This document shows positions 1 through 64,000 of a DNA stretch of 64,000 nt, piece by piece. The stretch's first letter is position 1, and each line of letters begins with the position of its first letter. The stretch is from Arachis hypogaea (taxonomy: Eukaryota > Streptophyta > Magnoliopsida > Fabales > Fabaceae), in assembly GCF_003086295.3 (NCBI RefSeq), contig NC_092043.1:51240598-51304597 (forward strand). The letters run 5' to 3'. Position numbers and translations under genes: made by a program. The notes below the pieces were generated by a model. That model saw only the letters and a list, made by a program, of their open reading frames with translations. It was not told the DNA's origin and made no database searches.

Positions 1-2528
1 AAATCTATTATATAATACTAATTTCATAATTAAAATATGTCACATATCATATTCTCATATATTTTATTTATTATCTATTTTATTATATAAAAATTAAGTT
101 TCTATACTTAATGATGCTATTGACGTGACATGCTTATGAGAGTGTTTAGCGATTTGTTTCTTTTAACTCATTAAATATAATTTATTATGATAAATTAACT
201 ATATCAACTAATTGATTTGATTAGATATTTAAATATTACATAATTTATTATAATTTATATCAATTTAATTTGGTAGTATTTTTTAATTTATTAAATCAAA
301 TTAATTATACTAATTATCTGTATTAATTAATTAATAATTGATTAATTAATTATTAAAATAAAAATCTATGAAAAAAATAGGTTCTTGAGATATTTTTCAC
401 TAATAATTAAATCAAATCAAATCATATATATTGAGCTAAATTTAAATCATGTGAATTAAGGATTAATTTAAACTAAGATGATTTTTTTACTTATTCAAAT
501 TAAATGCAATAAATAAAATTAATTTTGTTAGATAATCATAGTATTTTAGTCTTCTATATATAGATAGCCACACAAAATTATAAACATCATCATTTTTATC
601 GCTTATGTAAATGTATAGCACTATCAGATGAAAATTGATTAGATTACATTTATTTTCAACAAGGTAGGTGATCTTTTAGGTCTAATCACAGTCAGAATTG
701 AGGAAGGTTTAAAAAATACTAATAATACAAATATTTTTTATTTTTAATATCCAATAATAAATATATAAATTAAAGCTAATATTGTTTCGTACAAAATTAT
801 AAAATGTATAGCATACTCAAAATATATCCAATTCGATCTGGTTATTAAAAAATATTATAATTAACTTAAATATACACAATATTATTTCATATTTTTTATT
901 TTTATTTTATTATCATAAAAAGTTACACATTATAAGAGAACCTCATCTTTTTACCAACAGTTTCCATTCAATGGTTTTTATAAAGAAAAAAGGCATAATA
1001 ATATTGTGTTTGATAAGAATATATCGAATTTTGAAAGGTTGAAGCATAGTTATAGGTTTAGTCCTTAACATATTCGTAAGTGAAGTGCAGAGTAAATAAA
1101 AAGATAGCTAATAAAAGAATAAATAGTTAAAACTTCTTCAATACTAACAGTCGTAGTGTATGATAAGTGTTCTATAATTTTTTTGGATTTGATTGTTTCT
1201 TTATTATTATATGTTGTTCTGTTTAGTTCATGCTAAAAAGACTTATGATAATCATCTTACCGTGATAGTGTAAAAGTTATAGGTATTATGTGTGCTCTTA
1301 AATCTCATGTTCTTGACGAATATTTGTGACTGAGGAATTGGTTTAATATCAATTTTATATTCTATTTAAATTATAATAGTGAGTAAAATTTTTTTAAAAT
1401 AAATAATGCGATTTTTTCATAAAAACAACGTTTAAATAATTGTGAAATTAGATTATACTATAGATGATGATAAAAATCTTGGCATTAGATTTGCTATAAT
1501 GTAAATTTTTAGGAATAATATGTTGTATTATATAATATAGTTATATTTTCTTATTTTCAATCTATATTATTTAGATTGGGATATTTTTAAAAAGGTTATT
1601 CAATTTTTTCTAAATTATTAAATCAAATCAGTTACAAACTAATTAATTAGATTGATTAAATATCTAGATATCTTATAATTTAATATAATTTAATTTATAT
1701 AGATACATGACTTTTACAATTTTATTATTTATTGTAATAAATTTTAGAGATAATTTTTGCAAGTTATAATTTATTTTTTATCTGCATATTCAACTTTTAA
1801 GAATAATTTTTTTAATTTTGTATTTATAAATAAATTTTTTTCTACTTCAATATATGAATTTTTTTTATTGTGCAATTCACTTTAACAACAATATATTAAT
1901 TTATGAAAATTTAAACTTGAGCTCTTGCTATGATTAAACTCAAGCTTTAATTTATTTTGTCATATTATTATATAAATATTAAATTCTATGATTAAACACT
2001 TATTTGATTATGAAATGATATTATACGTTACTTTCATATTGGCAATTAAATTTCAGTAACTGCACAAATATTATATTTTAAGTAATTGTATATTTTTTTG
2101 TTATTTTAAAAATTATTATATAATTTTAAGATCATTTAATTATGTTCATTTTTTTAAAAGCATTATCATTATTAGAGAGTAACTAATATTTGTGATAGTC
2201 TAAAATTGAGAAATAAAAATATAAAATATTAATATACTGAGTTTTTAAAGTATAAATTTTGAAGTAAATATATGTGATTATAATTAATGATCATAATTAA
2301 AAGTCTTTATTTTATTTTAATTTGTTCAGGATATGTTTATCTTAAATTTTATTTTTTTATTAATTTGTATTTTTTGTATATTTAATTGTCATTAATTTAT
2401 ATAAATTAAAATGTATAACTTAAAAAAATAGATATGTGTCTAAAAAATAAAAAAATATTTTTTTGTTAGTAACAAATTTTTGTCATTTTAGCTGTTTTTT
2501 GAGATCCTATCTTATATTTTTACTATAA
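1..2528. other. AT-rich intergenic DNA, no gene seen
   Basis: Very AT-rich sequence with no open frame of note and no recognisable protein similarity. Positions about 70-240 resemble 18705-18880: both run from TCTATT..ATTATATAAAAA through CTTAATGAT and CGTGACAT to a TTTAACTC(A/G)TTAAA block. They are therefore two diverged copies of one repeat, possibly a Helitron 5' part. The rest is old degraded repeat or spacer, possibly including the promoter or first exons of the Ulp1-like gene that follows. Confidence 0.5.
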
Positions 2529-4847
2529 TTAAAGAAGTCTATTGAGGAACTAACCAATGCTTCTGGCAACATAGAGAGATCACTCAAGGAGATGGAGTTT
2601 GAGCTGTACCATAATGCAGATAAGTGCAAAGACCATGATGAGTACAACACAAACCTGCCTCCCAAAGATTCCGTTGGCAATGTTAATTTTGCTCAGCAAA
2701 GTGTAGACATAAACCCAATGATGATACCAGTCGTTGATCCACCATTGAGAAAGAGGTTGAGATGCAGCCCGGCACAACTCAACAATGATGTAACCATTGA
2801 TATCTCTGATGCCGAAGATGATGCCACTATATTAGATAAGCATGAATCGGGGTTGTCTCGGGTATCACAATCTTCACAACTTGACAGCATTAAAGGAAAG
2901 TCCATTGTCAACCCTCAACTTAGAACCAAGGCTAAGTCTACAGCTTTTCTTGCCAGCAATTACTGCAGGACATTGCCCACTAAGGTAATGAAACCTTGGT
3001 TATTGAAACTTTGTCTTTTTTTTATTTCTTGCCAGCTTAACCTCCAACCTCATTGCATTATTTTTACATATTTTTACCTAAAAAATTGATGGATTTCATA
3101 ATCTAATAGTTATTTCACAGGTTGAATCCTCATTAACTCAAGAAAAATTGCTCACCTCCCCATCTCCTAATATGCGAGTTGCTAAGATGACAAAGACAGG
3201 GGATGCCACATTGTTTTCTGTTCGACGTCGACTTCCTGCTCAATCGACTAGTGTGCCTTGCCTTACCTCCAAGGTGAAAGGTCATTGCTACCAGTACCCA
3301 AATAACCAAATGGAGAAATCACGTTACTATAATGCAAGGATTAAGGTGACAATCTCACATGTCTGGTTTTGAATGGTCATGATATGTCAATTTGACTTAA
3401 TAAACCCTAAAATAGAGAAGTTTCTTTTTTTTTTAGACTTTTAGGTGCAAATTCAGGCCTTGTGCTAAAATGCAGCTAAAGTTTGTTCAACATGAAGGAT
3501 TTGCATAGGCATTTTGTGCAAGCATTGAAGATCCAAAGTGAGTTTCCTTTTTTTAGCTCACACTTGTAGGATTATTGTTGTTGAACTATCCTATATGAAA
3601 CCTCTGAATTTCAGTGAGACCATGATTAATGTGGATGACACGATAGTAACTAGGGAAGAAATTGCTTGTCTAGCTCCCGGAAGACCGATCTCGGACAAGG
3701 TACCTACACGACTACACAAGCTGTTTTTTGCATGTATGTTTTATTTTACCTGTGAATATTTGTCTCCGGTCATAAATTGCTTTCCTCTCATTTGTAGATA
3801 ATCAAGCTTGTGGTAATGAAGACCACATGGGACCAAGCAAATAAGACTTTTTGGATGCTTCCGCCATCTTTTGCGGTAAATAAACTTATAATATCATGTT
3901 AACTTATATCACTTTTCTTTGAATTATGCGTAATTCATTAGAATGAGATCTCTTTAATCCTTTTAGGTGGAACATTTCATGAGACATTCACTGGATAAAA
4001 TGATTGCTACCTATATATATCGATTTAGGCCTGTTGCACCAGATCTTAAATTCGTGAGTGCATGTGAATTCTTTGATGGATTAATTTATGCAAAACCACA
4101 CTAAAACTAAATTTACGAGTTTAATGTGAAATGACCCACGCTTAACTATCTGCTGTAGATTTATGTGCCAATTAAGGAAGAAAGTGACCACTGGTATCTT
4201 ATGGTCATTAGCTTATTGGATGAAAAATTATATGACGATCAAGTTGAGCCAAGACAAGAAATTATGAAATCTTTGGTGAGGTGTCCATAACCCATTTCTT
4301 TATACACAGACTATATGTAAAATAATACATGAATCTTAACAGTCTTGTCATGAACAAAATTTTTAGGCTATAAGATTATCAGATATATGGTAACTTCTGG
4401 GCATTACCTAAAAGGTGACATTCCTGAAAAAAAAAAGATTTCATGAATTTTGATGTGAAAGAGGCTAGGGGTGCCCAAATGTCCTCAAAGGCACACATAA
4501 TTGCAATGAATCTTTTATATACATCTTTAATTAAAGTGATCTTTTATTGACACTAACTATTTAATATTGCCACTGAACTTTTAGTCTCGACTCTGATCTC
4601 TGGGTTCTTCAATGGTCGTCTATGAGAGAGAACTTTTTATCCCACGGTGTCGGCCATTGTAAGTTCCAAAAACATATTGATTAATTATATACATGCTGAG
4701 CATATTATTTAACTAATTAATCCATATTTGCAGCTAAATGAGCAATATATTCATACATCCGTTGTGGTAGATCTTTTGTTGGGGATGTTCAACGACCACA
4801 AATACGAGTTTCAGAAGAAGAGTAATGATTTCTGGGCTACGCTTTAG
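2529..4847 (+). pseudogene. Ulp1-like (C48) cysteine protease gene, decayed, catalytic Cys replaced
   Basis: At least nine exons can be traced by GT-AG borders: about 2529-2984, 3121-3345, about 3450-3538, 3615-3699, 3799-3875, 3967-4052, 4159-4277, about 4584-4659 and about 4735-4847. The first exons encode a low-complexity acidic region. Later exons carry the Ulp1 fold, with the catalytic His in the segment SDHWYLMVISLLDE (His codon 4189-4191) and the block WVLQW followed by MRENFLSHGVGH. Family members have a DCG before WV.QW; here codons 4589-4597 read Asp-Ser-Asp, so the nucleophile is missing. The third exon also has an in-frame TAG (3506-3508), and the last exon joins in frame only with a shifted border. 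Plant MULE-associated and host Ulp1-like families both look like this. A dead copy is likely; an expressed pseudo-enzyme is possible. Confidence 0.65.
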
Positions 4848-5858
4848 AGTAAATAGTATGGAGATCAACATTTTTGCATATTTAGTTATTATTTGAAAGA
4901 TTCGTTGTAATCCTCAATAATTATGAATGAGATTAGTGATATTTATAATTTATTTGTTGAATTATTATTTTAAAGGAGAAAGTTTGTCTGATCTGAAAAC
5001 TATGGTATATTTTTATATTGGTAATAAATACAGAGATCAATAATATTTTCCTATCTTTATTTTTTTCGATGGAACATCTGTGAGTAAATAATTTTTATAT
5101 TGGTAATAGATGTCATGGTATATTATTTTTGTGTATTAATTTGGTTATTGGTGTGAGTAAATAATTATAACTTTATGCTCACCTATTATCATCTAAATAA
5201 TCTGTGCCAAGGATTATTATTATGATCATAGATATCTCGGAATATATTCATCATGTGTTCTTTGCCATTTCAAGTTGAAAATGATTAGTTAAAGATTCAT
5301 ACATGATTCTTTGCTATTCCAACATCAGACACTTGTGTCGCAACAAACACATAACCACACCATCATAATATCCTCATGCACATATTTCTCTGATCCCATT
5401 TTATATTGGTTTGAAATACACACGCTTTATTTGTGAATGGAACTTTGAAATGCATCAAAAAAATTTCGTGTTGAAATCCAAAATGAAATACACACATTTC
5501 ATGCATCATGCACGTACTCCTCCAAGAAAGCAAATCATTAGATAGCAAGCCAAATTCTACTGCATGATGCCTAGAAATCAATTCACCAAATTTTATTCAC
5601 CAAAATAAATTAAGAATTCCATTCACCAAGTTTTATTGAATTACCAAATTCATCATGAAAATTCAAACACAAAGTTCTATTATCCAAGTTTTATTCAATT
5701 AGCACATAATAAAAATTCATATAATATTACAATGAGAACTCTGCACTAAGTTCCATGTCGACACTTGCATTAGAACTTCCTGCCCAAAACTCTTGTTCTT
5801 TATAATCTTCTTCAATGTCAGATGCCCAAAATCCCTTCTTCGATATCTAATGATCACA
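4848..5858. other. Intergenic, no gene seen
   Basis: AT-rich spacer downstream of the Ulp1-like gene. At about 5580-5700 the motif TTCACCAA(A/G)TTTTATT recurs several times (a short imperfect repeat). No protein similarity was recognised; the 72-residue minus-strand frame here has no domain character. Confidence 0.4.
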
Positions 5859-6103
5859 TGATGTTTGATTATCATGTTATTTCGGCTTTCATACTCCCTA
5901 CGATTAGAGTTGATGCTACCGTGTCGATCAAGGTACTATAGAATGCGACAGAGGCACATTTTATATTCAGACCGACTTATAAGACGGTTTGGTTGGCTAA
6001 GCAGAAGGTCGTTGCGCAGATTTACAGAGATTGGGATGAGTCGTTAACGAGTTGCCGAGATGAGTACTGGGTGTGCAGATAACGATGCTAGGTAGTGTTG
6101 CAG
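5859..6103 (+). pseudogene. MULE (MURA/FAR1-like) transposase fragment, left half
   Basis: The plus-strand frame reads a typical plant MULE transposase segment: HVISAFILP, then a run ending ATEAHF, then the KTVWLAKQKVVAQIYRDWDES block just upstream of the catalytic domain. A TAG at 5939-5941 replaces the Gln expected before NATEA. The fragment stops at the target site TGTTGCAG (6096-6103), where the hAT element is inserted, and resumes at 10486. No MULE terminal repeats are visible around it, so it is a broken relic that served as the insertion site. Confidence 0.75.
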
Positions 6104-6115
6104 TAGGGGTGTCAG

Positions 6116-6270
6116 GCAGGGAAGCCCGCCCCGCCCCGCCGGAAGCCCGCTCTCTGGCGGGCTGGCCCGCCCCGCCCCGCCTATTCTGGCGGTCCCAAAA
6201 TCCTAGCCCGCCCCGCCTAATTAATTTTTTTTAATAAGAACATATCTAATATTTTTTATTTAAATCAATA
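6116..6270. repeat. hAT subterminal GC-rich repeat cluster, left end
   Basis: Several copies of the GCCCGCCCCGCC motif, direct and inverted (GGCGGGCT), occupy the first 170 bases. They contrast with the AT-rich interior. The same cluster lies at 10318-10465 at the other end. Such subterminal arrays are the known binding sites of hAT transposases. Confidence 0.8.
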
Positions 6271-6712
6271 TAAATCGGACTAAGCCCGCCTAATTAATTT
6301 TTTTTATAAGAACATATCTAATATCTTCAATTTAAATCAATATAAATACAAATATTAAATATAAATAGTCTTCAAAGTATATAAATAATCTTCAAAGTAA
6401 ATAAATATAATCCAATTATCCAAAATACTCAAGTCATAGTTATAAATAGTCCCATAGACAAAATAAATATATAATCCAAAGTCCAAAAACATAATTATAA
6501 ATAGTCTTCAAAGCAAATTAAACTTAATTCAATACACTTAATTTTCATCTTCATCTTCATATAAGTCAATAACATCATTGGAACCAACTCCTGAAGAATA
6601 GCCTTCTCCTTTTGCAATATCTTCCTGATCTTTATCTTCCTCTAGAAAAAAGTAAATAAATATATTAGCAAAATAGTACATAATAATGTTCAAAATCACT
6701 CAAGTATGTATG

Positions 6713-8748
6713 TCATAAATATAATATACAAAAATCATCATATCCACGTATCCAATTTCTGGTGCAAATCACCGCTTCAACATTATCTGACAACAAACGA
6801 CTTCTATACTTATTCAAAACATGAGAACCCATACTAAATGCAGATTCTGAAGCCACGGTAGTAATAGGAATGCTCAACAAATCTCGTGCCATTAGTGATA
6901 GTGTTGGAAAACGATGATGATTATCTTTCCACCATTGCAAAACATCAATGATTGCATCATTGCAAAATAATGTTGCCTCACTCAAATAAATATCCAGTTG
7001 GTTCTTTCCACTTTTCACTTCAGCTTCTTGATTACGGGACATCAAATCCTTTGCATTACAAACAATATATGAATCAAAAAGCATGAAAAATAAAAAATAC
7101 ATATAATCAGGTAGATAAAAATACTTACACCAACAATTTTAATAAGTTGAGTTCCAATTGCAGAAGATGTTGCTTGAGAAAAATTACTTGAAAGTTGGGA
7201 AGAACTCTCTACAGTTGTAGAGGAATTTTGGTCATAAACCTCAAAAAGCTTGTATAACTTACTCTTCACATGCTCCACTTTGTCTTTAGCACTAATAGGA
7301 TCAATCTCATTATAGCAATGAACCAAAGTGTTGAGTTTAAATCTAGGATCAAGAACTGCCCCAAATGCAAGAACAACACTGTATTCTTTCCAATATTTCT
7401 TGAATTTAATCATCATTTTTTCTCCCATGTTCCTTATAAGCACTTCATCATTCTTCAAACTATTCATTAAAATCAGCTGGATTTGCCAAACTTGTAAAAA
7501 ATACAAGTTGGATGTTGGGTAAGAAGTTCCAGACATCAACTTGGTAGTTTCGTAAAATGGTAACAAGAAATCACATATCTTTTCAGTTCTTCTCCACTCA
7601 TCTGATGAAGGACAATACTCTCTAAACCCAGCTTCTTTTACTTTATACAATTCAAAAGCTTTCTTATAAGGAATAGCACTTGCAAGCATTGCATAAAGTG
7701 AATTCCACCTAGTAGGAACATCTAAACATAATGCAATCGTATACTCAAGTCCTTCAATATCTTCAAAACATTCTTTAAAATTAACCATTCTACTTTCAGA
7801 TTTTCTCAGAAACTTAATACCCTCTCTAATCTTACACACTGCATCACCACATATTTTCATTCCATCTTGGACAATAAGATTTAAAATATGAGCAGAGCAA
7901 CGAACATGAAAGAATTCACCACCACACAACAATGAACCATGCACATCCAAAGTACTTTTCAAGTGTTCAACACAAGTATCATTAGAAGAAGCATTATCCA
8001 AAGTAATGGAAAAAATCTTTTTATCAACTTTCCACTCAGTCAAAAGCGTAAAGATTTTAGAAGACAATTCATATCCTATGTGAGGAGGAGGCATATGACA
8101 AAAATTGAGAATTTTACTCTGTAATTTTCAGTTCTCATCAACAAAATGTGCAGTCAAACATATAAACCCCTCATTGGTACTTGAAGTCCAAAGATCAGAT
8201 GTTAAGCAAATTCTATTTGGAATGGAAACTAAAATTTTTTTAAGTTTCGCAGCTTCTCTCTTGTGGACTTTCACTATGTCAGCCTTAACCGTATTCCTAG
8301 AAGGAAGTTTCAAAGTTGGACTAATATATTTCACCCAATTTCTAAATCTCCTATCATCAACCATATTAAAAGGCTTATCCCCAGCAACTACATACCCAGC
8401 AAACATATCTCTAGCCACTCCTGAATCAATCTTAAGTGAACCCATTTTAAGTTGCAATTCTGCTATAGTCTGACCAATATCTTCATGCTTAATTTGAGTA
8501 CAACTATCAAGATGACGTTTTATAGTAAAAGTGCCATATCGCTTACCTCTAGCTTTAAACACTTTCTTGCATCCTTTACATTCAGCACGTTCTACTCCAT
8601 CCTTATCTGGACCGAACTTTTTGAAAAAATTCCAAACATCAGAGGTTGCTTGTCTTAGCCTTTTCGAACTAGGTGCATCAATCTCGACCGAAGCAGCCTC
8701 AGAACCGACTCCAGTAGTAACAAGATTACTCACAATTTCAGAATTCAT
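6713..8748 (-). pseudogene. hAT transposase, one premature stop
   Basis: An N-terminal BED zinc finger lies at about residues 38-85 (CKGCKKVF, then KRHLDSC). The RNase H-like core begins near CLTSDLWTSS and continues with FSITLDNASSND, the FHVRCSAHILNLIV block and the VPTRWNSLY block. The hATC dimerisation domain near the C-terminus reads DLLSIPITTVASESAFS. Two GT-AG-compatible coding blocks join across an intron at about 7128-7049 (donor GTAAGT, acceptor AAAG). The only obvious lesion is a TGA at 8130-8128, between Asn and Lys after HFVDEN, where family members have Trp. The frames on either side are the same (start 8748, continuing to 8094), so this is a point nonsense change. It may have been active recently; transposition in trans could still use its ends. 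Confidence 0.9.
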
Positions 8749-9889
8749 ATTTCCTGAAATAAAAGTAAATTCTGTTTAAAGATCAACAGTTTCAGAATTC
8801 ATATTTCAGAATTCAAGTATTTAACCAACAATCATTAAAAATACCTACTAATAATATTATAACAAGTTTAATAAATTTTAATTATACCCCTAAAAATAGT
8901 TATATTAGAACATCTCTTTATATAATCAACTTTCAAATAACAAGAGTTGCACTCTTAAAATATTTTAATTTTTTTTTATACAAAGCCATGCATGTCTCAT
9001 ACAATATATGAGGGACATCCTAATTTTTTAAGACTAAATATCTTGTAATACAAAGTAACTGCGACAACAATTTGACAAATATAATTTTCCATTTCACAAT
9101 ATATGAACTATTTATGGCAAATATCTTGTAATACACTCTGTTGCATTTGCTTCTAAGTTTTGATGGTTGATTAAAAGTAAAGGAAAAAATAGTAAGATAC
9201 AAGAGGCAAAGCTAAAAGAAAGAAAAGGAACATGATGCAAATTAAACGAAATCAAATCAAAGGTGAAACAACAAACGAGCACTACTTAATTATACAACAA
9301 TACAACATATATATGGCAAATATCCAAATAATTTACATATCAAGTATACTTTTAATTTACTGCTAATAGTTCACACTTGACAAGCTACTTAATTATTAAT
9401 ATTAATTACCACTGACATACATGCAAGTATACATACAAGTAGAAACGAACACTGTCTTAGAAAGCATCTGATACATCTATCATAATCATATCATGATGGA
9501 GTTGAACTCAAAACCACTCATAAACACCCTTTTCTGTACATAATAAATAACAACACCATGCACTTTCACTTAGCAACGCCAACACACACTGTAAATTACA
9601 ATCATCAAGTATATCATATATCAACTTGTGTTAATAATTTGAAAACAGAGCAAAGGTTAGAGTTGTGGAGAGTGGAGACCTTGAAGGATCAGAGCACAAA
9701 ACAGCCCAAAACACAAGACCCAGAGCGTGGAGCAGCCGTGACCGAGAACGAGACTAGCAGAGTCAGAGGACAAGTCACGACTCACAAGACCCAGGAGCCA
9801 GGACCGAGACCAGCAGGCAGCAGCGACGACGGCCAGACGGAGCAGCAGCGGTGGCTATAACTCAGTAGGCCACGACGACCGAAGATCGA

Positions 9890-10150
9890 CGGTGAGGAAC
9901 TGACTCCGACTCAGCGACCGTCAGGGGTGAGGATGGAACTCTGAAGTTTGAGCTGAGGTCGATGGACGATGGAAGTGAGAGACTGAGAGTGACGGTGAGG
10001 AGCTGAGGATGACCGAGTGAGGAACTGAGGAACTGACGGTGAGGAACTGAGGAACTGAGACTGAGGAACCGAGTGAGAGGCTAAGAGCTGTCGAGGAGAC
10101 TGGAGACGAGATGACTGAGTGGAATTGAGAGGAGTGAGACGTGAGAGTGA
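9890..10150. repeat. Purine-rich minisatellite inside the hAT leader
   Basis: Repeats of GAGGAACTGA and ACGGTGAGGA type, strongest at about 10015-10075, sit between the transposase start and the right end. On the transposase strand this is a CT-rich tract, as is common in plant 5' leaders. It yields low-complexity frames rich in Ser, Leu and Pro that are not taken as genes. Confidence 0.6.
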
Positions 10151-10317
10151 GGCAGCTGCAAATCTAGAATTAGGGATTAGGGAGTGGGGATTCAATTTAA
10201 GGTTTCAGGCTTTCAGCCGTTTCGCTGGGTGGGGAATGGGGATTGGGTCGGGTCGGGTGGGTCTGGGTTCATGGGTAATGGGCTAATGGCCTAATGGGTT
10301 CAGACAAAAAAAAAAAC

Positions 10318-10465
10318 TTCAGCCCGCCAGGGAAGCCCGCCCCGCCCCGCCAAAGCCCACGGTTTAAACGGTTTGGGTTAGGCGGGCTTTTGTCTTTCGG
10401 CGGTCCCAAATTTTCAGTCCAGCCCGCCTTTTTTGGCGGGTTACGCGGGCCGGCCCGGCGGATTA
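10318..10465. repeat. hAT subterminal GC-rich repeat cluster, right end
   Basis: This is the counterpart of the left cluster: CAGCCCGCCAGGGAAGCCCG, CCCGCCCCGCC, GGCGGGCTTTT and GGCGGGTTACGCGGGCCGG in close succession next to the right TIR. The ORFs read through it are shadows of this composition. Confidence 0.8.
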
Positions 10466-10485
10466 AGGCCCGTTTGCCACCCCTA

Positions 10486-10604
10486 TGTTGCAGTATTGAA
10501 GACGAGTCCTGTGCGAGTTGGTGGGCAAGTCGATGAGTCATCAGGATTTTTCGGACATCCCCCGTGTATCGAGTCCTTCAGGCATTGTAAATCATTGGTT
10601 AGTA
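10486..10604 (+). pseudogene. MULE transposase fragment, right half
   Basis: Continuation of the fragment that ends at 6103. It encodes LKTSPVRVGGQVDESS, a gap relative to the family, then PPCIESFRHCKSLVSTD, the segment ending in the first catalytic Asp region of plant MULE transposases. It begins with the second TGTTGCAG copy and is cut off at about 10605 by a CACTA-like end. Confidence 0.75.
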
Positions 10605-10860
10605 CTGACGATACAAGAAAAATGCTAGGTACCGTCGGAAACAATCAGACAGTATAAACTTCGTCGTTAAATATTTACTGTCTGAATTTTTTTGTCTAAT
10701 GGTAATTAATGTCGGAAGTTGCGATGGATTATAATTGGTTACCGGCGGATTCTTCCAACGGTATTTTTGGCGCTAAAAAAATGTTGTTTTGTGTATTATT
10801 ACCGTTGGATTATTCCTACTGTAATTCCGACAGTAATATCAATTTTTGTTTTAATTTGAA
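10605..10860. mobile_element. CACTA-like terminal relic
   Basis: The sequence CGATACAAGAAAAATGCTAG resembles a decayed CACTA terminus (CACTACAAGAAAA). It is followed by repeated ACCGTCGGAA, ACCGGCGGATTC and CCGTTGGATTATTCC motifs, the usual subterminal repeat style of plant CACTA elements. No partner end or 3-bp duplication was found, so this is a one-ended remnant. Confidence 0.45.
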
Positions 10861-10974
10861 ATAAATGGTCAAATCTAACTATCAACTTTCAGGGTGTGAT
10901 GAAAAGTCCATACTAAATATTGTCTTATCAACATCTATTTTAATACTTTCAAAACCATGTCATCTTTTTGTTTC

Positions 10975-11145
10975 TTTTCATCATAATTAAGAACATTAAT
11001 AAGCAATCAAGCTGTTTGAAGGAAAATTACATATTCTTACATGCATACATGTGTGCATATCCGTCAATAATTAAATAACACATAACAAACAAAAATTAAA
11101 TGGTCGTAAATGCCGAAGATGTGAGTAAAACCAAGCTCATTAGAA
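10975..11145. repeat. Isolated relic of the 43.1/58.4 kb repeat
   Basis: This stretch from CATCATAATTAAGAACATTA to TGCCGAAGATGTGAG matches 43085-43245 and 58428-58572 closely. At 10975 it is alone, without the neighbouring CK1 or LINE pieces. Around it (10861-11495) I see only AT-rich spacer. Confidence 0.7.
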
Positions 11146-11495
11146 GAAATCATCCCAAAAGAAAAACATTCTTAAAGGGTGTGTTTGGTAAACACGTTGG
11201 AAGTACAAAAAATACGTTCAATCTTTTTGAATATTATAATTTTTGTTTGGTTAACCTTTTTTTCCTCTAACACAAACATGATTCTAGGTTTGAACTCCCG
11301 TTCAGCAAAAGCAACAAATTGTAACTTTGCGTTAACTTAATAAATTAAAAAATTAATTAATATTCTATCGATTTTGCCTTTCAATTTCATTTACAATAAG
11401 AGATGCCCAAAACAATCATCAAAGATCTTGAATTTTTTTTATGGCTATGCTTTATAAACAAATATTTTTTAATATTATTATTAGTACTCTTTGTT

Positions 11496-12003
11496 AAGTT
11501 TCAATTGATTTGGAAAAGGCTTATGATAGGCTCAAGTGGAGTTTTGTTGAAGACACGCTCAAGGATATTGGTTTCCCTTCTCATATGGTTAATCTTATTC
11601 TTCATTGCATTTCTACAGCCAGAATGAGAGTTTTATGGAACGGTGAAGAACTTGATGAATTTACTCCTTTTAGAGGCATTCGTCAAGGAGACCCCATCTC
11701 CCATTATATTTTTGTCCTCTGTATAAAAAGTCTCTCTCAGCTTATTAATGCGGCAGTTGATCATGACTTCTAGAAATTTATTCGCCTTAAAAGGGATGGG
11801 CCTGACTTATCTCATCTGTATTTTGCAGATGATCTCATTCTTTTCTCAGTAGCTATACTTGAACAAGCTGAGATTATTAACAAGTGATTGTCAGCCTTTT
11901 GTGATAGTTCTGGTCAGAGAGTTAGCCAAAAAAAAACTAGAGTTTTCTTCTCCACAAATGTGGGTAACAATGTGCGCGCCGAAATCAATAGTGCTCTGCA
12001 CTT
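11496..12003 (+). pseudogene. LINE reverse transcriptase fragment
   Basis: The frame shows the RT motifs of plant L1 elements: DLEKAYDRLKW, then FRGIRQGDPIS, then YFADDLILF with the catalytic Asp pair at about 11827-11832. A TAG (11771-11773) stands where Trp is usual, and a TGA follows at about 11885. It is followed directly by the target duplication CACTT and the solo LTR. Confidence 0.85.
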
Positions 12004-15000
12004 TGTAAGACCCAGAACCTTTAGTAAATCTTATTATGAGTCCATTTCAATTTATTTATTCATTAAAGACTCTAATTTTAAAAATTATTTTATTAAAGCT
12101 AATTAAATCAAGTTTTGATAATTAAATTAAAAATTTTACTTAATTTTATAATATTAATTAATTTTCTATATTTAAATTATAAAATTAGCAGTTGCAAAGA
12201 ATAAAAATTTTATATGACTTAATTTAAATATATGAGATTTTGGAATTCAATACCTTAATTTTTATAAATAAAGAAAATTAATATATTATGTCTAATTCGT
12301 GGATTAGAATATTTATTTGAAAATAAATTTGTAATTTATAATTATAGTATTTTTATAAATATTATTGTTGGATTAAAATAAATTTTTAATTATTCAATTA
12401 CCCCTAATTTTAAATAAAATTACTACACTATCCTTATCTCTTTTTAATTCAGAGAAACCCTAATCCTAAAACTACTCACACACTCTCATTAACCCTAAAT
12501 CAAACACTCAGCCACCACCCTTGTGTCCCCTCAGCACCGAAGCCCTCACCACCCTCCTTACACCAAACACGCACACACTCACACTAAAGAAAGAGAGAAT
12601 GGAGAATAGAAAGAAGAAGAAAAGGCAGGGGAGGCCTTGCCACCATCGATCCACCGCCCTGGGGCTCGCCATCGAGCTGCTTCCCGACGCCGTCCATGGA
12701 GCCACAAGCTCGCGTCATCACCGATCGTTGTCGAGCCACCGTCAGAAACAGAACCGCGAAGGAGAGGGACACGAGATATGAGCCGACGAGAAAGAGGAAG
12801 GACGCGCGCGAGGGAGCTCAGCCGTGGGGAGAGGAGACGCGTGTCTGACCCGTCACCGTCGATCCGTCCAACCCGATCCATCGCCGTTGCAGTCGCCGCT
12901 GGTCGGCTTTGGAGATGCCGTCGTCACCATTGAAGCAGAGGAGAGAGATCTGCGAGGAAGGGAGGACCGCGACCCGTCCGGCCGCCGCACCCAGTCCCCA
13001 TTCGTGGCGTCGGTGTCGTTTTTGTTTGAACCGCCTTCAGATCTGCCGCTGCCGAAGCTTCTGGCCCCACCACTGCCACCGGAGAATGTCGCTGCCGCCA
13101 CTGAAACCCACTGCCGGTAAGGATTTTGAGTTTGGTTTACGTTCTTTTGAGATTCTGGGAGCTTTATTGTCATTGCATGTTGTTACAGCCACTGTCACTG
13201 GAGTTCTGATCGCTGTTGGAGCTCGTCGGAGCCATTGCAGTTTCGTTCCCCCACTTATTCTCGATTTCAGTAAGTTGTTTTACTCCGAAAACTAGTTTAG
13301 TCACTTTTTTACTTTACGTTATTGAGGAATTTGTGGTATTATTGCTTTAGTGGTGAGTTTTGGTCATTTCATATCGCATTTAAAGCTGCGGCTGTTGTTG
13401 TGGCAGCAGTAAGGAACTGTGGTTGAGGCTGTGCTGTTGCGGGCGGTGGGAAAAAGAGTTTATGTCGCGTGGTTAAATCGCAATCGAGGTAGGGCTTTTA
13501 TAAAACTAATTTATTTTAAATTGGAATTGTTATAAATTGATATGATGAGCGAAATACTTTTCTGGTGATTATGTAAGTCTTATGCATTGTCTGGTTAGTC
13601 TTGGATGAATATGGTTGTCTGCTTGACTCAGATAATGTCTGATTTTATTAAAATTGAGATTTCTGATTGGTTTGGCTTGAAACGATTTTTGATATTTAAC
13701 AGTCAGAGTTTTGTTTATTGGAAACTGATTTGGTCTTGAACCAGTTGGAAAGAGTTAAGGATTGGTTTAGTTGGGACCCAAAAAGGGTGGCAAAGTCCAA
13801 GTTTTAGGGGAGATGTTGTCGAATTTTCTATAAAATCTGAAACCTTGTTGAAATGTTATTTAGAAAGTTTTAATTTTGAGGAATTGTATTATTTGATTTA
13901 TTAAGAAAATAGTTATGTTTTGAATTTAATTTGCTTGAGAAAAACATATATTGAGTCCGATTTATTTAAAAAAGAATTACTTTACGATTTTAAAGCACTT
14001 AAGGAAATTATTATATTTTAAGATCAATTTTATATATAAAAATGGCTTATGTTTTGAGTTGGACTTATGAATTTCGTTTAGAGGAGCTTTAATGAAATTA
14101 CCAGAAAAAGGGACTTTGATTGGGTGATGTCGTTTTGTGAGGTTTTTGGAAAAGGTTGAAAGAGTTGGTTTCAAGAATGGAATTGAGATTGATTTTTGAT
14201 TCGAATTTGGTTCAGGACTTCTGATTTCTATTATTTGGTTTTAAATGGGTTTAGAAACTTCTTTTGTATAAATTAAATTATAAAAAAAACAACGATTTTT
14301 TTCAAGAATCTTTACTGAATTTATGGAAATAAGGTCGGTTGTTTTTTCCCTAAAGTCTTGAGACTTTGCCGTGAGTTTTAATTAATAACTTTTGACTTTA
14401 AAGTGATTGAGCTGACGGTTTGAAAATGAATGATTTTGAGTAGTTTAGAAGAGATTTTTAAGTTGGCATGGTTTTGAAGCGGTTTGGAAGTTTTGAAAAG
14501 AAAACTTATTTTAGCAAAATGGTTCTTGGCAAGATGTGAACTAAATACGTTTGTGATTTAAAAGTAAGTGGGCCAAGAATAATTATTGAAATAAGATTTT
14601 GAGCCTGATTGACTGTGGATATTACTGAAAATATAGTGAGGATTTTTGGCCTGGCAAAGATGGTGGTATAATCTCGCTTGCTCAGTGCGTAAACCGTTGT
14701 GCAGGGATGGTGGTTTTTTCCCGCCTACAGTGAGGATGGTGGTTTTATCCCACTCATATATTGATAAATTATTTGGCAAGGACAGTGGTTTAATCCCGCT
14801 TGCGTGTTCCGGGCAAGGATGGTGGTTTAGTCCCGCTTGCTTGTGGAACTTACGGATAAGGATGGTTGTTTAATCCCGCTTCTTCGAGTCAGGTCTGGCA
14901 ACATAACCGACGCATGAGCTCATAGCCAGTAGGACAAGCATGCATCATATGCATTTATATGACATTGTTTGAGTGTGCATATAATAATTGGTTTGCCTAT

Positions 15001-15885
15001 GTGAATAGTTATGTTTAATTGCTAATTTCTCTACTTGATATAACTACTTGATTTTGTTTGAACCTTCTTACTTGTGTTTGTGGCTGAGAATTGGTTGGAT
15101 TGTGATAAAAGCTTTGGCCTAGGGCCGTGGTTGATTATGAGATGGGCTGAATGCTGTGTTTGGTTTGTGTTTTTGGTTTAGAAAAATATGAAAAACTAAA
15201 CTGGTTTAGCATAGACTTAATGAACCTATACTTGGAACAGTTTGGTCATTCATGCTGTCTAGGAAAAAACTTTTTTTTTAAAAAAGAAGGTTTTTAAATT
15301 TTTGAGAAATTAACAGCTTTCCCTTTTAGAAAGGATTTCGGATTTTGAATATTAAATCTTTGGTTTTGAAAAGAAGCATAAGGCGGTTATTAATCACTAT
15401 ACATTAAAAACGATTTTATTTTTGTATCTTATTATAGTAATTCTGTAACCCTACGGTGAGAACTCTTTGGAGGACGATGTTCTCACTCCCCTATAGGTTT
15501 TTCCCTTTTAAAGTTATGGACGACGAAGTTCAGAAGAGCTTATTTCTTTTTGTTTAAACAATACTTTTGTATTGATTTTAGCATTTATGTTTCCCTCGCC
15601 TTTAATTTTACAAGTCTTCACAGGAGGGATAGGATTTTGATTATGTAATGCTTGTAATATTAATAATATGTAGATATATGTATATGTATCTTTTGTAAGT
15701 ATTGTGGTTTGTTTTGTAAATGTAGTTGTATGTTATCAGATAAGAAGTCTCTTGAGTGGTTATACGGTTTAAAATTTTAAACATGCTGATATTTTAGTAT
15801 TAAATATTTTAAAAGTTGTCGTAATACTCGAGCTATCAGAGTGGCGCAGTCGGAAGTGTGACATTTTGATAGTTAGAGTGTTACA
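12004..15885 (+). mobile_element. Solo LTR-like insertion, 3.9 kb, in the LINE
   Basis: It begins TGTAAGACCCAGAACC and ends TTAGAGTGTTACA (TG..CA, with TGTAA/TTACA inverted ends). It is flanked by the 5-bp duplication CACTT (11999-12003 and 15886-15890), which fits a solo LTR. No gag-pol or primer-binding site is visible. At 12430-13300 there is a GC-rich transcribed-looking stretch with many short frames on both strands, taken here as LTR/leader sequence and not genes. The long LTR and the TGTAAGACCC start suggest a Tat/Ogre-type Gypsy element, but that lineage is a guess. Confidence 0.75.
14655..14881. repeat. Six-copy GATGGTGGTTTAATCCCGC repeat in the solo LTR
   Basis: Six imperfect copies of (A/G)GATGGTGGTTTAATCCCGCT at about 14657, 14704, 14733, 14780, 14816 and 14859, spaced roughly 30 to 47 bases apart, with variable linkers. 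The core is conserved while the linkers vary, unlike a simple tandem duplication. Function unknown. Confidence 0.7.
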
Positions 15886-16737
15886 CACTTCTCCAGGATG
15901 GATGATCTCAGTAAATACTTGAGGGTTCCTCTCCTACATTCCAAAGTTTCGAAGCATACTTTCAATGATATCATTAACAAGTTGAATGCGAGATTAAATT
16001 CCTGAATGGCCTCATCCTTATCCTTAGCTGGCAGAGCGACTCTGGTGAAATCTGTTCTTTCTTCTTTACCTACTTATACTATGCAAACTGCTTTGTTACT
16101 TGTCTCTACTTGTAATGTTATTGATCGTAAATGCAGGAGTTTTCTTTGGGGTGAAACTAACAGCTCCAGAGGGATTCACCTTCTAAGCTGGGATAAAGTT
16201 TGCAAGCCTAAAAAGTCAGGAGGGTTAGGTATTCGCCACGCCAGCACTATGAACCACGCGTTCATGGTGAAAGCGGGTTGGGACCTAGTAGAAAGGAGGG
16301 ATTCTCTTTGGGCGAAGGTGGTTCGCTCAAAATATAATGGAGGGAATAACATTATTCCAATAGTGGAAAGGAAGTGACAAGAATCAAATTTTAGGAAAGG
16401 CATTTGCAAATTTTGGCCTGAAGTTCAACAGAACCACATCTGGAGAATTGGAGATGGATCCAAAATTAATTTTTAGAACCATAACTGGGTCCTTGAGTTA
16501 GGGCCATTAGTGCAACATGCTAATCAGGCTAGTTGTAATATTGATGAGCTTAGTTTTCTTACAGACTTTCTTTTGGACACAGGGAACTGGGACGTAGGGA
16601 AGCTGGAGACTTGGCTGGCCGAGGATGTTATTAAAAAGATAGTGGCTATTGCACCCCCTCACCTTGGAAACAAACTGATTATATTGCTTGGAACCTTTCC
16701 TCAGATGGAGCCTTCAACCTGAAGAAGACATACCAGA
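15886..16737 (+). pseudogene. LINE ORF2 middle region, several nonsense codons
   Basis: Continuation of the LINE after the LTR insert: DDLSKYLRVPLLH, then ASSLSLAGRATLVKSVLSSL, then FLWGETNSSRGIHLLSWDK and KKSGGLGIRHASTMNHAF. These are the standard post-RT blocks of plant LINE ORF2. In-frame stops at 16003-16005, 16375-16377 and 16474-16476 replace residues that are Trp in relatives. The zinc-knuckle region after 16737 is frameshifted. Confidence 0.8.
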
Positions 16738-17000
16738 AGCTCAACAGAGACTCTTCTAGTCAGAATGATAGGTTGTTCAGCTTGATCTGGTCTTGGAAAG
16801 GACCCGAAAGGATCCGGTCTTTTATGTGACTGATCTCTCATAGTGCTATCTTGACAAATTTGGAAAGAACCTAACGTCACCTTTTCAACACTGCAACCTA
16901 TCCGCGTTGCAACAGCTGTGACGAATCCATCGTTCATGTCCTTCGAGATTGTCAGTTTGCTAGGAGAATCTGGGTTCCCCTTTTACGTAACGGTGGTCTT

Positions 17001-17762
17001 GTGAGTTTCTTCAATCTGAATCTTTATGACTGGTTGATGCTAAATCTTACCTGGAAAGGAGATCGGCCTTGTCTCTTTGGAGTTACTATCTCCTCCTTAT
17101 GGTATTTTCGTAATAAGTTTATTTTTGACAATGATAATTCCCCAGCTTCTGTGCGGCTGGTTCAAGTAAGGGTATGTCATAGTGAGTTCAATAAACTTAT
17201 CAATAAGTTTCAACATTCACAATCTAATGCTCTGACAGAAAGTAGATTGGTTCGCTGGTTTCCTTCTATAAAGGGCTGTCTCAAGCTCAATGTGGATGAT
17301 TCATTTGTTTCTCACTCAAATGGTGCTACTTGTGGTGGTGCTATTAGAAACCATCCTGGTCGCTTTTTGAAGGGGTTCACTTGCAATTTGAGGAGCTGCT
17401 CTATAATGCAAGCAGAGCTCTGGAGTATTATTCATGGCTTACAAGTTACGACTACTAATAATATCACGAACATCACTGTGGAGTCAGGTTCTATCTCGGC
17501 TTTAAACTTCATCAAGAAAGGGTGTCCTGATTCCCATCCATGTGCTCCTTTGGTTGCTAATATCTGCATATTAGCAAATCGTATTCCTAATATTCAATGG
17601 TCCCATACTCTTCGCGAAGCAAATTTTGTAGCGGATCATCTTGCCAAGAAAGGACATGAGTTGCCTTTTGGTGTCCACCTCTTTAATGCTGCTCCTCTTG
17701 ACATCCTACATATGTTGGTACATGATTGTTTGGGTATTCCTTTTGTAAGGGGTTGTAGTTAA
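17001..17762 (+). pseudogene. LINE RNase H domain, C-terminal part of ORF2
   Basis: A 253-residue open frame ending in a plant LINE RNase H domain: LKLNVDDSF (first Asp), GAIRNHPGRFLKGF, QAELWSIIHGL (Glu), then VESGSISALN, and REANFVADHLAKKG near the end. The third acidic position is Gly where relatives have VE(S/T)DS, so the domain is probably inactive. It ends with TAG just before the A-rich tail. Confidence 0.8.
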
Positions 17763-17849
17763 TTTTTTTGTTTTTGTTGGGTCCTCGACCCCTGTTCATA
17801 AAAAAAACTAAATTATTTTTCAAAAAAAAAACTAAATTATTTTTCAATT

Positions 17850-18100
17850 TAATGTGTTTGATTCATTCAATTGTATTAATTATAACTAATAAATTATGTA
17901 ATTTGATTTGATTAGGATAAATATTTCATCATTTAATATTTTATTTGATTCATTAAATTACATTAATCATAACTTTAAATATTTAATTTAATTAGAGCAA
18001 ACATCAAATTATTTTAAATTTTGTTTGATTCATTAAACCAAATTAATCGTAACTAATTTATTATTTAATTTGATCGAGATAAATATTAAATTATTTAATA
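17850..18100. repeat. Diverged ~85-bp tandem repeat
   Basis: Three successive units each read TTTGATTCATT(A/C)AA.., then ATTAAT.(A/G)TAACT, then ATTTGAT..GA.(A/T)AAAT. Related wording occurs at 175-300 and 1610-1700, so the repeat is dispersed as well. From 18100 to 18700 only AT-rich, T-rich sequence is seen. Confidence 0.5.
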
Positions 18101-19508
18101 AATAATATATAAAGCAAAGAAATAAATGAAATCAATTAAGTCAACTTATTATTTTATATATCCCTTTTCTCTTTCTCTCTATTTTATACTTAAGGTAATT
18201 TATAAAATTTTTTTATCTTAATTTTCCTAATATTTTTTTATGATTTTGTTTTATATTAATTATTTTTTTTATCTATTTTGATTAATAATTATTAAAGGTA
18301 TTATTATTTTATTTAAAGATAATTTAAATTTTTTGTAATATTTTTATAAAAGTTGATTAATAGGTTTTTTTTTAATTTAAATTTTTTTTAATAAGATCGT
18401 ATTTTGATTTTTCTCTTTCACTCTTTGTATTAATTAATTATATTATTAATATTCTATTACAATATATTTTTTATCTACTCCATACATTATCTTTTTTATC
18501 TTCTTTTACTTTTTTTTAATTGTTCTTTTTATTTTATTTTTAATTATTTATTTTACTTTTACTTCTCATATATAAATTTATTATAATTCATCACACGTTC
18601 TTTTTTAATTTAAGTGATTTATTAGGTTATATTTTACTATTGATGCTTTTATTTTGTTTAGTGTGTTTTTTTTAGTCTGTGTTTAATATAATAATCTGTA
18701 AATATCTATTCTATTATATAAAAAATAAATTTATGCGCTTAATGATAAAACTGTCGTGACATCACTGGCATGTTTTTTATGGTGTTTTTCGATTTTTTTT
18801 AACTCGTTAAATTCAATTTATTATAATTTCCATCAATCAATTAATCGTAATTCAAATTGAATGATTATTTTGTCACGAAATTATTATTTCCTAATCTATT
18901 TATGGGCAATACATATATTAATTATAATCACAAATTAAGCTATTTTACATTAAATAACTTATATAATGGTCATCCCATTTATTATCATAAATATTGAATT
19001 AAATATATTATTTTTAATATATTATTTTATATTTTTTAATATAAAATTTTTTTTTTCTGATTTTTAAGTTTATTTTCTTTCTTGGATATATGAATCACTT
19101 TTTTTTTTTCATTTTATATTTTAGATTAGTAAGCTAATTATTAAGAAAAATGTATTTAAAAAATATTAAAACATCACTATTTAAAAAAAAGCTACGTGAA
19201 AAAAAAAGAAAATGAAAAATTAAAATTTCACCATTAAAAAAAACTATTAATATGCGTATGAATGGGACCGGGATTGAGGAATATATATAGATATAAAAAA
19301 TAAAAATTTATTACACGATTGTAGAAGAAAAAATAATTATATATATATAACGAAATAATTATAACAAAAAATAATTAATATATGTGATTTAAATATTTTT
19401 AATAACCAGTAACATAGAGTTTAATAAAATATAATTCATATATTTTTTATTTATGTATATGTATAGAATTATTTATGTATATGTATATATATAATAAGAA
19501 AAACTACC

Positions 19509-19511
<3 letters not shown>

Positions 19512-19563
<52 letters not shown>
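19512..19563. repeat. (TA)n microsatellite
   Basis: Uninterrupted TA dinucleotide tract of about 52 bases in AT-rich spacer left of the MULE. Confidence 0.95.
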
Positions 19564-19567
<4 letters not shown>

Positions 19568-19822
19568 AATTATTTAACAAAATTAATATATAAGGTTATG
19601 GAAAGTCCCATCTAAATTTGACAAGAACAAGACGACTTGCATAAAAATTGTTCTCATGGATAATAAGGTAAGTTTATTATTTTTCATGATACTTTTAAGT
19701 GATGCTAGGTCCATTTTATAAATATTTTTTGTTCATATTTTAAGTTTATTTGATAAGTAAACCCTTGCACGAATCAAAGACAGTGCGATTTTATAGATTT
19801 ATAAGTACTAATAGTCTTTATA

Positions 19823-19884
19823 GAGGTAATGACTAAATTAGTACCCGAAAGATTCAAACGCTGACATTTCGGTACCTCACTATT
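19823..19884. repeat. MULE left terminal inverted repeat
   Basis: Pairs with 25294-25355. The inner part, ACATTTCGGTACCTCACTAT, is identical in both arms. The outer end GAGGTAATGAC is also identical. Confidence 0.93.
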
Positions 19885-22800
19885 GTAATTGACAAAATGG
19901 TACCTGGATAATTTTAAAAATTGACAAATGTGCCCATGTGCTTGTCGGACCGAAGCTCCGGTGAGGACAATGCTGACCTGGACACCGGATTTTGCTGACA
20001 AAATAGATTTTATTTGAGTTGTAATTTTAAATTAAGTAATTTGTTAGCCTAGGTGGAAATAAAATTAATTGAATTTGATTTTGTCCCAAATCAGAGGTCT
20101 TTGCCCTAATCTCCAATTAACAAGTGCTGTTACTAGTTGCTTACTTACTGTGACTTAGTGTTTCACTAGGAGTAAAACTGAAAGGTCACGTAAAGAGGGA
20201 GAGACGTTGCTTTGGAAGCTTGGCGCGAAGAAGAATGAAAATGAGGTGAGAGACATTGTCGAAGTCGGAGCGTCAAGTGTGAGGGTTTGCTAGTGGCATC
20301 ATCGCGTCTCCATTCTTCGCTAGGAACAAACCTACGAAGAGGTAAGTTCGCCTTCATTTCATCGTCTCATTTACGTGGCTTTTGTGGACAGCATTTTGAT
20401 TGTTTTAGTAGTGAGCCATTTTTGTTGTTTGTTTTCTGTGCTTGTAACTCCTTGTTTATTCATTGTATCTTTCCTCTACGATTTTTTAGATGGATTGTAT
20501 AGTTACGTTTGTTTATCATCACATGGGTGCCTTGAAAAGGGATGGGGACGGTAATGTGATATACGATGGGAGTTTAGAAATTGAGATACACAGGGTGAAT
20601 GTAGAGACATGCAATTTATTTTTTGTTGAGGGCTTATTTCTAGACTTTGGTTACCCTGGATACAATGAGGTGTACTGGCTAGAACCTGATTTAGACTTAG
20701 GTAAGGGTCTTAGAGTGCTTAGGACGGATGCTGAAGTTATGAGAATGTGTGAGAGTGTGATGAAGAATGACAACACTGTCCACCTATATTTTGATCACCC
20801 CATTGATATCAACCCTGAAATCATTTATGAAGAAGTCATGTTTGATGGTAGTAGTGATAATGTGGTTGAAGTCAATCCAGCTGGTGATAATGTGAACGAG
20901 GTTGAAGTTACTATAAGGTAGTCGGTCAGGCTAATGAGAAGGAGAATGAAGGTGTGGATGAGACCAGTGGTGAGGTTAATGAATTGAATATGGCTTTGAG
21001 TGTTGTTGTGAAGGAGACTGTGAAGGAGGTTGTAAACAAGGCCACTGTTGATGTTAATGAGTCGAACAAATGTGAGTGTGGTGCTATGAACGAAGCTGTG
21101 AATGACGGGAATAAAGAGAAAGACACTGAAGGACCATAAGCTCCAGAGAAGGGTGTTAAGAAGGTTAAAAAGAGGCATTCAAGACCACCACCTAGTGGTT
21201 TATCCCGAGAAAGAAGAGCTGTCGAAAATAAACAACCTGAGAGTGATCCTCGAGAAACTGAAATGGTAAATGAATCCACATATGAGACCAATGTTAATGA
21301 TGTTAATGATTCGAATGAAGGTTCTGATTTTGGAGAACCAGTTGTGGATGAGGAGAGGCCAGAGGAACCTGTTACAGAAAATGCAACAGGTAAATTTGTT
21401 TTTTTTTTTTTTTTTTGTTAGAGGCTATGTGAATAAGCATTGCATCAATTCTCATGTATCTCAAATGATTCTGCAACAGATAATGTAACACAAACAATTG
21501 GGAGGACCAATACAAGGAGAAATCATCCACGACCTCAACCGTCTTGGCAAAGAATTGTACCTGGAAAGGAGGATGAAGCACCAAGGGTAGAGGTGCCTAA
21601 CCCGAATAGAGAAGGTGGCGAAAGTGAACTGAGATGTACCAATATGAGTCTGAAGAACTCTGTAGCCCTTCTGCATCTGACGATGAAGAGGAACTTGTAT
21701 TTTCTCAACATAATCCCGACACGCCATATGGAAAAATAACTCTGGAGTTGAATATGGAGTTCGAGACCATGGACCACTTCAAAGCAGCAGTGCAGAAGTA
21801 CAACATACGAATTGGGAGACAGGTATTCTATCTTAGGAATGAGAAGAAGAGGTGTAGGGTGATTTGCTATGACCCCAACTGCCCTTGGTTGTGCTAATGT
21901 GCCATGACCAACTACCCAGCATCCTTTCAGATAAAGACATTTGTGGCCGAACATACGTATCCCAGAAGCAACAAGAGTAAGTCAGTCACATGTGCTTGGG
22001 TTGCTGAGGAACTGGTGCCAAAGCTCAGAATCCATCCCAACATGCTGCAGAGGGAGGCACATGAGTGGTTTAAAGTGGAGTATGACATTTCAGTTAAATG
22101 AGAGGATGATGTATAGGGCTATGGACAAGGCCAAAGAAGTTATTGAAGGAATAGATAAAGATCAATACCTAAGGCATAGAGACTATCTGAATGAAATCAT
22201 GAAGGCTAATCCTGGTTAAAGAGCCAACATGGGGACTACTCCACAGCCAGAGGTTGCCTAGGTTTAGGAACTTGTACATCTGTTTGGCTGCTTGCAAGAA
22301 TGGATTTAAAGCAGGGTGTAGACCCTTTATAGTTTTGGATGGGACGTTTTTGAAAGGTTACTTTGGAGGGCAATTACTAAAAGCCGTTGGTCAAGACGCG
22401 AACAATCAACTATTTCCAATAGCGTATGGGGTTGTTGATGCAGAAACTAGGGAAAATTGGAGATTTTTTCTGGAGGAGTTGCACACTGACATAGGGGACT
22501 ACAATGAGAATGACTAGTTTTTTTATGTCGGACCAGCAAAAGGTGATGTGCACTATGACCATGTTGTTGAATTCTTGTATGTTTCTAGAAGTTACTTTTC
22601 GAATGTCTCCTAATTATTTGTGGTCACCATTCAATGCAGGGATTGATACCAGCATTACAGGACGTGATGCCGGGGGTCAAGCACAGATTTTGTTGTATGC
22701 ATATGTTGAGAAATCTGAACAAGAGATGGAAGGATAAGGAACTTAAGGAAGCATTTTGGCAATGTGTAAAAGCAACTACTGATCAAGAGTTCAATGATGT

Positions 22801-23249
22801 AATGGCAACTGTAAAACGGATCAACAAACAAGCATGGGAGTATTTGTCAAAATTTGAACAAGAATAGTGGTCGAGATCAAGGTTTTCAGAATGCCCGAAG
22901 GTAGATAGTTTGACAAGTAATAACTGTGAATCATTTAATTCAACAATTGTGGGTCTGCGGAGAAAGAGCATTTTGACAATGCTTGAGGAGCTTAGGTTCT
23001 ATATCATGAAGACAATGGCAACTCACAAGGACTCACTGATGGCTTACTGATGCGTGAGCATCTTTCCTATCTTTTCCTAGTGAATTTGCATCTAATTTGT
23101 TGAATTTAATAAAGAATTAATTATCTTTTAGCCAATATGGATTCTACTTTGAGTCTTTTGCAATTTTGTTTATTTTAGGTAACATTTGCCTGGATTTGGT
23201 GGAGTTTCTGCGGCACAAGAATCAAAGGAGATGGCAGCGAGGAGCGACG

Positions 23250-23392
23250 CGTACGCGTGACTGACGCGTGCGCGTGATTTGGAGCTTTCCATGGCGACGC
23301 GTGCGCGTGACCGACGCGTCCGCGTGATTTGAAGAATTTCACAGCGACACGTGTGCGTGACCGACGCGTCTGCGTGACATGTGCCACGTGCA
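23250..23392. repeat. GACGCGTGCGCGTGA repeat block in the Athila-like LTR
   Basis: Six degenerate copies of GACGCGT(G/A/C)CGCGTGA, in pairs separated by TTTGGAGCTTTCCATGG-like and TTTGAAGAATTTCACAG linkers. It is strikingly CpG-rich against an AT-rich background. I associate this block with peanut LTR retroelements, which is part of the reason for suggesting Arachis. Confidence 0.75.
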
Positions 23393-23727
23393 GAAAACGC
23401 AGAAAAACGCTGGGGGCGATTTCTGGGCTGTTTTGACCCAATTTTTAGCCCAGAAAACACATATTAGAAGCTGCAGAATGGACTAAACATGTGGTCCCCA
23501 CCCATCAATTGAAGACCTGCTGATTATTTTGATTTAAATTCAAATCTTATTTTTAGGAAAAGATATTATTTTTAGTTTTGGATAATTAGATTTTTAATTT
23601 ATTAGGATTAGTTATAAAAAGGGATTCCATTAGTTAACTTTTCATTCCATTAGATTGGAACTCTGTATATTTTATAACAATCCTAGTTTTTCTCTGAACC
23701 ATGAGCAACTAATCCTCCATTGTTAAG

Positions 23728-24269
23728 TGTTCCGAGGGTTACCTGAGATTGTAAGTCGATCTCGGACGAGATCTTCTGTACGGATTGGAGATGACGGATC
23801 CGGCTTGTGCGTAGCGGCCGGAGCTGTCGTGTCCGACTTGTTGGACTGACAATGCTGCTGATCCTTTGTCACGGGAGGGTGGTGGTACCTGCAAGGGACT
23901 CTGATGCTTAAATTAGCAAGGGTATTAAGTAGGTTTTTTGTAAAATCAGAGTATGAGTTATACCTGGGTGCTCCAGTGTATTTATAATGGTGTAGAGCAA
24001 CCTTCTTTAGATAAGATAAGTTAGTTATCTTATCTTTATCTTTATCTTTCGAGTGAGGTCATCTTATCTTCAAGGGAACCGCCCTTATCTCTATAGGCTT
24101 TGGGCTGCCCTTGGATTTGGGTCGTGTTCCTCTGTTTGGGCCCTTTATTGGGCTTTCCTGGCAGCTTGGCCGAACTCTTTGAGAAGAGGTCGGGTAGTTT
24201 GGTCTGAAGAGGTCGGTCACCTCGTTGCTAATCATCCCGGGTCGGACAGCTCGACCCAGGGTATGAACA
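23728..24269 (+). mobile_element. 542-bp solo LTR (or TRIM-like) nested in the Athila-like LTR
   Basis: Begins TGTTCCGAGGGTTACC and ends CAGGGTATGAACA (TGTT..AACA), flanked by the perfect 5-bp duplication TTAAG (23723-23727 and 24270-24274). It contains a TATTTATAATGG promoter-like stretch and a poly-pyrimidine GATAAGATAAG region. It is the innermost layer of the nest and therefore the youngest of the three insertions. The 91-residue frame inside it is incidental. Confidence 0.88.
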
Positions 24270-25293
24270 TTAAGGTTAGGAGCTCTGTCTATTTGTATGG
24301 ATTGATTTTATTACTTTTTCTATTTTAATTCATTTATGGATTTATAATTTAAGAATTGTTTTCGCCCTTTATCTTGTGAATTTGGGTAGAACGGAAGTAT
24401 GACCCTCTTTCTATTTGAGTTCTTGTAAAACTTGGAAAAGCTCTTTACTTGAACAACAGCTTGAAAACAATTTCTCCTAAATTTTAATTATTTGGATTTA
24501 ACAGGATAAGTGACATATGATCCTCTTATTTTTGGGTAATTAGAATTTTTGTGGCATATAAACTGGAATTTGAACTTCACCTTCTAATTGGAATTAATAG
24601 ACCAAGGCTTTGGCAATCGATGAATTTTAGAGGAGACTAGAAAGGTCTAAGGAATTAGGGTCTAGTTACATATAGTTTTTCATAAATTAAATCCTACATG
24701 ATTAAAATAGTTAGTAAGAAAAGTTAATCCGGAAAAATAGATAACTCTGAAGCCTTAACTGTTTCTCCAATATCTTATTTTTAACTTATTTACTTGTGTA
24801 CCTACCTTCTGATATTTTCAAATTTAAACCTTTTGAATATCTCAAAACCCTTTTCTACTTGCCTAACTAAGTAAATCTTTTAACAATTGTTGCTTGATCC
24901 ATCAATTCTCGTGGGATCGACCCTCACTTACCTGAGGTATTACTTGGTATGACCCGGTGCACTTGCCGGTTAGTTTGTGGGTTATAAAATTATCGCACCA
25001 CTTACACTATACAGATAGCCCCTGTATAAATCAGTAGGCTAGAGAAAGAAAAAAGACAAGCTAGCTGCTGGGAAGCACAATGGTCTGGTGATGATGAGCA
25101 CAACCAGTTTGAAGTAACAAAGTGGCAACATAGAGTGAGAGTCAATACACGAGAGAGGACATGCTCATGCATAAAATGGCAGCTGACTGAACTACCATGC
25201 TGTCATGGGATTGCAGCAATCCAGAGAAAGAATGAGAAGCTTGAAGACTATGTCTATCATAAGCTCATCATTAAGGCATATAATAGGAGCTGA

Positions 25294-25355
25294 AATAGTG
25301 AGGTACCGAAATGTCACCGTTTGAATCTTTTGGGTGCTGATTTGGTCATTACCTC
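25294..25355. repeat. MULE right terminal inverted repeat
   Basis: Reverse complement of the left arm with a handful of substitutions. It starts right after the transposase stop codon. Confidence 0.93.
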
Positions 25356-25365
25356 AGCCTTTATA

Positions 25366-25831
25366 TTTAATTTGTTTTATAGTGTGATAATAGCCAATAT
25401 ATTTGTTGGTGGATTTAACTATTACTATATTATTTAGGATTATATCCAGTATATATGTCTGATTTATTGAAGAAGGTAAATTATTAAAACCAATTAATAA
25501 CCATTTTAAAATTAATCCATTTAACACTAAATTAAAAAAAATAATTCATAACATGTTATTTTTGTATTAATCAAATTATTATAATGTAAATTATTTTTAA
25601 AAAAATAATTTAAATTTATAATTTCAATCATATCACGTGCATGATACGGGTAATTATACTTGTTATCAAACATAAATCACGATAACACCAACTCACTTTT
25701 TATCAAAATCAAATTAGTAAAATCAATTTTATACAAACTCTCATTTACAAACTATAATCCAAACACACACAAAATCATCTATTAGTCCTTAATGGTGCAC
25801 TACACTTAATGAAAAGTATGGAGTAACATGC
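25366..25831. other. Spacer right of the MULE
   Basis: AT-rich sequence. The only structure seen is the possible Helitron 3' end at about 25634-25661. No coding similarity. Confidence 0.4.
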
Positions 25832-26965
25832 AAATAGAAAATACCAAGAAATTATATATACCGCCCATATCATGACGCATACGGAATTGATTTTGCTTCT
25901 TTTTGAAACAAATTAAAACAGGAACATTTCTCACAAGTTGTGAATTGGATCAGCTTTTCAATTAAAGAACCAATGAGAGTGAATGAGATATATAAGGGAG
26001 CGGTTTTTCGTTCTCCAAATGTTAGTTTCACTACATCATCCATTTGCTGCGCTGCCCTGTCTCATGTTATCCTTTTTCATTTGATTTTAAATGTTTATAA
26101 GAAGAGAATAGGAATTCGTTTAAATTAGGATAAGTTTCTACGCATGCTTAATCTTATTGCTTTCTTTAATTATTAATATTCAGGCGGTTTCTCTAGCCAA
26201 AAAATAAAAAAAAATTCTGATAAATATTAAATACAAAGGTTCATATTATATTACCATATGTAATGTTTTTTTAGGTGTCTAAATGAAAGAAAAGCAAAAG
26301 AAAAAAAAAAGCAAAAAAGAAAAGGAAAAACAGAGCATATCTAAGCAAATGAAATGATGGACTTCATTTTAAGGTTGGAGTCATTCTTTACTTTCTTCTA
26401 GATTCATGATAGCATTTTTGGTCATAAGATTAGCCGCTTGATTGCCGTTCTTTGGATCAAGAAGATATTAATTTTTCAATTCCAACTTATAGTTTCTTGA
26501 ATTTTCTTCACTAGATTCCTCTCGTGAATAAGATTATCATTTTTCTTTCTATGCATTATGAAGGAAACGTCCACACAATTAAGTAACCTCACACAAAAAC
26601 GTTCCAAAAGTGTTAACCTCACACAAAAACATTCCAAAAGTCACACTTTTAAACTAGGATTAAACCCGTATAAATAGCATGAAGCTCAGCATGAAAAACA
26701 CTAACATTTTCTGACTTTTTAGAACAACCTTTTACTTACAAACCATCAAAGTTGCGAATAAAAAGGCCAAAACCAATCGTGGCTCAGACCAGCATCTTAA
26801 TTAATTTTAACCGAATCCATAGAAAATGCTAACCACTCTTCCCGCAATCCACCCATCATCAAGATTAAATGATCATTATTTTTATCTTTCCAAATCCACC
26901 ATATGACCTAATAGAACAAAGAGTAACTCCTACAATTATGATCTCTTCTAAGCCAAACCTAATAA
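25832..26965 (-). pseudogene. LINE 3' fragment with RNase H remnant (copy A)
   Basis: The minus-strand reading around 26790-26640 gives GFGLFIRNFDGL, then a stop, KGCSKKSENVSVFHAELHAI and YTGLILV, a LINE RNase H segment with the conserved Glu of HAELHAI. Stops and frameshifts follow. The segment matches 43262-44340 (copy B) and 58590-59745 (copy C). The 62-residue plus-strand frame shared by copies A and C (25940-26128) is in the non-coding 3' part and has no domain character. Confidence 0.7.
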
Positions 26966-29180
26966 TTTTCATAGTGATCCCCAGAACAGCATCTGGACTT
27001 AAAAAAAAGGAGAAGATATAATGATATATACACACAGTAATTGTAATTATTTTAATATAACTGCAAAACAAATTTATTTATAAAAATATTAATAAAGTAT
27101 ATCTCTAATTAAGAGTTGCATATCCAACTTAAAATATATATATCTATTTTCTGTTATTTCTCTCCAAAGATTTCATTCCTGCAGCAATTTTTAATGGCAG
27201 CTCCACACCTTGCAATTGAATTAGATATCTATTGCCTGCCTCTTTATCTTTTCTGATGTTACTTCATCTTCCAATACCTTCCTTCTCAATTTCTCTGCCA
27301 CTACCTCTGTCTGTAGTTCAAGTAGCACCCTTTGGATCTCTTCTGTTTGATCACCATCAAACGGCAGATGCAAATTCAGATCGAACATGTATCTCTCTTT
27401 ATGCATGTAATGCCAGATTTCCATGATCATCATCAAGAACAAAAAAGACAAAATTGGAATATAACTTCCTTCCATGAACTTTGTTATCTGAGATGAGAAA
27501 TAAACAGCCTCTATATAGCTGAATACCAATAAGAAGATAGTAGCTTGCCATCTGTTCTTCTTCCATATAACTACCATTATCAATGAAATCAGTCATCTTG
27601 TTATCAGCATATCTCCAATAACTGCAAAATCGTTGCTTACCTCTCTTTTTAACCGGCCATTGTTATAAAATCATTGCTTAAAGGGAAAGTATATATGTAA
27701 ACGGTAAAATGTTCAAGACTTTAAAGTTGTAAATGCTGAATACAAGAGAATTTGGAGAATTCATTTTGTTTAAATTATGTAACAATATATGGGAAAAGCA
27801 CCTCCTCTTTTTTTAATAATAATAATCAAATCACATAAAAAAAAGACAATTTATCACCAAAAACAGCCGTTCTTTCTGTTGTTAACAGATACAAGATATA
27901 ATCAGAGAAAATATTGTAAAAAAAATGAAAATAAAAAGACAACAACATAGAAAAGTAGCACTCAAATTTATTCATATTACTCAACTCTGGGAAAAGAAAG
28001 ATTCATACGTGCAATTTGTAACCTCATTTACAAGTTTAAATTGTGCATGCATCAATAAGTTCCAACAGTACCCCTAACACAATTAGAACTAACAATAACA
28101 TCTTAGTTTTTTATTGCCGATAGCAACTCATAGCGGTGAACCAAAAATTCGTGGATGGAATTGGAGAAAATGATGGATTGCTTAAAAAATAAATGTATAT
28201 GCGCAAAAAAAATACAGAAAAAATTGCAAATATAATTAACTATAAAATTTAATCTAATATAAGCTTTTTTTTAGTCATAAGACATCCAATTGACGCAGCA
28301 AATACAGTAACAAATTTAGAAAAATAAACAAAATATCAAGTTCAAGTCATAACTCATAGCACATCATAAAACATAAGACAGAATTTAAAAACTAAAACTT
28401 AAGTAAAGTCCAAAACCATTGTCTCATCATGTCTTTAAAATAACAAATGATGAAATAAACCATCTAAATTCTAACCAGAGACATTAGAGTCAGGGACTTG
28501 TCTTGAACCAGACATAGCAAACTGAGCGGGGAAAAAATTAAAAAAAAGGTTTATAATCCTGATAAAAATAGGAGCAAAAGAGAAAAAAAAATTCATGGAT
28601 GACAGAAAAAAATAGAGAGTGATTCACAGAAAACAGAATGTATGAACCAGAGAGAGAAGGAACAGTGGTTTGCAGATGCAGCAAGGAGCGACAGTGGAGA
28701 CGAGTGGCAGAGCGGCGGCGAGCAGCGATTGAGAGAACAGCACAACCCAAGGAGGGAGAGGGCGTTTTCTACGTGATGTGCATGCACACTAATTCTTTCA
28801 TTCTCTTATATGAAGTCAGAATGCTCATACTAATTTTTCTGGTCAGGTAGAAGTTGGGTGAGGAGGGTAAGGAGTAAGTTCGGCAGATCATTCCCAACCC
28901 TATATATTTGTCTGGGACAAGAATAAAGCTTATTGCAAGGATTTAGGAATTGTTTTGGCAAAGAATTTGGAGAATGAACTGAGCTAAATCGGAAGGAGAA
29001 ATTAGGGGAAATGTAAGGCTAGCTATGTTGAACGCCACTGAGAGTGGGGCCTAAACACATGAACTGATGAAAGCAATATGCTGCTGAGACGCTAAGGCAT
29101 CCATCTTCTTCCCCTCTAGGTTTTCTTCTTTACTCTGGGCCTGGGTCTATCATATACCAAAAACCAAGCATGTTTTGGAG
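26966..29180 (-). mobile_element. Ptta/En-Spm-type element remnant (copy A)
   Basis: The left part (26966-27220) matches 44640-44880 of copy B. The right part (about 28650-29175) matches 46730-47335, including the GGTTTGCAGA.GCAGCAAGGAGCGAC leader and CTCTGGGCCTG near the end. The five transposase exons present in copy B at 45377-46603 are missing here; a HAK/KUP-like fragment (27410-27600) lies next to the last exon. From 27610 to 28480 I see AT-rich sequence without coding similarity. Terminal repeats were not resolved. Confidence 0.5.
27221..27600 (-). pseudogene. Chimera: HAK/KUP potassium-transporter fragment fused to transposase tail
   Basis: The 120-residue minus-strand frame (27583-27221) has two origins. 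Residues 1-70 (SLIMVVIW upstream, then YIEAVYFSSQITKFMEGSYI and IWHYMHKERYMF) match the membrane segment of plant HAK/KUP/KT transporters, which lies before the cytosolic tail. Residues 69-120 (DLNLHLPFDGDQTEEIQRVL and EKLRRKVLEDEVTSEKIK) match the last exon of the Ptta transposase at 44850-45248. The switch falls at a FDLN shared by both parents. A TGA at 27595-27593 interrupts the transporter part upstream. This looks like capture of a host fragment; expression is unknown. Confidence 0.7.
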
Positions 29181-29470
29181 TGTTTTTTTCAAAGAAATTT
29201 TTGAATTATATAGTTTCGTACTCTTTCTAAATAAAATATTTTAATATTTATTTAAAATATATAACCCAAAAATATTTTTAATAATTTTTTAAAAATCAAA
29301 CATGTCTAAAATTAAACTACATAAAAAATTAAATATGCTAAAGAGATAATTAATTGTTAAAACCACTTTTTTAAAAAATAAACAATTAATTTTTTTTTAT
29401 TAAATTAGTTATTTTTACACTTTTTAACTACCTAATCAAAAATAGAGTGATTTGTTACATTCCTTTTAAT

Positions 29471-32443
29471 TAGAGGTGAACACGGATCGATTTGAATCGA
29501 GTTCAAGGTGAAATTAGAACCAAACTGATCAAAATGTAATTGATTCGATTTGGTTCAAATTTGCATTTTTTTTACATGTACCCAAACCGATTAAGAACGG
29601 ATTGGATCGGGTCGGCTAATTAGGTACCCAATGACGTTTAAATTCATAAAAAAACCAAATTTTTATCTTAAAAATTCAACAAGTACAATAAACATGTAAC
29701 ATCAATAGAAATAATCCAAACATGTTAAATATCAAATACATTAAAAACTAAACTCATTAAAATCCAAACATATTAATAGTGAACAATTTTTATCTAATAG
29801 AAATACAAAAGTGCAATAGAAATATTAGAAACTAAATACAAAAGTCTAGTGAATAATCTTTCAAAGAAGCTAAAATCAAAACACATTAAAATCCAAATAT
29901 TAGAAACTAAATACAAATGTGCAATAGAAATATTTGTCTAATTTTCAAAGTCTTCACTCCATAATCCTTCATTCCATCAACCAAGCATGTTCAAGAGAGG
30001 AGTTGTGACCTTCAAAAAATCAGCATATAATTAGCTAATGTCAATATATGAAATTGATTAATTGAAAATAATTCAACAAACAAATAATCAGTGAAAAAAT
30101 GTTAACCTCAAATTGTTGTAAACAACATCAACTCCAATGACTTTATTAGATATTGTTAAAACTAAAAGCTCTACATTAACAGTAGTTAAATTATTATTAG
30201 AGACTCAACAATAACAACAATTACATAGTAATTTAAAGAAACATAATTTAAAAACAGTTACCTAATTCAAATTTTTCTTGATCCTCGAGTTCTTGCTTTA
30301 AATCATGCATCTTCTCTTGAGTCCTCAACCAATTTTGTGAACAAATTAGAGACTCAGTAGAAGGACTTAATGAGCTTCTAAATTGGTCAAACACACGATC
30401 ACTAGTACTAAATGCCGACTCAGAAGACACGGTAGAGACGAAATAGGCATCAAATCCCTTGCCATATGAACAAGAGTATAATACTTCATTGATTTCAATT
30501 TTTACCAACACAAAATGTCAAAATCAAGAATGTTATCCTCCACATCATCTTCCATATATCTTTCCAACTCATTCCTTTTGACCTCACCTTACTTTTTTTA
30601 ACCCTCAATCTAAATTCATTCTCGAAGCCATCTTCTTCCTCATTTGCATTTTCACCACCAACCCCATAATCATAAGAGACAATGCTAGAATTAAAATTAT
30701 CAGAAAAACTACCATCGAAAAGAGGATATATCAAGAGTAATACTTAAACAGCTTATAAATAATATCCTTCAATTTTTTCAACATATTTTTAGCTTGATTC
30801 AATTTTTTTAACATATCTTTGACTTTAATTAGTATTTGATGTGTCTATGTTTTATATGGCACAATTTCGATTGAAAATGATACTCGGGAATTTCTCTTTC
30901 CTCTCTTCCTATAATTGATTCGAATAAAAGAAAAAAAAATCAAAAATAAAAAAGGGACGTACACACTTACAATGCTTTTTCACTTCTAATTAAAGCAACT
31001 CATCTTAACCTTGTGGATAGAAACGTATATATGGAATCCTCAATTATAAATTCTCAATCAATATAATGTATATTAGTGCAAGTGTGCAACTATTATGAAG
31101 GTGATGAGTGCTTTAGTTTGTGTTATATGTGAGAATTGAATGTGACACCACTTACAAATTTGGTTTTTGACAAAATGAACATTTCAATATAATAAATGGA
31201 TTTCGTGAGGCACAAATAAACATTTGAGATTGAGATTCACGTAGGAACACAAGAGGGGATCGGAATGAAGCAGCGGGTCAGAATACGCCATTCACTTGCA
31301 GTTGGAGAAGCATAAAATAATTCATTAATTGGAGAAGAAGCATTCATTAATTAGTACAAGTATTATAGTAAGTTACTAACCAATTAGTACAATTGAAAGA
31401 CCTTACTGCAGGATATTTGTTAATCACTTAATCCATTATACAATTACAACAACACAGGCAACCCTATCCAACATTGAACCCAGATTATTTACAAACATTG
31501 CAAGCAATATGTCCCCAAAATGAAAGTGGTGATAACCTAACCAATTTGGATGTTTAACTCCAAATATATTGAACAGAGAACTAAGAATGTATACTTTCAA
31601 AAATTGAACAAGAAGATTGCTTCAGAATGAACAAGAGAATTGAACAACAGAGGACTAAGAATGTATATTTAACTCCAATTTAGGTCTCAAAGAGGATTGC
31701 TTCAGATCAAGAGCTTTATTCAACAAGAATTAAGAATGTATAATTTCAAAAATTGAACAGAAAATAAAATAATTAACACTTTAACATATAACATTCCCCA
31801 AAAATTATAGACTAACCTGACTGAGTGATCGGAGAAGACAACGCTAGAGCCTGGAGGAAGCTGACTACTGGAGAGGGAACGGCTGACGGAAGACGAAGCT
31901 TGCTGCTGGAAAGGGAACGCGGACGACGATGCTGACGGAGACGCCGACGACGGAGAGGAAGTTGGTTGCTGCGTCGCTGCTGCTACCAGGAAGACGATGG
32001 AGAAGACAATGCGCTTGACGGTCCCATGGACAAGGTGGAGAAGACGATGCGCCTGACGCCTGATGGAGAAGACGATGGGGAAGCTGGTTGCATGAGTAAC
32101 GGTGAGGTGGGAGTAAGCTCTTCCTCTGTTAGGTTTATGGGTTTGTTTACTCCATGGGGTGAGAGACTGAGAGTCTAAGAGGGTGCCGCTTGTGACACAG
32201 TGTTAGGGTACGAGTTGCAAAACTCACTAAAGCCATATATATATTATTTAATTAATATATGATCGGGTTCACGGGTTGGTTCGGGTTCCGCACCCCAGAA
32301 CTGATACCCGAACCAATCACTAACAAAGGTCATCGATTTGGTTCGGACTGGACCCGACTACCCGTTAGTTCCAGAAACAATTTAATTGATTCGGTTCAGG
32401 TTCAGACGAGTAATCGAGTATCCGCTACCCGGGTTCACCCCTA
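29471..32443 (-). mobile_element. hAT transposon, decayed, with perfect 8-bp target duplication
   Basis: Starts TAGAGGTGAACACGGATCGA and ends CCGGGTTCACCCCTA, giving TIRs TAG(A/G)GGTGAAC(A/C)CGG. It is flanked by the perfect 8-bp duplication CTTTTAAT (29463-29470 and 32444-32451). It carries a hAT transposase C-terminal remnant on the minus strand (30248-30734), AT-rich filler, and a GC-rich leader at 31815-32210 near the right end. Confidence 0.92.
30248..30734 (-). pseudogene. hAT transposase C-terminal (hATC) remnant
   Basis: Two overlapping frames on the minus strand. The first (30734-30495) reads acidic linker sequence and then WRITFLILTFC. The second (30511-30248) holds the dimerisation motif SSESAFSTSDRVFDQFRSSL followed by SLICSQNWLR. 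A frameshift at about 30500 and another near the ARD-equivalent position break it. The N-terminal BED and core domains are absent. Confidence 0.8.
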
Positions 32444-32451
32444 CTTTTAAT

Positions 32452-34136
32452 TTGTTGCTTTTGTTATTTAACACTAGTGGTGGGAATCCCAAAAATAACA
32501 GCTATTTGTTCCATTATGGAAACTTGTAGTGAAAAACTATATTTACCATGGTTCTGAAAATCGGACCGGCCGGTTCAACCGGAAAAATCGGGAACCGGTT
32601 ACCTAGCCAGTCTGGGTAACGTAGAAAACCGCCTGGCAAAAAACCGGTAAAAAAATCGGTCGAACCGACGGTTAACCGGCGAACCGGAAGAACCGTCCGG
32701 TTTTTTGGCGGTTTAGTGGTTTGCAACTTCACAGCCAAACGACGTCGTTTTGGCTTAAAAAAAAATAAAAAGAAAGGCGTACGCGAAAGTCCCAAGACTT
32801 AACCCACTATGCCACAACACTAACCCTAATCTAAGTTTCCCATTCTCCCCTTTCTTCCCCTCTCCAACTGCATTCGGCGCCAGCCTCTATTCACCCACGA
32901 AGGCCACGATTGCCACCCCAGCCATCCACAGCAGCCGCGACCACCACCGGCCGAGCCCGCCTCCTCGTCGCCTAACGCCTCTCTCTCCCCTTCCAACCCT
33001 AATTTCCTCAATGTGCTGAAGGCTGAAGCCAGCAGGAACGCCTCCACTCCACCGTCCTTACCACTATCGGCACCGGCAGCGGCCACCAGTCGTTGCCACC
33101 ATCACCACTCGAAGCTTCTGTCGCCATCGTCGTCGTCGGGTGGTCCGTTTGAAGCTTCTGTCGCCCTCGTCGTCGGAAGGTCGGGGCATAACTTCTGTCG
33201 TCAGCCGCCTTTGTCCTACCGAGCATCTCTATGCCACTTTAGGCTGTCTCTGCTTTCTCTGCCTAAGTGAGTTTCTTAGTGTTTTAATTTTTTTTTGATA
33301 AACTCATAATGATATGAATTGCTGGCTTGCTGGAGTTGCTACAGAGTTCTTCAGTTTTTCAATTAATATTTTTTATTCTATTAATTATATGAATCACCGG
33401 CTTGCTGGAGTTGCTGCAGAGTTCTTTAGTTTTTCAATTAATTTTTTTATTCTGTTAATTTTGCTACAGAATTGCTGTAATACTGAATACTGAATAGAAT
33501 TTCAGAACCGTTTTTTCAGAACATTACTTCTGTCTCCATGATGTGCCGAATATTTGGCACATACCCTTCTATTGAAAGTAATTCTAACATTATTTGTTCA
33601 TGCTGGATTACATGATTTTGGTTGCTGCTTCATGATTTTGGTTGCTGCTTCATGTTTATTTGGATTACATGGTTTTCTAAAGTTATTTTCTGGTCTTTTT
33701 TCAACAACTGCATCTCAAATATCTAGTTCATCATCAACTCCACCTCTACCAACTCCATCTTTCATAATCCCTCAGCTTACATAGTAGTTCTTTAATCTCT
33801 GGCATACCCAAATTGATACCCAAACACAGAAATATCGCATGATGTTACCCAAATTGATACCCAATGTAAGTTGCTGCTTTTAAGAAAAACTGCAAAAAGA
33901 AATATGAGATAAATCAACACACTTTTTTTTAGAGCATTCACACTAACATTGCTATGAGAAAAATATTTCTAGATCCCCAATCGCAACATGGATGTCAACA
34001 ACCAAAGCAATTTGAGATAATAACATAAAACTCAGTTGTAGTTTGAGAAAAACACATCACAGGCCAGTAAAACTTGTTTATAGTCTTAGATTTGAAAATA
34101 TATTCCCAGCAAACAAATTGAAAGCAAACTCTGATC

Positions 34137-34200
<64 letters not shown>

Positions 34201-34568
34201 GCGTTATGCATCTATGGTCCCCAATAATAACATGAGTGAAAGAAAGGTTGTAATATAAATCACGAATATTTTCTATCTTTTGACCAACTCTATTGCTTTT
34301 ACCTTCTTGAAGTATCTCTGATCTAAAATTTTTCAGTGTCCCTATTATTAAATACCAGAAAACCAATAGTAAGATTAACATAAACAAAAAGAAGGGAACT
34401 TTACCAAGGAGGAGCATCATGGATGATATTAGTGACATTCTCATATGTTGATAGGCATTTCTTAGTTGTTGGACACAAAGCTAAAGGTGGAGGATTTTTC
34501 TACACTCCAAGATAATCAGGCTTTTTCCCACTGCACAAATATGCAATAATGAAGAACATGAAATCTTA
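32452..34568. other. Spacer with one-ended CCGG-rich hAT-like element (E1)
   Basis: At 32547 a CATGGTTCTGAAAATCGGAC end begins, followed by many CCGGTT/AACCGG motifs. It is the same end as the E2-E4 elements at 35.8-40.7 kb. It has a GC-rich exon-like block (32826-33270). No matching right end was found, so it is truncated or decayed. The region also holds two direct copies of CTTGCTGGAGTTGCT.CAGAGTTCTT (about 33325 and 33400) and a doubled CATGATTTTGGTTGCTGCTT (33610-33650). No gene is supported. Confidence 0.5.
34139..34197. repeat. (AT)n microsatellite
   Basis: About 59 bases of alternating TA. The frames of alternating Tyr-Ile across it are artefacts. Confidence 0.95.
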
Positions 34569-34683
34569 AATTAAGATATTTTAAATTTGCATTAAAATAA
34601 TAATATTATAAACAAAAGTGAGCAACTTTTAATGGAGATAATGATACACAGAGAAAAAAAGGAACATAGAGGAAAGGATTACC

Positions 34684-34955
34684 TGAAATTGAAGATGGCA
34701 CCAACGGTTGCTATTTCACTGCTTCTCAATATGAGTTCTCTTCAAACTGGTACAAAGATTTCAACTTCAGAATTTCAAAAAATTAGCATTCAAATTAAGG
34801 AGTTTCAATTCTTCAGCAGAGAGAAAATATAAAGTGGGAAAGAAGAGAACCTTTGCTTTGGCTTGCGGTTGCTGGTGTTATTATTGGTGTCTTCATGATT
34901 ATTATTAGTCTTCCATCTCACAGGAACATATTTGAACACCTAAAAAGACTGATTG
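34684..34955 (-). pseudogene. Unrecognised split gene fragment (copy 1)
   Basis: The minus strand shows an open stretch FKYVPVRWKTNNNHED followed by an Asn-rich run and NRKPKQR, ending at a GTTCTC donor-like site (about 34852). Further on is a second open stretch ELILRSSEIATVGAIFNFR with a GTAATCC donor (about 34682). The same two blocks occur at 50597-50860, with substitutions but still open. I do not recognise the parent gene. Confidence 0.4.
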
Positions 34956-36334
34956 TAATATCTAAGCACCCTGGTTTGTGTTTACTCATTTTCCCTAGCT
35001 AGTGACCCCACATCAAAGAATTATATGGTTCTCTATTCTAAAAAATGATACTATAAAGATGATCATTAATCACCCTCATAAATTGACTTGCAGCTTTGTA
35101 GTTACAACTTACACCAAATATCATAATGTCCTCCTGTTTACCGTGAGTTTGATTGCAAAGAAATTAATCAATCTCTATCCAACCCCTTTTTTTAGAATCA
35201 AATTTGGGTGAAAAAATTAATTGGGATTGCTGCAACAACATCTTCCATCAATCTGCTGGGTAAAACAATTCTTCAACCCTTTCAGCTACACAGTTCTCCA
35301 CCCGTGTTTGAATTTCACAGTGGAATAAATCAGTTGGCAATCTGGGGTTAAGCCGACTCAACCAATCAGAGCAAAGTATCATTAGTTTATCCCATCGTTT
35401 TGGGATTGCTAATGTTCTAACGTGCTAAACACAACGGATAAAAGGAGACCTAGGAATTTGGGAGAAAAACTACGGCTTCTTTTACTCTTCTCATGGACTG
35501 GTGGTAGGAAAAGTGTCTGTCATAAGGTGTTTTGTAATTAACAATGGACAGGTACGATAACATTGTAATTTCCATAGCAAGGTGTTGGATTCAGAGTTGT
35601 GTTAAGCACGAGAATGCAATATGTAAAATATTTAATGTAATTATAAGAATGACTAATAGGTAGAACTAACATTAATATAAACACATAATTTTTTAAAACC
35701 ATTAACTGCATAATGGCATAATGGCATTTGAAACACATTTATGAAACCATACTAACAACATATTGGAAAAAATGCATAACCTAATAATAAGGGTCTATCT
35801 TTAGCAAGGTTCTGAAAACCGGACCGGTTATCGGACCGTTTTGGTCACTGGTTCACTGGTTTACTGATTTAACCGGTTCAACTGTAGTCTAATCAAAAAA
35901 CCGTTTTATAATAAAATAATAAATAAATTATAAATAAAAGCCTAACACATACTTGTAGTCTAATACAAACTTAGTCATTCCACACATAAGAAAATCATCA
36001 CCATCTATAGCAAAATGCAATTCCAATCACTGAATACTATTCAATAGGTCAACACTATTCAAACAAAATGCAATTCTATTCATTTAATAAGTTAATACTG
36101 TACAATCTTACAACTGAGTAGCAAGACCTCTTCTACAATTAAGCTCAATCTAATCACTGAACCAAACCTTCTCAAAACATAACAATTATCAAAATTTATC
36201 ACAACTAAACTCATCTAACAAACAGCTCAAAACTCCAGGCCAACAACAAACACCAACTAACATAGACAACAAAGATCAAAGATATCATCAAATTGAAAAA
36301 TAAAATAAAGCAAAACAACGTTCATAAGAGTAAT

Positions 36335-36513
36335 GGATTTAAGGTGAATCGAAGAGCTTCATCTAATATGTCTTCTCCATGAATCCTAAGATGTGAGGCT
36401 TCATATAAGCTTAAGAGTCCCTCAACATTTGTGGCAAATTTTTCATTGAAATTAATAGCATAAAACAGCAAGTTAATACTATCATCCATAACGGAAACTA
36501 ATAAATCATTCAA
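36335..36513 (-). pseudogene. Terpene synthase (TPS) exon fragment inside E2
   Basis: The minus-strand frame contains [20 protein letters not shown] and DEALRFT. This is the conserved N-terminal alpha-domain block of plant sesquiterpene/monoterpene synthases (LLSLYEAS..[12 protein letters not shown]). Only about 35 residues match; the flanking residues do not. The catalytic DDxxD domain is absent. It is a captured exon piece inside a non-autonomous element, open in this copy and frameshifted in the paralogue. Confidence 0.75.
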
Positions 36514-36941
36514 AAAATTAAAAACAGCAGCAGCACCGCCAGAAAATTAATAGCAGCACAGAATTCAGCAACAAAAATTATCATTCAACAACAAACAGCA
36601 TTTGATTTGATTTCCATTTTAACATTCGGCAACAAACATAACAAAACAGTAACAAGTAATCCCTAATCACACTAAACCTGAAATCAATAAAGCTAACAGA
36701 GCATAATCCCTAATTACAAAACATCAACAAGTAATCCCTAATCCCTAATCCATTCTTAGCAGCAGCAAGAAATTTTCAACAAAAATTTTAGGAATTAAGA
36801 GCAGCAGCACAAAATCAATTATTTGATTTTCATTAATCCATTCACAATTTCACATTCAAAAATCAGCACACTAAGCATAGAAGGAAGAGAAGAACCGAAA
36901 AAGTGAAAGCAGTGCCACTAACCTTCGACGGAGACACGGAC

Positions 36942-37001
36942 GGCGAGCGACGAGACAACGGCGAGCGACGAGACAACGGCGAGCGACGAGACAACGGCGA
37001 G
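36942..37001. repeat. 18-bp tandem repeat, three units
   Basis: Three consecutive units of GCGACGAGACAACGGCGA in the GC-rich block of E2. The paralogue at about 54282-54320 has only two diverged units, so the repeat number changed after the duplication. Confidence 0.8.
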
Positions 37002-37693
37002 CTGCTCCAAGCCTCGAACAGAGAAGCCAGAGAGGACGGGGACAAGGGGAAGGAGGATGCCGAGCTACAAGAGAGGGCATGGGCAACAAAAGGGGACGCG
37101 GAGGCGCCGACAGCACGGACGGCGGTGGCACTGCAGCAGAACAGTTGCAGGGAGAACCTAGGGTTTTGGTTGGGTGATTTTGAACTTTGCTTGAGAGTTT
37201 AGAGGGATAGTTTCACGAACATGGGGGTGTGTTGGGGGAAGGGGGTGAGTGAGAGAGAAGCTGAACGTTGGTTTTTTTTCATATAAAAATAAAAACGGCA
37301 CGTTTAATAAGAACCGGCCGGTTACCGCTCCGGTCCAACCGGCCGGTTTCTAGCCGGTTCAATTATTTTTGAAAGAACGGTTATTTACAACGGTTCAGAC
37401 CTTTTTTTGCTGGTTCACGGTTAGACTGACCGGTCTGGTTCGATTTTAAAAACATTGGTCTTTAATAAACTTAAATCTTTTGAGCTTTTCTAATATGCAC
37501 AAAAGATAAATTATAAATATACCTCACATGGAGATTTAATAGGCTCTGTTTTTGGTAAGCTCAAATCTTTTGAGCTTATCCAATATGCACAAAATATAAA
37601 TTATAAGTATGCCTCGTATGGAGATTTAATAATAATTATTATATTTTTATATTTACTACAAATATTTTTAAATTCAACTAATGAAACCTAAAC

Positions 37694-38902
37694 CAATGTT
37701 CTGAAAACTGATTCGAAATTGGCCTGTCGAACCGGTTAAACCGAAAATCACTGTCAAATACGGTTCGAGCATAAGACAAAACTGCCAAATTTGAAAACTG
37801 GAGTTGGCCCGCCAAACATGCTGGGAACCAGTCTGTTGAACCGAACCGTGATCCGGCCGGTTTTTGAAATTTGGCCAAAACGCTGTGTTTTGCATGTTGA
37901 AGGGGCCAAAGAGAACCTTAGTCACCCACAAAGGCATAGACCCACTCACCCTTCTCCTCTCTCGAGCCTCCACTCTCACCTCTCATGTCTCTAGTCTCGA
38001 CTCTAACTTTTCACTGACGGGCAGAAGCAACATTCACTTCGAGCTTCCGGCACAACTTTCGTGCAGCCACCGCCACCATCGCAACATCCGTTGAGACAAC
38101 GTCAGCCAGCTCTGTTCGCGCAGCCACAAACCATCACGAAGTCTACCTTATAAAATCGCAGCCACCACCATCGCCACTTTTCGTCATGCAGTGTCTTCCC
38201 GCTAGCGCCAGCTCTGTTCGATCTTTTCACCCCTTCAGCAACTGTCTTGCCTCTTGCCCGTCATTGTTTTCGCCCGCTTTGCATTTTTCCAGGTTTTCAG
38301 CTTCTAACCCTAGGTATAAATTTTATTTTTTGTAATAACAATTGTTGAAGCATGATTAATTGTTGAAGTTGATTGCTAGTTATTATAATCTTTTTCAGAC
38401 ACTGTTTGGAATGTTCTTCACCTCAAAAGTGATTAATTGTTGGTTCTAAACCTTGTTGTTAATTGCTTGAAGCATGATTAATTGTTGAAGCATTGATTAA
38501 TTGTTGGTTTTAAAGCCTAAACTTTGCTGTTGATAATTGATTAGTTTTTGCGTGCTAAACCTTGTCGTTGAGGCATCGATTAATTATTATATAATTGATT
38601 AATTATTGAATAATTGTTGAATAATTTTGAATAATTTGGATGTTGTTTGTTGAAATTATTGGGCTGAAGTGGGTTGCTGTGATAATGAAATTGGATTGTA
38701 TTATTATTGGATTGTTGGTAATTTTCAAGTATGGATGATAGTATTAACTAAGAACTACCTAGGCATGTGTTTATTTATATTTTATTTATTATTTTATTAT
38801 AAAACAGTTTTTTCAGTTCAACCACAGTTGAACCGATTGAACATAAACCAGTAAATCAGTAACTAGAACGGTTCGATGACCAGTTCAGTTTTCAGAACCT
38901 TA
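37694..38902. mobile_element. CCGG-rich hAT-like element E3 (copy 1)
   Basis: Ends AATGTTCTGAAAACTGA and, inverted, AAGGTTCTGAAAACTGA (one mismatch in 17). A GC-rich exon-like block at 37930-38290 ends near CTAACCCTAGGTAT. Flanks in this copy are degraded; in copy 2 they are TCCTAAAC and CCCTAAAG. No transposase. Confidence 0.7.
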
Positions 38903-38957
38903 TCATAAGGTTACCACACTCCAAATTTAGACCCCCAAACTCACCACCACGATAAAC

Positions 38958-40708
38958 CATTGTTCTAAATATCGAACCAAATTGACCGGTTCAATTGAGT
39001 TAATCGAAAACCGATCATCAAGTCAGTCCAGTTAAACTTATAAAATGTATGGTAAAAAATCGGTCACAGAACTGGTCGAACCAGTAATTAACCGATAAAC
39101 TGGCAGAACAGGCCGGTTTTTTAAAGAGTTTTGGGTTCGGAAAAAACCCCTAAACTTCATCGTTTTGTTTATAGAAAAAAACACACCTAAACTCCTAACT
39201 GTGTGTTTGGATTTCAGTTTACAAATGTGAGTTTGTATAAAATTGATTTAACAAAATTGATTTTGATGAAAAGTAAGTTTAGGTTGATGTGATTTATGTT
39301 TGGCAATATTTGTATCAAAATTAATTATAGTAAAATAAATATTGTTTAGATTATACTACTTAAAATTACTTTTAAATAAAAAATTACTAAAAAAACAACA
39401 ATTTAAATTATTTTTTATATACATGCAATAACAGAATCTAACAAAAATAATATTAAAAATATTTATTATATAAATAAATAAATACAATAAAAAAATAGGA
39501 AAGAGAGTACTATAAATTTTATAATGTTAAACAAAAAATATTCTATAATTGGGAGAAGAACCCTAGGCCCCAACTCGCATCCACCGCAGCCCGTAGCCGC
39601 CGCGGCGATCACTCTCTCTCTCTTTTCGCCGAGCTCGCTGTCTCTGTGTTCGCCGGACGCCGGTGTCGCCGTCACTCGCCTTTCTTCTCGTCGGAAACGT
39701 TGCTTCTCTTTGCCGTCTTCACCTCTCGAAGATCTGCTTGGAGCTGTTGGCGTCGCAGTCTCCGTCGTCGTGGTCAAGCCAGTCTCCTTCGAGCCCTCTC
39801 TGTCTCCTCCCTCTGTCCGATCTGAATTTCCTTCCTCCCTCGCGGTCACTTCCCTTCCTCCCTCGTTGTCGGTAAGAACTGTTGCTTCAATTTATGATGT
39901 TGCTAATTTTCTGAAATAATGGTTGATGGGTGATTTGAATGATTTTGTTGAATTTTTTTTGCTGAGTTAATTTTGTGGATGGGATTCTGAGTTGGGTTTG
40001 ATGGTTGATTTTAACGGTGGTTGTTAATTTTGTTAATTGTGTGTTCTGAGTTGGGGGTTGTTGGTGATGTGATTCTGAATTTACTTTGGATGCTGTGTAT
40101 GGATTCTTTGTTTGGTTTTTCTGTTTTTGGATTTTCTGACTTTGGATGCTGAGTTTTCTGATTTTGAATGTTGAGTTTTTATTGTTGAATATTTGATTAG
40201 AAGTATTTGTTGAAATTTTTTGTGATTCTGAATTCTTTGTTGCTGGTGGTTTGAATTTTTATGTAAGTTTGTTATTCTGAATTCTTTTTTGTGATTATTG
40301 AATTTGATCTTCTTGGTTCTAGTCTACAAAAGCAAGAAGTGTATGTTGTTGCCAAGAATATCATTAGAGGTAAAGGAATTGCTCTGAGATGATGAACTTG
40401 GATAGGAGGATTATGCAGCACCAGCATCAGTTTATTGTTGAGCAAGAGCCAAGAAGTCATAAGAGTGAAAGAGAATTTGAGAATAAAAAAGAAAATTGGT
40501 TTAATTATGATATGCATGTCATTTTTACACTGAAATGTAAAATATTTATACCAAGTTACTGCTTTAGTTTCTATAATATTTATATGTATATTAACTTTTA
40601 ATAATTTTATTGTATATTGAAGTAAAATGGTTCAACTACGGTTCGACTCCGGTTGAACCATTAAACTATTGAACCAGTCACTTGACCGATTCGGTTCTCG
40701 CAACCTTG
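38958..40708. mobile_element. CCGG-rich hAT-like element E4 (copy 1)
   Basis: Left CATTGTTCTAAATATCGAAC; right, inverted, CAAGGTTGCGAGAACCGAAT. It is flanked by CGATAAAC (38950-38957) and CGGTAAAC (40709-40716). The paralogous left flank at 56239-56246 is CGGTAAAC, so the original 8-bp duplication was perfect. A GC-rich leader-like exon with a GGTAAGA donor lies at 39540-39870. No transposase frame is seen. Confidence 0.8.
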
Positions 40709-41766
40709 CGGTAAACAAACTCTAAACTCACCCTAATTCCTAATTCCTTTCCCTGTTACCTCACCATCACCTACTCCACACTATCTGTCTCAGCCGTCGC
40801 CGTCCAGACCATCAATCGTCGTCGCCTTCGCCGTCTAATCCATCTCCCGGGGTCGTTCCCAGGCTCCCCCTCCCCGTCCATCCTCCACTTCCAGACTAAC
40901 AATGGAGCCTTGGCCTCAGGTATGAATTTGCTTCATTGATTTTATTTTTTTTTTGTTCCTTTTATGTTTTTGTTGTATGAATCTGTTTGAATTCATTCAG
41001 TTATTTTTTTCCTACTTATTTTTTCTTTAGGGTTTTCATATTCCTTCATTTCATTGATTTCATTCAATTACTTTTTTGTTCTGTTTATTTGTTCTGATTT
41101 GGGAGTTGTATGCTATATTCTTGTCGGAGGGGCAAAGTGACATGAAATAGAGATATAGAGGAAGCCCGAACCTTCAATTTCACATAGCAATATGCCGTGT
41201 GCAACGCTAACATAGTTATTTATGATTTGAAAGTAGTTTTCTATAGCTACTTATTGTGGTGATCCATGACATAAGAATGAAGTGCTGTGCTACAAGCATC
41301 TTGGTGTAGCTAAGATTCATGCCAATTTGTTAATTTTACGTAGCAATTGCAATTCTCCATTATTGTTCTGTTGGTATCTAACATAGTGAGACATGAGGTT
41401 TCATGGACTTTACAAAAAATGCTATGAGAATTGTGTAGTTCATGTATTTTGTATTTTGATCCCGTAATATTTAGATTCCTCAACTTATTACGAAGAGAGT
41501 GGTGGCGAGACTGAGTCCTTAATGGTGGATATCGATTCTGATGCTATAAAATGTTTTAAATGTTATTTTTTATTTTTTATACTACTTATTTTACTTTTTT
41601 TATTCCACACCATATTTCTACCTTTGTCTTGTTAAATTAATTCCGCAGTAGTGAAGATTTTGACCATGCAGAAAATTCATTTGCCAGTGACAATTAATTA
41701 AAGGGTTTACTTGTTATAGCTTTTGGCTTCAACCATTCATACTGTGGGATATTGTAATGTTTTCCA
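40709..41766. other. Segment between E4 and the RING fragment
   Basis: A CT-rich leader-like stretch ends ATGGAGCCTTGGCCTCAG at a GTATGA donor (about 40903-40920), resembling the first exon of a captured gene. At about 41475-41552 an open stretch DSSTYYEESGGETESLMVDI lies behind a TTTAG acceptor. Neither was identified. The rest is AT-rich intron-like sequence. All of it is absent from copy 2. Confidence 0.35.
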
Positions 41767-41767
41767 A

Positions 41768-41878
41768 ATGAGCGAGACAGAATTGTGCTGCATCTGCTTT
41801 GAGCAAGTTTGCACAATTGAAGTCCAACATTGTGGCCACCAAATGTGTGCACAATGCATACTAGCATGGAAAGAATGA
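41768..41878 (+). pseudogene. XBAT/XB3-type RING finger fragment
   Basis: A short plus-strand frame reads MSETELCCICFEQ, CTIEVQHCGHQMCAQC and ILAWKE then a stop. Cys and His spacing (C-x2-C, then C-x-H-x2-C-x2-C) and the wording match the RING domain of plant XBAT31/XB3-like ankyrin E3 ubiquitin ligases, but the final Cys pair is missing because of the stop at 41876. It is a host-gene fragment carried by composite copy 1 only. Confidence 0.7.
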
Positions 41879-42569
41879 TATACCGTATAATGTAATATAT
41901 GGGAAGTAAGCAAAGTTACTTGAGAATGAAGAAGCATCACCTGCATCGATGATTTTGGGCATGATCAAATCAAATGGATATTGTGTATAATTAAGTATTC
42001 AAGTGAAGTGAGAAATTCTTTTTTTCGGCAAGTAGCCAGAAAGTGTAAGATCACATGAAAATGTATTGTATTTGCTTCTTATTTGTTTCTGTGTATCAAA
42101 ATATTCAATAATATCACGTGGTAATTGTTTTCTTCAGCATATTTAAATGCTTTATTAGTGTCCTTGAATACAATTTGAGAGGAAAGCAGAAAAGGGGTTG
42201 GGTGTGATGTGATGAATAATAACTGTCAATATTGAATGATAAGATCAATAATAATTTTGGGTTGAATGCCAAGTGATACTGTTCCTATCAGACATCAATA
42301 ATCTCAAAAGTGTCACTGTAAAGGATAATGCCAAGTGACACTGTTCCCATCAGACATTAATATTTACGTTCTTGTTTTGATTTTTTTTTAAATAAAATAA
42401 AAATAAAAACTTTACTGAACCATTACATGAAATGAACATGTCTGACTCAGATTTCTTTCCCTAAAGCCATGAATAAAGAGCTAGAAAATTCAAAATATGA
42501 ATTGAGTTCAAAAGCATGTACATCAACTAAATAATCTGAAAACTTTTATTCAAATAGTATAAATTGCAG

Positions 42570-42876
42570 TAAGCAATTAACTGTCTCAACTGAACTCTAT
42601 TACAGAAATTGAATAAATCGTCAAGACTAGGGCCAGTAAATCCATCACAAGCACATTGTACTCTTCTTCTACGTCATACCATTTCACATTTGGGATCCCA
42701 GCTGTCAACAAACCAAAAATAGTTTAAGCTGAGTGATTAACATGAAGTCAATGAAAAGCAAAGAGCTCCAAAGAAAAAACAAAATTTCAGTATGATAGAA
42801 GATTATTTTCTCCTTGCAGTATTTTATACAGCTTTGATTCATAGAGCAATTGAGGGTGCTTGATTTTGACATTTTC
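42570..42876 (-). pseudogene. Casein kinase I fragment, two exons (copy 1)
   Basis: Minus-strand exon 42876-42813 encodes ENVKIKHPQLLYESKLYKIL and Q. After an intron with a GACAG acceptor, exon 42701-about 42570 encodes GIPNVKWYDVEEEYNVLVMD and LL. These are consecutive segments of the plant CK1 N-lobe up to the hinge. One base is missing in the following LGPSL block, shifting the frame. Catalytic HRD and DFG segments are absent. Repeated at 57905-58210. Confidence 0.85.
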
Positions 42877-43261
42877 CTGGATAAGAAAGAAAACCAAGAC
42901 AATAGCAAGCTCGGTCAGACATACATGACTTGTCCTTCAATAATTTAATTTTGCAACTAAAATATGCAGAAATCTTAAATTGCCATGCACTACAGCACCC
43001 CATAGCTCTAATATATCCCTCTTAAAAAAGATTAGTTCAGCATATTCATTCTTTGGAAAGTCACTAAAACATTACAATGCTCCTAATTTCATCATAATCA
43101 AGAACATTAATAAGCAGTCAAGCTGTTTGAAGGAAAATTACACATTCTTACATGCATGCATGGGTGCATATCCGTCAATAATTAAATATCACATAACAAA
43201 CAAAAATTAAGCAGTCGTAAATGCCGAAGAAGTGAGTGCAACCGAACTCAATTGTGCGCTA

Positions 43262-44400
43262 AATAGAAAATACCAAGAAATTATATATACCGCCCATATC
43301 ATGATGCATACGGAATTGATTTTGCTTCTTTTTGAAACAAATTAAAACAGGAACATTTCTCACAAGTTGTGAATTGGATCAGCTTTTCAATTAAAGAACC
43401 AATGAGAGTGAATGAGATATATAAGGGAGCGGTTTTTCGTTCTCCAAATGTTAGTTTCACTACATCATCCATTTGCTGCGCTGCCCTGTCTCATGTTATC
43501 CTTTTTCATTTGATTTTAAATGTTTATAAGTAGAGAATAGGAATTCGTTTGAATTAGGATAAGTTTCTACGCATACTTATCTTATTGCTTTATTTAATTA
43601 TTAATATTTAGGCGGTTTCTCCAGCCAATAAATAAAAAAAACTGATAAATATTAAATACAAAGGTTCATATTATATTACCATATGTAATGTTTTTTTAGG
43701 TGTCTAAATGAAAGAAAAGAAAAAGAAAAAGAAAAACAGAGCATATCTAAGCAAATGAAATGATGGACTTCATTTTAAAGTTGGAGTCATTCTTTACTTT
43801 CTTCTAGATTCATGATAGCATTTTTTGTCATAAGATTAGCAGCTTGATTGCCGTTCTTTGGATCATGAATAAGATTATCATTTTTCTTTCTATGCATTAT
43901 GAAGGAAATGTCCACACAATTAACCTCACACAAAAACATTCCAAAAGTCACACTTTTAAACTAGGATTAAACCCGTATAAATAGCATGAAGCTCAGCATG
44001 AAAAACATTAACATTTTCTGACTTTTTAGAGCAACCTTTTACTTACAAACCATCAGAGTCGCGAATAAATAGGCCAAAACCAGTGGTATCCTTAGGAGGG
44101 CTCAGACCAGCATAATAAAGTAGAGGGATGAAGGAGATAAAGACAGGTGCATAATAAAAATGACATGCAGCACTCTTGTTTAACTCCTAATCATGCTAAT
44201 CACTCTTCCCACATTCCACCCATCATCAAGATTAAATTATCATTATTTCTATCTTTCCAAATCCACCATATGACCCAATAGAACAAAGAATAACTCCTAC
44301 AATTATGATCTCTTCTAAGCCTAACCTTTAAGTTTGGACAAATTTATTTTTTTTTGGTCAAAAGTTTGGACAAATTGAAAATGAACCCAAAGTAATCCTG
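43262..44400 (-). pseudogene. LINE 3' fragment with RNase H remnant (copy B)
   Basis: Matches copies A (25832-26965) and C (58590-59785). The minus-strand RNase H words HAELHAIYTGL lie near 43990-44020. A short block containing GATCAAGAAGATATTAATTT is deleted relative to A and C. Confidence 0.65.
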
Positions 44401-44833
44401 GACAGAAAGGGTTTATTTTAGTATTCTGGACAGAAAGATAGATTTAGTTTTGAGCCCATGTTTTCTTTATGAGGGAGCAAACCTACTAGTAACTTTTAGC
44501 CCAAACCGGCTGCAAAGGGATAGGTCAGGCTATAGGCAATTCATATATGAACAAATTATAGAGATTAATTCCCCGAGTAAAAACCACAGTGCAACGAGAA
44601 TCCTAATATTTGGTAAGAAAACAAAACAATTAAAAGTTTTATAGTGATCTCCACGACACCATCTGAACTTAAAAAAAGAATAGAGAAGATATATACACAC
44701 ACAAAACATATATTTATAAAAACAAATTAAGAGCTGCATATCCAACTTGTAATTATTTTAATATAACTGCAAAACAAATTTATTTATAAAAATATTAATA
44801 AAGTATATCTCTAATTAAGAGCTGTATATCCAA

Positions 44834-44835
<2 letters not shown>

Positions 44836-44873
<38 letters not shown>

Positions 44874-46603
44874 TTTTCTGGTATTTTCCTCCAAAGGATT
44901 CATTCGTGCAGCAATTTCTAATGGCAGCTCCAAACCTTGCAATTGAATTAGATATTTCAGAGCATTGTCCATTGCCTGGCTCTTTATGTTTTCTGATGCT
45001 AGTTCATCTTTCAATACCTTCCTTTTCAATTTCTCGGACACCATCTCTGTAGTTCAAGCAGCACCCGGCGGATGCAAATTCAAATCGAAGAGGTGAATAG
45101 GATCTCTCTCGCCTGGCGGATGCAAATTCAGATCCAAGAGATGAATAGGAGTCAGTCCGAAACTAACGTTAGGTTCTTTCCCAAGAGTTTGGACAAGCGA
45201 ATCATTTTGAGATTCATCATCACATTGCTCAATTACCACAATTTTTTCCTACCGACATAAATAAGCAAACATAAGCCATTACGGGATATAGCATAATCGA
45301 ATAGACTTTCAACACAATTTATAATTAAAATTTAAAACCAGCAGGAAACAACATAAAAAATCTATACATGACTTACAACAATAGTCCGAGCTTCTTCGTG
45401 GATATGAGTGTCATCGCTTTGTTTGAGTTGCATCTGTGACAATATATTTTAATGCCATTAACATACTCTACTCAAATAAAAAAATGGAGATAAAGAGATA
45501 GTTCAAAAAGTGAATTCAAATTTAATTTACCCCTTCTTTTTGTCTTGCCATGGATAATTGTTTTGCTCGAGTCATGGCGTTTTTTCTACATTTCTCCTAT
45601 TATGGCATAAAAAATAAGAGTGATTAGACATCATTTTTGTCCAACTCAAGTGCAACATAAATAGAATTATTTGGATAAGAATTCAAAATAGAAAACCTGT
45701 GTGTCTGGTTTATTGCGATATGCAAGGAACAATTTCCAATGCTCTTTATCAATTCTTGACGGACATCTCTCAATGTTTTGTTCAAGCGTATTTGTTGAAT
45801 TGTAATACTTATGATACAACTTTCTCCTTGTATTCCGCCAACAGCTTCCTATTCTTTTTAAAATTGTCCTCTTAATATTTCCTCTACTATCTTCATCAAA
45901 TTGAAAATTTTCCTATAGTGATAAATCCAAATTGTTAGTAATTTTTAAATGAAATTGATTTAATTCAACAATACTATAAATTTTTACCTTAACCAAATCG
46001 TTATAAACCTTGTCTTTGGTAATAATCTTTCTCCAACTTTCCTCATAAATAGGAAATTTATCATAATCAGCCCCTAGCAACCCAAGAAAGCTACTCAATA
46101 TACCGGCTTCATCTCCAATTGGTTGGAGTTCTCTGTTAAATTTGAGAACGATTTTTCTACCATTAAGCTGCTTCATAGCTTTCCTTGCACTTAAACGAGC
46201 TTGTTTGATTGTGCCATCGGAATCTATACAAAATATAAACTTATATTTGTAAGTGTAACCATTGTGCCAATAGACGAGAAAAATAAAAAAAATAATCTAA
46301 ATCACTTTGAATATAAAAGATTTAAGATTTGTTACCTATAATATTAACATTCCAAAAATTTGTTTTCTTGGGTCCTTTGCGCAAAAGTCCTTTGCACATA
46401 CGAGTTTCAGGTACAACAAAGTTGTCTGGCTCCGAGTTTTGAATACCATTTGTGGAGAAATGTGGAGCAAGCATTAGTTCGCTATGGGGTGGATAGAATG
46501 GACTAAAAGATGTAGCTGCGGGAACGCCACCACTGGAAAAGGGAATAAGATAGTCATCGTGATGGGATGATGAAGCCGCAGGAGCTTTCATTTGAGGCTG
46601 CAT
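44836..46603 (-). CDS. Ptta/En-Spm-type plant transposase (Transposase_24), multi-exon, frameshifted last exon
   Basis: Minus-strand exons 46603-46336, 46223-45988, 45912-45697, 45596-45531, 45433-45377 and 45248-about 44836 have canonical GT-AG borders. The first five join in one frame. Features: a Pro/Ser-rich N-terminus; the RLSARKAMKQLNGRKIVLKF block; ESWRKI; then CWRNTRRKLYHKYY, DKEHWKLFLAYRNKP and SMARQKEG with HIHEEAR, the signature order of PF03004 transposases. The HTGGSK motif expected before SMARQKEG is missing. The last exon has a duplicated (P/D)PIHL.DLNLHPPG unit, then a frameshift before a coiled-coil-like tail (EKLKRKVLKDELASENIK, IQLQGLELPLEIAARMNP). It could be a transposon gene that recently lost its end, or a domesticated gene. 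Confidence 0.7.
44837..44877. repeat. (AT)n plus poly-T tract
   Basis: Alternating AT of about 29 bases followed by about 12 T. It adjoins the 3' end of the transposase frame. Confidence 0.9.
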
Positions 46604-49192
46604 CCATAATCAAATAATATTTAGCAACCTCACAAAACTAGGAAGAAATTAATCACATTATTTCTAATAGATACTTGATAAGGAGAGAATTAAAACAAAG
46701 TCATGCAATTGAAGGCATAAAAGGAACCGAGAGAAAAGGAACCTGGGTTTGCAGAGGCAGCAAGGAGCGACGGCGTAGTGTCAACGCAAGAACAAGTGCA
46801 GAGAACAGCGCAACCCAGAGCAAGGAAGGAGAGGTTGAAGAGTTATTTTCTTATATAGAGTCAGCAAGCTAATCCTCTCTTTAACTCTTCTCATTTTTCT
46901 GGTAAGGAAGGAGTTGGATGAGGAAGGTAAGGAGTAGGGTCTGCATATCATCCCCAACTCTATATTGCTACATGTGTCCGAGACAAGAGGAAAGTGTATT
47001 GCACAGGTTGAGGAATTGTTTTGGCAAAGAAGTAGGGGATTGAATTGAAGAAAATCCGAAAGAGGAATTAGGTGAAGATAACACCTCAAAATGGAGAGAT
47101 TAAAGGAGACACTGCTGCCCATCTTTGCCACAGTTCCGGCGATACTGGAAGAAGTAAGGCACGTCAAAGAAGCAGGACACGTTGCTGCTGCTACTCCGGC
47201 GCCGATGAAATGCGGCCTAGACACACGGAAGTAATACCTTTCTTAGAGAGAAGCTACACGAGGATCCATCTTCTTCCTCTCTAAGGGTTTTCTTCTTAAC
47301 TCTGGGCCTGAAGCCTCATAATGTACCAAAAAGCAAGTATTTTTATGAGTGTACATCCAAAAAATATTATGAGCTATATATCCATATTCTTACTAAAAAA
47401 ATATGTTACTATTTATTTAAAATATAAAAGCCCAATTTTTTTTAATAACTTTTTTAATAAATTTTGAATGCAATGACAATAATGTAACTATTTATCTATA
47501 TGAAATTTTAAACTCTCAAATATATAATAACTATCAACTCAATCTTCTAAATAACTAACATTCTCTTCAATTTAGCTTCAAATTATTAACAAAGCTCAGG
47601 TATTACCTAAAAAATTATTAACTCAAGAATTATATTTAAACCAAATACACTCGTGTGCGTTCATTTGGTGTTCCTACGCCTGCTAACTTAATCTAATTCT
47701 AATACATAGTTTGTTTTCACTTTTATTTATGCTAAGATAATATAGCTTAACCTAACCATTAGTCCATTGAGATAAAAACAAAAAAAAAAACAAAAAACAA
47801 AACATAGCTAAAATTAGTAAATTGAAGATTACGTTTAAGGACAGAAATACTATATTGTGATATTGAAATATTAAAGAAGTCCTCTATTAGTTCGTTTCAT
47901 CTAACTAAAATAAAAGGCTAAGTGAAGATTGTATAAAATTTAGTACTCAAAAGTTATTAACAAATTAAAAATATGTTATTTATATAATAAAAAGTCAAAT
48001 AATATACATGTTGAATTTGGAGATTAAAATATTAGTATAGTTATACACATAAATAACTAATTTCATTTATAGGATGTAAAAATGAAGTTAGAGTATATCA
48101 TCGAAATATTAAATTGACAATAAAAAATATAATTACTGAATACTGTTAAAGAACTTATAATGTAAGAAATAACTTACTTCTATAATGCATATTTTACACA
48201 TAAGTAGGAACACAATGAACATAAAACCATACATGGTAAATTTTTATTAAAGGACTTAAGATTTGTTGGATGAATATTCGAAATTGTGAAAAAAAAAGGT
48301 AAATTATTGCATCTCTTATTCCTTTGTGAGCTTTTCTAACTTTTTCAGTTTTCTCTTCAGTTAGTGTCCTTCTTTCTTTGCTTAGGATCCAATCAGCCAT
48401 TTTTTCCAAAAAAAAAAATGACAAATAATTAAAAACATTAAAGGGAACATTAGTTCTAATTAAATATAAAGAGAAAAATTACAAAAATTTTAAATCTTGT
48501 ATAAAAAGATAATAATATACATTAATGATATAAAGATTCGAATTAAAAATTACTTAAAAAATATATAGTTAAAATGTTATATACGGTAATAAATATAGCA
48601 CACTGAAGTGCCCTGGAATAACAGGGATGGTATGAACTTTCATGATGTGAATGCACTTTCCTATCTCAGTCTATCGATTAAAGCAAGTGTGTTTCAGACT
48701 TCAAAAGTAGAAAAGCAATTGAATAATGATTTCATTAATTAAACCATATCCAAGACTTGGTCATATGAACATAACTCATATCAAAGAATTTGGAACCATC
48801 ATTTAAGATCCTACTTTACAAAAATATATTGTTCAACTATATCTTTTTATCAATAAATTTAGTTTCAACAGTTGTAATCATAAATGATCATATGTTATTA
48901 AAATAAGAAGTTTTCTTAGTCTAACATGAAGAAAAAAACCAATTAAGATTGCAAGGGACTCTAGTTGTAACGTATCTAAATGGTCACTTTTTATTAACCA
49001 AGAACATAGAAGGGAACAAAAAGAGAGATATGCCTTTTTTTTAAAGAAATATAAATACCAACTTAGGCAAAAACGCACCATTTAGACAACACAATAGGAC
49101 ACATACATAAGAAAGTTGAAAAAAAAAGGGCACAATTTTTTTTCCCTTTATTTTCTTACATTGTTGTCTGATTTAGGAATAAAAGAATGTAC
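46604..49192. other. Leader of the Ptta-type gene and AT-rich spacer
   Basis: 46660-47335 resembles 28600-29180 of copy A and is the leader/upstream part of the element; it includes a GC-rich leader with short overlapping frames at 46730-47230. Beyond about 47400 the sequence is AT-rich. The only open frame of note is on the minus strand at 48424-48300 (KMADWILSKERRTLTEEKTE, then KVRKAHKGIRDAI), with no family recognised. I see nothing else in 47400-49190. Confidence 0.4.
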
Positions 49193-49310
49193 CTTGGTAA
49201 GAAGAGGATTTGAGGAGCCTTTCAATAAGCTTTCTATCCATGAGGCTGTCATCAACCACCAACACATGAAATTGTTGTGACTTTCTAGAAATTGCAACAA
49301 CCATCCTCAT
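49193..49310 (-). pseudogene. Type-A response regulator (ARR) first-exon fragment
   Basis: The minus-strand frame starts at an ATG and reads [20 protein letters not shown], then KSSSYQ, ending at a GGTACAT donor. This is the N-terminus of the receiver domain of plant type-A cytokinin response regulators, including the acidic Asp pair. The exon that would hold the phospho-acceptor Asp was not found in the next kilobase downstream on that strand. It is probably a gene fragment; a very long first intron leading out of view cannot be excluded. Confidence 0.65.
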
Positions 49311-50472
49311 TATGCTTCTGTGAGAAAGGAGATAACATCTAATAAAAAAAAATTGAAATTACAATAACCTGACTAAAATTCTATTATAATTTTTTGTACT
49401 TAACTAAATACTTAATTTATCTAATAAATAAATAATTATTTAATTGGCGGAAGAGAACCAAGGTCTTAAGTTATAGGATTTTTTAAAAAATAAGTATTTT
49501 AACATACGAATAAAAAAATTCAAAGCTAATTTTTCTCGTAGAGAAAACTCTACTTAATTAAATACTAATGAAGAAAATCCTACAAAGTTAATGCATTGCT
49601 AGTCATTAAAGTCTCTAGTCCATAAACATGAAACCAAAACATTACCACAATCGCACACGTGTACACACACAACAAAGGACACAAAGAACTTTTGGACTTC
49701 GTTGGCAATCCATTCAATCAATTTTGGCTTTTATTTTTAATTTTGAAATACAAAATTATAGGGCACAATTTGTTATTAAACCACACAGTAAAAAATTGCA
49801 CCAAGCAATTTTTTCTTCCCTGACCAGGACAGAAATCACAGAGATATTTTTTCTTCCCCTCATATATGTGAATTCTCCAATCTGCTGCTATACAAAAACT
49901 AATTTACGTAATTTAATTGGATTTTTTAAAATTTTAACTTTTAATTTAATAAAAAATACTTATATCAATAAAAAATTAATTAAAAGACAAACTTGACTTA
50001 CATTAATATTAATATATTTTGTAAAACAAATTTAGACACTTGAGTTTTTGAAAAACTTCATTAACATATACATGATCTCTTTAGGCATCATTTTGAATAT
50101 TAACCATTTTTCTTTTTTCTATTGTTTGAGAACTTTGAATGGATTGTTACAAATTAATCCATCTATAAACTTGGACTGATATTACACTGTGTAGAATCAA
50201 ACAGATGTCCAAAGAAGTACAAAAAAGTGAACAGGAAAAAAAAAGGAGAGAAATAAATCAGTCCTAATGTTAGATATATATAATTAAAAGGCTAATTAAT
50301 ACCTTGTCTTATAGTCTTTAAGATTTCTTTACAAAATCACATATAAAATCATATTCTTTCTCTATATATAAATTTATTTCTTCAAAAATGCTAAATAGTA
50401 TCCTATCATCATGCATCATCTCAAAAGCAAAAAAGATAGTCTAAAATAAATGATATATGTATTTTAATTTTA
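49311..50472. other. Spacer between the ARR fragment and composite copy 2
   Basis: AT-rich DNA with the 122-residue plus-strand frame 49628-49996, which has no domain or composition typical of a gene. It may include the upstream region of the ARR fragment. Nothing else recognised. Confidence 0.4.
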
Positions 50473-50596
50473 GGATATTTTAAATTTGTATTAAAATAAT
50501 AATATTATAAACAAAAGTGAACAACTTCCAAGGTGATAATGATAAACAGGGGAAAAAAAAGGAACATAGAGCATAGAGGAATGGCTTACCTGACCT

Positions 50597-50860
50597 GAAA
50601 TTGAAGATGGCACCAACAGTTACTATTTCACTGCTTCTCAATATGAGTTCTCTTTAAACAGGTACAAAGATTTCAACTTCAGAATTTCAGAAAATTGGCA
50701 TTCAAATTAAAGAGTTTTAATTCTTTAGCAAAGAGAAAACATAAAGTGGGAAAGAAGAGAACCTTCGCTTTTGGCTTGCGGTTGGTGTTGTTATTATTGT
50801 CGTCTTCATGATTATTATTAGTCTTCCATCTCATAGGAACATATTTGAACACCTAAAAAG
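50597..50860 (-). pseudogene. Unrecognised split gene fragment (copy 2)
   Basis: Paralogue of 34684-34955: FKYVPMRWKTNNNHEDDNNN then RKPKAK, and an ELILRSSEIVTVGAIFNF-like block. It is included because both copies keep the frame. No function is proposed. Confidence 0.4.
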
Positions 50861-51590
50861 ACTAATTGTAATTTCTAAGCACCTTGGTTTGTGTTTTCTC
50901 ATTTTCCCTTGTTAGTGCCATCGAAGAATTATATGGTTCTCTATCCTAAAAAATGAGACTATAAAGATGGTCATTAATCACCCTCATAAATTGACTTGCA
51001 GCTTTGTAGTTACAACTTACACCAAATATCATAATGTCCTCCTATTTGCTGTGAGTTTGATTGCAAAGAAATTAATCAATCTCGTCCGTGAGAGATACAA
51101 ACTTTAGCATTACCGTCTAAGACATTTCAAAATTACAGAATCAAATAAACCTAGCAAACAAAAAACACTGAAATTGAAGAAAATGTTAAAAATAAAAACA
51201 ATCAAACATAATTCCCAGTAGCAGAAGAAAATTGAAGAAAAATTTTGAATTAACATATCACCTAATACATAGAAAAGGTTATACACAATCAAACAATTTC
51301 ATCATCTTGATTTCAACTACTAATAAAAAAAATAGGCAATCAAACAAAATATATCCATACTGTGACTTTCCAAGTTCTCTGACTTCATCAATTGTTGCAA
51401 CAACATCATCATCTGCATATTATTTTTCCCCACTTACTCACTGTTACTTTTTTCTTGCAAACAAAAGTATTTTCTCACAGCTAGAAAGCCTTCATCTGCG
51501 CCCCCATGTTCCTGTAGCTCTTCAAAAACCCGAACAGCACCTTGTTGAATGCCGCCAGCTCCTATGCCGTTATCACAGGTATTCCATCGT

Positions 51591-52030
51591 CTTTGGGCGG
51601 CGCCCTCATCCGCTGCAGAATCTCTGCCGAGAAATCTCCGGCACCCTGTAGAAGACCCCTTCCACTCACTCAATGCCGCCCACGCCCTTGTTCAGCCTCC
51701 TTGCTATGCCTTCCACGTGCCCATACATTGAGTAAAATACGATGAAGATCCTCAGCCTCCCCGCGCCGGTAGCAGCGGCGGCCACCCTATACGACGACGC
51801 TTGGGCATTTTTGGTAGTGTCATCTGTGGAAGTGTTGTCACGGGGATCGATGGGGTCCGAAACATTACGGCAGCAGCAGAAGAGGGAGAATCGCCGGCGA
51901 CATGTAGTGATCGAGTTGAGATTTGAATCTGAGAGTGAAGCAAAATTGGATATGTGAGAGTGAGAGAGAGAGAAATGAAAAATTTGGAATTGGTAGAGTA
52001 AGATTCGAAATTTGAACTTACCAGAATATT
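51591..52030. repeat. 440-bp tandem duplication, unit 1 (FQR-like 5' part)
   Basis: Begins CTTTGGGCGGCGCCCTCATC and ends CCAGAATATT. It is nearly identical to 52031-52490. A GGA-to-TGA difference after the GGIE codons makes this unit nonsense where unit 2 is open. Confidence 0.93.
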
Positions 52031-52389
52031 CTTTGGGCGGCGCCCTCATCCGCTGCAGAATCTCTGCCGAGAAATCTCCGGCACCCTGTAGAAGACCCCT
52101 TCCACTCCCTCAATGCCGCCCACGCCCTTGTTCAGCCTCCTTGCTATGCCTTCCACGTGCCCATACATTGAGTAAAATACGATGAAGATCCTCAGCCTCC
52201 CCGCGCCGGTAGCAGCGGCGGCCACCCTATACGATGACGCTTGGGCATTTTTGGTAGTGTCGTCTGTGGAGGTGTTGTCACGGGCATCGATGGGGTCCGA
52301 AACATTCCAGCAGCAGCAGAAAAGGGAGAATCGCCGGCGACATGTAGTGATCGAGTTGAGATTTGAATCTGAGAGGGGAGCAAAATTGG

Positions 52390-52436
<47 letters not shown>

Positions 52437-52490
52437 GAAAAATTTGGAATTGGTAGAGTAAGATTCGAAATTTGAACTTACCAGAATATT
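52031..52490. repeat. 460-bp tandem duplication, unit 2
   Basis: Same borders as unit 1 plus an expanded GA tract. The few base differences imply a recent duplication. Confidence 0.93.
52394..52433. repeat. (GA)n microsatellite, expanded in unit 2
   Basis: About 20 GA units; the corresponding place in unit 1 (about 51956-51974) has GAGAGTGAGAGAGAGAGA. This accounts for most of the 20-base size difference between the units. Confidence 0.93.
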
Positions 52491-53142
52491 CTGCAAGTTG
52501 CCGCTCAATCAGATATCCAACCCCTTTTTTTAGAATCAAATTTGGGTGGAAAAATTAATTGGGATTGCTGCAGCAACATCTTCCTTCAATCTGTTGGGTA
52601 AAACAATTCTTCAACCCTTTCATCTTCACAGTTCTCCACCCGTGTTTGAATTTCACAGTGGAGTAAATCAGTTGCCAATATGGGGTTAAGCCGACTCAAC
52701 CAATCAGAGCAAAGTATCATTAGTTAATCCCATCGTTTTGGGATTGCTGATGTTCTAACGGGCTAAACACAACGGATAAAAGGAGACCTCTAAATTTGGG
52801 AGGAAAACTGCGGCTTCTTTTGCTCGTCTCATGGACTGGTGGTAGGAAAAGTGTATGTCATAAGGTGTTTTGTAATTAATAATGGAAAGGGAAGATAACA
52901 TTGTAATTTCCATAGCAAGGTGTTGAATTCAGAGTTGTGTTAAGCAAGAGAATGCAATATGTAAAATACTTAATGTAATTATAAGAATGACTAATAGGTA
53001 GAACTAACATTAATATAAACATATAATTTTTTAAAACCATTAATTGCATAATGGCATAATGGCATTTGAAACACATTAATGAAACCATACAAACAACATA
53101 TCGGAAAAAATGCATAACCTAATAATAAGGGTCTATCTTTAG

Positions 53143-54761
53143 CAAGGTTCTGAAAACTAGACCAGTTATCGAACTGTTTTGGTCACTGGTTCATTGGTTT
53201 ACTGATTCAACCGGTTCAACCGTAGTCTAATCGAAAAACCGTTTTATAATAAAATAATAAATAAATTATAAATAAAAGCCTAACACATACTTGTAGTCTA
53301 ATACAAACTTAGTCATTCCACACATAAGAAAATCATCACCATCTATAGCAAAATGCTGCAATTCCAATCACTGAATACTATTCAATAGGTCAACACTATT
53401 CAAACAAAATGCAACTCTAATCATTTAATAAGTTAATACTGTACAATCTTACAACTGAGTAGCAAGACCTCTTCTACAATTAAGCTCAACCTAATCACTG
53501 AACCAAACCTTCTCAAAACATAACAATTATCAAAATTTATCACAACTAAATTCATCTAACAAACAGCTCAAAACTCCAGGCCAACAACAAACACCAACTA
53601 ACATAGGCAACAAAGATCAAAGATATCATCAAATTGAAAAATAAAATAAAACAAAATAACGTTCATAAGAGTAATGGATTTAAGGTGAATCGAAGAGCTT
53701 CATCTAATATGTCTTCTCCATGAATCCTAAGATGTGAGGCTTCATATAAGCTTAAGAGTCATCAACATTTGTGGCAAATTTTTCATTGAAACTAATAGCA
53801 TAAAACAGCAAGTTAATACTATCATTCATAACGGAAACTAATAAATCATTCACAAAATTAAAAACAGCAGCAGCACCGCCAGAAAATTTATAGCAGCACT
53901 GCATTCAGCAACAAAATTTATCATTCAACAACAAACAGCATTTGATTTGATTTCAATTTTAGCATTCAGCAACAAACATAACAAAACAGTAACAAGTAAT
54001 CCCTATTCACAATAAACCTGAAATCAATAAAGCTAACAGAGCATAATCCCTAATTACAAAACAGCAACAAGTAATCCCTAATCCCTAATCCATTCTTAGC
54101 AGCAGCAAGAAAATTTCAACAAAAATTTCAGGAATTAAGAGCAGCAGCACAAAATCAATTATTTGATTTTCATTAATCCATTCACAATTTCACATTCAAA
54201 AATCAGCATACGAAGCATAGAAGGAAGAGAAGAACCGAAGAAGTAAAAGCAGTGTCACTAACCGTCGACGGAGACACGGACGGCGAGTGGCGAGACAACG
54301 GCGAGTGGCGACACGGCGGCGAGCTGTTCCAAGCCTCGAACAGAGAAGCCAGGGAGGACGGGGACAAGGGGAAGGAGGACGCCGAGCTACAAGAGAGGGC
54401 CTGGGCAACAAAAAGGGACGCGGAGGCGCTGACAGCACGGACGGCGGCGGCACTGCAGCAGAACCGTTGCAAGGAGAACCTAGGGTTTTGGTTGGGTGAT
54501 TTTCAACTTTGCTTGAGAGTTTAGAAGGATAGTTTGACGAACCGGGGTGTGTGTTGGGGGAAGGGGGGTGAGCGAGAGAGAAGCTGAACGTTGGTTTTAT
54601 TTCGTTTTAAATAAAAATCAAAACGGCACGTTTAATAAGAACCGGCCGGTTTCTAGCCTGTTCAACGGTTTTTGAAAGAACGGTTATTAACAGCGGATCG
54701 GACCTTTTTTTCGCTTGTTTCCAGTTGGACTGGTCGGTCTGGTTCGGTTTTAAGAACATTG
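53143..54761. mobile_element. CCGG-rich hAT-like element E2 (copy 2)
   Basis: Paralogue of 35805-37457 with the same ends and the same flanks (ATCTTTAG / GTCTTTAA), so it was inserted before the segment was duplicated. The GC-rich block is at 54240-54480. Confidence 0.7.
53680..53796 (-). pseudogene. Terpene synthase fragment inside E2 (copy 2), frameshifted
   Basis: The same TPS block as at 36342-36456. At about 53760 the sequence GAGTCATCAAC replaces GAGTCCCTCAAC, one base shorter, breaking the frame in the middle of the LLSLYEAS segment. Confidence 0.75.
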
Positions 54762-54996
54762 GTCTTTAATAAGCTTAAATCTTTTGAGCTTTTCTAATAT
54801 GCACAAAATATAAATTATAAATATACCTCTTATAGAGATTTAATAGGCTCTGTCTTTGGTAAGCTAAACTCTTTCGAGCTTATCCAATATGCACAAAATA
54901 TAAATTATAAGTATGCCTCGAATGGAGATTTAATAATAATTATTATATTTTTATATTTACCACATATTCTTAAATTCAACTAATGAAATCCTAAAC

Positions 54997-56192
54997 CAAT
55001 GTTCTGAAAACCGATTTGAACTGGTTTGTCGAACCGGTTGAACCGGTAACCACCGTCAAATACGGTTCGGACAGAAGACAAAACCTCCAAATTTGAAAAT
55101 CGAAGTTGGCTTGCCGAACTTGCCGAGAACCAGTTAGTCAAACCGAACTACGACTCGGCCGGTTTTTGAAATTTGGCCAAAATGCTGCGTTTCGCATGTT
55201 GAAAGGGCCAAAGGGAACCCTAGTCACCCATAGAGGCATAGACCCACTCACCCCTCTCCTCTCTCGAGCCTCCATTCTCACCTCTCATGTCTCCGGTCTC
55301 CACTCTTATTTTCCACTAACGGGCAGAAGCAACATTCACTTCGAGCTTCCGTCGCAACTTCCGTGCAGCCACCACCGCCATCGCAACATCCGTTGAGACA
55401 ACGTCAGCCAGCTCTGTTCATGCAGCCACAAATCGTCGTGAAGTCTGCCTTTGAAAATCGCAACCACCGCCATCGCCACTTTTCGTTGCGCAGTGTCTTC
55501 CTGCCGGCGCCAGCTCTGTTCGACCCTTCCACCACTTCAACCATTGTCTTGCCTCTTACCAGCCATTGTCCCCGCCCGGTTTGTATTTTTTCAGGTTTTC
55601 AGATTCTAAACCTAGGTATAAATTTTATTTGTTGAAATAATAATTGTTGATGCATGATTAATTGTTGAAGTTGATTGCTAGTTATTAGAATCTTTTTCAG
55701 ACACTTTTTGGAATGTTCTTCACCTCAAAAGTGATTAATTGTTTGTTCTAAACCTTGTTGTTGATTGCTTGAAGCATGATTAATTGTTGAAGCATTGATT
55801 AATTGTTGGTTCTAAACTTTGCTGTTGATAATTGATTAGTTTTTGCGTGCTAAACCTTGTCGTTGAGGCATTGATTAATTATTATATAATTGAATAATTG
55901 TTGAATAATTTTGGATAATTTGGATGTTGTTTGTTGAGATTATTGGATTGAAGTGGGTCGCTGTGATATTGAAATTGGATTGTATTATTATTGGTTTGTT
56001 GGTAATTTTTAGGTATGGATGATAATATAAATCAAGAACTACTTAGGTATGTGTTTATTTATATTTTATTTATTCTTTTATTATAAAACAGTTTCTTCAG
56101 TTCAACCATAGTTGAACCGATTGAACTTATAAACCAGTAAATCAGTAACTGAAATGGTTCGATGACCGGTTCGATTTTCATAAATAACCTTG
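54997..56192. mobile_element. CCGG-rich hAT-like element E3 (copy 2)
   Basis: Paralogue of 37694-38902. Flanks TCCTAAAC (54989-54996) and CCCTAAAG (56193-56200) agree at 6 of 8 positions, supporting a hAT-type duplication that has been lost in copy 1. Confidence 0.7.
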
Positions 56193-56246
56193 CCCTAAAG
56201 TTATCACACTCCAAATTCAGCCTCCAAACTCACCACCACGGTAAAC

Positions 56247-57278
56247 TGTTGTTCTAAAAATCGTAACGGACCGACCAATTCAACTGAATTAATAAAAAAC
56301 CAATCATTAAGCCGGTGTGGTAAGGCCTATAAACCGTATGACAAAAAACCTGTCACAGAATCGATTGAACTACTAGTTAACTGATGAATCGACAGAACCG
56401 GCCGGTTTTTTAAAGAGTTTTCGGTTCCGAAAAAACCCTCCAAAACTACATCGTTTTGTCTATAGAGAAAAAAAAAAAAAAAAAAACCCTAAAATCCTAA
56501 ATCCTCTCTTCTCTGAACCAAACTTTGAAATTGGGAGAAGAACCCTAGCCCCCAATCTGGCACCCACCGCAGCCCGCAGCCGCCGCAGCCCGTAGCTGCC
56601 GCAGCGATCACTCTCTCTCTCTTCGCCGAGCTCGCTGTCTCTGTGTTCGCCGGAGCCGGTGTCGCCTTCCTCTGTCGTCGCCGTCACTCGCCTTCCTCCT
56701 CGTTGGAAACGTTGCTTCACTTTGCCGTCTTCGCCTCTCGAAGATCTGCTTGGAGCTGTTGGCGTCGCAGTCTCCATTGTCATCGTCGTCAAGCCAGTCT
56801 CCTTCGAGCCCTCTCTGTCTCCTCCCTCTGTCCGATCTGAATTTCCTTCCTCCCTCGCCATCACTTTCCTTCCTCCTTCGTTGTCGGTAAGAGCTGTTGC
56901 TTCAATTTATGATGTTGCTAATTTTCTGAAATAATGGTTGATGGGTGATTTGAATGATTTTGTTGAATTTTGTTTGCTGAGTTAATTTTGTGGATGGGAT
57001 TCTGAGTTGGGTTTGATGGTTGATTTTAACGGTGGTTGTTAATTTTGTTAATTGTGTGTTCTGAGTTGGGGGTTGTTGGTGATATGATTCTGAATTTACT
57101 TTGGATGCTGAGTATGGATTCTTTGTTTGGTTTTTCTGTTTTTGAATTTTATGTAAGTTTGTTACTCTGAATTCTTTTTTGTGATTATTGAATTTGATCT
57201 TCTTGGTTCTAGTCTCCAAAAACAAGAAGTGTACGTTGTTGGCAAGAATGTCACTAGAGGTAAAGGAATTGCTCTGAG
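56247..57278. mobile_element. CCGG-rich hAT-like element E4 (copy 2), right end deleted
   Basis: The left flank CGGTAAAC (56239-56246) is kept. The element is cut at about 57278, where the sequence jumps to that found at 41953 in copy 1. The GC-rich leader-like exon (56530-56890) is well conserved with 39540-39870. Confidence 0.75.
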
Positions 57279-57904
57279 ATGATGATTTTGGGCATGATCA
57301 AATCAAATGGATATTGTGTATAATTAAGTATTCAAGTGAAGTGAGAAATTATTTTTTTCGGCAAGTAGCCAGAAAGTGTAAGATCATATGAAAATGTATT
57401 GTATTTGCTTCTTATTTGTTTCTGTGTATCAAAATATTCAATAATATCACGTGGTAATTGTTTTCTTCAGCATATTTAAATGCTTTATTAGTGTCCTTGA
57501 ATACAATTTGAGAGGAAAGCAGAAAAGGGGTTGGGTGTGATGTGATGAATAATAACTGTCAATATTGAATGATAAGATCAATAATAATTTTGGGTTGAAT
57601 GCCAAGTGATACTGTTCCTATCAGACATCAATAATCTCAAAAGTGTCACTGTAAAGGATAATGCCAAGTGACACTGTTCCCATCAGACATTAATATTTAC
57701 GTTCTTGTTTTGATTTTTTTTTTAAATAAAATAAAAATAAAAACTTTACTGAACCATTACATGAAATGAACATGTCTGACTCAGATTTCTTTCCCTAAAG
57801 CCATGAATAAAGAGCTAGAAAATTCAAAATATGAATTGAGTTCAAAAGCATGTACATCAACTAAATAATCTGAAAACTTTTATTCAAATAGTATAAATTG
57901 CAGT

Positions 57905-58210
57905 AAGCAATTAACTGTCTCAACTGAACTCTATTACAGAAATTGAATAAATCGTCAAGACTAGGGCCAGTAAATCCATCACAAGCACATTGTACTCTTC
58001 TTCTACGTCATACCATTTCACATTTGGGATCCCAGCTGTCAACAAACCAAAAATAGTTTAAGCTGAGTGATTAACATGAAGTCAATGAAAAGCAAAGAGC
58101 TCCAAAGAAAAAACAAAATTTCAGTATGATAGAAGATTATTTTCTCCTTGCAGTATTTTATACAGCTTTGATTCATAGAGCAATTGAGGGTGCTTGATTT
58201 TGACATTTTC
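57905..58210 (-). pseudogene. Casein kinase I fragment, two exons (copy 2)
   Basis: Paralogue of the 42.6-kb fragment, nearly identical, with the same exon borders (58210-58147 and 58035-about 57905) and the same missing base after VLVMDLL. The frameshift therefore predates the duplication. Confidence 0.85.
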
Positions 58211-58589
58211 CTGGATAAGAAAGAAAACCAAGACAATAGGAAGCTCGGTCAGACACACATGACTTATCCTTCAATAATTTAATTTTGCAACTAAAATATG
58301 CAGAAATCTTAAATTGCCATGCACTACAGCACCCCATAGCTCTAATATATCACTCTTAAAAAAAATTCTGCATATTCATTCTTTGGAAAGTCACTAAAAC
58401 ATTACAATTCTCCTAATTTCATCATAATCAAGAACATTAATAAGCAGTCAAGCTGTTTGAAGGAAAATTACTCATTCTTACATACATACATGGGTGCATA
58501 TCCGTCAATAATTAAATATCACATAACAAACAAAAATTAAGCAGTCGTAAATGCCGAAGAAGTGAGTGCACCGAACTCAATTGTGCGCT

Positions 58590-60060
58590 AAATAGAAAAT
58601 ACCAAGAAATTATATATACCGCCCATATCATGACGCATACGGAATTGATTTTGCTTCTTTTTGAAACAAATTAAAACAGGAACATTTCTCACAAGTTGTG
58701 AATTGGATCAGCTTTTCAATTAAAGAACCAATGAGAGTGAATGAGATATATAAGGGAGCGGTTTTTCGTTCTCCAAATGTTAGTTTCACTACATCATCCA
58801 TTTGCTGCGCTGCCCTGTCTCATGTTATCCTTTTTCATTTGATTTTAAATGTTTACAAGAAGAGAATAGGAATTCGTTTGAATTAGGATAAGTTTCTACG
58901 CATACTTAATCTTATTGCTTTATTTAATTATTAATATTTAGGCGGTTTCTCCAGCCAATAAATAAAAAAAACTCTGATAAATATTAAATACAAAGGTTCA
59001 TATTATATTACCATATGTAATGTTTGTTTAGGTGTCTAAATGAAAGAAAAGCAAAAGAAAAAAAAAGGAAAAAAGAAAAGGAAAAACAGAGCATATCTAA
59101 GCAAATGAAATGATGGACTTCATTTTAAGGTTGGAGTCATTCTTTACTTTCTTCTAGATTCATGATAGCATTTTTGGTCATAAGATTAGCAGCTTGATTG
59201 CCGCTCTTTGGATCAAGAAGATATTAATTTTTCAATTCCAACTTATTAGTTTCTTGATTTTTTTCACTAGATTCCTCTCGTGAATAAGATTATCATTTTT
59301 CTTTCTATGCATTATGAAGGAAACGTCCACACAATTAACCTCACACAAAAACATTCCAAAAGTCACAGTTTTAAACTAGGATTAAACCCGTATAAATAGC
59401 ATGAAGCTCAGCATGAAAAACACTAACATTTTCTGACTTTTTAGAGCAACCTTTTACTTACAAACCATCAGAGTCGCGAATAAAGAGGCCAAAACCAGTG
59501 GTGTCCTTAGGAGGGCTCAGACCAGCATAGTAAAGTAGAGGGATGAAGGAGATAAAGACAGGTGCATAATAAAAATGACATGCAGCTCTCTTGTTGAACT
59601 CCTAATCATGCTAATCACTCTTCCCACATTCCACCCATCATCAAGATTAAATGATCATTATTTCTATCTTTCCAAATCCACCATATGACCCAATAGAACA
59701 AAGAGTAACTCCTGCAATTATGATCTCTTCTAAGCCAAACCTTTAAGTTTGGACAAATTGAAAATGAACCCAAACTAATCCAAATCTCCTTGGCTTTAGG
59801 ACAATTTCTAAGGCAATGTAAGATAGATTCAGATTATTGACGGCATCCATGACAAACATTCGAGACTGCAAGGCCATGGTGGAGTTTGAAATCTACAGCA
59901 AAAATCCCGTTATGAAGATAAAGCAAAATCAGGAACTTATGTTTTTCTCGCATATACATCTTCCAAATCTAAAGCTAATAATCAAGCTCATCCCACCAAA
60001 TCTCCATTTGAAAATGTCAAAATGCAACTGTAACCACTGCTAACTGTGCAGAGATCGCAA
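58590..60060 (-). pseudogene. LINE 3' fragment, zinc-knuckle to RNase H (copy C)
   Basis: The minus strand from about 60020 reads words of a LINE zf-RVT region (HHGLAVSNVCHGC, SILHCLRNCPKAKEIWISLG), then the RNase H piece around 59530-59360 (GFGLFIRDSDGL, HAELHAIYTGL). It is the longest of the three copies; A and B are cut upstream of the RNase H by Ptta-type element sequence. Several stops interrupt it. Positions 60061-60286 are AT-rich spacer. Confidence 0.75.
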
Positions 60061-60375
60061 AATTGTATCACAAGTCCTTTATATTATTTATATTATTATT
60101 ATTATCATTATTTAAAAATATACATACATGCATAACTTTAAATAATCCATTAAAAATAGAGTTTAATTAGAGAAATAATTTTTTTTCCGACGACACAGGC
60201 TAACTTTTTTTAAAATATTTTAAATTTTAAATTCTAAATTCTAAATCATAAATTTTATATCCTAAATTCTAATGGTAAACTATAAATTTTTTTTTTTTTT
60301 GGACTTGGCTCTGGACCAGACAGCCAGCCCAGCCAAAAGCAACAGAAGCTATTAATTCCCCACCCCTATCCATCC

Positions 60376-63300
60376 CTAAGCCCGACCCGGTGTCAACCCG
60401 CTCCGATTCTCTTGAGATTGATCTTCTTCCTCCCTGGGGCGGAGATCTCCACTGTTGTGCTCTTCATCCTCAGCTATGCTGCATGTACCTGAATCCAAGT
60501 TCCTCCTTTTCACATGCCATTGCCATCTGTTATTATGAGGATTTAGCTTCCAATGGTGGTCGTTGGTGCGCCTCCTCGCTGCTGCCCCCTCCGGACCTGC
60601 CTTCCGCAGCTTCTCGCCGTACAGCCTCCCGTGCGCCGCTTCGTACTCATTGGGCTTCCATCGGATCTGTCCTGAATCCCCTGGCACTACGTTATCCTGT
60701 AGATTGCTATCCCAACCCTGGTCTAACGCACCCGACGTCCCTGCTCGATCCGTTGAGCCTTCTTCTCGGTCTCTTTCCCCTCTATCAATGGCTTCGTTGT
60801 GGTTATTGGTGACTCGTTGGTGTTCTCCTCTGAGTTGATTCTGCTCCTTATCATCCTCTGGTGGCTTATCTCGGGCCTCTGTTTCCGCCCCCTCAGGTAG
60901 TCTCTTCTCTATTTGTATTTGTTGATTGCTTGTTGAGTCGGGAACCATGTTGACTTGAATATGTATACTCTGATGCCAGTGACGGACCCAAAAAATTTTA
61001 GGAGTGGGGGCAAAAAATATATATATATATATTAAATAAATTTTGTTAAATATTATTAATTATATGGAGATATAAAAATTAAAAAAAAGTTAGCGAACAC
61101 TTTTATTCTTAAAATACTATTTATTATATATAATTTATAAAAAATATTTTTTTATTTCTAAAATTTAAAATTAAAAATTTTTATTTAAATTATAGATAAC
61201 TTATTATCCTAATTAATTTTTTTATACACATTTAATAATAAAAGACTAAATTAACTGGCATTAGAGCATAATAATACATTAGTATTTATAATTTGAAATT
61301 AGAATTATATATAAATACTAGACAAATTAAATTTTTATATGAAAAGTATGTTTATATAAAATAATAAAAACATAATTTTTATAATTTTTTTTTTAAAATA
61401 ATTAAATTTGTTATATATTTTTTAATTTAATTTTGATATAATATTAGATAAAATATTTTATGTATATGTTTAATTATATATTATAATTAAAATATTTTTT
61501 ATCATTATTTTTAAAAATAAAAAATATATTCTAAATTAGTAAATTAATCAGTTCATTTTAAAATTTTATATGCAACATAGGTACATATATTAGAACAAAA
61601 GATAAAAAATAAGTAATAAGGATGAATAAATCGAGAATAAAATAAAATATATAAAGTCACGAAAAAAATAAAATATTAGATTGATACCTAAACTATAATT
61701 ATTTGAATTAAAAAATGCAATTGAAAATATCAAAAAGAAAAATAATAAAATTGAAAGATATATAGAGTCATGGAGAGCTGTATAAAAAAATTGGAGAATT
61801 TAAAATTTACTTTTTGATGAAGAGAAGATGACCATTAGACAAGGAATAGAAAAAGAAGGTTGAAAATATAAAAATAAGGAGAGGGTTTAAGAAAATAAAG
61901 AACTGACGGTACAATAATTAAATTTGATTAGGTTAAATAATAGTCAAAATGATAAAAAAAATAAAAAAAATAAATTTAAAACTTTAGCTAATTGAATTTA
62001 TTTTATTTGTAGTGGGGTCATTTAAAATTTGAAGTGAGGGCATATTATATATAACTATATCTTTTAAAACAAAAATTAAAAAATCATGGGGGCAAGTGCC
62101 CCCTCATTTGTATGCTTGGGTCTGTCCCTGCCTGATGCTGTATATCTTGATTGTGCTTAATTGCTGCGAAACTAGCTTCTGTTCTAATTAAATTCCTCAC
62201 TTGATCAGGCGGATTCATTGTCCATTGTCTCCCCAGGTCATTTCCCGCTGCCATCGCTGCCAGTTGATGAGCTAGCTTGTTGCCTTCCCTTGGAGTCCAG
62301 GTAGCTCCTACATCTGGAGCATCTTCCAGCAATTGGAGAATGTTACGAAAGATTGCATCCGCCTCCGCTATAGGCATTTTTGACTTGATTGCCTGAACCA
62401 AAGGTAAGCAGTCTGTTTCAATTATGCAATTGGGAATTTGCAGATTTTTTATGAGTATGAGTGCCTCCCTGTATGCCTGAACTTCAGCTGTTAGTGCTGA
62501 TGTCGTCTTGACTGTTGTTGTAGTCCCCGTAATGACTCTACCCTGCCAGTCCCTGACTACCACTGCTAGAGCTGCGATACCTGTTTCCTTTTGGAAAGCT
62601 GCGTCTGTGTTCACTTTGACCCAATTCCTAGGCGGAGGTCTCCAGGTAATTCTCTTTTTCTCATCTCTCCTTGCTGTCCTTGATTTGTTGTCTGTACTGG
62701 AATTTTGTGTTGCTTTCTGAAATTCTGCTGTTAGACACGCTGCTTGGAACATTACCTTTAGTGGATTTATTTTTGATTGTTGGAATACATGCTGATTTCT
62801 TGCTTTCCAAATACACCAACACACACATCCTAGATTGCATAAGATTCTTGTTTGTTCATTTCCTGTTTCACTCCTAATTCTTCTTATTTTATCCATCATC
62901 CACTCTCCAAATGATCTGACATTAGAGACCATAGGCACCAATTGAATGCTGGATCCAAACCACACTGCTCTTGTCCACGGACACAGTAAAAGCGCATGTT
63001 CAATTGTTTCTTCCTCTCTCTGGCATATGCTGCATGAGGGTGTCTTAGTAATCTTCCGCTGAAATAGGTTCGTGTTTACTGGCAAAATTCTATGCATTGT
63101 TTTTCATAAAAACATTCTAATCTTTTGAGGCACCGGTAGTTTCCAAATAGCCTCCCAAACCTCCCTCCAATCCTGACTAGTCGAGGCTTTGCAGATTCTT
63201 CTCTCTTCTCTTGAGTCTTTCTCTTCCTTCGCAGCATGGTAACCGGTTCTGACAGAATACTGCCCATCAGTCTTGTACGGCCAAACAAAGAAGTCCTTTT

Positions 63301-63988
63301 GATTGATCAGGCTTATGGGTGTTTTAATTATCAGATTGGCAACATCTCCAGGAAATAATTCCATGATTTTGTTCTTGTCCCAACCCTCCCCTTCTCTTAC
63401 CAGCTCGCTCACTCTTCTACTACCACTTACTTCGCCTCTCCCTAATTTTCCTGTCCCAGCCACCCAATTATCTTCGTAAATGTCTACATCCACTCCATTC
63501 CCTATACTCCATCTTCCCTTCTTTCTAAGAAAGTCCCTCCCTTCCAGTAGACTTTTCCATATCCACGATGCGTTTCTTCCTACTTCCGCCTCCCAAAGGC
63601 TGCAATTCGGATAATAAATAGCCTTTAAAAGGCGCACCCATATAGCATCTTCCTCCTTTAATAACCTCCATGCTTGTTTGGCTAAGTGTGCTATGTTTTG
63701 GCATTCTAAATCTTTGAACCCCAAGCCTCCATTTGTTTTGCTCCTTGTCATCTTTGTCCAACTCTTCCAGTGAATGCTTGTTTCCTTTCCATTGTTTCTC
63801 CACCAGAATCTTGCTATTGCTGCCTCAATTCTCTTGCAAAAGGATTTCGGGAATTTAATGATATTCATGGTGTAGACAGGTATTACTTGTATTACTGCTT
63901 TTATCAACACCTCCTTTCCGGCTTGATTTAATAGTTTCTCCTTCCAGCCTTGCATCTTGTCAAGCATTTTCTCTTGTATCCATTCCAA
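60376..63988 (-). pseudogene. LINE ORF2 C-terminal part: post-RT, zinc knuckle, RNase H and charged tail
   Basis: Frame 63988-63107 holds NQAGKEVLIKAVIQVIPVYT, FWWRNNGKETSIHWKSW and NGGLGFKDLECQN. A TGA at 63106-63104 (Trp expected after IRMFL) is followed in the same frame by the zinc knuckle CSICQREEETIEHALLLC and the RNase H domain (VNTDAAF, LTAEVQAYREAL, IIETDCLPLVQA, PREGNKLAHQLA), with all four catalytic positions plausible. A hAT element then interrupts it. When the element and one 8-base copy are removed the frame continues into about 200 residues rich in Glu, Arg, Asp and Asn, ending at TAG 60376-60378 or adjacent. Apart from one stop and one insertion it is open. Confidence 0.85.
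60977..62130. mobile_element. Non-autonomous hAT-like element in LINE ORF2
   Basis: Starts CAGTGACGGACCCA and ends TGGGTCTGTCCCTG (TIR CAG(T/G)GAC(G/A)GACCCA), followed inside by GGGGGCA blocks at both ends. It is flanked by TCTGATGC (60969-60976) and CCTGATGC (62131-62138), an 8-bp duplication with one difference. The interior is very AT-rich with no coding capacity. The LINE frame resumes exactly across it. Confidence 0.9.
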
Positions 63989-64000
63989 TGCCTTATTCTT

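Follow-up and report, generated by a model that had tools for sequence, protein, structure and literature searches.

Two long direct copies in the peanut genome (Arachis hypogaea), carrying fragments of several unrelated host genes, raise the question of whether one mobile element captured these genes and inserted twice or whether the fragments came together by separate routes. The original prediction, made for the window analyzed here (a stretch of 64,000 nucleotides that contains no N), described a direct duplication with common order and orientation, and self-comparison bears this out. The refined limits of the two copies, referred to as copies 2 and 3, are 34571-44398 and 50470-59781; they are direct and collinear, with an identity of 78.0-100 % in 200-bp windows, which is far above chance. 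All of the gene pieces that had been named are real, but the XBAT piece is confined to copy 2 and the FQR piece to copy 3. In addition, a partial third copy of the last piece of the duplicated block was found at 25832-26960, adjoining the array sequence R1 (Table 1). We consider it likely that the segment was put together from independently assembled pieces and then copied within an old tandem array on contig C8, and the patchwork consists of known kinds of sequence rather than of one new mobile element. A limited literature search found no paper on this locus.

Table 1. Array sequences, mobile elements, and gene fragments located in the window
Feature	Position	Strand	Remarks
Pre-L stretch	33861..34570	+	C7 homologue spans 33861-34792, 87 %
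L, array unit 2	34571..35790	+	Also in unit 3, unit 4 (C8 downstream), and C7
L, array unit 3	50470-51083 + 52514-53128		FQR fragment between
FQR1-like fragment	51084..52513	-	Site identical in C7 and unit 4; missing from copy 2
L + block, copy 3	50470..59781	+
R1	26964-29384
R2, array sequence after block	44399..47560	+	Parts recur in 4 copies on C7 and downstream on C8
Element A, non-autonomous hAT (CAAGG...CATTG)	35805..37457	+	Decayed TSD ATCTTTAG/GTCTTTAA, 6/8; carries terpene synthase scrap
Terpene synthase N-terminal domain fragment in A	36331..36453	-	PF01397 E 1.8e-10
Element B, hAT family of A	37694..38902	-	Reversed relative to A
Element C, hAT family of A and B	38958..40708	-	Flanks CGATAAAC/CGGTAAAC, 7/8 in copy 2
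Copy-2-only stretch inside C, 309 bp	39180..39488	.	Portion repeated inverted at 25667-25769
Stretch missing from copy 3, 1557 bp (C end + XBAT RING)	40391..41947	.	5-bp microhomology GATGA
XBAT31-like last exon + 3' sequence	41709..42328	+	Copy 2 only
Casein kinase I (CK1) fragment	42601..43094	-	Introns kept; exons that look intact on C9 and C19 match at 92-93 %
X, LINE 3' part	43087..44398	-	RVT_3 at 43921-44091
LINE zf-RVT domain	59780..59974	-	PF13966 3.4e-8; right past the right border of copy 3
hAT transposase pieces elsewhere in the window	7045-8127 and 30326-30570

The end of contig C8 is ~225-290 kb away from the array, whose unit, made up of R, pre-L, L, the FQR fragment, and a downstream stretch D, occurs on C7 and several times over on C8. 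Genome comparison distinguishes four sources of the pieces, namely the array unit, the three hAT elements, the XBAT-CK1 chimera, and a LINE-bearing piece; of these, R-L-FQR is an old array unit. A late insertion of the FQR fragment into copy 3 is ruled out because the fragment occupies the same position in C7 and in unit 4, and copy 2 is alone among the four L copies examined in lacking it. Identification of this fragment by domain or structure is weak (Pfam flavodoxin E 0.028, best PDB match 0.12); a protein search gave 17 hits, which included a full-frame A. hypogaea protein (5.6e-21) and Mucuna FQR1-like 2 (7.7e-9). Stretch D is common to unit 4 and C7 and was not found past 35790 in units 2 and 3, where a foreign block stands instead, composed of the hAT elements A, B, and C, then an XBAT-CK1 chimera, and then the LINE-bearing piece X. 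In unit 4, the sequence natively upstream of R is unlike X. A Pfam search of 4.8 kb of the R repeats on C7 gave nothing at E 0.1.

Within the foreign block, elements A, B, and C lie inside 5 kb, separated by gaps of 236 bp (A-B) and 55 bp (B-C). Together with the relatives that were fetched from the genome, they have termini of the type CAAGG/CAATG/CATTG, the right end of B reading CCTTA in copy 2 and CCTTG in copy 3. The homologue of A in copy 3 begins at 53143. The flanks of B are alike at 4/8 positions in copy 2 and at 6/8 in copy 3 (TCCTAAAC/CCCTAAAG), a level of 6/8 being reached by 173/20000 random pairs, and element C in copy 3 has the left flank CGGTAAAC and has lost its right end. A 134-bp inverted repeat (84 %) between the left end of A and the right end of B had pointed to a single 3.1-kb TIR element at 35806-38901; two elements are preferred, as flank matches were found for A and for B individually and B is similar to a reversed A. 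A six-frame search of 34501-44402 at E 0.5 detected no transposase domain. Protein searches with 39469-39891 (minus strand) and 36837-37199 gave no match and two Arachis matches, respectively. Rfam gave nothing at gathering score.

The left end of element A is matched by at least 23 genomic sites (23/43 among the matches listed), and five relatives were drawn from these 23. The terpene synthase (TPS) scrap, whose best PDB match is delta-cadinene synthase (2.4e-9), is present in four of the five, at 94.9-96.2 % over 132-156 bases, and the chromosomes to which an A-type element has taken the TPS exon number at least four besides this one (C1, C3, C16, and C20). Exact 8-bp target site duplications (CTTTTACT, GTTTCTAC, and GTGAATAT) were found in all three fetched relatives for which both ends were located, and therefore a 6-bp target duplication considered for A, B, and C was withdrawn; the relative on C16 has another terminus-like stretch ~90 bp further on. 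Element A and its dispersed relatives form a Pack-hAT family that spreads a TPS exon.

The second pair of gene pieces has a history of its own. The XBAT piece matches the XB3/XBAT31 RING (PF24921) at E 1.7e-10 and 41.2 bits, under the curated cut-off of 50, and the two CK1 exons match casein kinase I-like PDB entries at E 1.3e-5 and 1.3e-6; homology of the CK1 fragment to the C9 and C19 exons ends at ~43086-43094. The chimera of the two is also present on C10 and C13, with an identical gap of 394 bases relative to an XBAT gene on C3 and the 4-bp motif AGCA at this common gap. A removed intron is ruled out as the source of the gap, since the missing bases span, in the C3 gene, coding sequence, then the stop codon, and then some 3' sequence. 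An insertion of XBAT into copy 2 alone is likewise rejected: because of the GATGA microhomology and the relatives on C10 and C13, the 1557-bp absence from copy 3 is probably a deletion. Past 43094, the C10 and C13 copies have ~0.8 kb in common, in which no end structure was recognized. The flank on C13 resembles the interior of a MULE present in the window, but no MULE ends were found there that would make it the vehicle of the chimera; on inspection, this flank resembles an LTR-retrotransposon end. That the chimera was moved by an undescribed vehicle, or without any transposon through repeated template copying during break repair, seems improbable to us. The adjacent piece X has further copies at 58417-59781 and at 10976-11139 plus 25832-26960, and its RNase H match (E 0.00031, 21.1 bits) falls slightly under the cut-off of 21.6.

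Do these pieces nevertheless share one vehicle? A ~10-kb composite mobile element (a Helitron, a Pack-MULE, or a macrotransposon) that captured all of the gene pieces and inserted twice would explain the matching order and orientation, the many unrelated gene pieces, and the introns kept in CK1. A weak inverted match of 12-13 AT-rich bases near both border pairs, the best to be found there, might be added, although among 200 random pairs, 11 and 7 did as well. Against such an element, the borders of the direct copies fall within otherwise continuous sequence: homology to C7 passes through the left border at 34571, which is therefore no element end, and the LINE continues past the right border at 59781. 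No exact flank repeat of at least 4 bases was found within 3 bases of the outer borders, and a simple, crude scan for a Helitron-like 3' end detected none in 34500-44700 or 50400-60300 (the criteria for the whole segment were 5' TC, 3' CTRR with a hairpin, and an A/T target, and the borders were also inspected by eye). The TIRs of the window's MULE were not detected in either copy. Moreover, FQR, TPS, and XBAT-CK1 are found apart elsewhere, and among the matches listed, no site off C8 has L or FQR beside CK1. We therefore regard a single element spanning 34571-44398 as very unlikely, and the proposal of one multi-gene vehicle, possibly new, gives way to separate assignments: FQR to the array unit, TPS to hAT element A, and XBAT with CK1 to the chimera also seen on C10 and C13. 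Capture of the Pack or Helitron type, as originally proposed, stands for the TPS piece, carried by a Pack-hAT, and is in keeping with the CK1 introns, but it extends to no single enclosing vehicle. Among the matches listed, this locus is the sole place where these otherwise separate repeats come together, apart from XBAT and CK1, which do travel as a pair; the original prediction had named such an outcome as its refutation.

At a smaller scale, A, B, and C could represent an incipient hAT macrotransposon, in which the outer ends of neighboring Pack-hATs jointly mobilize the DNA between them. The use of the outer ends of adjacent same-family elements has been proposed as a Pack-TYPE capture route (PMC8903248, where the model is described in section 9), and the close spacing of the three elements and the inverted repeat between A and B are consistent with it. 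However, each of the three has its own flank match, and each therefore probably arrived separately; no joint A-B or A-B-C unit appeared among the sequences examined; A and B are also opposite in orientation, whereas 12/15 maize hAT pairs in PMC8903248 are same-oriented. We consider this explanation unlikely. It is extremely doubtful that the duplication is an assembly artefact, as the copies diverge by 0-22 % along their length and have private stretches (309, 1557, and 1430 bp), and the further array units, some found outside the window, differ again.

The composite reading is also consistent with an uneven age of the pieces. Between copies 2 and 3, transversions were counted at 128/5256 sites in the left parts and at 15/2392 in CK1 plus X (Fisher p 4.8e-9; the badly aligned stretch 39489-39573 was left out). 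Transitions in 35176-39179 amount to 17.5 % at CG/CHG sites vs 3.2 % elsewhere, a decay of the methylation type. Identity between R1 and R2 is just 73.4 % (259 sites), compared with 94-95 % for L (two stretches compared) and 97-98 % for X; therefore, a plain one-step tandem duplication of 17 kb does not fit, and the discordance would require either an internally repeated R, of which C7 has four copies, or conversion. Over 34918-35175, C7 and copy 2 match copy 3 at 94.8 % and 94.1 %, respectively, and these near-equal values do not show copies 2 and 3 to be the youngest pair there. Under the composite reading, (i) A, B, and C would have been placed by hAT transposition, (ii) the block would have been joined to array sequence by break repair at 35790, 43086, and 44398, joins for which no ancestral state was found, and (iii) L with the block would then have been multiplied by unequal exchange or gene conversion among array units.

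Several known systems resemble parts of this locus. As in the Pack-TYPE hATs of PMC8903248, described there in passages on rice and maize and in a main text that has no Arachis, element A has TIR ends, a host-gene exon, and no transposase domain, the three dispersed relatives with both ends located have exact 8-bp duplications, and same-family insertions are neighbors; the termini here differ in being long, with two dissimilar ends. The locus resembles a tandem segmental duplication arising by unequal exchange in its direct orientation, its several units, its uneven identity, and its breakpoints inside unrelated sequence, but differs in the foreign block of neighboring transposons in units 2 and 3 and in R paralogues far older than that block. 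GATGA at the copy 3 deletion and AGCA at the XBAT gap recall double-strand-break repair and microhomology deletion. Helitron or Pack-MULE capture is matched in the several unrelated gene pieces with introns kept; the locus differs from it in the lack of end structures at the borders and in the separate histories of the pieces.

An apparent single multi-gene capture element can thus arise from pieces that differ in age and origin, and one vehicle among them is resolved, a peanut Pack-hAT family. The layered pieces make a useful test case for gene scraps that are multiplied via array exchange rather than by transposition. The block itself seems to behave as decaying repeat DNA with no evident function. 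Gene scraps of this kind get into annotation: the FQR fragment of copy 3 contains a 440-bp internal tandem duplication, of which neither C7 nor unit 4 showed any sign; its best protein match (1.3e-92), from A. hypogaea, has the identical internal duplication; and both halves are contained in the A. hypogaea protein record P0001.

Self-comparison of the window revealed a direct, collinear pair, 34571-44398 (copy 2) and 50470-59781 (copy 3), and a third, partial copy at 25832-26960 (copy 1). Copies 2 and 3 are 78 to 100% identical in 200-bp windows, and both hold private stretches (see the table); a further 65 bp of copy 3, without counterpart in copy 2, was found by eye in copy 1. The gene pieces named in the original prediction were backed by Pfam, PDB or protein searches, some matches lying below curated cut-offs, and the duplicated structure, unusual in appearance, is real and its parts were well named. 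These parts proved to have separate histories: Pack-type capture stands for the terpene synthase (TPS) piece, which lies in a Pack-hAT, but not for the FQR fragment, which belongs to an array unit. The co-duplication of the parts is best read as an event of this array.

Position of the window, hAT elements of one family, and stretches private to one copy
Feature	Position	Length	Remark
Window	C8 51,240,598-51,304,597		C8 = 51,529,986 bases
Element A	35805-37457		with B and C, the first part of the foreign block
Element B	37694-38902		one family with A and C
Element C	38958-40708		one family with A and B
Copy 3 private stretch	51084-52513	1430 bp	FQR
Copy 2 private stretch	39180-39488	309 bp	
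Copy 2 private stretch		125 bp	
Copy 2 private stretch	40391-41947	1557 bp	XBAT

A genome search with 34570-36000 (2.56 Gb, 440 contigs) returned at least 43 matches: nine in C8 or C7 (the copies in the window, another unit of C8, and C7), at least 11 dispersed on other contigs to about 34570-34913 (78-85%), and at least 23, on many contigs, to element A over its initial 130-200 bases. When 40 kb downstream and 30 kb upstream of the window and 50 kb of C7 were compared, the unit order R, pre-L, L, FQR recurred on C7, with part of R present four times, and downstream on C8 (unit 4, 68627-75609 on the window scale). Upstream C8 sequence (about -9.7 to -6.2 kb) matches that at 76.7-80.2 kb at 88.6% over 3.6 kb; therefore, the array repeats extend in both directions. 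Beyond the point that corresponds to 35790, the unit's last part, D, is common to C7 and unit 4 (84% over about 400 bp); comparison with these two did not find it in units 2 and 3. The DNA from 35790 to 44398 is foreign to the array; FQR counts as part of the array unit. The FQR open reading frame (ORF) has Arachis hypogaea records as its three best protein matches, which points to cultivated peanut as the source of the window. A 440-bp tandem duplication within the fragment (51590-52492) also occurs in A. hypogaea protein record P0001; neither unit 4 nor C7 showed it. The R1 stretch (26964-29384) contains a K+ transporter fragment at 27224-27592 (K_trans, PF02705, E 6.9e-12, covering only the first 73 of 123 ORF residues), with related sequence near -9.0 kb and near 77.5 kb.

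The vehicle of the TPS piece is a Pack-hAT. Five relatives of A were fetched from at least 23 places matching its end; four carry the TPS piece (94.9-96.2% nucleotide identity), and the one on C14 lacks it. Both ends were found in three of the five (C1, about 1.44 kb; C16, 1.75 kb; C20, 1.71 kb), each with an exact 8-bp target-site duplication (TSD) read from the flanks (CTTTTACT, GTTTCTAC, GTGAATAT), the length that PMC8903248 gives for hAT elements. The C16 relative has a second terminus-like stretch about 90 bp further on. In the window, the TSD of A has decayed to a 6/8 match, a level reached by 173 of 20000 random pairs; that of B matches at 4/8 in copy 2 and 6/8 in copy 3, and that of C at 7/8 in copy 2, where its right flank equals the left flank in copy 3. 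Another terminus of this family lies at 32548-32775 (CATGGTTCTGAAAATCGGACCGG), and its other end was not found. There are also a hAT transposase piece with a hAT-like RNase-H fold at 7045-8127 (PF14372, E 4.7e-26) and, between R1 and L (30326-30570), a hAT C-terminal dimerisation domain in two frames (PF05699, E 2.3e-5 and 2.6e-4).

The XBAT piece is matched on C3 (2.89 Mb), where the last exon, including the RING, is open, and on C13 (4.67 Mb). Compared with C3, 394 bases are missing from the window: coding sequence, the stop codon and part of the 3′ sequence. A 4-base repeat marks the join. The chimeras with casein kinase I (CK1) on C10 and C13 (92.6 Mb) lack the identical bases. With its introns, the CK1 part (42601-43094) has 92-93% identity to places on C9 and C19, where the exon continues intact. 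On C10 and C13, CK1 extends beyond 43086; therefore, the chimera in the window is truncated at that point. End structures were not recognised in the window, C10 or C13 chimeras.

The outer borders do not resemble the ends of an element. Helitron capture had been suggested; scanned crudely, neither copy showed a 3′ end of Helitron type. A direct test for exact flank repeats of at least 4 bases, within 3 bases of each pair of borders, was negative. When the 100-mers at the borders were compared in inverted orientation, the best match was an AT-rich stretch of 12-13 bases with one mismatch, which 11/200 (copy 2) and 7/200 (copy 3) random pairs equalled or beat. Homology to C7 runs through the left border (33861-34792, 87%), which leads us to read 34571 as a probable site of sequence loss in copy 3 and not as an element end. 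On the right, the last piece of the block, X (43087-44398), contains the RNase H part of a minus-strand LINE. This LINE runs on in copy 3 (zf-RVT domain, 59780-59974) and stops at about 26960 in copy 1 and about 44398 in copy 2, followed by array sequence R, as is shown by unit 4, where what lies upstream of R differs from X; the right border is read as a breakpoint within the LINE. At 44330-44376, copy 2 has the 15 bases AAGTTTGGACAAATT on both sides of a 17-base T-rich insert, and copy 3 has them once. In copy 1, a 14.7-kb cluster (11140-25831; LINE, MULE and others) parts 10976-11139 from 25832, sequences that adjoin each other in both other copies; the cluster showed no clean TSD.

Between copies 2 and 3, transversions affect 128/5256 sites on the left side of the 1557-bp gap and 15/2392 on its right (Fisher p 4.8e-9; badly aligned 39489-39573 omitted), indicating later homogenisation or copying of the right part. 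Transitions in 35176-39179 reach 17.5% at CG/CHG sites vs 3.2% elsewhere, as in methylated repeats. Over 35176-35681, identity is 94.7% between units 2 and 3, and 88.5-91.9% when these are compared with unit 4 and C7. Over 34918-35175, copy 3 is about equally near copy 2 (94.1%) and C7 (94.8%), so the pair is not distinct there. FQR identity among unit 3, unit 4 and C7 is 91-93%, and the X copies are mutually 97.4-98.1% identical. R1 and R2 (44399-47560) share only 73.4%, which counts against the simplest tandem model; since R itself is repeated on C7, the two are not necessarily positional partners.

Elsewhere in the window, a MULE at 19823-25355 has terminal inverted repeats (TIRs) of about 62 bp (92%), a 10-bp TSD (AGTCTTTATA/AGCCTTTATA, 9/10 match) and fragmented MULE, Transposase_mut and SWIM domains; within it, about 23.0-25.0 kb is presumably an LTR-retrotransposon piece.
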